Shown here: positions 1 through 64,000 of the stretch, piece after piece
Layout: every line of letters begins with the position of its first letter
Numbering within the stretch: the first letter of the stretch is position 1
NCBI GenBank assembly: GCA_023055355.1
Contig: JALJCS010000029.1
Span: forward strand, 4,836,001 to 4,900,000
DNA from: Agelaius tricolor
Taxonomy: Eukaryota; Chordata; Aves; Passeriformes; Icteridae
Length of the DNA: 64,000 nt
Direction: 5' to 3'
Position numbers and translations under genes: made by a program
Notes under the pieces: generated by a model
Told to the model about the DNA's origin: nothing
The model's database searches: none
What the model saw: only the letters and a program-made list of their open reading frames with translations

Positions 1-222
1 CAGCCTCAGCAGGGCTGCAGGGAGCTCCCCTGGGATGAACTCTTTGTGCAGCTCCTCTTTCTGCAGCTCAGTTTCCATTGCACTCAGGCTGGCCTGGAAA
101 GTGATTGCCTGGAGGGGCTTGGGTTACCCTGAGCCTCCACAAAGGCAGCACCAGGCGCTCAAGGAACATTTGAATCAGAAGCTCTGAGCTTTTCTTCCTG
201 TTGGGAACTGCTCAGAGCTCCC
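1..222 (+). other. Upstream flank, presumed 5' UTR/promoter
   Basis: This stretch lies before the proposed start codon. I see no clear TATA box, CpG cluster or other promoter element, and cannot tell where transcription starts or whether a noncoding exon lies further upstream. Confidence 0.3.
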
Positions 223-280
223 ATGGCTCAGGCTGTGAGTTGGCTGGTTCTGTTCTGCAGCCTGAGGACCTTCCTCAGAG
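223..280 (+). CDS. Exon 1: start codon and signal peptide
   Basis: The exon encodes [19 protein letters not shown] plus one base (phase 1). The core WLVLFCSL is the only strongly hydrophobic stretch in the protein and sits where a signal peptide should. The ATG has G at +4 but C at -3, a moderate context. The donor is GTGAGT. The phase joins to exon 2, and the cleavage site probably lies in the SSLSA stretch that exon 2 encodes. Choice of this start is an inference. Confidence 0.72.
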
Positions 281-3200
281 GTGAGTGGGTGACTTTTGTA
301 CAAGCAAACTTCATTCTGGATTTATTTTTCTTTTTTTTTTTCTTTTAGATTATTGAGGGTTTTTTTAAATTTTCTTTTTATTTTTTTTTTGGGGGGGGTT
401 GTTTGTTTGGTATTTTTTTGTGTGTGTGAGTGGGGTTTTTTTTTTTGTTTGTTTGTTTAGTTTGGTATTTTTGGTTTTCTGTTGTCTTTGTTTTCAATTG
501 CTGCTGATGCTGTTTCCTTCTCAAAGCTAGACAGCATTAAAGATGGCTGCTTTTAGCTCATTTTGCTCATAAAGTGTGGCTGCACGATCTCTTTAGGAAT
601 TCATTCAGGAGAGAAGACAAATCAGCTTTCACCAAGGAGCTTCAATTCTCTAAATAGAGAAAAAAAACCAAACATGTAAATGTCAGTGTGCTGTGATAAG
701 AACGATCCCAAGGTGCTTTTTTCAGTATGAAACAAAGGGGGAAAATTCCTGGAACTTTGCTCCCCACCCTGCACACTCAGGTTTGGTTCCTTGTGAGGAA
801 CTTCCTCTGAAATCCTCCTGGTGAAACTCACTTTTAAAATACAAAGCAATTCATTGGGACAGAGTCTAAATGTGATCATAAGAAATACTAAATGGGAGTT
901 TTTCAAATTAGCTAGTCATTATTCAAATAATAATAATATTTTTATAATAATAATATTTTTATAATAATAATATTATAATAATTTGAGTAATATTATTTAA
1001 ATAATAATATTAGTTAGTTAGAGATTCAAATTAGATAGTTCAAATTTTTAAGTTCAGCTTTCAGGTGTCTTCCTGTTTGTGAAGAATTTATCACCTTCCT
1101 CTCATAGAATGTCAGGAGATTTCTTGAAGAGAGATTGGTAAATCTGCCTTTACTGTGTGGACTGAACAGCTGAAATGGAGAAGAAAAATCAGGATTTGGT
1201 TGAAATTATGAAAATCTGAAATTGTAAAACACACAGCACCTCCTTTATCCCTTGGCTCTTTCCATCTGAAAACTGAGGGTTTCAACTTCGTGGCAAACAA
1301 AACAAAACCTTTCCTAAAGCTGAGAAATGCATGGAAAAGGTTCCCTGCTGCCTTTTCCAGAGGTGAATGGTTTAGTTTGATAAAGTGTCTGAAACTGGGG
1401 TTTCCCCCAGGATCCTGTGCTTAGAAAATTTACTTAGAAATCTTAAAGGAGCAGATTTGAAACTTTTCTTAATTTTAGCCCTCAACACTTCAGGCTGAGT
1501 GTGATAACAGGCAGTGATATCGCATCATGGTGTAATAATGAGTGGCTGTTCAGCTTGGAATCTTGAATATTTGTTAATTGCACCTTAAATTTATTAGAAT
1601 TTTTTTCTTTTATTTTTTTTCTTTCAGGGGTCTCTTCCCTCTCAGCTGACTGCAGCCTGGACTGCCACAGCCACTGCCTCATAGACTGCAGGCAGGGCCA
1701 TTATTACACAGCTGGCAACTGCCTGGAGTGCCCAGCAGGCTTCTAGTAAGTGCCCTGAAAAAAGAGAGTTAAACACTCAGGGCACCTGACATTCTGAATA
1801 TCCTGAGGGTTAGAATGCAGGGCTGGACGTGAGGCACAAAAAAACCCCCAAAACACATAATGTCATTTTTTTTAATATGTGAGTAATCAATCTTGCAGGA
1901 AAACCACTACAATTGGGTTAAAATCCATGGTTCTGTGGCCAAAAAACCACTTTTTTTGAGCAGTGGGCAAAGGGGGATGCTCCTATATTTACACAATGGC
2001 TGAGTGGGGATGGAATTCCAAAGGAATTAAAGAATTTAATTTTATAACTTCATGTTTTGGATCCAGCTGCCCTGGAGGCCGAGCAGCTCCAAGGAAATGC
2101 CCACTGGGAACTGCCAATGAGCTGACGGCTCAGGGAGACCTCTCAGCCTGCCAGGTGAGCTGGAGAGAGCAGGCAAGGCAAGTTCTTTTTGCTTCTACAC
2201 CCATTTATTTTGAACCATCCAATCTCTGGCTTCTCCTCAGATTTTTGCAGCCTGCTTTGAAGTTTTTCAGGAAATCCCTGCAATTTTGGGCTCAGAGAAA
2301 GCAGAATTGTCCTTCCAGGTACCCAGCAAGGTGCAGATGGAAAAAGCTCCTGTGGGTCACTCAGGAGTGCACAGAGAATGATCCAAGATCCTTTCTGGCA
2401 CTGGGAATCTCTGGAGAGGCTGGTTTGCATTATTTCTGTGTCTTGGTTTGAACAGACAGGTGTCTGCTGAGGAAGGCAGGAACCTCCTTGGAAATGGAAA
2501 ATGTAAAACCCCACCCTCTGAATTATTATAATTTTGAAATTAAGGGGCTGTCACGCAAGGATATGGGAGCAGGAATAACAGTTCGTTATTAGGAAAAAAA
2601 AATTAAAAGAAAATATAAAAATAAAAATGCAGTAATACAAGACAACCCTGCCAGAGTCAGCCCATGCCCTGTCCCCTGTGTGTCAGGGGGTGGCACAGCC
2701 CCATCCCATGGGGGCTCAGCCCTCCTGCAGTGCCAGCTGTGGCTCTGCTGGAGCAGGGATCCTGCACAAGGGGGGAGTTTTCCTCTGCAGCTCCAGGGCT
2801 GCTGCAGATGGGCCTGGGCTCCCTCTGGCCATGCAGGGCAGCAGAAGCTGCTCCTCTGGCAATGCACTGGGCAAAGGCTGCTGGGCTGCCCCAAAGCTCA
2901 GATTGGATCCAGGTAGGAATGCTTGGCTCCTCCCCTGGGCGGAGCATCTCCCCATGGGATGATGGGATTGGATCAGCCCTGCAGGGACACTCCCTGGCCA
3001 TGGACAGCAGAGAATTAATAATGAATGGCCCATGAACAGAAGATAATTAATAATTAATAGCCCATTAGCAGCAGAGATCTCCTGGAGGGAGGATTGGCTG
3101 TGGTAGAGAAAACTGCCCCATGAACAGCAGAGAACTGCCCCAGCTCTGACAGATGGGCACAGAATAAACAGCCCCAGGTACATCTTGCAACTTAAGACAT

Positions 3201-6200
3201 TGCGTAAAAAATCAGCATTTCTGTGGCTGTGCTGTGTCCCTGCAGGTTTGTCCCCAGGGCTACCTCAGCCTGGAGAGCAGGGCTGGCTGCCGGCCGTGTC
3301 CCCAGGGCCACTCGTGTGACCCCGGCACGGGCACCCAGAGGAGCTGTGGGCCTGGCCAGCACTCGCCCGAGGGCCAGCTGGGCTGTGGGGAGTGCCCCGA
3401 GGGACTGGTCTGCCCCGATGGACAGAGCACACAGGTACAGCAGGACAAACTGCCCCTCCTGCAGGACAAACTGCCCCTCCTGCAGGACTAACAGGGCACG
3501 CAGGCCTGCCTCTGCACTCGCGGGAAGGCCTTGGCAGCAAAGAGAGTTCCCTGGTTTAACAGTAGGATGTGGGTCTGGATTCATCAAAGGAAAGCATTCA
3601 GAGCACTTGGTGAGAGAAATCAGAGAGTCACAGAAGAGCCTGAGCTGGAATAGACCTTTCAGGATCATCAGTTTAACCCTTGGTCCTGCACAGACACCCC
3701 AAATCCCACCCTGAGCACCCCTGGGAGCACTGTCCAACCCCTCCTGCAGCTCTGGGACTGACAGGGATCACCAATTCAACCCCTTGCCCTGCACTGACAC
3801 CCAAAATCCCACCCTGAGCATCCCTGGAGCAGTGTCCAAGGGCTCCTGGAGCTCTGGGACCCATCAGGATCATCAAATCCAGCTCCTGGCCCTTGCAGAC
3901 ACCCCAAATCCCACCCTGGGCATCCCTTAGAGCGCTGTCCAACCCCTCCTGCAGCTCTGGGACTGACAGGGATCACCAATTCAACCCCTTGCCCTGCACT
4001 GACACCCAAAATCCCACCCTGAGCATTCCTGGAGCGGTGTCCAACCCCTCCTGCAGCTCTGGGACCCATCAGGATCATCAAATCCAGCTCCTGGCCCTCA
4101 TAGACACCCCAAATCCCACCCTGAGCATCCCTGGAGTGGTGTCCAACCCCTCCCGTATCTCTGGCAGCCTCAGGGCAGTGCCCAGCTCCCTCTGGAAGAA
4201 CCTTTTCCTGACACAAATATCCCTCTATTAAAAGAAATAAATACTTTTCATCTAAATTCTGGCACTGTTAGAGCTCAGTTTTTCTGCCACCATGAAAACC
4301 CTCACATGAGCACTCAGACTTGGAGATTGAGGTCCCATTTTTGCATCTAGAAATTGTCATCAGAGAACAGAGTCGAAGCAGTGCAGGGCAGAGAAGAAAG
4401 AATGCAGTAATGGGTTTTTTCCTGACTCAGGCCTCTCCAGGACACTGCTTTTAGGTCCAAATTAGACCTTTTTCTGCTGTGAATTTGTGTTTTTTTCCCC
4501 TCAGCACTGCTCGGCAGGTCAGCAGCCCAACCCCACTCGCACCCTCTGTGTCCCCTGCACTCCTGCTTCCCTCCCAGCTGAGGACACCAGGCCCTGCCAG
4601 CCCTGCCCAGCAGGTAAATCCATCTCACAGGGTTCTTCTGTGCTCATTAAACACAGAATTTCAGGAGGCTGGAGTGGCATTTTGCTCTGGTAACACTTCT
4701 CTGACTTGGTGGAACAGAGAGAGGCTCCTTGTGTTATGGTAAAACTGGAGGTTAAAATTACATAATAATTGAAAATAATAGAAAAATAATAATTATTAAT
4801 AATAATTAAAATTTTAAAATAATTCTGTCTATTGAATATTTTTATATTCAATAAAATAAAATTTTATTTTATTGAATAATAAAATAATATTTTGTGTGAA
4901 AATATTCTCACAAAATATTATTTTATTACTCGATACAAAAATATTGTATTGAATAATAAAATAAAATAATATTTTGTGAGACAAAGCAGCTGCTGCTGCA
5001 AAGAGCTCATGAAGGGCAGAAATGAAAGTGAGAGAACACCAAGGATCACAGCTGGGTTTGGGAGTTTATGGGAGAGGTGCAGCTGAGGCAGCCCCGGGAT
5101 GGAAACCAGAGCGTGCAAATGTTGCTGAGCAACGAGGGAAGCCTTTGGGTTCTCTTCTCACACAGAAAGCAGAGCTCTCACTCTCTGATTCTTAACTGAT
5201 CATCTGTAAAATTGATTTAGGTACAGTCAGAGCTCCCTCCACTCCAGGCCTTGATTCAGTGGCTATCACAAGTGCCATTTACTGTGAGAGCTGTAGGGAT
5301 TAGGAACCAAAGAGGGGAACACTGATTTTCTTACCTAATTTCCCTTTCTGCGTGACACTCTCAAAGAAACCCAAACAAGCCATGTTTAGGAAATTGCTGT
5401 GTGTTGTTGAGGGTGTCACTGAGATGCAGAATGAGGCAGCAGGGGAATAGGCTGGGAAGGTTTTGATACAAAATCATTGCCTTTTGAAATCCCGACTCTT
5501 CAGTGAGAGAGAGGGAGAAACCTTCCAGCACTGAATGGCCACGGGCCATAGTGTGTTATGGTAATTCACATTTTCCAAACAGAGACATAATTCTCTCTCC
5601 CAGGATTTTTCCTGGGGAAGGCAGTGAGAAAGCTCAGAGAAGGGAATGGAAACAATTCTTGACTCTACTTGCTGCTCCCGTTGTTTGGCACGTGTGGAAT
5701 GTGTTATGGAGATTGTTTTCCAAAAGGGATTTGTTAATTGGACTCTGGTGATGGTTGTTTGGATTGATGGACTAATTAGGTCAAAGCTGTGTTGTGGCTG
5801 TCTGGTAAGGGTCATGGGTTTTTCTTTAGTGTAGTTAATATAGAGTATAGTGTAATATATAATGTAATGTAATATAATATAATGTAAAATGATATAATAT
5901 AATATAATATAATATAATATAATATAATATAATATAATATAATATAATATAATATAATATAATATAATATAGCAATTGTTCAGCCTTCTGAATCATGGAG
6001 TCATTGCACTTTGTTCCCTGGCTGGGGATTGTCCTCCATTGATACCACAGTTTCCCTATGAAAAGAGAATTAAACTCCTGGCACGTCCCAGACAATGAGC
6101 ATAAGCCCAGAGAGGATTTGCTAGTCCAAGATGAGCTTGTTCTTTGTGCTTGTTTCCTGGGAATTATCCCTCCAAGCCCTCCACATTAACCCTGTCCTGT

Positions 6201-9200
6201 CCTTCAATACAGCCCCTGGCGAGGGCAGCTGGGGCTAAAGGGAGCATCACCATCCCCAACCATTCCCTGCACAGCCCCTCAGCTTCAATCCCATTTCCCA
6301 GCCCACCTGAACCCTCGGGGACAAGGCCTGGTGGGCAGTGGGTGCTGCTGGCAGCTTGTGGAAGGATCAGCAGTTGGCAATCCAAGGCACTTCCATGGTT
6401 TCCCCTCTCCTCCAAGCCCTGGCTTGATTCCATCAGCAGCTCCAGGTGCCTCCTGCAGAGAAACCAAGCTCAGTAACTCAATTCTGATGTAACTGGAACC
6501 CTCCCATTAAATAATGAATTTCTGTGCTCCTCCCCTGCTGTCCAGGAGAAGGGTGAATGGGGGAGCTAAAGAGATCAGGATCTCAGTAGTTCAGCTATAA
6601 AGCACAGTGGAGGGAATAGAAGCAGGAATTCTGTTATTTCCAGTGCCTGGGGTTCAGTACAAACACAGACTACCCCATGCTGGAATTCGGTGCTCCTAAA
6701 TACAAACCCCCTGGAGCAATCCCAAAGCCACGAGGTGATAAGGAGTTGGGATTCCAGCAGCAGCCTGAGATTCCCATGTTCTTTTCTTGACTGATTTTAA
6801 TGACACATAATCTGTGTATTTAGTGTTGCCTGCATGAGAGAAGTGCACAGCAATGGATTTCAGCAGAGCTCAGTGGCTCAGTTAATCCTGCTTTCTTTTT
6901 CTTTCTACTCTTCAAATATCCATCCTGAGTTTAGGAAACCATTTGATGATCAGTTTCTGCAAAACCTTAATTGGGAACTGCAATTAATTCTAGGGGGATG
7001 TCAACTTTTTGTCTCAGTGTACAACTGGCAGCAGGATTTTAAGTGAAAGATCATGTATGGAACTGGAGAGAATTTGGGAAAATATTAGGAGCACCTCAGC
7101 TGATCTTTAATCTCCATGATCTTGGAGACAGCAGAAGAATTGGAGTAGAAAGAGAGAACAATTAACTCTAACCATGCTAATAAAACTAATTTAGCCAGAA
7201 ATGTCATTGTCTGTTTTGAATTTAAAAACATTGTTTTGTGTTAGATGTTTGGATTTCCTCTGCCAACTCAGGAAGAAACATTTTTAAGCAGGTGGGGGCA
7301 GAGCAGCCCAGAATGTTGGGATTTTTTTTGTTTAAATTCTCTCCAGGTCACTTCTGTCCTGATGGCCTCGAGGTCCCTCCATGCCCAGCTGGGAGCTTCA
7401 AGCCCAAGGAGGGGGTTCCCAATGCCAGCAGCAGCTCCTCGTGCTTGCCAGGTCTGTGTCCTCAAATTTTAATTTTGGGTCTGCTGAGCTCACCCAGCAG
7501 GTCAGTTGTGATGAAAAACTCAGAGACTTTCTGGTTTTAAACTTATTTAACATCAGCTTTGCATAGGAGGCACTTTTTAACACTCTTAGAGAACTTTTCC
7601 AGCCCAGCTTCCTCACTCAAACTCCTTTCCAAGCTCTCTCCTGAGTGGGATCAGAGGAGGGACACAATGAAAGCTGAGCATCCCCCTTTACTTTGGGAAA
7701 GGTTTTTAAATTTGTCTTTGAATACTCACAACAGTCCCCATCCCATTCTTGCATCCAGGGCAAATGAGGTTACAGATCAGGGAAAAAAATAATATTGTAA
7801 CAGCCAAAAAAGCACAGGAATTTCTGCCTTCAGAAGCTGCTGAGGCCCTGCCCTTAAATTTAAAATTGCCAAGCAGATGAAGGAGTCTGTGATGTTTGTG
7901 ATGTTCTAAGTGCTGCAAGGCAGCAGCACAAGGCTTCCCCAGATTTCCAGCTGTGCTGCTTCCTTCTAAATATTTTTGTTTGGCTTTGGGTTTCTAAGCC
8001 AGTAGAACTTTGTTTTGTACACACAGCACTGAGTCACCCTAATGACTGGGAAACGTGGGGAAAGCAATGAGATTTTAGTTTAGTTCTGGTGAAATTAAGT
8101 TTTCAAAGGCAGAATAATGGAGGTTTGTTGGTCTTTTCTGGTATCAAATCTTTGCTTAGGCATGGAAAGGGAGACGTGGATTTATAACCACGCGTGGCTG
8201 AGGCTCTCTCTGCCCAGGTTTGAGCATTTCAGAGCATCTCAGTGTCTCTCACAAAGGTATAAAAATCCCTTTCTGTCCTTAAAAATGCTGTACAAATAGG
8301 AAAATAGAGGGAGATTCAGGGAATGAGCACAGTCCACCAAAGTAAACCTTGGGCCAAGCCCAGAATGTTTTATCCAGCGTCACAAATCCCAGCCAGGAGC
8401 ACAAACCTGGAGTTCAGGTGCTCGGTCTCCCTTTGCATCTCTTGAGTTATTCCCCTCATGTGCTAAGAAAATAATTATCTCCCTCAGATCAAGGCATATC
8501 TTTGTCTATCTGAGCATTTCTTTTCCAGCAAATGACTCAGCTGCTGAACTGTCCTGACACACACCCACACCAGGGCCTGACTGAGCTTTGACAAACTCAG
8601 GTTTGGAGCAGTGTCCACCCGGGCAGTTCTCCATCCTCAGGCAGCATTTCCCCTTCCCTGGAACTGCTGTTTGCTTTAGAAAGGCCTGGCTCAGGGGGAG
8701 AGCAGCCACTCCTGGGCTGAATTTGTGTTTCCTTTATTTGGGAAGGTTTTGTAATGAAATGCACTTTCTAAACACGCTAACAGCAGCCAGGGATCGTTGT
8801 TTTATTACGTATTGATCTTGCTTTAGGTTGCAACACGAACGTCTTTTGTTTAACACGTGGGATTTTAGGGATGATCACAGCTCAGGCTGCTTGTCTTCCC
8901 AGCAGCTTTGCACTGAGTTTATCTCCAGCCTGCAAAACCCCTGAATTCAGACTGGAATCAGCCTGGTTTTCCTGGAAAGCCCAGGCTCTCCCCCAGCTGA
9001 GCCCCAGGCACGGTGATTGTTATCTGTACCTGCACCAGAGGCTGTGCTCAGGCTGATGGCTCTGTTCTTATCAGAGCAGCACAGAGCACAGGGCTTTAGT
9101 GCTTCCAGGACTAAATTCAGCTAATCCAACACCACCACCTCCTGGCTTTGCAGGAATTTTATTCCCAGCGTGGATGAACCTCCGTCAAATTTCCCTGCTG

Positions 9201-12200
9201 CGGGTGGAAGCAGAGGTGAAATATTTCGACCTCAGCAGGTCATAATCCCTTTCTGACCTCAAATACCTCTCTCCTTAGGAGCTGGCTGGTGTTTGAAGTG
9301 CCCTGCTGGTTATTTCTGCCCTGCTGGAGCCAGTTTCCCCGTGCCCTGCCAGCCAGGGACACACAGCCCTCTGCCAGGACAGGACGAGGCTGCAGACTGC
9401 AGAGCCTGCCCTGCAGGGAGGGCCTGCACCCAGCCTGGCCTGGCCCAGCCTGACTCTGACTGCTCAGAAGGGTAAGCCTGGGTTATTTCCTGCCCACTTC
9501 ATGTCTGTGCAGGCATTTCACCTCCTCAGCTTTTGCTTTCAGCAGCTTTTTCTGCTTTTTCCTGCTTTCCTTTCCCTCGGCTCACACAGCACGGAGGTGT
9601 TGCTGTCTCCTTGCACCAGGAATGTTTTGGAAGCCTTCAGAGCTGTTTTCCCTTGGGTGGTGGCCTCCAAAACCTCCCTCAGACCCTGCTGGTGGGTCTG
9701 CTCATAAAGGGAATCGTTTTTCCTCCTGTTTTCATCTCTGAGCTCCTCCTGATGTATCTGCTCCCAAAGGGAATCACGTTGTCCTCCTGTTTTCCTCCTG
9801 AACCCCTCCTGGTGTGTCTGCTCCCAAATGGAATCGTTTTTTCCCCCTGTTTTCCTCCCTGAACCCCTCCTGGTGTGTCTGCTCCCAAATAGAATCGTTT
9901 TTTCCCCCTGTTTTCCTCCCTGAGCTCCTCCTGGTGTGTCTGCTCCCAAATGGAATCGTTTTTTCCCCGTTTTCCTCCCTGAGCTCCTCCTGGTGGGTCT
10001 GCTCACAAAGGGAATCGTTTTTTCCTCCTGTTTTCCTCTCTGAACTCCTCCTGCTGGGTAGTTCTGTGCTGCTGCTGCCCCCAAGGTTTGTTCTTTGCTG
10101 CCAGCAAATTAGTTTTTAGATTATTAGTTCCCAAACCCCCCAGGACAGCCCAGCCCCAGGAAGCCACAGCAGCTTCACCCCTCAGAAACCTGGGGGAGAT
10201 TCCTGCCCGTTCCCAGCTGCTGGGATGGAGTGAAGAGAATTGGAATCAGCTGGAAGAGCCCCTGAGAGTGGAATGGTTGGCCCAGATTTCAGAAGGGCAC
10301 CCTGAAATCACCCCTCAGGTGAAGGTGGCTTCATGCCCTGTGCCAAGGTTTCTGCAGTTTCAGGGTGACACAGACTGTCCTGGTGGAAGGTTCCACAAAT
10401 TAGGTAAAAACAGCCAAGAACGAAGCCAGGCCACACACCTCATGGCTGAATAACCCACTTTTGGTGTGAAACGCCCCACACAACCTCTCCACTCACAGAG
10501 TTCCATTTTCATTGTGCATGATTGCTGCTCAGTCGTGTTGCTGTCAGCCATGTCAGATTTCCCCAGCTGCTCCACCCCAATATTTTTGTAGGGCACAGAG
10601 TTTGCCCTCCCCTGGCATCCACACCCCTGTGCCAGGTGTCACCCTGTTCTAAAGTTCTTCTAAGCCTTCTGACGTTTACATTGTTGTAATGGAGTTTCTC
10701 ACCCACTTTTCATGTAAATAATGATTGTTTTGCATTCCTTTCTGGAGGAGGAGACAATTGATGGAGTGCTGGCTTGACCAGTGTGGTTGGGGAGGTGACA
10801 ATTTCATCCTCCAATCCATGGTCACTTTTAGAATTCTATAAATATTGAAGTCCTGAAATAAACTACCCCCTTTTTTGCCTTAGCCATCTCAGAGAGTGAG
10901 CATCATTCATTTCATGTGATATCACGACACCATGTGTGTCACTGTCACATTTTCTGGAAAAATCCCTTCCCCAGGATTTCTCTCCTGGGGAGCTGAGAAA
11001 CCTCAGAGAAAAATGAAAACAATAATTATCTGATTCGCTTCTCCTGTGTTTTGCTGCTTTGGAATGTGGTTTGGAGATTGTTTATCCAACATGTGAATCA
11101 TTTTGACTTAATGACCAATCACAGTCAGGCTGTGTCGGGACTCTGGAAGGAGTCAGGAGTTTTCATTATTATCTTTTTAGCCTTCTGTAAGTGTCCTTTT
11201 TGTATTCTTCAGTATGTTTTAGTTTAGCATAATATAATATAATATAATTAATATAACTAATATAATATAATGTAATATAATGTAATGTAATGTAATGTAA
11301 CGTTATGTAATGTAACGTAATATAATGTAATGTAACGTTATGTAATGTAACGTAATATAATGTAATATAATGTAATGTAATGTTATGTAATATAATGTAA
11401 CGTAATGTAATATGTAATATAATATAATATAATATATCAAATTAGCCTTCTAAGAACATGGAGTCAGATTCATCATTCCTCCCCTCGTCAGGGGACCCTG
11501 ATGATCCCACCCAGGTGCTGTGCTGTGTTTCAGGTACGTGTGCCCCACGGGCTCTGCCAGCCCCCATGCCCCCAGCAATGCCTGTCCTCCAGGAACTGTT
11601 GGCCACCGCGTGGACCTCTTTGACAAGTCCCAGTGCGAGCCCTGCCCTGCAGGGTTTGTCTGTGCCAGAGGTATGTGGCTGTGAGAAAAATGATGCTCAC
11701 TTCTGGCACCGTCATATTTTCTGGAAAAGTCCCTTTGCCCAGGATTTCTCTGCTGGGAAGATGAGAAATCTCAGGGTAAAAGGAAAACAATAATGATCTG
11801 ATTTGCTTCTCCTGTGTCTTGCTGCTTTGGAATGTGTTTGGAGCAGCAACAGGAAATTGTTTCATTGGTTTCATGTGAATTGTTTTGACTCAATGGCCAA
11901 TCACAGCCAAGCTGTGTTGGGACTCTAAAAGGAGTCACGAGATTTCATTATTATCTTTTTAGCCTTCTGCAAGTATCCTTTCTGTATTCTTTAGTACAGT
12001 TTAGTATGGTATTCTTTAGTATAATATAGTATCAAAAATAATAAATTAGCCATCTGAGAACATGGAGTCACATTCATCATTCCTCCCATCATCTGGGAAC
12101 CCCACAAATACGACACACCTCCAAGAATTCAAGGGATTTATTAAACCTTTATTAAAGCTTTATCATTAAATTATCTAATCATAATACTTATATTTATACT

Positions 12201-15200
12201 TATATTTATACTTATATTTATACTTATATTTATACTTATATTTATACTTATGTTTGTATTTATACTTATATGCATATTATTTATATTTAGATGTATGTTA
12301 TTTATACTTATAATCTAAAATAGAGAAAAGGCCCAAAATGAGGGGGAAACTTAACTCAGGGCTGCTCACAAAGAGCTGAAAACTTGGGGAATTTGGCTTC
12401 TGCTAATCCACCACGCCACCCTTTGCTGCTCCTAAATTCCCCTTGTTGTTTCCACAGGAACTGGGGGGCAGCAGAAGCCTCCCAGCCCGTGCCCAGTTGG
12501 GCACTACTGCCCAGCTGGCACCAGGCCCCTGGCCCAGCTCAGGTGTGCCCCGGGCACCTGGAGCAACAGGAGCAGCCTGGCCTCGGCCCGGGAGTGCTCC
12601 CCGTGCCCCCCAGGCTGGTTCTGCCTGGGAGGAGCCCCCAGCCCCAGCGGGAGATGCAGCTCAGGGCACTACTGCCCCCAAGGTAGGCGCCTCCTCGGGG
12701 CAGTCGGGGAGAGCTCGCTCATTGCTGGGAGGTTTCTTTCGTTTTGGGAAAATTTCGTTCATTTTTTTGGGGGATTTCATTCATTTTGGGGAGGTTTCGG
12801 TCATTTTTGGGAGGTATCATTAATTTTTGAGAGATTTCATTCATTTTTGGGAGGTTTCAGTAATTTTTGGGAGGTATCGTTAATTTTTCAGAGATTTCAT
12901 TCATCTTTGGGATGTTTCAGTAATTTTTGGGAGGTATCATTAATTTTTGAGAGACTTCATTCATTTTTGGGAAGTATCATTAATTTTTGTGAGATGTCAT
13001 TCATTTTGTGGGAGGTTTTGGTAATTTTTGGGAGGTATCATTAATTTTTCAGAGATTTCATTCATTTTCAGAAGATTTCATTCATCTTTGGGATGTTTCA
13101 GTAATTTTTGGGAGGTATCATTAATTTTTCAGAGATTTCATTCTTTTTTGGGGAGATTTCAGTAATTTTTGGGAGGTATCATTAATTTTTCAGAGATTTC
13201 ATTCATTTTTGGAAGATTTCATTCATTTTTGGGAGGTTTTGGTAATTTTTGGGAGGGATCAGTAATTTTTGAGAGATTTCATTCATTTTTGGGAGGTTTC
13301 AGTAATTTTTGGGAGGTATCATTAATTTTTGAGAGATTTCATTCATTTTTGGGGAGATTTTGGTAATTTTGGGGAGGTATCATTAATTTTTGAGAGATTT
13401 CATTCATTTTTGGAAGATTTCATTCATTTTTGGGAGGTTTCAGTAATTTTTGGGAGGTATCATTAATTTTTGAGAGATTTCATTCATTTTTGGGGAGATT
13501 TTGGTAATTTTTGGGAGGTATCATTAATTTTTGAGAGATTTCACTCATTTTCAGAAGATTTCATTCATTTTTTGGAGGTTTCAGTAATTTTGGGGAGGTA
13601 TCATTAATTTTTGAGAGATTTCATTCATTTTGTGGGAGATTTCATTCATTTTTGGGAGGTATCACTAATTTTTGAGAGATTTCATTCATTTTTGGGAGGT
13701 TTCGGTAATTTTTGGGAGGTATCATTAATTTTTGAGAGATTTCATTCATTTTGTGGGAGGTTTCGGTAATTTTTGAGAGATTTCATTCATTTTTGGGAGT
13801 TATCATTAATTTTTGAGAGATTTCACTCATTTTTGGGAGGTTTCAGTAATTTTTGCCTTTGTGAATTCTGATAATCCCCACATTTGATTAATCAGCGTAT
13901 TTTTTGCACCATGGATAGCAGATTGTCCCTTCTGTGTAGTCACTATTTTATATTTTTTGAACAGAGCAGGTTTGTCCCATTATTTTTTTTGTCCCCCCCA
14001 TTTATTTGCAAAGAATTAAAATGCCTAATCAAGCACCTGGTGCAGGCAACCATTCTAAATATGAATTTTCCTGCAAAAATTCTGCAACTGCTGCTAAATG
14101 CTGATTTTTTGTTGTTATCAGACAACTGAAACAGACAATCAAAAATACTGATTTTTTTGTTGATATCAAACAAATGAAACAGACAACCAAAAATGCTGAA
14201 TTTTTTTTGTTATCAGATAAATGAAACAGACAACCAGAAATGCTGAATTTTTTGTTGTTATCATACAAATGAAACAGAAAATCAGAAATGCTGAATTTTT
14301 TTTTTGTTATCAGACAAATGAAACAGACAACCAGAAATGCTGAATTTTTTGTTATCATACAAATGAAACAGACAAAATGCTGAATTTTTTGTTGTTAGCA
14401 AACAAATGAAACAGACAATCAGAAATGCTGAATTTTTTTTTGTTGTTATCAGACAAATGAAACAGACAATCAGAAATGCTGATTTTTTGTTGTTATCATA
14501 CAAATGAAACAGACAATCAAAAGTGCTGATTTTTTTGTTGTTATCAGACAGCTGAAGCAGGCAATCAAAAATGCAGATATTTTTGTTGATATCAGACAAA
14601 TGAAACAGACAATCAAAAAGCTGAATTTTTTGTTATCATACAAATGAAACAGACAATGAAAAAGCTGAATTTTTTGTTGTTATCAGACAAATTAAACAGA
14701 CAATCAAAAAGCTGATTTTTTTGTTGTTATCGCCTCGAGCGGTGATTTTTTTAAATACGAATTTCCAAGTAAGCAATTAATAGCCACAAAAGCCCTTCCT
14801 GCCTTTGGTGTTGGAAGCTGTGTTAGGTTTGGGGTGGATCTCTGCTCTCTTTCTCTCGCACAGGCAGCTGGAGGAGCACGCAGTTCCCCTGCCCTGCAGG
14901 GACCTTCAGCACCCGGCTGGGCAGGGCTGGGCTGCGGGATTGCTCTGCCTGCCCTGCCGGAGCCTTCTGCCCCCCTGGCACCTCCAAACCTGTGCTGTGC
15001 CCGCTGTAAGTGCAGGACGAGGGAAAATGGGGCATTTTTTAGGTTTGTTTGGGGCGTTTCGTGGCTCTTCTGGGTTTAATTATTATTGCCTTTTGCCTCA
15101 TGAGTTACTGAGGTCCAGGCGAGTTTGGTCAGAATTGGGTGGGGTTTGCTGCAGAAAGACAACATTTCCTCTAATCAGAGCACCAAGATTTCAGGATAGA

Positions 15201-18200
15201 AGTGCACTGCTGATGCCTTAAGATTGGAGCTTTTATATTTTTCATCTATTTGTAACCTGCAGTCCTTTAGTGTAGAACTCCAAACTCCATGTACATTGTG
15301 AGCTGCTGCTTCCCCATTTTGGACAGATGCAACAATTCCTCTCCAGGATTTCAGCTTTTCTATTTTCCATCTATTTGAAAGAGATGACATTATATTTAAT
15401 ACTAATTATATTATATTTAATACTAATAGTAATGCTAATACTACTACCAATAATAATAAGTTATATTTAATAATAGTATATTATTATATTTTCCATCTAT
15501 TTGTGACCCTGCAGTCCTTTAGTGTAGAACTCCAAACTCCATGTACATTGTGAGCTGCTGCATCCCCATTTTGGACAGACACAACAATTCCTCTCCAGGA
15601 TTTCAGTTTTTCTATTTTCCATCTATTTGAAAGAGATTATATTATATTTAATACTAATGCTACTACTACTACTACTACTAAGTTATATTTAATAATAGTA
15701 TGTTATTATATTTTCCATCTATTTGTAGCCCTGCAGTTCTTTAGTGTAGAACTCTGAACTCCACACACAGTGGGAGCTGCTGCTTCCCCATCTGGGGCAG
15801 ACACAACAATTCCTCTCCAGGCCTGGCAATCAAGGACACCTCACTGCCTCAGGGCCCAGAGATGGGAACAAAAGGGAGTTGGGGGCAGCAAACTTGGGGT
15901 CAATGACTTCATCAGCTGAAGCTGGAATTGGAAGGCCTCCAATAATAATTGTAATTGGAATGACCCCCAAAATGCAAATGGACCAAAGTTATAAAAGTGT
16001 GAAACCTGTGACCCATTGTCCATTTTTGGGTGGGTTTTGTCTGCTCTAAATGTACCTGAAGGCCCTTCAAAAAATAGAACGGCTTTTTATTCCCTGTCCT
16101 GGTTTGAAAAGGAACTGAGATTTTTGGGAGAATATATTTTTCCTGAGGGCACTGGCATTGTGCCAGCATCAAACCATGACATTCCGTAAATTTTGCCTGA
16201 TTTTTCGGTAGCCCAAAAAGGCATCACAGTATTTCCTTTTCTTGCCTGGCTGCTGTCTGGAGTGTCTCTGTGTTGTTTTGTCCCCAGAGGATCCTTTCGC
16301 TCGGGCCCTGGAGCGGAGCTGGCTGCAGACTGCACCCCCTGTCCTGGGGGCCAGCACTGCCCCGAGCTGGGCACGGTCGCCCCCCGAGCCTGTGGGGCCG
16401 GCAGCTTCTCTGTGAGTCCCAATCCTTATGTCCAACCTTCCCTTCGTGCAAGGCTGGGCTTGGCACAAGGGGAGCTCCCAGGGGTGGATGAGGCTGGGAG
16501 TGGCCCTAGGGAGGTGTCACAGACATCTTTTATGGAAAATCCTTTCCTTAGGATTTTTCCTCCTGAGAAGCTGAGAGGCCTCAGGAACAAAATGCAAACA
16601 ATGGTTATCTGCTGCTGTAGAATGCAACAGGTGCATCTGGGATTGGGCTCATGTGGTTGTTTCTGATTTATGGCCAATCACAGCCCAGCTGGCTCAGACT
16701 CTGTCCAAGCCAAAACCTTTGCTATCATTCTTTCCTTTTCTATTCTTAGCCAGCCTTCTGATGAAATCCTTTCTTCTATTCCTCTAGTATAGTTTTAATA
16801 TGATATGTATCATAAAATAATAAATCAAGCCTTCTGAAACATGGAGTCAACATTCTCAACTCTTCCCTCATCCTCAGACCCCTGTGAACACCACCACAGA
16901 TCTCGGGGACATTGGCATTGCCATTTTTGTGGCACGTTTGGCCCTGGCAGGGAGCAGACAGCTCTGTTTCCTTCCTGCTCAGAAGGAGGTGTTGGATGGG
17001 CTGGAATTAAACTCTCAGCTGGTTGGGGAGGGAACCAGCAGGGTGGAGTCACAGAGGGGGATGGTGATGGCACAACTATTCCCACAAACAGGTTTGATTC
17101 ATATTTATCTGCCCCAAATCTCTAATTAATTGTTGTACTGATAATTGCCACTGCTGGCTCACAGAGGTGTGGAGGATTGTTCCATGCCCCAGCAGGGACA
17201 CGGGATCCTTTCTGTTCCAGGAGCCAGGCTCAGCCTCCTGCCTGCCCTGCAGGGTCGGGCACTTCTGTGCCCAGGAGAACACCAGCCTGGAGGTGATGCT
17301 GGCCAGGGTGTGCCCAGCAGGGCTCCTGTGCCCGCAGGGACTGGCACTCGTCCCAGATGCCGCTGCCAACGCCTGCCCACAGGGACACTTCTGTCCCCAG
17401 GGGGATGCTGTGAGTGACTTTGCTCTGGGGACTCTGCATTCTCTCTGGCTGGGATCACTGCTGTGGGAAAACCTCCCCTGATAATGTTTTGTTACTGATT
17501 TCTGCCCTTCTTGTGGGTTCACAGACCTTAGCAGTATTTGCCCCAAATAAAACTGATAATAAAATAATAATATTAATTAATATAATAATATATATCAATA
17601 TATTATAATATATATATATAATAAAACTCAATAATATAATATTAGTTAATATAACATAACATAGCAAACATAACACAACAACACATAACACATAACATCT
17701 TGTAATAATATATTAATATATACAATAATGAAACCTGATATAATATCAATTAATATAATCTAATAATATAGCATAATAAAATAGATAATATAATAAACCA
17801 TGTTAAAAATAACCATATTAACTTTTATTAATAAAATAATAGTTTTATATATTATATATACAATAAAATAATATGTATATTACTTATAGTTTATATATAT
17901 TATTAATAGATTATATATAATAAAATAATTGTTTATATAAATATCAATATAATATAAATATTATATAACGAATATATAAATATTATATATATTATATTTT
18001 ATATAATATATAAAATATATATTTATTATTATTTATCTATTTATTATTTTTATGTATTCTATCTATATAGGATATAATATATTCTATATAAATAATAATA
18101 GGATATATTATATATATTCTATATATAATAATATAGAATGTAACGATATATAATAGCATAATACTTATTCTATAACAACAATGATAATGACTGTCAATAA

Positions 18201-21200
18201 TATAATAATAAATAAAAATTAATAGTAATATCACAAGGATAACACTCTCTGAGAAGCCTTACACAATTATTCTGAGCTGCTTTTACAGCTTTAACTGCTG
18301 CACCTTGGCCTTGTGGGCTGCAGGACTCACTTTAGGCTGTCAAAACCCCTTTTTCAATTCCATACCTCTATTCCAAAACCCCTTTTTCTATTCCCCCTCC
18401 AGGCTCAGCCTTGCCCCAGTGGCACCTACAGTGAGCAGAGGGGGCTCAGCAGCGCTGCTGGGTGCTCCCCCTGCCCTGCAGGGAAGTTCTGCTACACTGA
18501 TGGGACAGAGAATTCCTCAGGAATTCCTCACCCTGTAAGTACAGCCCAGCTGCTCCCAAATTTTTACCCCAAAATTCTTACCCCAGGCTGAATCTGTTAA
18601 TGGAGCCAACTTTGTGCTTGGTGCATGTTTTCTGTCTTTATTCTGCCTTCTGCCTGTCAGTGCAGGCTGGGAAAGGGGGTTCAAAGGTGAGGAATTGCTG
18701 CTGCTCCTCATCTAATGAGTTTTGGGGTTTTTCATTGCATTGTCTTGTCCCAGGGAAGAATGAACCTGTCAAATATCAATAGCTGTTAAAAAAAAAAAAG
18801 GAATAAAGAAATGCAGACGGATTCTCTTCCACATGGATGAATCCATTATTTTATTGAAGAGTACGGTGGTAATTCTGTCCCAGTTTCAGCTTTTCCCCAA
18901 GTGTGGAAGAGCATCTTCCTCACAACAGGCAAACCTTGCCTCAATGCCAAGATTTTACCCCAAACCCACTTTCCCTACAGTAATTATCCCACATGTTTAG
19001 AATTTGACTGGTAAGAGTGCAAATGCCCTTTCTTCCCTTCTTCCCTACCCCATCTGCTTGCAGTGAGGAAACAGCAGTGAGGAATTGCTGCTGCTCCTCA
19101 TCAAATGAGTTTTGGGGTTTCTCATTGCATTGTTTTGTCCCAGAGAAGAATGAACCTGTCAAATATCAATAGCTGTTTAAAAAAAAAGGAATTAAAAAAT
19201 GCAGACGGATTCTCTTCCACATGGATGAATCCATGGTTTTATTGAAGAGTAAGGTGAAAATTCTGTCCCAGTTTCAGCTTTTCCCCAAGTGTGGAAGAGC
19301 ATCTTCCTCACAACAGGCCAACCTTGCCTCAATGCCAAGATTTTACCCCAAACCCACTTTTCCTACAGTAATTATCCCACATGGTCAGAATTTGACTGGT
19401 AAATTCCCTTTCTTCCCTACCCCATTTGCTTGCAGTGAGGAAACACCAGGTTGTTCAAATTGCAGGTGGGGCTGAAGAGACTGGGCAGAAGCAGCCAAGC
19501 CTGAGTGTGTGTTCTGTGTTTTGTGTTTTGTTCCCAGACAGGGGATTGCCCAGCTGGTTACCTGTGCCCTCCAGGCACTGGGTTCCCCTTCTCCTTCCCC
19601 TGCCTGCCAGGCAGCTTCTGGGACAGCTCCAGCGTGGGGGGACAAGGGGTTTGCAAGCCATGCCCAGCCGGGCACTTCTGTGACTCCCCTGCCATGACAC
19701 AGCCCAAGCTCTGCCCAGCAGTGAGTGGTTTTCCTTGCTTTTGATGGGAATGAGGGATTTGTCTTTAGAAACAAACTGGTAGATAAAACCAGCACTGAGA
19801 GATTTAAAAAAAAAAAAAGACAATGGGAAGGATTTCACTGATTGATGAATGGAATAAGATATTTGCTTTTACAAATAAAATGTGGCTTTGCTAGGAAATG
19901 AAATTGGATATTGGAAGATTAAAGATACAATGGGGAAAAACCCTAAATTCTGTAAGAATTAGGAATTAAAAGGCAGGGTTATACATTAGAGGGGAATCTC
20001 TGGGATCAGGTGTATCAGGAAGTCTGAACCTCTCAAGTACCTCAGAAATGGGAAAGAGAGAAGGGAAATGTGGCTGGGAAATTGGGATAAAAAGGAGGCT
20101 GCATCCTCCAAAAATTGGAGAGACCCCAGGGCAATGCCCCATGGCCTCTGCCTTGATTGGTATAAAGTTCCAGGACTGCTCTGTCTCCTTTTTGGACATA
20201 AAACTCTGGTGTTTGTGGGTGAATTTTCCTGACGCTTTCATGGAAGAAGCTGCTCTGGGGGATTTATTTCATTTATTTCATTTATTTATTTTATTTATTT
20301 ATTTATTTCATAGGAAAGCCTTGCTGGCAGACACCTGGCTTTGTTTTGTAGGGTTTTTACTGTGCTGAAGGCAGCTCCAAGCCCGAGCCCTGCCCGGAGG
20401 GGACGTTTGGTGCCAGGCAGGGGCTGTCCGGACCCTCGGGGTGCAGCCCCTGTGCTCGGGGTTCCTTCTGTGCTGCCCCAGGACAGACTGGCCCCAGTGG
20501 GCCCTGTCAGGCTGGATTTTACTGCCAGGGCAGGGCTCTGACTCCAGTAAGTCCCACGGATGAGTTTTGCTCCTCTTCTTCTTTTTTGTGTTGTTTTGTT
20601 TTCCCCACTGCGGTGCCTGTTTTGAACCCAGTGATTTGGACAGTCACGATTTTGTGCTGCTCACACTCAAGTTTAAGGCAAAAGGACCTTCAAAAGGAGT
20701 GTGGCCATGTCATATTTTTCCTCTCTGTACACTAACACCCTCTTAAAAAAAAAAAGATCACCAGGTAAAAAGTCCAGTGAGTGTGAATCAGTGTAAAATT
20801 TCATCCCTATTTATTCTCCTTGAATTTCCTTCAGTCAGTGATCTATTCCAGTAAGTCAGTGTTTTCTGTTCTCTGCACAAGAGCATGTCTTTATTTATTT
20901 TTTTCTTTATTGTCTACATCACTTTAACCCAATAAATACTTGACCCCATTTTCTCCCTTTTTTAATGATCCTTTTCCCGATTTCAGTGGCCCACGGATGG
21001 TGTGACAGGAGCTGTGTGTCCTGCTGGCTCCTACTGCCCCTCTGGCTCTGCCTTCCCCATCCCCTGCCCTCCAGGGACTTTCAGCAACACCAGTGGGCTG
21101 AGGAGCCTCCAGGAGTGCTTGGATTGCCCACCTGGGTGAGTGGCCAGCTTTGGAAGAAAACAGGAATCAGGTCTCTAAAATTCCAGGGACTTCTTTTTTT

Positions 21201-24200
21201 TTTGCATTGGGATTGAGCTATTCACTGGGGGAAAAAAAACCAAAAAAAACCCAAAAAAACCCACAAAAACCCACAAAAAACAAAAACAAAGCAAAAAAAA
21301 AAAAACCAAACCAAAAACCCCCAAACAAACAACAAAAACCAAAACAAAACAAAACAAAAAAAACCCAAAAAAAAACAACAAAAAAAAAACAAAAAAAAAC
21401 CCAAAAAAAATGAAACCAAAAAAAGGCATTATTGCTACCCAAGTTTGTGTTGGTTTTTTTTTTCCCCAAACTTAGCTTATATTGTGATGGGACAAACAAC
21501 CAAGCCCCCTCAGGACTTTGTGAACCTGGTTACTTCTGCACAGGAGGAGCCACCAGTCCCCTCCAGCACGTGGCAATGGAGGGACATTATTCCTTAGCAG
21601 GAGCTTTCAAGGCAGAGCCGTGTCCCCTCGGCACCTTCCAGCCTGTGAGTACTCAGGGTTCCAGCCTGGGGGGCCTGCAGAGCCCTTGGAAACTATAAAA
21701 ATGTATGGGCAGAAATTCCTGAGGTGTTTGGAAACAGCTTGAAAAAAAAGGGGGTTTGGGAGATTTCTGCTAATTTGGGTAATCACCACCTGCTTTGCTT
21801 TTACCCTGCTGCAGAGGAAGAACCAAAAGCCTTTGGGTGGAGACACCAGATCCTTCAGTCCAGGGCCGTTGCCTGCAACTCCTCAGGCACTTTTTAAGTT
21901 TTCTTGCACAGTACAAATTTGGAAGGGCTGCTGAGTCTTTGGCCTGGCAGGGGTGAATTAATTCGTGCATTTCCCTCATTTCTGTGATGGTCAGGGCTGT
22001 GCCTGCCACTGCTTTAGTGCTGCAGGCACCTCAGATTTGTTGCTTTTGGGCTGCAGGTCTTTCCCTCCAGCATTTATTTGGCAGCAGGGACTCCCTGAGA
22101 GTTGGTAGAACACACAAAGTTTATTTATTCTTGTGGTATAACAGCAATACCCCACCCCTGGGTAAGCAGCAATATCCCACCCCTGGGTAAGTGTCACAGA
22201 CATGTTTTATGAAAAATCCTTTCATTAGGATCTTTTTCTCCTGAGAAGCTGAGAAATGAAAAGTAAACAATAATTATCTGTTGCTGTGGAATGCAACAGG
22301 TGCATCTTTGATTGGTCTCATGTGGTTGTTTTTAATTAATGGCCAATCACAGCCCAGCTGGCTCGGACTCTGGTCAGTCACAAGGTTTTGTTATCATTCC
22401 ATTCCTTTCCTTTCTATTCCTTCTGATGAAATCATTTTCTCTCTATTCTTTTAGTACAGTTTTAGTATATAATTTTCTTTTAATATAATATATACCATAA
22501 AATAATACATCAGCCTTCTGACACATGGAGTCAAGCTTCTCCTCTCCTCCCTCGTCCTGGGACCTCAGGTAAGCAGCAATGCCCCACCCCTGCCAGGCTC
22601 TGTGCTCTCTTTCAGGGCCGTGCTCAGTCTCTCTGTAGGGACTGCCCTGAGGGGACTTTCTGCAGTGAGCCAGGCCTGGCTGTCCCCCAGGATTGTCCCA
22701 AAGGCCATTTCTGCCTGGCTGGCAGCTCCGTGCCTCTCCCATGCCCCACGGTAAGAGTCAAACATGGATTTATTTCCCAAGCAGCGACTTCCAGGAGAAT
22801 TCCCTTCCTGGGCAGGTGTGCCCAGGACAGAGGGGAAGGCTATGGTACAAGAGGGACTCCTTTCTTCTTGATGAACTGGGAGTTGATTATCTGAGGGGTG
22901 GTGATGAACTGAAAGTCGATTATCTGAGGGGTGGTGACTGGATTGAGAATCTAAGGTTCTATTTTGTGTGGTGGTAGAAACTGGGGGGAGGAGGAGGAAT
23001 GTTTTTGGGAGGTTTTCATTCTGAGTTCTGCGTGTCCTTTTTTTCATATTGTAAGTTTAAAAAGTTCTTTTCCTTTATTCCTAAGCTGGAGCCTTGCTCT
23101 ATTTCTGGTCTATAAGCTTTGCTCTGTTTCTGGTCCCATCTCACAGCAGACACTGGGGGGAATATATTTTCATGGGGGCACTGGCATTGTGCCAGTGCCA
23201 AACCGTGCCAGCAGGGCGTGCTGTGGCTGTCTCTGTGCAGGGAAGCTTCTCGGATGTGGAGAGGGCAGGTTCCTGCAAGCCCTGCCCTGCAGGGATGTTC
23301 TGCAGCAGGGCTGGGCTGCCTGAGCCAGAGGGGCCCTGCCAGCCTGGCTTTTACTGCACTCAAGGCTCCAGCACCTCCTCACCCGTGAGTGATGAACATT
23401 TCACATTGCTCAGCACCTTCTAGCTCTACCAAAGCTCTCACAAACCATAATAAATTTAATTTCAATCCTCTTCAGGTGGGGCTGCCATTTGGAGATCTTT
23501 GCCCACGAGGACATTACTGCCCAGCTGGCACTGGGCACCCCAAAGAGATGCCATGTCCTGCTGGCACCTGGAATGGCCAGAGAGGGGCCCAGGATGTCAC
23601 CTGGTGCCTGCCCTGTGCCCCTGGGTTCTTCTGCAATGTGTCTGGTCAAGATGCTCCAGGGGGACTTTGTGCACGAGGTGAGACAAAGACAGAACTCACA
23701 GAATTCACAGAACTCACAGAATTCACAGAATCCCCAGGTTGGAAGAGACCCTAAAGATCATCGAGTCCAGCCCAGCCCCAACACCCCAACTAAACCCTGG
23801 CACCCAGTGCCCCATCCAGGCTTTGTGAAACACACCCAGGGATGGGGACTCCACCACCTCCCTGGGCAGCCATTCCACATCTTTATCACCTTTCTGTATA
23901 AAACATTTCCTGATATCCAGCCTGTATTTCCCTTGGTGCAGCTTCTTAGAAATGGGTTTTGATTTGGGGGAAGAGCTCCATTATTTTCTGTTTTTAGGCT
24001 ATTACTGCACGGGGAGGACCAAGACTGCAAAGCCAGAGGATGGTGTCACTGGAGATCTCTGTCCTCGAGGACATTTCTGCCCTGCAGGCTCAGCAGCACC
24101 TTCCCCCTGCCCCAGTGGGGAATACAGCAATGCCACAGGTCAGGAGCTACAGAAATGGAACAGTTCCAGGTCAGGAAGTACAGAAATGTGACAGGTCAGG

Positions 24201-27200
24201 AGCTGCAGCTTTGCAGCAGAAGCTGCAGCAGTGGAACAGATCAGGAGCTGCAGCAATGTCCCAGGTCAGGAAGGACAGAAATGCCCCGGGTCAGGAAGGA
24301 CAGAAATGCCCCAGGTCAGGAAGGACAGCAATGCCCCAGGTCAGGAAGGACAGAAATGCCCCAGGTCAGGAGCTGCAGCTTTGCGACTCCAGTGTGCTCA
24401 GGGGAGATGTAAACACTGCTCGTAGCTTTTGTCTCTATCCAAGAAGGTCCTGAAAGCTGCTGGCCACTGGGAATACTCAGTGTTTCAGGGCTTGGGGTAG
24501 AGAAGGGGTCGAGCAAGGATGTTTTGTTATTTTTTCCCCTGGAGTCTCATGAGGAATGTGTTTCCCCCTGCAGCAGCCCATGTGGTTTGAGGTTTGTGGC
24601 AGTGGCACTCAGTGCACCAGGGCTGGAGCAGTTTCCAGCTTTCCCTCTGCTCCTCCTGCCACCTAATGGGGACACGTGGAGGTGACTCGGGCAGCTAGAG
24701 TGGAGTGTGCTGAGCTAAATGCTCCTAGGAAAAATCCATATTTGAGGCCACTTACTGCAGGAGAGCTTAAAAAACAGCTTTATTTCGATTTCTGCTTCTT
24801 TAAGTGCACAACCAGGCAGAGGGAAGCTGTGCTCATGGTATTTTCCTTCCATTCAATTCCATGCTTCCTTTTAATTCCTCTTTTCCCCTCCCAGGTCAAG
24901 ACAAGTGCCTTCCTTGTCCTGCTGGGTTTCACTGCTCAAAGGGGCTCCGGCGCCGCTGCCCTCCCGGGTTCTACTGCCCCCAGAGAACTGGGATCAGTTT
25001 TTATCCTTGTCCTCCTGGCACTTACAACCCCTCCTACGGCCTGAGCCACGCTGAGAGGTGCCAGCAGTGCCCTGCAGGTGAGGGAAGGCTCTCTTGGGAC
25101 CCCTCTAAGATGTGGTGATCTCTCTGCAGCTCTCTCTTCCCCATCCTCTGATGGGTTCTGGCCTCCAGGAAATGCAAACATAAAAATCCACAGTCAAAGG
25201 AGGAGCCTGGTCCCACTGGTGGTGTCCCCACAGGGTTTTGAAGGCTCTGCAGTGTCACTGTCACATTTTCTGAAAAATCCCCTTGCCCAGGATTCTTCTC
25301 CTGGGAAGCTGAGAAGCCTCAGAGGAAAAAGAAAAACAATAATTATCTGATTGCTTCTCCTGTGTTTGGCTGCTTTGGAATGTGGTGGGAGATTGTTTAC
25401 CCACAGGTAAACAAACACAGATTGTTTGATTGGTTTCTTGTAAATTGTTTCTACTTAATGACCAATCATAGTCCAGCTGTGTCAAGACTCTGGAGAAAGT
25501 CATGATTTTTCATTATCAATCTTGTTAAGCTTTCTGTCTGTATCCTTTCTCTATTTTTTAGTATCGTTTTACTATAATAAAATAAAATATATAATATAAT
25601 AAAATATATACTATAATAAAATATACAATATAATAAATTGATATATTGATGTGATATATTGATATATTAATATGATATATTGATATATTAATATGATATG
25701 ATCTATTGAAATATAATAGATTTCTAATAACATGGAGTCAGATTTCTCAATTCCTCCTTTGTCCTGAAGACCCCACAAATACCACACTGCAGAAGGGTTT
25801 GGTTCACATTCAGGGCTTCCTGATGGGGTTCTGTCCCAGTTGTGCTGTTGCTGAGGGATTTGAGTTCTCAAAGTCTTCCCTTTGCCTTCCAAAAGTGCAG
25901 GCAGCACAGCAGCTCTCCTGGGATTTGTTTGGTTGGTTGGTTTGGTTTTTATTCTCCCAGTTTGCTGATTCTCTTTTCCCTCTGTGTTCTTCCAGGAATG
26001 TTCTGTGGAGAATGGGGATTATCCTCTCCCAGTGGTCCCTGCTGGCCAGGATTCTTCTGCACAGCAGGTACAGCATTTAGGATTCAGAGGGCTGAAAGGG
26101 TGAAAAGGTGGGGAGCTGTGGCCCTTATGGTCCTTGCTGTTATTTATTCCATTCCACCATGGATTTCTGGCTTTATTGTCATGGGCTACAACCAGCTCCT
26201 CTCTTCTTTCACCTATAGAAATTATTTTCTGGCCCTTATGGCCCTTGCTGTTATTTATCCCATTCCACCATGGATTTCTGGCTTTATTGTCATGGGCTAC
26301 AACCAGCTCCTCTCTTCTCTCACCTCTGGAAATGGCTCTTCAGCCATGGGGAGCAAACTTGCCCATGAGAAACAACCCAAATAATTCAGGATGCTTTTGC
26401 CTTATCTTCCTTGTGCAGGAGCGAGTGTCCCAAACCCCAGTGGAGCCACAAACACGAGCAGAGGTGGCCCCTGCTCTCCTGGACACTTCTGCCCAGCTGG
26501 CACCAGTATCCCCCAGCCATGCCCTGTGGGCACTTACTCAGACAGGTGAAGATCTGTGGACCTACTGATGCTCATTTTTATTTTCTTTTCATTTTTGTCT
26601 ATCCACCACTCCTCTAAGCAATGAAGTGCAGCTCAGTGAGGCTCATTAGACACACCCTTGCATTGATCAAAAAAGTTTTGTGGTTGCTTTCCCTTCAGGG
26701 CTGTGACCCCTGTGCTGAATTTACCACTTCCAGCTGAAAGCCTGTTCTGTCCCTCCCAGGCTCCACAACGGGCAGGATTCCAGCTGCACAGAGTGCCCAC
26801 CTGGCCAGTTCTGTGGCTCCCCTGGCCTCACAGCCCCCTCAGGACCCTGCTCACCTGGGTACTTCTGCCAGCCTGGCGCCTCCTCACCATCCCCGCCTGG
26901 TGAGTGGCACTGGCTGATCCGGGGCTCTGGCAACAGGCAGCTTTAAAAATGCCACCTTTCCCACCAGTGTTCCACCTTCCCTCCCAGTATTCCACCTTTT
27001 CTCTCAATGTTCCACCTTTCCTCCCAGTTTTCCACCTTTCCTACCAGTTTTCCACCTTCTCTCCCAGTATTCCTGCCCTGCCTCCTGTCAGTCATCCAGA
27101 TCCCTGTGAGAGTTTTCTTTGAGGGGTTTGTGTCAAATGCTGCCTCAGGTTTTGGCTTTTATATTTTCAGGTTCTGTGCTGCTTTAGTGTGTGGGTCTGG

Positions 27201-30200
27201 GCTCACATCAGGGGATGCTGAGCTCTGGGCACAGAGCAGGGAGACAAAACAATTCCTGCTCCAGCTGGGCACCAAGGACAAATGATCCAAATCCCAGCCC
27301 AAGAGCACAAACCCCGTGGGCTGGAGAGAGAAAAACAAGGATGGGACTGCATGGGCTAAAGCTGGAATGGGACAATGAACTGCAAGATGCAAATGGAGCA
27401 GAACTGATCCAAGGGAGAGACCCCGGGAGCGCTCGTGCATTTTGGGACCATTTTGGTTCATCTTGGGTGCATTTTGGGATCATTTTGGGTTCACCTTGAG
27501 TTCATTTTGGGGCCATTTTGGTTCATCTTGGGTTCATTTTGTGACCATTTTGGTTCATCTTAGGTTCATTTTGGGACCATTTTGGTTCATCTTGGGTTCA
27601 TTTTGGGACCATTTTGGTTCATCTTGGGTGCAGCCCTGGTTGGGCTCTTGTGCTGCCCAAGGTGCATCCATTGAGGCCTTTGAATAAATCCCTGCTTTAT
27701 TCTTTAGCTCTGTCCAGCCTCTGCTCTAGGCCAGCCTTCCCAAGGCATCACCTGCATGCCAGTACTACCAAAGGAAATGCCTGCACTGAGCACCAGGGCA
27801 GTCATGGGGGTCTGCCTGTAATCAAATTGCCATTTGATTGGCTCAAACAATCATTTCCAGAGGAGATTCCCAACCCTGCTTCTCCTGTCTGTGTCCCAGG
27901 TGTGTGGCAGAGAGGAGGCCCTTGCCCTGTGAGCCATTTCTGCCCAGAAGGGACCAGCTCTCCCTTGCCCTGCCATGCAGGGACCTACAACAACCTCTCC
28001 AGACAAGCTGCCTGCTTCCCCTGTGCTGCAGGCTACTTCTGCCCAGAAAACACCACCAGCTACAGCACAAACCCCTGCCCAGCTGGATTTTATTGCCCCA
28101 AAGGTGAGATGGGCTCAGAGAACCCAGCAGTCCTTTGGCCAGGCTGAAACATCCTCCTCAAAGACAAGAAATTATCTTTGTGAATAAAATATTTAACTGT
28201 CAGCCTGGTTCTTGCCAGAAAAATACCCCCAAAAATATTTTTTATATGTTTGACTGTCTTTTTCTTAAGTGTATTTTTTGACATGTTAAAGTGTCAGCTT
28301 GGTTCTTCACAGAAAAATACGCCCAAAAATATTGTTTACATGTTTGACTGTCGTTTTTTGTTTAAGTGTATTTTTGGACATGTTTAAGTGGTTGTCCACA
28401 GAAAAAAAACCAAAAACAAAGCAAAACAATATTCTAAGCTGTAGATGTGGCTGTTGCTTAACAGCTTCACAAATTAAACAGCACCCAAACACAATTTTGG
28501 CTGTGGGGATCAGCAATGGGATAAACTGGCAAAGAGGACATGAAATGATGCAGCAGCATTCAGAGCCAGGATCGTGTCCATATTCCATGAATGGCTCCTG
28601 CTCTCTTTCTCCCACAGGCACCAGGTTTGGAACAGAGTTTCCCTGTCCCAGGGGCTACTACAACCCTGACCCCATGAGCCAGAGCTTGGACAGCTGCCTG
28701 CCCTGCCCACCTGGGCACTACTGCGGGCAGGAGGGGCTGACAGCAGCCTCAGGCAGGTGTGACCCAGGTGAGCGTGGGGCTGCTGGGGTCAGGCTGTGAG
28801 GACTGAGTTTGTAACCCTTGTTATTTTTGGGTTTTGTATGTAATGCTTTCCTTCTATAAGTTATACTTTCCTGAGCCTTCAGCACAGCCCTTCCAGTCTG
28901 TTTGCTGGGTTCTTTAGAGGTATCCAGTAGGATTGAGCACACCTCTGCTGGGCTCCAGGCTGGGCCTGGTAGGCAGGAGCATCTCTGCCCTCTGAGCCTG
29001 CTCAGGCAGCTGAGCTGAGCCCTGTGAGCATACAGCAAAAGTGCTGAACTTGATGTTGCAAGATCTCTTTGTTAATATGGTATTTATGGTATTAAATTGG
29101 ACTTACTGCTGCATGGGAGAGATTCTGGCCTGGTGGAGTTGGGATGAACCTGCCCCACACCCTGTGCTGTGCCCACATCACACCCAGAGTCACTCCAGCT
29201 GGTTCATTTGGGATGTTTTTTGGGGCTCTGTCACTGGCAGGGCTCCTCAGCCCTGTTTCCTGTTCCCAGGCTGGTTTTGCATCTCGGCAGCCTGGACCTC
29301 GCAGCCCTTTGACCTGGACAACTACACCAGTGCCAACTGCCTGTGCCCAGCCACTGCCACGGGGGGCAAGTGCACAGCTGGCTTCTACTGCCCCCAGGGC
29401 AGCCCAGAGCCTCTTCCCTGTCCCCCTGGGCTCTTCTGCAATGCCTCAGGTCAGTGTGTGTGGGATGAGTGTGACCATGTTCACAGGGGGCTGAGGATGA
29501 GGGAAGAGACGAGGATCTGACTCCATGTTTCAGAAGGCTGATTCATTATTTTATGATATATATTATATTAAAACTATACTAAAAGAATAGAAGAAAGGAT
29601 TTCATCAGAAGGCTGGCTAAGAATAGAAGAAGAAGGAATCACAAAGGCTTCTGTCTCCGACAGAGAGTCTGAGCCAGCTGGGCTGTGATTGGCCATTAAT
29701 TAGAAACAACCACATGAGACCAATCCCAGATGCACCTGTTGCATTCCACAGCAGCAGATAACCATGGTTTGCATTTTGTTCCTGAGGCCTCTCAGCTTCT
29801 CAGGAGGAAAAATCCTAAGGAAAGGATTTTTCATAAAAGATGCCTGTGACAGATGAGGAGTTTTGAGGGGATATTCCTGGCATTTTCATGGGATGTAGCT
29901 GTGCTTGCCCGATGCCCATGGAAATTCCCAGAAGGAGGCTGTGAGGAGTTGTTTTCCCTGCTTCTCCCCCTTTGTCTCAGTGCTCTGAGTGCCACCATCT
30001 TCTATTGGAATAATTACCAATCTAACTGGACTGGATGTGCCTGAGCTTGTCTGGCCCTGCTGCTGAACCAAACAATGGCACTGTGGTGTTTCACCCCACA
30101 GACACTTTTGGCTGCCTGGGTGTGTGGTGTTTCACCCCACGGACACTTTTGCCTGCCTGGGTGTGTGGTGTTTCACCCCACGGACACTTTTGCCTGCCTG

Positions 30201-33200
30201 GGTGTGTAGTGTTTCACCCCAGGGACACTTTTGCCTGCCTGGGTGCTGCAGTTGGCACGTGGGGACAAGTCCAGGCCTGCAGGAGCTCTGGTGGTGCTGG
30301 GATGGAGCTTCCCCCCATAACAGGGGCTGCTCCTCAGGTTTCCCTCTGTGGAGAAGCTTTAAGGTGATGGTGAAGGAAAGGAGTCAGTTCTGATGGAGGG
30401 TTTGGATCCAGAGCTTTATTCTGGCCCTCAGGCCTCTGAATGCAGCACCAGCTCCAACAGAACTCCCTGAGCCCGTGGTTGCTGCTCCTTTGAACCCCGG
30501 GGAGAGGGGCAGGGAAGGGGCAGGGAGCCACCAAGCAGGGACAGGAGGGGAGGGACAAAGGGACAAAGGACACCTGGATGGCCCAGTGCCCCCAGGGACA
30601 GAGGGCATCCTTTGAGTCTGCCCATCACTGATGCCCTTCTGGAATGCCAGGACTGACAGACAGTGCTGGGAGGGGAAAGGAGAGGGGACTGACACAGCTG
30701 GGAGGGAATCTTCAGAGGAGGGGCCCAGGTTCTGAGGTAAATCCTGAAATCACAAGGCAACAATCCTCTCTGTCTTGCAGGGCTGCCTGTGCCCAGTGGG
30801 GAATGTGCTGCTGGCTTTTACTGTGCAGGGGAAGCTGCTGGCCCCAAACCCACGGATGGTGTCACCGGGAACATCTGCCCTGCGGGCTCCTACTGCAGTG
30901 GGTATCCAGCACTGGGGGTTCCATGGCACAGAACTCCTGAAACACTCACAGCCAGCTGGCTGGGCTCTGACCGTGGTGCCAAAACCCCTAATTCTTCCCC
31001 TTCCTTTCAAAGCAGGAGGTGACATCTTTGTTTCAATATCTGAACTTTAATTGGCTTCACCTGTGGGTACAATAAAGCCAATAATTTCTGTCCCACCCCA
31101 TTGTATTTGTGGGTATTCCTTCATGGCAGGAAGGAATGATGAATTTGACTTTATGTTCTTAGAAGGCTAATTTTTTATTTTATGATACTATATTATATAA
31201 AAGAATATTAAAATAAACTATACTGAACAATACAGAAAGGATACTTACAGAAGGCTAAAAAGATAATAATGAAAACTCATAACTCCTTCCAGAGTCACAC
31301 AGCTTGGCCCTGATTGGCCAATAAATCAAAATAATTCACACAAAATCAATGAAACAATCTCCAAACACATTGCAAAGGTGCAAAACACAGGAGAAGCAAA
31401 TCAGATAATTATTGTTTTCCTTTTTCTCTGAGGCTTCTCAGCTTCCCAAGAGAAAAAATTCCGAGCAAAGGGATTTTTCCAGAAAATATGAATGTAACAC
31501 CACCCAATGCAGCACTGTTGGATCTCTGAGTGGAAAAGACTTCCCTGCTGCTGTTTTGTGTTCTTCCAACCCCTGAGTGCAGCCATCTCACCCATTCTTT
31601 CATTTTCCATTTCTCTCTTGCTCCTTTGCAGCTGCGGCATCAGCAGCGCCCCAGCCCTGCCCAGCGGGCACCTTCTCCAGCCTGCCAGGGAGGAGAGCCC
31701 TGCCTGAGTGCCAGCCCTGCCCCTCTGGCTTCTACTGCGAGGAACCCGGCCTCAGAGCCCCCTCTGGGGAGTGCAGGGAAGGTGAGAGGGGAGCACAGCG
31801 TCCTGCAGGCTGGCACAGACCCTGGGGAAACGCTCAGAGGGCTGTGGGTGACAATCCAAAATAAATGTCTTGCTGTGTGTCACTGGAGTGGAAAAGGCAT
31901 TTCCCTGCTGGGAGATCTGACAGAGGTGATAAGGCCCCGATCTTGGCCTTGTCAGCCGAGAGATGCAGGATGGTCGGGGAACTCAGTCCCTCTGGGAGAA
32001 TGAGAGCCCAAACACCCAGTTAGCTCGTCACTGACTGCCCTTAGCAAGCTTGGTGATTGCCAGCTCTTTAGTGGTTATCAGCTCTTTAGGATTCACCCAG
32101 TTAGCTCATCACTGACTGCCCTTAGCAAGCTTGGTGATTGCCAGCTCTTTAGTGGTTATCAGCTCTTTAGGATCCCAGCTCTTTGCTTGCTCGCTAGGGC
32201 ACCCTTGGCTGAGGCAGAAGCAGATGTGAGAGAGGAGAAGGAGAGGTCCTGGTGTTCCACAGCCATGGTTTATTGGGGAGTCTGTGAAGGGTTCCAGCAA
32301 CTGCTCTTCTTCTGTCAAATGGGCTAAACCAGCCCCTTTTTATAGGGTATAGGGGGATCCAAACCTGTCCAATAGTAAGGGTCAGAGAAAAGTGACCTAT
32401 GAGGTTACAGAGATAAGCATTGGGGCGAGGGGCAGACGACAGGAGCTTATTTTGCTGTCTCATCATGACTCAGCAGTTCCTGCTGTTAAGTCTCAATCCT
32501 CCATGGAGCTCTTGCAGGCTCTATGGAGTCTGCTGCACATCCAGAAAAAAAGGAGTTTGTATTACAGGATCCAAGTGTTGTTCTGTGCTTCCCTCAGACA
32601 AGGGATGACAGCTTGTTGTTGTCTTTTGAGCCTTCCCCTGATCAGAGATCTGCTGCCTACACGGTATCTCCTCTGTACTGGAGGAGTGTTGTCTTATATA
32701 TCAAGAGTTCTATCATCATTATAGCACAAGGATTTCATATTGCCAGAGTTTTGTCCTCCTCAACATTTCTCACAGGCAGCTCCTCTAGGCACTGTCTCTT
32801 CCTTGTCCTCACAGCAGCCAGCTGATTCCAGTTCCTACCAATCCACTCTTTTCTAACAATCTTCTTCTTTGGTACAGGTGTGGCTTGTTAACATCAGGCC
32901 TGCTCCAAATCTTTCGTAATTGGTTCAGCTGCAACTCTTTAGGGGATAAGATTACATTCCATACCACCTTCATTTACCCATACTGTAACCCCTTACAGGA
33001 GTTTGTTTTACAGGATCCAAGTGTTGTACTGTGCTTCCCTCAGACAAGAGATGACAGCTTGTTGTTGTCTTTTGAGCCTTCCCATGATCAGAGATCTGCT
33101 GCCCGCATGGTTTCTCCTCTGTACTGGAGGAGAACATTTTCTGTCTCTCTGAAAAGCCCATTAGAGGCTGAGGCAGCTCAGATGTGAAAGCAGAAGTAGC

Positions 33201-36200
33201 AACATCTGTGTATTCTGCACAATTTGAACACTGACAGGGAAAAACTCTGATGTTCAGAGGGAAAACTTTACTTGAAGTGTTTCAGTGACTGCAGGGAAGC
33301 AGAGAGATCAATGTTGGGTCATTAAGTGTTTTCCTGTGGCAGCTGTGAGTCTTGTCCTGCTTTTTGGGGACCACTGGGTGTTAAATTTCCTGTTAAGAAA
33401 ATTAAATTTCCTGTGAAGGGTGCAGTGTGTTTGTGCAGCAGCAGTGGCTCACATCAATAGCCATTTAAAGCAGGTTCATCCTGTGAGCAGCCAGTGAGAT
33501 GTTTGTGTGCCTGCAGAAGCTCTTCCTCCCTAATGAGCAGCTAAATCCATCTTTTCCCTGTGTCCCTGCAGGGTTTTACTGTGACAGCCAGCAAGGGCCA
33601 CTCATCGATGTCACCCTGTACCCCTGCCCACGGGGCTTTTACTGCCCAGCAGGGACCAGCAGCAGCTCCCAGCACAGCTGCCCTGCAGGGACCTTCGGAG
33701 CCAGGCAGAAACTGAAATCCCTGCAGGAATGCCAGAGATGCCCAGCAGGAAAATACTGTGAATTGCCTGGCCTGGCTGCCCCAACAGGTAAATTCCTGCT
33801 CTGCCGAGCTCCCTCCTTCCTGCTGGGATCATCAGAGCAGGGGGTGGGGCTGGGCTCCAGCGTTCTCACCTCCTCTAAGGTAAAATATTCCATCTCACCT
33901 GTCTAGGGCTTCTTATGGAAAGGAAAAAAAACCCTCATTTTTCTAAGCAAGGACTGTGAAACCAGAATTCTATGTGTGATATTTCTTTTAAAAATAATTC
34001 AGAGTGAAGTTTTTCTGTGTAAGAATTAGTTTGGGTTTTTTGCCTGCTACCCAAAGAACTGATCCTTCTATCTAATTGATGTGCACATGGTTAGGTTTAG
34101 CAGAGAAACACAGGGCAAAACACCCAGCAATGACATCTCTCCATTTTTATTTTTCAATATTTTTTCCCACATCTGATGATTTTTCATTGATCCTTATCCT
34201 GAAAGGCCCCATTTCAGCAAAACGCTTTGACAGAATTCTTAATATTTCAGTCTCCTCTTTAAGATGTGTAGAATATGATCCTGAAGGGAAACGTGTGCTG
34301 GAATATTTATTGGAGAGTGAGATATTTTTTGGAGTGTGGGATATTCATTGGAATGTGGGATATTCATTGGAATGTGGGATATTCATTGGAGTGTGGGATA
34401 TTCATTGGAATGCGCAATATTTATTGGAATGTGGGATATTCATTGGAATGTGGAATATTCATTGGAATATGGGATATTCATTGGAGTGTGGGATATTTAT
34501 TGGAATATGGGCTATTTATTGGAATGTGAGATATTTATTGGAATATGGGATAATTATTGGAATGTGGGACATTTATTGGAATATGGGATATTTATTGGAA
34601 TGTGGGATATTTACTGGAATGTGGGACATTTATTGGAATGTGGAGGCAGTGCCCAGGCACTGAAAGGTTTCTCTGTCTCTGTCACCTCCTGGCAGGTGCA
34701 GCAGCTCCTCTGCTGACCATTCCATCAGGGAATTCCCAGGTGGCAAACGGCTGGATGTGAAATCTGTATTTGTGTGGTTTTATTTCCCCATCATTCTGTT
34801 TTTCCAGGAGATTGTGCTGAGGGGTTTTGGTGCAGAAGTGGTGCCCGAGTGAGGAAGCCCCAGGATGGAGAGTCAGGGCTGCCCTGTCCTGCTGGCCACT
34901 ACTGCCCTGAAGGTAGGGGAGCTTTGGAGCAGCACTTTGCTCCATTCCTAAAATCCTGGGAGGCAATTCCTCACCCTGCTCTCACCTCACCAGGTGCCCC
35001 AGTGCCCCTGCAGTGCCCTCCTGGCACATGGTCCAACCAGGAGGGCAGGAGGAGTGTGCAGGAGTGCCAGCCCTGTCCTGGGGGGCATTTCTGCAATGGC
35101 TCTGGGCAGAGGGCGCCCTCGGGGCAGTGCAGCCCGGGGTGAGTAGCAGAACAACCCCATTTCCATGGTCCTGAAAAGCCTGGGTGTGGCACTGGGTCAG
35201 GTGTGGGATTGGGTTGGACTCGAGAGGAGCAGTGGATTTGTGTTTCCCAACCAGCTGTGGGTCTGCTGGGAGATAAAAGCAGCACTGGGAGAGAAAAGTA
35301 ACAATGGGGAGGATTCCACTGATTGATGAATGGAAAAAGATATTTACTTTTAGAAATAAACTTTAGGTTTGCTGATCAATGAAATTGGATATTGAAAGAT
35401 GAAAGAAACAATGGGGAAGGAAAACCTCTAAATGCCATAAGAATTAAAAATGAAAAGGCAGGGTTATACATTAGAGGGAAATCTCTGGGATCAGGTGTTC
35501 TGGGAAGTCTGAACCTCTCAAGTACCTCAGAAATGGGGAAAGAGAGAAGGGAAATGTGGCTGGGAAATTGGGATAAACAGGAGGCTGCATCCTCCAAAAA
35601 TTGGAGAGACCCCAGGGGAATGCCCCACGGCCTCTGCCTTGATTGGAATAAATTTATAAATAAATTTAAATAAAATTAAAATTAATAAGAAAATTAAATA
35701 AATAAATTTATTTATTGGAATAAAGCCAAAAAGGGCTCCTCTGTCCCTTTTTGGACATCAACCTCTGATGTTTGTGGATTCATTTTCCTACCAAACTCAA
35801 TGATCTCGAAGCTCTCTTCTGACCTGGTGATTCTGTAAATTCTGTGAATTCCGTGAGTTCCATGCCCTGCCATGAGCAGGGATGGTCTCCTGGCTTGTTT
35901 TTCCCTGTCTGTAGCCCAGAGGTGTGTCCTGCTGCAGGTTCTACTGTGCCAGCGGTGCCCAGACCCCGACACCCCGCGATGGCCTCTCGGGAGCCCCGTG
36001 TCCCCTGGGTCACTTCTGTCCCCAGGGCTCCAGCAGCCCAGTGCCGTGCGCCCCTGGCTCCCACCTGCCCCGTGCCCAGGGACAGCAGTGCCAGGCTTGC
36101 CCAGAGGGTCACTACTGTGTGTCTGGGGAGGAGCCCCAGCCGTGTCCCCGGGGTGAGTTAAAGCCACACAGAAATGCCTGGTTTGATTTTAACTCTCCAA

Positions 36201-39200
36201 ACTCTGCTGGTTCTGAGCTGCTCTGTCTTTTCCAGGGTATTTCTGTCCCCAGGGCACAGCTCTTCCCATTGCCTGTCCAGCAGGATCCTACAACCCTTCA
36301 CTGAGCCAAAGCAGCTGCCTGCCCTGTCCTGAAGGGTGAGACACAGGGAGTTTAGAAATGCTGAAATAATTCTTTATCCAGGCATGCTGGAGCAGTGTGA
36401 GTGGGGAAAATTGCAGGGGGATAGAATAGATATAGAATAGATAGATAGAATATAAGATAGATAGAATATAAGAAAATAAAGATAGTGTAGAAAATAATCT
36501 TATCCCTAAGGAGTTACAGCTGGGCCAATTATCAAAGATTAGGAACAAGCCTGACTTTAACAGCAACCAATGAGAAGAAGAGGGCTATAAAGGAGTGGGG
36601 TGGTGTTGAGAAGGGAACTGGAGTCAGTGGCTGCTTTGTGAAGAAGAATCAGTGCTCTGAGGAGATGCCCACGAGAAGATATGGAACTTTTGTGCTAAGG
36701 AGACAGCAGTGTGGTCTCTCTCGGGTTGCTGTTGATAATTGCTGCCCTGAGATGTGCAGGGTGTCTCTGCTTCGGCCCACACGGCTGAAGAATGAGTCTG
36801 GACTCTTCACTTTTCGCTCTTGAGGTTGTTTATTAATTCTTATCTATAAAATTTTCTTTCTGCCCAGCTGAGATCTGCTCAGCAGGGCAGCCACAGGCAC
36901 TCTGACCGTCCCCGAGGTGGTGTTGTCCTTTTATACTACAAACTACATAAAATATATTTACACTTAATTCCCAATACCCATCATCCATGTTAGACAGTGC
37001 ACTTCCACTCTAGACCAATCCCAAAGTGCCAACATCACTGCAGAAAATGGAGAACAAGAAGAAGGAGAAAGGCTGGACATGCCCAGATTCCTCCATCTTG
37101 TCCCCATAACCCCCATACCAAAAATCCTAAAATCTACATTTTCACCCTGTGATCATTTTGTTATTACACCATTCAAACCTCTGTGACTTTCAGGTCCTCA
37201 TACAAAGCTGGTAACTTGCTCCAGGGGTCACAATCAAATCCCCAGGTGCTCTGGGCTGTGTGCCAGGGTCTCTGAGCCCCCCGGTGGGGTCCTCAGCAGC
37301 TCTGGACACCCAGAGGGATGCACTGAGCTCTGACAGTATGGAACCCCTGCAGTAAGATGACAACAGAAGATGAGGTGTTTTACCACTGAAAAGCACTTGA
37401 GGAAGTGCTGTGAGGCAGCAGAGCAGCTGCTGAGCTGTTTCACATCACCACAAAGTGATTTTGGGACCAGGAAAAGCCCCAACCCCACACACAGCCCCAC
37501 TGGAAGGGAATTTAGGCTGTTCAGAGCACAGAAACCATTGGCACCACCAACTCATTCTGTGTCTGGAGTAAGAGCTGGTTCCCTTGGCAACAGGCTGGCA
37601 CCAGCCTGCTGAAGGGGAAGAGGATCTTGAAAATCACCTGATGCTGAGCCTGGCTTTTCCTTGGGGGATTTAGCTCCAATTACTGCCTGGGTTTGAACTT
37701 GATTAACTTTTACAAGTTGATGAATCACAGCTTGGATGTGTTGTGATTCAAGTTAAGAAAATTATGTCTCTGTGGCTTTTGCAATTATGCCATCAATTTG
37801 GCATTTGAGGAATCAACTCAGAGTGCAGTGAAATGCACTTTTAGGTCCCTTCTCTGCACGGGAGTCAAAACCCTCATTTTTTTTATCCTCTCTTTTCCCC
37901 AGCTTCTTCTGCCCCAAGAATTCCTCCTCCATTTTGGAGAATGAGTGTCCCCCTGGCCACTTCTGCCCTGCAGGCACTGCCTCAGCAGCTCAGTTCCCGT
38001 GTCCCAGAGGCACCTACAACCCCCAGCCTGGCAGCAGCCTGAGCTCCCACTGCAGCCCCTGTGAGCCAGGTGAGGCACAGCAGCCTCTCCCAGCACGGTG
38101 ACAGCAGGGACAGGGTGGCCTTGGTGTTCACAGGCTGTTCTGATCCATGAAATGTCTCCTCTGGTGCAAAGCAGCTTGGGGGAGAACACTGACAGGGGCT
38201 GGTTTCCAGCAGAGTTTTGTGCATCCCTGACTTCCCAATCCCAGCCCCCCTTTTCCCCCCATTCCAGCCCTCTTTTCCCAAATTTTCCCCCATTCTGAGC
38301 CATTTTTCCCACATTCCCCCCCTCTCCAGCCCCTTTTTATTCCCATTTGCCTGATCCCATCCCATTTCCCCCAATTCCAGCCATTTTTCCCCATTTTCCC
38401 CATCTGAGCCCCGTTTTTCCCATTCCAGCGCCGTTTTCCCTGTTCCAGCCCCGTTTTTCCCCATTCCAGCCCCGTTTTCCCCATCCCAGCCCCATTTCCC
38501 CATTCCAGCCCTGTTTTTCCCATTCCAGCCCTGGCTTTTTCCCCAGATTTTCACCCCTTTTTCCCCCATTTTTCCTATTCCAGCCCCGTTTCCCCCATTC
38601 CAGCCCCATTTTCCCCCATTCCAGCCCCATTTTCCCCCATTCCAGCCCCATTTTTTCCCCATCCCAGCCCCATTTTTCCTATTCCAGCCCCGTTTTCCCC
38701 CATTCCAGCCCCCTTTTCCCCATTCCAGCCCCGTTTTCCCCATCCCAGCCCCGTTTTCCCCATCCCAGCCCCGTTTTCCCCATTCCAGCCCCGTTTTCCC
38801 CCATTCCAGCCCCGTTTTTCCCCATTCCAGCCCCATTTTCCCCATCCTACCTGTGCTGATGGCATTGTTTGCTCTCTCAGGGCACTTCTGCGCTCTCCCT
38901 GGGCAGTCCCAGGTGACAGGACCCTGCCTGGCCGGGTTTTACTGCTCTGCAGGAGCTGCCAGCCCCACGCCCAGGGATGCTGTGGTGGGGGACACGTGTC
39001 CCCAAGGCTCCTACTGCCCCCTGGGCTCGGCCTCCCCGCTGCCCTGCCCTCCTGGCCACTACAGCAGCTCAGCTGGCAACACTGGGATCCAGGACTGCCT
39101 CCCATGTGATGCAGGTAAAACACTGGAAAATTTGATTCATAGGATTTCAGGCATTTCTGGGGCTCTGGAGCAGGAAATCTTGAGGAGATGCTTTCCTGCA

Positions 39201-42200
39201 GAGAGGTGTTGGGTAGAGATTTCCTGAACAGAGGGGTTGGGCAGAGGATAGAGACTAAATCTGCCATTTTCCACCCCAGAGGGTGCTCACAATAAAGGGG
39301 AGATGGAGAGGTTCCCTTTCCTTTCCACCCTTTCTCTGGGTGTTCTCACACTCAGAGATGACAGAATTTGGTGTTGTATTTGTGGGGTTCCCAGATGAAG
39401 GAAGGAATGATGGATCTGACTCCATGTTCTCAGAAGGCTAATGCATTATTTTATAATACTATATTATATTTAAAAATACTATACTAAATTATACTAAAGA
39501 ATAGAGAAAGGATACTTACAGAAGGTTAAAAAAATAATAATGAAAATTTGTGACTCCTTCCAGAGCCTCGACACAGTTTGGCCCTGATTGGCCAATAAAT
39601 CAAAACAATTCACATGAAACCAATGAAACAATCACCTGTGGGTAAACAATCTCCAAACACATCCCAAAGCTGCAAAACATAGGAGAAGCAAATCAGATAA
39701 TTGTTGTTTTCCTTTTCCTTTGAGGCTTCTCAGCTTCCCAGGAGAAGAATCCTGGGCAAAGGGTTTTTTCCAGAAAATATGACAGTGACACACAAGTGCT
39801 CTTTATTCTCTGTAGCTGAATCAAACAGGATGAATATTTTGAATATTATTATAAATATTTCCCCATCCCAAATTTGTTGTTGTCTGTCTGGAGCGACCAA
39901 CATCATTCTCTTCATTTGATTTCAGGGTATTTCTGCAATGGGACTGGACTTGTGTCCCCCAGTGGATTGTGTGAGCCTGGCTTCTACTGCACTGGAGGAA
40001 GCCTTTCCCCCAGACCTCCCAGGGTAAGCTGAGGTCTGCTGGGAATAGTGTAAAATAGATAAAATATCTATTTTATCTATTTTTTTATTATTATTGTGGA
40101 GCTGAGAGCCACAAGGTCGCCTGAGTCCTCCTGCCCTGGATTAAACTCTCCCTTTCAGCATTTCCTCCTTTGTCAGGTGCATCTGGTTGATTGATAGTGA
40201 AAGGAGAACAGAGATAACAAAACACATCTGGCTTTGCTTGAGCTTTACATTTAAAATCTGAGCAAAAGCAGCTCTGTCTTTGCGTGCTGATGCTGCGCCG
40301 CAGCCTGGAACGCCACATCACATTAAAATTCCAGAGGTTAATAGTTCATGAGTTTGATTAGAATGCTGCCTCTGCCAGCCCTCCTCTGAGGCAGAATTCA
40401 GCAGGAATTTTTAAAGATGATGACAAGACTCAGCCCTGGCTTTGTGCAGCCTTCAGGAGCGAGGCTGAGAGCAGGATTTCACAGTGAATTTCTGCTTCTC
40501 TTCAGCTTCACAGGTCTTTGTGCGCATGAGGAGTTTTTATCTGGTAATCACATATCCTCTGAACAGAGAGAGACATAGCTGTGCAGGAAAGTCCTGGGAA
40601 GCTGTGGGAAACTTAGAGAAAGGAGTTAAAACAATTGTTATCTCTCTTTCTGTACCTGTTGTTTATAGATCTGATTCTCCAGAGTGTGCTATTCATAGTT
40701 CACCAATAGGTGAGAGAAAATTCCTAAAAGCCAATCAAGTCTTGTATTTATGGGGGCCCTCGAGGCAGGGGGGAATGATGAATCTGACTCCATGTTCTCA
40801 GAAGGCTCATTTATTGCTTTATAATCCTATATGATATTAAAGAAAACTACACTAAAGAATACAGAAAAGATATTTACTCAATGCTAAAAAGATAATCATG
40901 AAAACTCGTGACTCTCTCCAGAGTCCTGACACAGCTTGGCCCTGGTTGGCCAAGGAGTAAAAACAACTCCCAGCAGAATGCAATGGAACAATCACCTGTG
41001 GGTGAACAATCTCCAAACACATTCCAGATGAGCACAACACAGGAGAAGCAAATGAGATAAGAATTGTTTTCCTTTTCTCTGAGGCTTCTCAGCTTTCCAG
41101 GAGAAAAATCCGGGGCAAAGGGATTTTTCCAGAAAATGTGAATGCCACAGTCTTAAATCCATCACTGTTTCCATGAGAACTGTAGCTCTCTAAATAAAGT
41201 GCTTTTCATGCCTCCTGATGATGGAGCCTCTGTGTCACCTTTGGCTGTCCCTGATACCCCTTTAGTGATATTTTTAGGCTGTAACTGTGATGTTTTCCTT
41301 CCAGCCAACTGCCAGTGGAGGCCCCTGCCCCCCTGGGCACTTCTGTGAGGAGGGGAGCAGCAGAGCCCAGCCGTGCCCTGCAGGGACCTACAGCCCCTCC
41401 TGGAGTGGGAGCCACTGCCTGGAGTGCCCAGAGGGCTTTTACTGCACCTCTGCCTCCAGCAACAGCACAGATTGTGCTCAAGGTGGGTCTGGCTGCACCC
41501 ACCTGGGCCGTTGGGCACACCTGGGGGTTTGTACCTGTCAGAGCAGTGACAAATGGCAGGATGGGCCCACACTCATGGCTTGGGATCAGTCCTTCTGATG
41601 CCTCAGGATTTCAGCTTTTCTATTTTCCATCTGTTTGTGACCCTGCAGTTCTTTAGTGTTTAAACTCCACACCCAGTGGGAGCTGCTGCTTCCCTATTTT
41701 GGGCAGACACAACAATTCCTCTCCAGGATTTCAGCTTTTATATTTTCCATCTACTTGAAAGAGATGATATTATATTTAATACTAATACTAATGTTAATAC
41801 TACTACTACTACTAGCAATTATAAGTTATATTTAATAATAGTATATTATTATATTTTCCATCTATTTGTGACCCTGCAGTTCTTTAGTGTAGAACTCTGA
41901 ACTCCACACGCAGTGGGAGCTGCTGCTTCCCCATTTGGGGCAGACACAACAATTCCTCTCCAGGCCTGGCAATCAAGGACACCTCACTGCCTCAGGGCCC
42001 AGAGATGGGAACAAAAGGGAGTTGGGGGCAGCAAACTTGGGGTCAATGACTTCATCAGCTGCAGCTGGAATTGGCAGATTCACCCCCAAAATGCAAATGG
42101 ACCAAGCTTATAAAAGTGTGAAACCTGTGACCCATTGTCCATTTTTGGGTGGGTTTTGTCTGCCCTAAATGTACCTAAAGACCCTTCAATAAATAGAACT

Positions 42201-45200
42201 GCTGAGGTTTTTAATGGGAAGCCTTTGTTTTCCCCAGGCATTTCATTCAGGGCTGGCTCACCTGTGTGGTAAAATGCTCTTTTCCTGAGGCTGAACTTCA
42301 GAGAATTGGCACTTTCTGATGCTTGGTAGAGGGGTATGAGGAAGGAGATCATTATTTTGGGTTTCCCTTGTCTCTGGTCTGGACAACAGCAGTCCTGAAG
42401 GACCATGTTGTGTCTCATCACCTGCCTGACCCCACTGCTGTCCATGGGGATCCTCCTGCCCCATGGGATCTGCTCTCCTTGCATCCTCCTGCCCATGGGA
42501 TCTGCTCTCCCTGGATCCTCCTGCCCATGGGATCTGCTCTCCCTGGATCCTCCTGCCCCATGGGATCTGCTCTCCCTGTGTCCTGGGTCTGGCTGGCCAG
42601 GCAGGGCAGGGAGGCTGGTGCTGATGGTGGCATTACCTGTCCCCATCCCTCCTGAGCAAGGTTCTCCCCTCACATCCCAGGTGCTGGAGCACAAACTCCT
42701 GAGCTGTGCCCTGCTGGCCACTTCTGCCTGCCAGGGACCACCTTCAGCATGGAGCACCCGTGTCCCAAGGGCACCTTTGGCCCCAGGCCTGGTGCCACCA
42801 GTGAGTCTGACTGTGAGCCCTGCCCAGCAGGTGAGGGGGACTGGCCACAGAAAATGTGCAAATTTCTCTTTTCATGTGGTTGAAAAGAGATCCTGTGCTG
42901 TTCTCTGTTTGTTTCAGGGATGTATTGCTCAGCCCCAGGGCTGTCCCAGCCCTCTGGATTTTGTTACCCAGGTTATCACTGTGCCAAGGGAGCCACCAGC
43001 CCAGCCCCTTTCAAGCACAGGGTGAGTGCCAGGCAGAGCAGCACAGTGACCTGGGCACCAGCACTGCCCTGTGACCCCTCCTGGCTGCTGGTGGCACCAG
43101 CACTGCCCTGTCACATCCCCCTGGCTGCTGGTGGCACCAGCACTGCCCTGTCACATCTCCTGGCTGCTGCTGGGATGTTTTCCAAGCATTTCTGCTCCTG
43201 CAGCTGCAGGGACATGCTGTTCCTGATGCCTGCTGGCATTCCTGGCTGCCCATGGATAAATTCTGGCCAGGATTTCATTTCTGTATTGCACTGGAACATG
43301 GGCTCTGACATCTCCTCCAAGGTATGCACCTGGGCCCTGTGTTTTGAAGTAAAAACATTCTCATATTTTAATATTTATATATTTTGGGGGACAGGAAAAT
43401 ATTTTCAGGGACAGGATAAGCCCCCTTCAGGAGCCAGGACCCTTTTTATGCCAGTGCTCTTTGTTTAGTTTCAAATCTGCAGGACTCAGGCCCTGTGTGC
43501 CCTGCCCAGCTCCTCTCTCTGTGCCCCCTGTGCCAAGCCTCCCCCTGATAACCCTGATAACCCTGATAACCCTGATAACCCTTGCCCCTGTATTTTCCTC
43601 CCTCAGGTGGACTCCTCCAGCCCTGCCCTGCCTGGCAATGACATGTGCCCCGTGGGCCACTTCTGTCCCCGCGGCACCGGGCACCCCGTGCCGTGTCCCC
43701 CTGGCTCCCTGTCCAGTGCCCTGGGGCTGGGGGCAGAGGGGCAGTGCCAGCCCTGCCCAGCTGGGAGGGTCTGCAGTGCCCCAGGGCTGGCTGAGCTGGC
43801 ACAGACATCGCTGTGTGACCCAGGGTGAGTGGCACTGTCACTGAGCAGTGACCAAACACAGCTTGGTTGTGTGTTGTAATCAAGGGATGTCCAAATTTCC
43901 AGCTCCTGGGCTTGTTCCACACCCTGGGGTTGGGGGCAGAGGGGCAGTGCCAGCCCTGCTGAGCCAAGACTGTCTGAGCTGGCACAGACATCACTGTGTG
44001 ACCCAGGGTGAGTGGCACTGTCACTGGGCAGGGACCAAACACAACCTTGCCCTGTGCTTTAATCAAGGGACATCCAAATTCCAGCTCCTGGCCTTGTTCC
44101 ATGCCCTGGGGACAGAGGGGCAGTGCCAGCCCTGAGCCCTGCCCTGCTGGGAGGGTCTGCAGTGGCCCAGGGCTGGCTGAGCTGGCCCAGACATCGCTGT
44201 GTGACCCTGGGTGAGTGGCACTGTCACAGCCTTGCTGTGTGTTTTAATCAAGGGACATCCAAATTCCAGCTCCTGGGCTTGTTCCATGCCCTGGGGACAG
44301 AGGGGCAGTGCCAGCCCTGCCCACCTGGGAGGGTGTGCAATGCCCCAGGGCTGGCCCAGACATCTCTGTGTGACCCAGGGTGAGTGGCACTGCCACTGGG
44401 CAGTGACCAAACACAGCCTTGCTGTGTGTTTTAATCAATTTAATACCAGTTTCCAGCTCCTGGGCTCATTCTCAGCCCTTTGGTTGGGATGTGGTGTGGT
44501 ATTTTCTGGGATGACGGGATGAAGGAGGTATTTTCTGGGTCTCCAGGATGAAGGAGGAATTGAGAATTTGACTCTGTGTTCTTAGAAGGCTAAATTATTA
44601 TTTTATATTATTATAATATCTTATTATATGTTATTAAATTATATTATTATATGGTATTATAATATATTAAAGAATGCTGTACTGAACCTATACTAAAGAA
44701 TAGAGAAAGGATATTTACAGGAGGTTTAACAAGACATTAATGAAAAACTTGTGACTCTCTCTCCCAGAATCTTGACACAGCCTGACTGGGATTAGTATTA
44801 AGTAAAAACAATTCACCTGTTGGATAAACAATCTCCAAACCACATTCCAAAGCAGCAAAACACAGGAGAAGCAAATCAGATAATTATTATTTTCATTTTT
44901 CTCTGAGGCTTCTCCTTTCTTCCCAGGAGAAGAAATCCTGGGCAAGGGGATTTTTCAGAAAATGTGACAGTGACAACATGGCATCTCCCTGTAGGTGTTT
45001 CAGAGACATTCCTGTTCCCTTCACATTTGCCTGGCATTCTTATAAATCTTTTTTCTCTGTTTTCAGTGCAAAAATTCATAATTATTAATAAATTGCTGCT
45101 GTGAATCCCTTATTTAGCCCCATAATCACACTGGCTGGGATTTTAGCCTATTTTTTTTTTTCCCTTCTGAGTCCTCTTCTCCCACAAGGTGGTGCAAGAA

Positions 45201-48200
45201 CCAGGGACAAGGCACCATCCCGGCCTGTGCACAGTGCCCTGAGCAGTGTCTGTCCATCTCATGAGCCTCAGAGCAAGAAGCTACAGAAATTTGATTTATT
45301 TTATAAGTGTAAGAGAGCCTTAGAAGTGATTTCAGTGCAGTGTAATGAGATTTCTGATAGCAGCTGACTCTCAAATGGAGCAGGGAAAATCACAATGACA
45401 TTTGTTTGGGAGTTGAAGCTAAGCTGGGAATACATTGAGAAGGACTGAAAATAAATTCTTTTTGGGAATATGAGGGATTTGACCTGTACTAGTTGACCTT
45501 TTTCCAAATCTCCCTTAACCCTAAAAGTTAAGCCTTTCCAAAATTTGCTTTAGTTTTAGTATAGGATTCTATAACATAATATAACATAATATAATATAGT
45601 ATAATATAGTATAGTTTAATATAATATAGTATAGTTTAATATAGTATAGTATAATTATAATGTAATATAAGTATATAAAATAATAAATTAGCCTTCTAAG
45701 AATGTGGACTCAGCTTCATCATTCCCTTCCTGCCACGGGGGACCCTGAAAATACCCCAGGGCTCCTTGTTCCAGGTGGATTTTCTCTCTCTCTCTCTCTC
45801 TCTCTCTCCAGGTATGTTTGCCTGGAAGGAAACTCTGCTCCCTGCCCTGTGGATGGCATCCATGGGTACAGATGCCCCAGTGGTTCCTACTGCCCAGCAG
45901 GTTCGGGGCTGGAGCTGCCCTGTGAGCCTGGCACCTTCAGCCCCGTGCCCGGGGCCAGCTCCTGCCTGCCCTGCCCGCCTGGCATGGCCTGTGGCAGTGC
46001 TGGCACCGTGCAGCCCCTCACCTGCCCCAGAGGTGAGCATGGCTATGGGGGGGATTCCTCTCTCTGCTCTGCAGCTGCTTGAGCAAATCCCCCTTCTCCC
46101 TGGTTGTCTCCTTGTTGCTGTAAGGATGGGCAAGATAATTATTTCTTTATGCACAATACCCTTTTTTATTCTTCACAGCTCATATTTATATGGTTTTCTA
46201 AAGGCATCATGTTTAATTGGTTAGGGTTTATTGCAACTCAGTTCATTGGTTAGTGGTTGCTAGAGTAGGTGTCTGTCAAAAGCTTTCCTCTCTAACCACG
46301 TTTACATTCTTGTCTCCTAAACAGATGTTTCACACAGGTAGAAGTCTTTCTTGACACAGGTGCAGATTCTTTTCTTACAGGAATTTATCAGGCTAGCTGT
46401 TAGCTGTACATAGCCAAAATAGCAGGCCTGAGCCATGATTTAATGGCTGGATGTTTGGGCAGAGTTCAATAAGATGAAGTTTAACAAGTCCAAGTGCCCA
46501 GTCCTGCATTTTGGCCACAATAGCCCCTGCAATGCCATGGGGATGGTGTGGCTGGGCAGTGCCCAGCACAAAGGGACCTGGTGGGCAGCAGCTGGGCAGG
46601 AGCCAGCAGAGTGCCCTGGGGCCAAGGAGGCCAAACTCCTGTCCTGGGGCAGGAATGGGGTGGCCAGAGGAGCAGGGAGCTCACTGTGCCCTGCCCTGGG
46701 CACTGCTGAGGGCACACCTCGAGTGCTGGGCCCAGCTCTGGGCCCTCAGCCTGGGAAGGACCTTGGGACACTGAGCTCTGAGTTTGCCAATGGCATCAAT
46801 TACAGACTGGGTGACACTTTCAGTTCATTGTCCCTCTGCAAGCCCTGAATGGACCCAGGAGTAGCTGGACAGAGTGATGCTGTCTGGTACATAAATTTAA
46901 GACTGATGGAAGACCTGCATTCAAGTTATCTTATATATCTGTATCTGTATCTAATATCTGTACCTGCACATCCAGAGGGGACAATGGGGCTGGAGAGGGG
47001 CTGGGAACACAAACCCTGAGAGGAACCCCTGAGGGAGCTGGGGGTGCTCAGCCTGGAGAAAAGGAGACTCAGGGGTGCCCCCATCACTGCACAGCTCCTG
47101 AAAGGTGCCTGTGCTCACCTGGGGCTGGGCTCTGTCTCCAGGAACTGACACAACCAGAGCACACAGCCTCGAGCTGCACAAGGGAAATACAGGCTGGATA
47201 GCAGGAAGAAGATTTTTCCAGACAGGGTGATAAAGTTCTGGAATGTTCTGCCCAGGGAGGTGGTGGAGTCCCCATCCCTGGGTGTGTTTAACAAAGCCTG
47301 GATGTGGCACTGGGTGCCAGGATTGAGTTGAGGGGTTGGGGCTGGGCTGGACTCAATGGTCTTGAAGGTCTCTTCCAACCTGGTCATTCTGTGATTTTAC
47401 AAGGGTAACAAGGCCATTATTTTATAAGGCTGCACCTTAATGTGACATCTCCTGGCCCTCTCCATCACAGGGTACTTCTGTCCAGGCCGCACTGCTGTCC
47501 CTGTGCCCTGTCCCGAGGGGACACTCAGCCCCTTGGAGGGGGCACTGGCACCCACGGCCTGCAGGCAGTGTCCCGTGGGCAGGTACTGCAGGGGAGAGGC
47601 CAACTGGGAGCCTGATGGTGAGTTTGTCCTTCCTGTGGGACCTTCAGTGCTGACCACAGTGGTCTGGGTGCTGCCAGACCTGCCTCAGCACAGAGGGGAC
47701 CCTGGGGCTGGAGGAGGTGGGGAAATGGGAAACACCTCCCTGAAAAGGGTAAAGGCTATTGCAGGACACCCTGTGGCTGTGCTTATCAGCCTCCTCTTTT
47801 CCTCTGTTTCATTCTCCTCACTGAGCATTTCCTTAGGTTTTACTATTCTTTTATTTGGTTTTATTGCTATTATTTATTGTTATTTAATTATAATATTTAT
47901 AATTATATTATTTAGTATGATATAATTATATTTTAATGTTTTTTTGTTTTATTATGATATGTTATTACTTATTTTATTTTGGTTTTATTACTATTATAAA
48001 ATCATATATTATAATAATAATTTTATATGTATAATTAGATTATATATTTACATAATGAATAATTTTAATAATGTAATTGATTAATTATTCTTATATGTTT
48101 TATAATTATTATAATAAAATTATTATGACTATTACTATTATTATATTGTAATAGTATTATATCATATTAATTATTAAATATAATATTGTTATATTAGTAT

Positions 48201-51200
48201 ACAATATATAGTATTATAATATAATATCTGTAATATATTATTATATTAGAATAATATATTTTATATTATAAGATATAATATTGTATAAATATATTATTAT
48301 ATATTTTTATATTACTATTATATATATTATATCTATTATATGTATTTGGCTTTATTAATATTTTTATTTAGCAGTTACTTCTGTTACTGCATTGCTTTTC
48401 CTTCTCTCCCTTAGTTTTTTCTGCTTTCTCTTCCTTTGCTTTAACATTTTATCTCTTCTCTATCTGTCCTCCAAAATCCTTCCCCTCCCACTTGTGCACA
48501 GAATAATTGTCCCTGGGCCAGAACTCCAGGCTGGATGCCTGGAAAGAGGAGAAGCAGAATTCTTCCCACAGGAACCAGAGCACAGGGCAGCAGTTAGAGA
48601 GGAGATAAGTGAGCAAACAGCAGGTGAGGTCAGTGCTAGGAAAGAAAAGGATGGAGGCCAAGAGTTGATGGAGAAGGAAGGGCAGGGAAAGGTGACCAGC
48701 CCAGGCTATCTCAGCAGAGATAACCCAGGACAAGGATGGGTCTGGCCTCTCTCGGGAGCTCTTTGCTGTTGGTGAGGTGGAGGAGCTGCTGTGGGAGGTG
48801 TTTGCCCCCTTCCCTGTGTGCCCCTCAGGGCTGTGCTCGGCCGGGTACTTCTGTCACGGAGGAGCCACCGACGCCACCCCCCGAGGGACAGCCGGCTTCC
48901 CCCTGAGCGGGCCCTGCCCTCCAGGGCACTACTGCCCACAGGGAACCCCCTTCCCTGTGCCCTGCCCAGCTGGGACCCTCAACAACGCCACTGGTGAGTG
49001 GGACCTCCCCACGGGTTTGTCCACTTCAGTGGCCACGTGTTAACAGCGATGTTGGCCACGTGTTACCAGTGATGGTGGCCACCCATTACCAGTCATGGTG
49101 GCCACACATTACCAGCGATGGTGGCCATGTGTTACCAGCGATGGTGGCCACACGTTACCAGCGATGGTGGCCACGTTACCAGTGATGGTGGCTACACATT
49201 ACCAGTGATGGTGGCCACACGTTACCAGTCATGGTGGCCACACATTACCAATGTTGGTGGCCACGTTACCAGTGATGGTGGCCACAGGTTACCAGTGATG
49301 GTGGCCACACGTTACCAGTGATGGTGGCCACACGTTACCAGTCATGGTGGCCACACATTACCAATGTTGGTGGCCACGTTACCAGTGATGGTGGCCACAG
49401 GTTACCAGTGATGGTGGCCACACGTTACCAGTGATGGTGGCCACACGTTACCAGTGATGGTGGCTACACATTACCAGTGATGGTGGCCACACGTTACCAG
49501 TGATGGTGGCCACACGTTACCAGCGATGGTGGCCACACGTTACCAGTCATGGTGGCCACACGTTACCAGTGATGGTGGCCACACGTTACCAGTGATGGTG
49601 GCCACACGTTACCAGCGATGGTGGCCACACGTTACCAGTCATGGTGGCCACACGTTACCAGCGATGGTGGCCACACGTTACCAGTCATGGTGGCCACACG
49701 TTACCAGCGATGGTGGCCACACGTTACCAGTGATGGTGGCCACACATTACCAATGTTGGTGGCCACGTTACCAGTGATGGTGGCCACAGGTTACCAGTGA
49801 TGGTGGCCACACGTTACCAGTGATGGTGGCCACATTACCAGTGATGGTGGCCACACGTTACCAGTGATGGTAGCCACAGGTTACCAGCGATGGTGGCCAC
49901 AGGTTACCAGTGATGGTGGCCACGTTACCAGTGATGGTGGCCACACGTTACCAGTGATGGTGGCCACACATTACCAGTGATGGTGGCCACACATTACCAG
50001 CGATGGTGGCCACGTGTTACCAGTGATGGTGGCCACACGTTACCAGTTCAAACAAGCACTGCTGAAGCTGGCAGTGCTCTGGGTGCTGTCCCAGCTGCCG
50101 TGTTTGTGTCCCTCAGGAGGTGGCTCCCAGGACAGCTGTGTGCCCTGCTCCCCTGGCGCTTTCTGTGCCAGCGTGGGGCTGAGCTCTCCCACAGGACCTT
50201 GTTCTGAGGGCTTCTACTGCCCGGCCAACTTCAGCTCCGTCAGCCCCACGGCGTTCCTGTGCCCCAAGGTACTGCTCAGGGCTGGGCAGGGCTTGCTGGA
50301 ATCTGAAACGAGGGAATTCTCAGAACTTTGGGCCTGGAAGCCAAAGCTTAGAAATAAACACAGGATTTGATCTGAGACCTTAGAGAAGGTTTCCAATCCT
50401 ATGTGCTAAATGTGAGAATGTGGATTTATAGTTTAAAGCAGAGATATGTTAAACTAAGTAAAAGTAAACAAGGAGTTTAGAATTATAGGTTTGTGTATCA
50501 TAACATGATTGGCTAAGAAAACTTACTCTGTAGCATGAGTCCATAAGACAAAATATTTAAGGATTGGGTCAAAAACATAAATATCCTGGTTGGCAGTGTT
50601 TTATTGGTCAATAAATCCTTAAAAGGTCTTGTAACTAAAGGTCTTGTGACCTTCTGAACCATGCAGTGAAGATGTGAGCCGAACTCACTCTTCCTGCCTA
50701 TGGAGAAGATAAGAAAAATAAGTCACATCATCTGAAAACTCAGAGGTCCCATCTCTAACTCATTCAAAATTCCTTCAAAAATCCCCATACTCTGAGTGTC
50801 CCACAGTGGCAAAGGGTCACCCACAGCTGACTGAAACATTGATCATATCCACACAGAATTTGGGTGATTCGGGGGTTTATACAGCCCCTAACTTTGGCAG
50901 ATATTTACTGTTGTTAGAGATTTGGTGCTGTTAGAAACTATCAGCAGATATCTCGAATAGACACTTGACAACATAGAGGCCTTGTCAGGAGGAATGATGC
51001 CTTAGGATTTTGGCTTTTGTATTTTCCATCTATTTGCAATCCTGCAGTTCTTTAGTGTAGAACTCTGAACTCCACACACAGTGGGAGCTGCTGCTTCCCC
51101 ATTTGGGGCAGACACAACAATTCCTCTCCAGGCCTGGCAATCAAGGACACCTCACTGCCTCAGGCCCCAGAGATGGGAACAAAAGGGAGTTGGGGGCAGC

Positions 51201-54200
51201 AAACTTGGGGTCAATGACTTCATCAGCTGCAGCTGGAATTGGCAGATTCACCCCCAAAATGCAAATGGACCAAGCTTATAAAAGTGTGAAACCTGTGACC
51301 CATTGTTCATTTTTGGGTGGGTTTTATCTGCCCTAAATGTACCTGAAGGCCCTTCAATAAATAGAACTGTTTTTATTCCCTTAATTTTGCCTGGCCTCTG
51401 TTTTTAGGTAGCCCAGGAAGGCGTCACCCTCTCCATGAAATGCTCTCCCTTCTGTGTCCTGCCAGGGTCACTTCTGTGGGTCAGGCTCAGCCCTGCCCAG
51501 GCCGTGCCCAGCCGGGCAGTACCAGCCAGCCCCGGGCTCTGCCTCCTGCATCCCGTGCCAGAGAGGATTCTACTGCCAGGAGAAGGTGGCAGGGGACCCC
51601 AGGCGCTGCCCACCTCATTCCTACTGTCCCCCAGGTACTCTGGCACCTGCCGGGGGCTCAGGTGTCCTGTGCCTGCCTGTGACCCCAGGATGTGCAATCC
51701 CGAGTGTCTCCCCCAGGCCAGGGGGTGAGGAGGTGGCAATGAGCCAGTGTGGCACAGAGGCCACCTGAGAGTCACCTGTTAGATTTTGAGAGCCTTGTCA
51801 CACCTCAACACTCTTAATGAAGTTTATTTTTGCATCTGTGCTCTCCTTTTAGGGACACGAGTTCCTCTCACCTGTCCTGAGGGCACCTTCACTCCTGGAA
51901 ACGTGACTGGCCTCTGGAATGAGAAGGAATGCCTGCCTTGCCTCCCTGGCCACTACTGCAGGTTAGGATTCAGTTCACCCTGGCATTTTTCCCCTTCCTC
52001 TGGAGCTGTTGGACATCCTTGTTTCGTGCTGGGAAAGTTCTTCCCGGCTCCTCTCCTGCATTTCTCTCACTCAAAGAAAAGAAATACAAGCTTAGCCACA
52101 GAGCTGGGTACAGAGGCACTGGATCTGGGAATCCTGGGAGGCAGAAGCAATCTGGCATCGTTGTTGTGCTACAAAGAAGCACCTGCAAGAGGTGTGGGTG
52201 GCATTTGTTCTCTCCATTTTGGCTGTTTTCAAATTTATGAAATCACGGGAGTAATGCAGAAAGTTCAGCCCAGTGGAAAGTCACCCACAACTCCATCTGC
52301 AGCAGTGTGCCTTGTTCATGGAATTTGAACTGGTTCACTTTAATCATCTGTTGGAACCCCAGTGAGAATACTGAGAATTTTGTGCTCACAAACACTAACC
52401 CTCAAGAGAACACTACATTTAACCTGAAACCATAGAAAGAGCTTCCAAAACTGAATAATAGAACTAAAATGATGAGTTTATCATTTGAATAGAAGTGTGT
52501 AATAATAGTAGAAAACTTAGAATTTAAAGTTTTAGAATATAGTAATATATGTTAAAAAAATAGAAGTTTCAAAGCAGAAGCTAGTCCATCTACATGGGGT
52601 TTTTTTAAGTGGAAAATGTGCCTATTTTCTCTCTCTTATCAGAAGTTATTTTTCATTGCAAACCTCGCAGAATTCCCAGTCAATGCTCTGCTTTTGCACC
52701 GAACCACCAGCAGCAGCTCGGAACACACAAACTCTTGTTTTCCTCTCTGCTGCAGGCACGGCAAGCTGGAAGGGAAATGTGCTGCAGGATATTTCTGCCT
52801 GGCTGGGAGCTCTCAGGCTGCTCCCCAAGGCCTCCCCTTCTCCTGGCGCTTCCTGGCCGGGTGCCGCTGGGGCCAGGTGTGTGCAGGGCTGTGTCCTGCA
52901 GGTAGGTGAGGGTCTTGCTTGGAACAGACTGCTAAGGAAGGCAGGAGCCCCCCCTGAAATGGAAAATGCAAATCCCCTCCCTCTGAATTATTATAATTTT
53001 GAAATTAGGGAGCTCTCGGGCAAAGATATGGGGGTAGGAATAACAGTTCTTTATTAGGGAAGAAAATCATCATAAAAAACCCAAAATAAACAGGAGTGTG
53101 CAGGGCTGTGTCCTGCAGGTAGGTGAGGGTTTGAAAAGATGTCTGCAAAGGAAGGCAGGAGCCTCCCCTGAAATGGAAAATGTAAATACCCTCCCTCTGC
53201 ATTGTTATAATTTTGAAAATTAAAGGCTCTCAGGCAAAGATATGGGAGCAGGAATAACAGTTCTTTACTAGGGAAACTAAAAACTACAACTGTAATAGTG
53301 CAAACAAACAAACAAACCAACCCTGCCAGGGTCAGCCCATGCCCTGTCCCCTGTGTGTCAGGGGGTGGCACAGCCCCATCCCATGGGGGCTCAGCCCTCC
53401 TGCAGTGCCAGCTGTGGCTCTGCTGGAGCAGGGATCCTGCACAAGGGGGGAGTTTTCCTCTGCAGCTCCAGGGCTGCTGCAGATGGGCCTGGGCTCCCTC
53501 TGGCCATGCAGGGCAGCAGAAAGCCAAAAGGTCACCTGGAATTTGCTGCCAGTCCAGAAGGGTTTGAAGGCTCCTGGTTTCCCAACACCTGTAAAAATTC
53601 ATTTCACAGCAACAGCAGAGTCTGGCTCGGTTGTTTTTGCCACCGGAGGGTTTGCATGTTTTACTTTTCTCTCTTTTTCATCCATTTTTAGGTCACTACT
53701 GCCTGGAGGGCTCTGAGGTGCCCACCCCTTGTCCTGCCAACACTCTGAGGGCTCTCCCCGGGGCTGGCAGGAGGGAGGATTGCCTGCCCTGCCCTCCAGG
53801 CCGCTGGTGCAAAGCAGGTTTGGGTGATGGCAGCTGCTTTTTGGGACACTTGTGTGTATCCCTGATTTCCCAGCCCCATTTTCCTCCATTCTGATGCCTC
53901 AGGTTTAGCTTTTCTATTTTTCAGGTTCTGTGCTGCTTTAGTGTGTGGGTCTGGGCTCACATCAGGGGATGCTGAGCTCTGGGCACAGAGCAGGGACATA
54001 AAACAATTCCTGCTCCAGCTGGGCACCAAGGACAAATGATCCAAATCTCAGCCCAGGAGCACAAACCCCGTGGGCTGGAGAGAGAAAAACAAGGATGGGA
54101 CTGCAGGGGCTAAAGCTGGAATGGGACAATGAACTGCAAGATGCAAATGGAGCAGAACTGATCCAAGGGAGAGACCCCGGGAGCACTCGTGCATTTTGGG

Positions 54201-57200
54201 ACCATTTGGGTTCATCTTGGGACCATTTTGGTTCATCTTGGGTGCATTTTGTGACCATTTTGGTTCACCTTGGGTGCAGCCCAGGTTGGGCTCTTGTGCT
54301 GCCCCAGTTGCATCCACGGAGGCCCTTGAATAAATCCCTGCTTTATTCTTTAGCTCTGTCCAGCCTCTGCTCTAGGTCAACCATCACAAGCTGAAGGCTT
54401 CAAATCCAGCCCCTTTTCCCCCACTTTTCCCAGTTTTTCACCTATCCCAGACCCTTTTTATTCCATTTTTCCCAATCTCATCCCATTTTCCCCTATTCCA
54501 GCCCCATTTTCCCAAATTTTCCCCAATTTTGACTCATTTTTCCCCCATCCCATCCCATCCCATCCCATCCCATCCCCCTTTCCCCCCATTTTACCCAATC
54601 CTGCCCCGTTTTCCATCCATTTCCCCCCATCCCAGAGCATGGCTGGGATGTCAGATGTGGAATTGTGAGAGAAAAGAGGCAGGGACCTGTTAACCCAGTG
54701 ACATCCCTGGGTGCCACCTGGCAGAGGAGGGGCTGGGAGGACACAGAGCAGAGTTCCAATGGCACTGGGGACACTCCTTAAATCCTCTTTTTTCTGTTTT
54801 TCAGGGGATTCCGAGGCCCACCCGTGCCCTTTGGGCCACTACTGCTTCGGGAGCAATGGCAGTGCCCAGAGCAGTGTCCTGGCCCCTCAGGAGTGCCCTC
54901 CCCACACCTTCCGTGGGCACCTGGGGGCACGGAGCCTGGCAGAGTGCCAGCCCTGCCCTCCTGGCTACCACTGTCCCCTGCCAGGTGAGTGTGGGGCAAA
55001 GCCAGCCCTTTTCCCTCCTCTGGGTTAATAAATTCCCTCCCTTTCCCGCCTCTGGATTACAAAATTCCATCCCTTTCCCACTCCTCTGTGACAAAATTGC
55101 TTCCCTTTCCTACCCCTGGGTGCCAAAATCCCCTCCTTTTCCCTCCTCTGGGTGCCAAAATCCCCTCCTTTTCCCTCCTCTGGGTGACAAAATCCCCTCC
55201 ATTTCCCCACCTCTGGGTGACAAAATTCCCCAGGACAAGCTAGGGAAAGGGAGGGACAATTCCTGCTCACAGCCACCTAAGAGCCTTTCTCCAAATTTCC
55301 CCTTGGCCACCCAGCTCCTTTTCCTTTTCCTTTCCCCTTTCCTCCTTCTCCTTTTTTTTCCTTCTCCTTTTTTTTCCTTTTCCTTTCCTTTTTCCTTTTC
55401 CTTTTCCTTACCCTTCTTCTCCTTTTTTTTCCTTTTCCTTTCCCTTTTCCTTTTCCTTTCCCTCCTTCTCCTTTTTTTTCCTTTTCCTTTCCTTTTTCCT
55501 TTTCCTTTCCCTTTCCCTTCTTCTCCTTTTTTTTCTTTTTCCTTTCCTTTTTCCTTTTCCTTTTGTTCCTTTCCCTTTCCTCACTCCCTTCTCTTTCCTC
55601 ACAGGCCTGACCAGCTTTGAGGACTATCCCTGTCCCCCTGGGTACTGGTGCCCTGGCAAAGGGGACACTTTCCTCTGCCCAGCTGGCACTTCCAGGGCCC
55701 AGCCTGGTGCCAAATCCTTGGAAGAGTGTGATCCCTGCTCTCCTGGGTATCACTGCCCGGATCCAGCCCAGACAGGGCTCCCCAACACCCAGGGAATCCC
55801 TTGCAAACCTGGCTATGAGTGCCCAGCAGGTAACACCACCTTTGTTTGCCTTATTTCCTGATTTCCTGAGCCTAAATGAGGGGTCAGCAGGGAATCTGTG
55901 GTATTTGCTGGGTCTGCAGGATGCATGAGGAATTCAGAATCTGATTCCATGTTCTTGGAAGGCTAATTTATTATCTTATGATATATTATATTATATTACA
56001 TTACATTACATTATATTATGATATATTATGATATATCACATATTATATTATATTATATTATATTATATTATATTATATTACATTATATTACATCATATTA
56101 CATCATATTACATCATATCATATTATATCATGATATATTATATCATATCATATTCTATTATGCTAAACTAAACCTATACTAAAGAATAGAGAAAAGAAGG
56201 CTTAACAAGAATGATCATGAAAACTCATGACTGCTGCCAGAGTCCTGACACAGCTGGCCTGTGATTGGTCATTAAGTCAAAACAATTCACATGAAACCAA
56301 TCAAACAAGCAGCTGTTGGATAAACAATTTCCAGACCACATTCCAAAGCAGCAAAACACAGGGGAGAAAAATGAGATAATATTGGTTTTCCTTTTTCTCT
56401 GAGGCATCTCATCTTCCCAGGGGAAGAAATCCTGGCGAAGGGGATTTTTCCAGAAAATGTGACAGTGACAGGAATTAGAGGGACTCTTATTCCATTCTCT
56501 CAGGCCATGATCCCTCCCAGCCCTCCCTGCTTTTGTTTAGCTGAGGTTGCCAAGGAAATGGTCTGGGCTTGGAAAAGTAGGAGATATTTTCATGCAGGGC
56601 TGGGCACTGAGGTGCCAGCATACCATGCTAAATAATAAACTGGTTCCCAAGAGTTCTGTGCCCTTTTGGGAGCTGTAGAAAGCACAGAGAGTTTATGGAA
56701 AAGCCTCCTTGTCACAGGCATCTTTTATGAAAAATCCTTTCCTTAGGATTTTTCTTCCTGAGAAGCTGAGAGGCCTCAGGAACAAAATGCAAACAATGGT
56801 TATCTGCTGCTGTGGAATGCAACAGGTGCATTTGGGATTGGGCTCATGTGGTTGTTTCTAATTAATGGCCAATCACAGCCCAGCTGGCTCGGACTCTCTG
56901 TCCGAGCCACAAACCTTTGTTATCATTCTTTCTTTTTCTATTCTTAGCCAGACTTCTGATGAAATCCTTTCTTCTATTCTTTTAGTATAGTTTTAATGTA
57001 ATATATATCATAAAATAATAAATCAGCCTTCTGAAACATGGAGTCAGATCCTTGTCTCTTCCCTCATCCCCAGACCCCTGTGAGCACAGTCACGCCTCCT
57101 TGCCTCCCAAACACAGATTTTCCTGTTTGGGGGATGTCACACCAATGCCATTCCCTGTTTCTCCCCCAGGATCAATAACTCCCAAGCCCTGCAGGCCTGG

Positions 57201-60200
57201 CTCTTACTGTGCTGCTGTGACAGGAGAGCCCCCCCTGTGTCCTGCTGGCTTCCACTGCCCTGAGGGATCCTGGACTTACAGCAGCCCCGAGCAGCTGTGA
57301 GTACCTGGGGCTTGGGGCTGCCAGCCTCCAACCCCAATACTGGGAATTGAGCCTGGGACCCAACCTAAACCACATTCTTTGTGCATGCTGCAAAAGCAAA
57401 GGGATTTTGTGGAACTGGGGACTGGGACTGGGATTTTGGAGACTGGGAGAGGGATTTTTAGTTTCTGCTCAGCTTGGAATTCTTGGGACTTCTGCTGGTC
57501 AGGGTGACCCCGAGATATGTACAAGTCTCTTTTCCCAGCCCAGCAGCTGGAGAAGATTCCTTGGCTGTAGTTTTCAAGGTTGTTATTATTTATTATCTAT
57601 AACGTCCAGCAGGTCAGTCAGAGGCACACTGTCCACCCTCAGGGTGATGTTGTCCTTTATACTAAAAGCTACGTGTACATTATTTACCATAACTTCCCAA
57701 TACCTATCACCTATGTTAGACAGTGAGCTTCTACCTTAAACCAATCCAAAAGTGCCAACATCACCCAGAAAATGGAGGCCAGGAAGAAGAAAGAAGAAGA
57801 ACAGGGCATGCCCAAGTTCCTCCATCTTGGGACCCCGAGCCCCCATTCTAAAACCCCAAAAATTTACTTTCCACCCAGTGACAAACTAGCTATTATTCTG
57901 TTTAAACTCTCTTGACTTGTAATTCTTCATATAAAGGTGGTAATTTGCTCCATGGGTGAAAATCAAAGGCACAGGTATCCTGGGCTCTGTGCCAAGGTCT
58001 CTGAGCCCCCAGGCAGGGGCTGGAGCCATCCAGGGCACCCAGAGGGATGTCCTGGCTTATGGAATCAGATAAGAACCACTTTTAGTTTTTCCTTGGTTTT
58101 TCACTGATCACTGAATCCTGGAATCATTTTCAGAGATTTTTTCCCCCTTTCCCTGCTCTGTTTTGGCTGCCAGGTGTGTGTTCCCATTCTACTGCCCCCC
58201 AGGCAGTGCCCAGCCCGTGCCCTGTGCAGGAGGGCACATGGCCCTCAGCCTGCCTGGCCTGAGGGGCTCAGCTGAGAGATTCTGCAGAGCTTGTGCTGCA
58301 GGGACCTTCCGCAGCGAGCCCCTGATCTCAGAGCCCTGCCAGCCCTGCCCAGCTGGCTTCACCTGCCCACCAGGTAAATTCAGCTGCCACGGGGGAGTGG
58401 GGCAAGAAATAGCAGCTTAAATTGGGAGCAGGGAGTTTTGAGTTCTGTGTGGGCAAAGCTCTCAATGCTCTGCAGTTATAAAAGCCTGGTGTGGGCTGTC
58501 ACGTGGGTTTGCCACTGGATTTAGCCAGTGGAAGAGCTGGGGGAAGGAAAAACTGAGAATTATATTTAAATATGAATTAGACTGAAAAAAGCTGCTCTGC
58601 ACATGTGTGTGTTTCTATAGACTCGTGTCTGTGTATAGAGAGACGTGTGTAGATGGATCACTGGGACAAGCAGGTGCTCTCTGCCTCTCTCCCAGCTCTT
58701 TCTGGGGTCCCTCATGCCACCCTTTTCTCCAGGCAGTGACAGCTACCACCAGCAGCCTTGTCCCCGTGGCCACTACTGCCCTGCCCTGTCCCCTGCCCCG
58801 CTGCCCTGTCCCCCGGGCACCCACGGGAGCAGCAGCTTTGCCAAGCACCCAGGGGACTGCCAGGCCTGTCCTGCTGGCACCTTCAACCACCTCCCTGCCC
58901 AGGCTGCCTGCTTCCCCTGTGGCAGCTCTTCTTCCTCTCAGCCAGGTGAGCTTTTGTGTGGGAATGGGATTTTCCCCTCTGGTGTTCCCTGATGTTCCAC
59001 AAGCCCTGGGGTCCTCCTGCAGCTGGGGGTGCTGCCCATGCCCAGCTGCTCTTCCCCTGTGCCACCCAGGAGGAGGATTCCAATTCCAACCTTACCCAAG
59101 GGGATTGGATCTCCTTAAAGGAAAGGAGAGCTGAGCAGCTCTACTAATTCTTGCTCTATCATTGCTTTGAAAGCAGTGGAGTTTCACCAAGATCACTTTA
59201 GCCAGGATTTGGGGGGATTGTGTTAAATCTAGGGGTGCTTTTGAGCCAAAATGGGGCACTGAGGGCATGATAAAGTGGGATAAGGCTGGGTGGAAACTGG
59301 AAAAGTAAGGAATGCTTATTCCTCATTTAGTGTGTGTGCAGCACTGCCCAGTATTTCAAATCAGGTGGATTTGAGGCTGTTGGGGCACAAGAGAGGGGCT
59401 TGGCAGCCCTCGCTAGCTGGGTCCTTACCCCATCCAGGCCTTTATTCTACAAATCAGTGGAGGGATTGTCAAAACCCTGCTGCCAACGAGCAGCTGGGCC
59501 TGTCTGCATCTCTGGCTGAATGGCTGCTGCAGGAGATGCTCTCATGCTGTGTTGGTGCAGGCTGGCCCCAGTGTTGGGGAAGATGAAACAGGAAAGCCTT
59601 ATCAATATGATTGTCTGGCAAAAGACTTGGAGAATATGGAAACTATGAGTGAGATTGAAATGAAAGCAAGCTCTGAGATCCCTCAGTTACTGAACAACTG
59701 GAAAACAATGGTGTGGCTGCTGAAGGTGATCCCCTTTTGATGGAACAACACCCTCTGCTTGCAGACAGGCCCAAGGGGCAGAGCAGACCCTACAGCTTGG
59801 CAGAAGGGGCCCAAAGAGGAGTTTTTAGGGTTTAAAATGTAACACAGGATGGTAATGTAATGATTCTTATAGGCTGTATGTAAATGCTATAGGATTTGTA
59901 TCTTGTACTAGATTGGTTAGTGAGAATTAGAATATTCAACACAGAAGAAGATTTATGGTATTGTAATGGGAACCTCGCTCTCTTACCCCTTTTATTCTCT
60001 CCCCCTCTCATCCTCTCTCCCCCTCTCTTCTCTCAGTCCTGCTCTGAGCTGTGCCTGGCAGCTCCCAGCAGGGCCCTGCACCCAGGCCCTTTGCAATAAA
60101 TGCAATAAACCCCAAATTCCAGCCCTGGCTGCAGAGATCTCTCATCCCTGTCCATCCTGACCATCCTACCCCCTGTCACTCCTACACCCCAGCTGCCTGT

Positions 60201-63200
60201 CCTGTGGCTCAGCTCTGCCTTGGAAGAGGGGCACAGGCTCCAGCAGCATCACTGAAATGAGCAGTGAGATTTGATAAAGAGTTCTGGGCACAGGAGCTGC
60301 TCCTTCCCAGCCAGCACGCTTGTTCCAGGCTGCATTCCCTCTCTGAATCCCACCTCCTCTCCCAGGTGCCATCAGCTGTACCTGCCATGGGATGAACAGG
60401 GCTTTCCAGCAGTCAGATGCCTCCTGCATCTGCCAGGCAGGTTATGTTTATTATGATGAGAGAGGCAAGAAAGACCCTGACAGCAACAGCGACCAGGATT
60501 GCCAACCTCAGGTAAAATCGGGCTCCAAACCAAAATTGTTGTGTGATGTGCAGGAGAGGGGAGTGTTCAGGCCTTAAGCTAAGCCAAGCAAATATTTCAG
60601 ATGCTTTATTGGCCTTTTGTTGTGGGAGGTTTTCTTTTCCAGGATCTTGTGAGGTTAAATTTAAATTCCCAAGGGATGGAAGCAAAGGATCCTTCCATGC
60701 CAGGGCAGTGGGAGCAGCACAGTACATGGATGACAGATCCAGGAATTTAAACCTCCTTTAATATGAAGTTCTTCTTTAGAGCTGCCATGGGCAGGGAGAC
60801 ACTAAACCCAGTCCTTGTTTGTAACTTGCATGATGCCACTTTTTTCTCCTTTTTGAATGAACTTCTGTATTCCAAACCCCACTCCTGGCATGGTTTCCAT
60901 GGCAATCCAGAGTGTCAAAATTATACCCTGGTTCTTTCAAATATTTTCTTACAGCTGAAGAAAACTAGAACCTCATGAGGGGGTGGGAGGTGAAATTGTT
61001 GTGTGCTGTTGGATTCCAAAATGCAGGGAATTCTCAGAACTTTGGCCTGCAAGCCAAAGCTTAGAATTAAACACAGGGTTTGATCTGGAACCTTGGAAAA
61101 GGCTTCCAAACTTAGGTGGTAGAAGTGAGAATGTGGATTTATAGTTTAAAGCAGAGACACGTTGAGTTAAGAGGAAGAAAATTCAGAGTTTTGGAGTTTG
61201 GGATATAGAAAAAATAAAAGTAGATACAAGGGTAAACAAGGAGTTTAGAATGCAGCACTGTGGGTTTGTGTGCCATAACATGATTGGCTAAGAAAGCTTA
61301 CACTGTAGTATGGGTCCATAAGACAAAATATTTAAGGATTGGGTCAAAAACATAAATATCCTTGTTGGCAGTGTTTTATTGGTTAATAAATCCTTAAAAG
61401 GTCTTATAACTAAAGGTCTTGTGACCTTCTGAACCATGCAGTGAAGATGTCCTTCCTGCCTATGGAGAAGATAAGCAAAATAAATCACATCATCTAAAAA
61501 CTCAGAGCTCCCAGCTCTAACTCATTCAAAATTCCTTCAAAAATCCCCACAGTGTGTTTTCTTCATGCTTTCCTGGTTGGACTGCCTTGATGTGGAATGC
61601 TGGATTGCCTCGATGTGGAATGCTGGATTGCCTTGATGTGGAATGTTGCATTGCCTTGATGTGGAGTGTTGGGTTGTCCTTATGTGGAATGCTGGATTGC
61701 TTTTACACAGAATGTTGGGTTGCCTTTGTGTGGAATGTTGGGCTGCCTTGATGTGGAATGTTGGATTGTCTTTGTGTGGAATGCTGGATTGCCTTTATGT
61801 GGAATGTTGGGTTGCCCTTACCTGGAATGTTGGACTGCCTTTACATGGAAACTTGGATTGCCTTTGTGTGGAATGTTGGGTTGCCTTTACGTGGAATGTT
61901 GGATTGCCTTTACATTAAATGTTGGGTTGCCTTTACATGGAAAGTTGGGTTGCCTCTATGTGGAATGTTGGGTTGCCTTTACGTGGAATGTCTGAAGTGC
62001 AGCAGTGGGGACAAGGAGAGCTTTAGGGATGCTGCAGCTCAGCTGAGGCCTGGAAGCTGCAGCCCTGGGGCCTGTCTGGGTGTGTTTTCTGCAGGTGGAC
62101 GAGCTGTGTGCCCCCGGGCAGGTCCGGCTGGCGTCCACGCGCCGCTGCGCCGCCCCTGAGCACCACGACTGCGCCCCTGCCTGCGGGCCGGCCGGAGGGG
62201 AGCTCCACGCAGAGCTGGGCATGTGAGTCACCACAGAACCGCCACAGAACCGCCACAGAACCACCACAGAACCGCCACAGAACCACCATAGAACCACCAT
62301 AGAACCGCCACACAGCCACCACCCACAGAACCGCCACAGAACCACCACACAGCCACCACAGAACCGCCACACAATCACCACCACAGAACCACCACAGAAC
62401 CGCCACACAGCCACCACAGAACCACCACACAGCCACCATAGAACCGCCACAGAACCACCATAGAACCACCACAGAACCACCATAGAACCACCACACAACT
62501 GCCATACAACCACCACAGAACCGCCACAGAACCACCACACAATCACCACAGAACCACCACAGAACCACCAGGAAGGGACCTTCACCATCACAGAGTCCAA
62601 CCCAGCACTGTGTCTTGGTTTAGGGCAAATCTGGGAGGAAACGTTTACAGGGTTTTTGTTTTTCTAGAAAGCAAGGAAAAGAAGGAAAAGGCGAGGGAAT
62701 CTCTGTGCTTCAGTTACAGTTTGACATGGGAGGAATTTAGGGAAGTGATGCAAAAGCTTTTTGTGTAACTGACAGTCTGTTGAACCACTGAGAAGCTGGA
62801 CACACCTCAGTCACGGGGGGAAGAGAAGTGTTCTGAAGGGTTTGTTTCCATTCTTACTACTTTTTTTCCTTTTAGTTACCATTAATAAAATTTTCTTTAT
62901 ATCCTTTTAAAGTTTTGAGCCTGTTTTGCCTTTCTCCTCATCCTATCTTCCTATCTCACAGCAGGAAGTGAGTGGATGGGTGATTGGCCACCACTGAAAC
63001 CCACCCAACTCATCAGCAGATTGGTTGGGAAAATCTTAAAATGGGGAAAATCTCAAATTGGTGATCCAAAATCACTACACAAAATTGGTGTTTCTGCCTG
63101 GTTTCAAGCTGAAACCACCACACTCAGCTAGCTAAAAACTAAGAGCAAAGGAGAGCTCTGTCCTGCTGTCTGTCCATCTGCAGACAGCACAGTCCAGGAG

Positions 63201-64000: not shown

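What the first reader, a model, noticed from the sequence alone, without database searches (positions are those of the whole stretch)
223..64000. A giant, possibly uncharacterised, secreted CPAG-repeat protein gene
I assembled 58 exons by eye with no stop and no phase conflict over 2,959 codons. Nearly all of it is one module type. A gene of this size made almost wholly of GCC2/GCC3-like repeats is unlike the vertebrate proteins I know with these modules, where they are a minor part (SCUBE, ELAPOR, ephrin receptors). I cannot match it to a named gene.
Basis: partly seen in the sequence, partly recalled or inferred. Interest (0 to 1): 0.85.

Follow-up and report, generated by a model that had tools for sequence, protein, structure and literature searches.

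The report
Giant unnamed repeat-rod membrane protein gene
This stretch of songbird DNA carries most of a real, very large gene whose protein probably sticks out of the cell surface as a long cysteine-stapled rod; relatives occur from sharks to mammals and, more distantly, in some protists, yet the database entries seen give it no name or a borrowed one, and its job is unknown.

Summary
An independent splice-aware model, corrected with the crow ortholog, gives 58 exons and 8,877 coding bases (2,959 codons) in the window, no stop, ATG at 223. Read on in the same genome, the gene has 70 exons, 3,523 residues and ends 8.5 kb past the window. It is not secreted: after about 2,790 residues of GCC2/GCC3-type repeats come a conserved cysteine-rich and cupredoxin-like region, one transmembrane helix and a coiled-coil tail with a strongly conserved motif, LEDF[SN]VRTLYDKLEDQ.

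Orthologs occur from sharks to mammals (named SCO-spondin-like, zonadhesin-like, Predicted gene 9195) and in lancelet, echinoderms, annelid and mollusc; the membrane-proximal half is recognisable in Albugo and Vitrella (profile probability 100%, E 2e-41). Pfam finds no SCO-spondin or zonadhesin domain in the crow and chicken orthologs. In the papers searched I saw no description, only one table entry for Gm9195.

Most likely it is an ancient surface rod, about 107 nm long here, working as a mastigoneme- or receptor-like spacer. Topology is well supported by sequence; the rod is inferred; the ciliary site is a guess. The Neoaves models examined lack its C-terminal domain, and this genome lacks a 477-residue block.

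The parts
223..280 (+). exon 1: ATG and hydrophobic signal peptide
1628..1745 (+). exon 2
2067..2154 (+). exon 3
3246..3434 (+). exon 4 (repeats)
4505..4613 (+). exon 5
7347..7451 (+). exon 6
9279..9471 (+). exon 7
11534..11670 (+). exon 8
12458..12682 (+). exon 9
14864..15005 (+). exon 10
16288..16411 (+). exon 11
17221..17409 (+). exon 12
18403..18534 (+). exon 13
19538..19720 (+). exon 14
20352..20546 (+). exon 15
20987..21135 (+). exon 16
21476..21644 (+). exon 17 (missed by the ab initio run, found with crow protein)
22616..22750 (+). exon 18
23241..23384 (+). exon 19
23476..23677 (+). exon 20
23998..24138 (+). exon 21
24895..25077 (+). exon 22
25996..26067 (+). exon 23 (found with crow protein)
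26419..26545 (+). exon 24
26760..26899 (+). exon 25
27900..28103 (+). exon 26
28618..28767 (+). exon 27
29270..29449 (+). exon 28
30781..30897 (+). exon 29
31632..31781 (+). exon 30
33572..33787 (+). exon 31
34808..34912 (+). exon 32
34994..35138 (+). exon 33 (after an 81-bp intron)
35938..36152 (+). exon 34
36236..36335 (+). exon 35
37903..38069 (+). exon 36
38881..39114 (+). exon 37
39926..40023 (+). exon 38
41305..41482 (+). exon 39; crow has about 477 more residues between this exon and the next
   Evidence: borders; missing block
42681..42830 (+). exon 40; in frame with exon 39 across the missing block
42918..43021 (+). exon 41
43607..43824 (+). exon 42
45812..46032 (+). exon 43
47471..47617 (+). 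exon 44
48829..48993 (+). exon 45
50117..50268 (+). exon 46
51466..51634 (+). exon 47
51853..51961 (+). exon 48
52756..52901 (+). exon 49
53692..53817 (+). exon 50
54805..54984 (+). exon 51: absent from the crow isoform; matched at the expected place in 7 of 9 relatives tested
55605..55829 (+). exon 52
57170..57296 (+). exon 53
58174..58373 (+). exon 54
58733..58945 (+). exon 55: last repeats
60366..60511 (+). exon 56
62095..62222 (+). exon 57: start of the conserved membrane-proximal region
63958..64000 (+). exon 58, cut by the window end (runs to 64090); exons 59-70 lie downstream at window coordinates 64320-72553 (L012)

Best explanation
It is a gene, found at one locus, for a giant type I membrane protein of an ancient eukaryotic family with no characterised member that I could find. 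Shown by sequence: hydrophobic start, about 2,790 residues of cysteine-rich GCC2/GCC3-type repeats, a conserved membrane-proximal region, one transmembrane helix, and a coiled-coil cytoplasmic segment with a strongly conserved motif. Predicted from models: a cupredoxin-like fold next to the membrane, without the usual type 1 copper-ligand set. Inferred: the repeats form a disulfide-stapled rod about 107 nm long (by the 26 nm per 678 residues of the mastigoneme protein MST1); the cupredoxin-like domain is a structural cap; the conserved tail motif docks a cytoskeletal or membrane partner. Most likely it works as a long surface spacer or tether, possibly on cilia or other protrusions, binding or feeling something far from the membrane. 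The ciliary site is a guess.
For: Gene and orthology. The unique C-terminal part was found only at this locus (best candidates only). Repeats are PF07699; profile and fold matches to MST1 mastigonemes, ELAPOR1, EphB6, 4-1BB. Rod dimensions: PMC11015965 passages. Cupredoxin fold; a profile of that domain, built from some of them, detects 184 of 189 retrieved relatives (they were retrieved with this region, so partly circular). Conservation to protists through cap, cupredoxin, membrane helix and juxtamembrane: hhalign probability 100%, E 2.2e-41, 416 columns; 10 column-shuffled controls at most 1.1%. Invariant cytoplasmic columns L-E-F-L-D-K-L-E-D-Q in 38 and 28 aligned relatives. No arthropod, nematode, fungal or land-plant name appears among the hits (some hits are unnamed), a pattern compatible with a ciliary or motile-cell role.
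Confidence: 0.5

Rival explanations
1. A receptor or adhesion molecule at cell-cell contacts rather than on cilia: the repeats hold a ligand-binding tip at a distance and the tail signals.
For: Repeats resemble Eph and TNF receptor cysteine-rich regions; type I topology; strongly conserved tail motif.
Against: No ligand-binding tip domain was found at the N-terminus by Pfam; relatives occur in the protists Albugo and Vitrella.
Confidence: 0.3
2. An extracellular-matrix or mucus protein released from the membrane by cleavage, as mucins and growth-factor precursors are.
For: Automatic names SCO-spondin-like and THYG; basic stretches such as KGRRAQR before the cupredoxin-like domain (sequence) could be cut.
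Against: The membrane helix and tail are among the best conserved parts, which a merely secreted protein would not need.
Confidence: 0.15
3. A decaying gene in this lineage: C-terminal domain lost, 477-residue block lost, so function may be fading in songbirds.
For: C-terminal zincin-like domain in 0 of 20 Neoaves models plus the window (several are partial); block missing here; the two simian primate models read are short (449 and 438 residues, P0138, P0158).
Against: 3,523 codons still open with consensus splice sites; 98% identity to Agelaius over 788 residues and 86% to crow over the 607 residues queried; losses are in frame.
Confidence: 0.1

Closest known systems
Crow P0001 'SCO-spondin-like isoform X5', chicken P0008 'zonadhesin-like', deer mouse 'Predicted gene 9195' (P0050), fish si:ch211-286b4.4 (P0060, P0078)
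   Same: Orthologs: same repeats, membrane-proximal region, helix and tail; crow and chicken models are full length
   Different: Only automatic names, no study found; P0050 and P0060 are partial models; chicken, ostrich and most non-mammal relatives add a C-terminal domain; crow has 477 more residues
Chlamydomonas mastigoneme protein MST1 (8tx1, 8wa2)
   Same: Long cysteine-rich rod of the growth factor receptor type; best PDB profile match, E 1.7e-13
   Different: MST1 has Ig domains, a glycosylated polyproline helix and polymerises outside the membrane; those are not found here, and here there is a transmembrane helix
ELAPOR1, SCUBE, Eph and TNF receptors
   Same: Share the repeat type; ELAPOR1 is the top Foldseek match of the caecilian model P0132
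   Different: In these the module is a minor part (recalled); Pfam finds no EGF, CUB or kinase domain in P0001 or P0008 at E<=0.1
Plastocyanin and pseudoazurin (cupredoxin fold)
   Different: None of the aligned rows shown has the Cys-His-Met ligand set (recalled) in the expected loop

Membership tests
PF07699 (GCC2/GCC3, Ephrin_rec_like) repeat proteins | matches above the curated cut-off | tested here: met
   24.7 bits, cut-off 23.1, 5 stretches in the first 779 residues of an early model of this gene; crow 46.5 and chicken 93.7 bits
SCO-spondin | VWD, TSP1, TIL, LDLa domains (recalled) | tested here: not met
   crow ortholog P0001 matches only PF07699 at E<=0.1; of this gene's own model only the first 779 and last 605 residues were scanned
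Zonadhesin | MAM, mucin and VWD/TIL domains (PMC1325057 passages) | tested here: not met
   chicken ortholog P0008 matches only PF07699 at E<=0.1
SCUBE | EGF repeats and CUB domain (recalled) | tested here: not met
   P0001 and P0008
Mastigoneme MST1 | N-terminal Ig-like domains | tested here: not met
   no Ig match (the V-set in P0073, belongs to a fused sodium channel subunit)
Mastigoneme MST1 | glycosylated polyproline helix | tested here: not met
   longest proline run 2, at most 25% proline in 60 residues
Mastigoneme MST1 | cysteine-rich rod homologous to MST1 | tested here: inconclusive
   profile E 1.7e-13 but nothing with the single chicken sequence
Cupredoxin fold | Greek-key beta fold of plastocyanin type | tested here: met
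Type 1 copper proteins | Cys-His-Met ligand loop (recalled) | tested here: not met
WLM/SprT zincins (C-terminal domain of relatives, not of this gene) | HExxH active site (recalled) | tested here: not met
   HCLAH, HTLAH or HALAH in P0092, P0094, P0096, P0180, HIMTH in shark, at least one His lost in the other rows
WLM/SprT zincins | fold | tested here: inconclusive
Ortholog group of the crow gene | full-length match, exon by exon, plus neighbours | tested here: met
   a P-type ATPase is next door both in the sheep fusion P0090 and in this genome

The most novel reading that the evidence does not exclude
Animals, including vertebrates, carry a mastigoneme-like membrane rod on cilia or sensory protrusions, inherited from before the split of animals from oomycetes and alveolates, and it has gone unnoticed because its giant gene is split, unnamed or misnamed in the genomes seen.
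Probability: 0.2. Interest if true: 0.85.

Novelty: new variant of a known kind. Interest (0 to 1): 0.6.

Why it matters
A protein of roughly 3,500-5,000 residues kept from sharks to mammals, in other animals and recognisably in some protists, with a strongly conserved cytoplasmic motif, probably does something basic, and I found no name or known function for it. It also shows how automatic naming (SCO-spondin-like, zonadhesin-like, MEGF6, notch) can hide a whole family. If the rod sits on cilia, it would link animal ciliary surfaces to algal mastigonemes.

Tried and rejected
Rejected: that it is SCO-spondin, zonadhesin or SCUBE; that it is secreted; that the reverse strand or chance explains the frames; that the cupredoxin-like domain is a normal type 1 copper protein. 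The huntingtin and SNF5 matches I take as low-complexity artefacts. Fold rows for the tail of model m2c7ee4efa597 are mostly long helices, which I take as generic. Thyroglobulin I take as a match through the repeat type; I did not see the aligned range.

Errors of mine: one search used wrong exon borders and so gave 35 stops; corrected. In one search the aligner forced crow residues 1971-2447 into the intron between exons 39 and 40 (3 stops) and mis-spliced around 66603-67925; I dropped those pieces, restored the borders and added exon 51.

Led nowhere: expression from papers. One search (Gm9195 or ch211-286b4.4) gave one paper; (six LOC names) none; none; some searches listed 1, 19, 13 and 11 papers, seen as listings, none on this family by title or abstract start. 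One search (zonadhesin-like or SCO-spondin-like) found 55 papers, 30 listed; I opened three by word search only: PMC1325057 (true zonadhesin-like genes with MAM and VWD), PMC9275260 (true zonadhesin), PMC11450866 (two goose genes with neighbouring numbers, called SCO-spondin-like, are in a list of hypothalamus changes with P 0.12 and 0.21; whether they are pieces of this gene I could not tell). The library holds only open-licence papers; my claim of no description rests on these searches and listings.

Full report
The window lies at 4,836,001-4,900,000 of an 8.8 Mb contig in a 1.16 Gb genome. The gene's last 788 residues are 98.2% identical to a protein of the blackbird Agelaius phoeniceus (P0134), so the species is a songbird near it (inference).

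Observation. I wrote a splice-aware gene finder, trained it on the window and then aligned the crow protein P0001 to the genome with introns. The merged model has 70 exons and 3,523 residues; 57 exons lie wholly in the window and one is cut. Intron phases are 39 of phase 1, 17 of phase 0 and 13 of phase 2. Controls on the reverse strand and on shuffled sequence score under one tenth of the real strand.

What lies beyond the window. Exons 59-70 (window coordinates 64,320-72,553) encode the rest of a membrane-proximal region, a transmembrane helix at residues 3,198-3,217 and a cytoplasmic tail ending LGSSGLF before TGA. The Agelaius and crow proteins end at the same place. A search of the whole genome with P0134 listed 20 matches, all on this contig between 4.857 and 4.908 Mb, that is, in this gene.

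Relatives. The first protein search found 101 proteins: crow 86% identical over the 607 residues queried, owl, pigeon, macaw, chicken, ostrich, alligator, turtle, lizards, frogs, mammals, ray-finned fishes and sharks, then the mollusc Elysia and distant hits in Albugo and Vitrella. One search found 78 shorter models, many from mammals including lemurs, macaque and tamarin. One search listed 53, adding annelid, crinoid, sea urchin, sea star and lancelet. Names given include uncharacterized, SCO-spondin-like, zonadhesin-like, MEGF6, notch and trichohyalin-like. Pfam finds only PF07699 in crow and chicken at E<=0.1. Profile comparison of 11 segments (animals and two unnamed sources) with 3 protist-side segments (Albugo, Vitrella, unnamed P0100) aligned 416 columns with 100% probability, E 2.2e-41; ten column-shuffled controls reached at most 1.1%. 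In that comparison P0144, P0187, P0188 and P0189 were dropped because my motif did not find their segment; the cupredoxin-like profile does detect P0187-P0189.

Neighbours. In a sheep protein fused by annotation (P0090) the next gene is a P-type ATPase; the matching ATPase lies tail to tail with our gene here, at 96.8-114.3 kb on the minus strand, 17 of 18 pieces about 60-94% identical and one 27.5%, which supports orthology. The Tudor domains that follow in P0090 gave no match in the stretch searched.

Literature. One paper in the held library names Gm9195, in a table of chromatin elements more open in inner than outer hair cells but not hair-cell-enriched (PMC12528612, one passage). PMC10846610 passages describe mastigoneme-PKD2 complexes in algal cilia. 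PMC4224354 (one passage) lists GCC2_GCC3 among promiscuous domains. PMC1325057, PMC11450866 and PMC9275260 were opened by word search. Others were seen only in search listings.

Conclusion. The gene is real, giant and badly named, and belongs to a family with deep roots that I could not find described. That it is membrane-anchored is well supported; the rod is a reasonable inference; what it touches, and whether it sits on cilia, is open.

Noticed in passing
window 41483-42680: A block of about 477 residues (crow P0001 1971-2447) is missing in frame between two phase-1 introns; a real deletion or assembly collapse.
   Followed up: partly
window 43787-44466: A 183-bp unit repeated 3.7 times carries copies of the end of exon 42 inside the following intron.
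   Followed up: no
window 73978-74061 (L012/L013): Exon-like match to the tail of Willisornis and alligator models that carry PF15874 (Il2rg), probably the next gene fused by annotation.
   Followed up: partly
window 96789-114313, minus strand (L015-L017): P-type cation ATPase gene, tail to tail with this gene, matching the sheep fusion P0090.
   Followed up: partly
window 150256-154228 (L020, L021): Exons matching the sodium channel beta subunit part that is fused to this gene in fish models P0069, P0073 and P0185.
   Followed up: no
G000:C29:6972670-6972996: A second locus on the same contig with PF07699 repeats, presumably a different gene.
   Followed up: no
window 49029-50047: A 23-bp minisatellite of about 45 copies in an intron.
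   Followed up: no
P0138, P0158: The two simian primate models read are short fragments, so the gene may be decaying there.
   Followed up: no
PMC11450866 table: Two goose genes named SCO-spondin-like, with neighbouring numbers, appear beside sperm-tail gene ODF1 among hypothalamus changes; not significant, identity unchecked.
   Followed up: no
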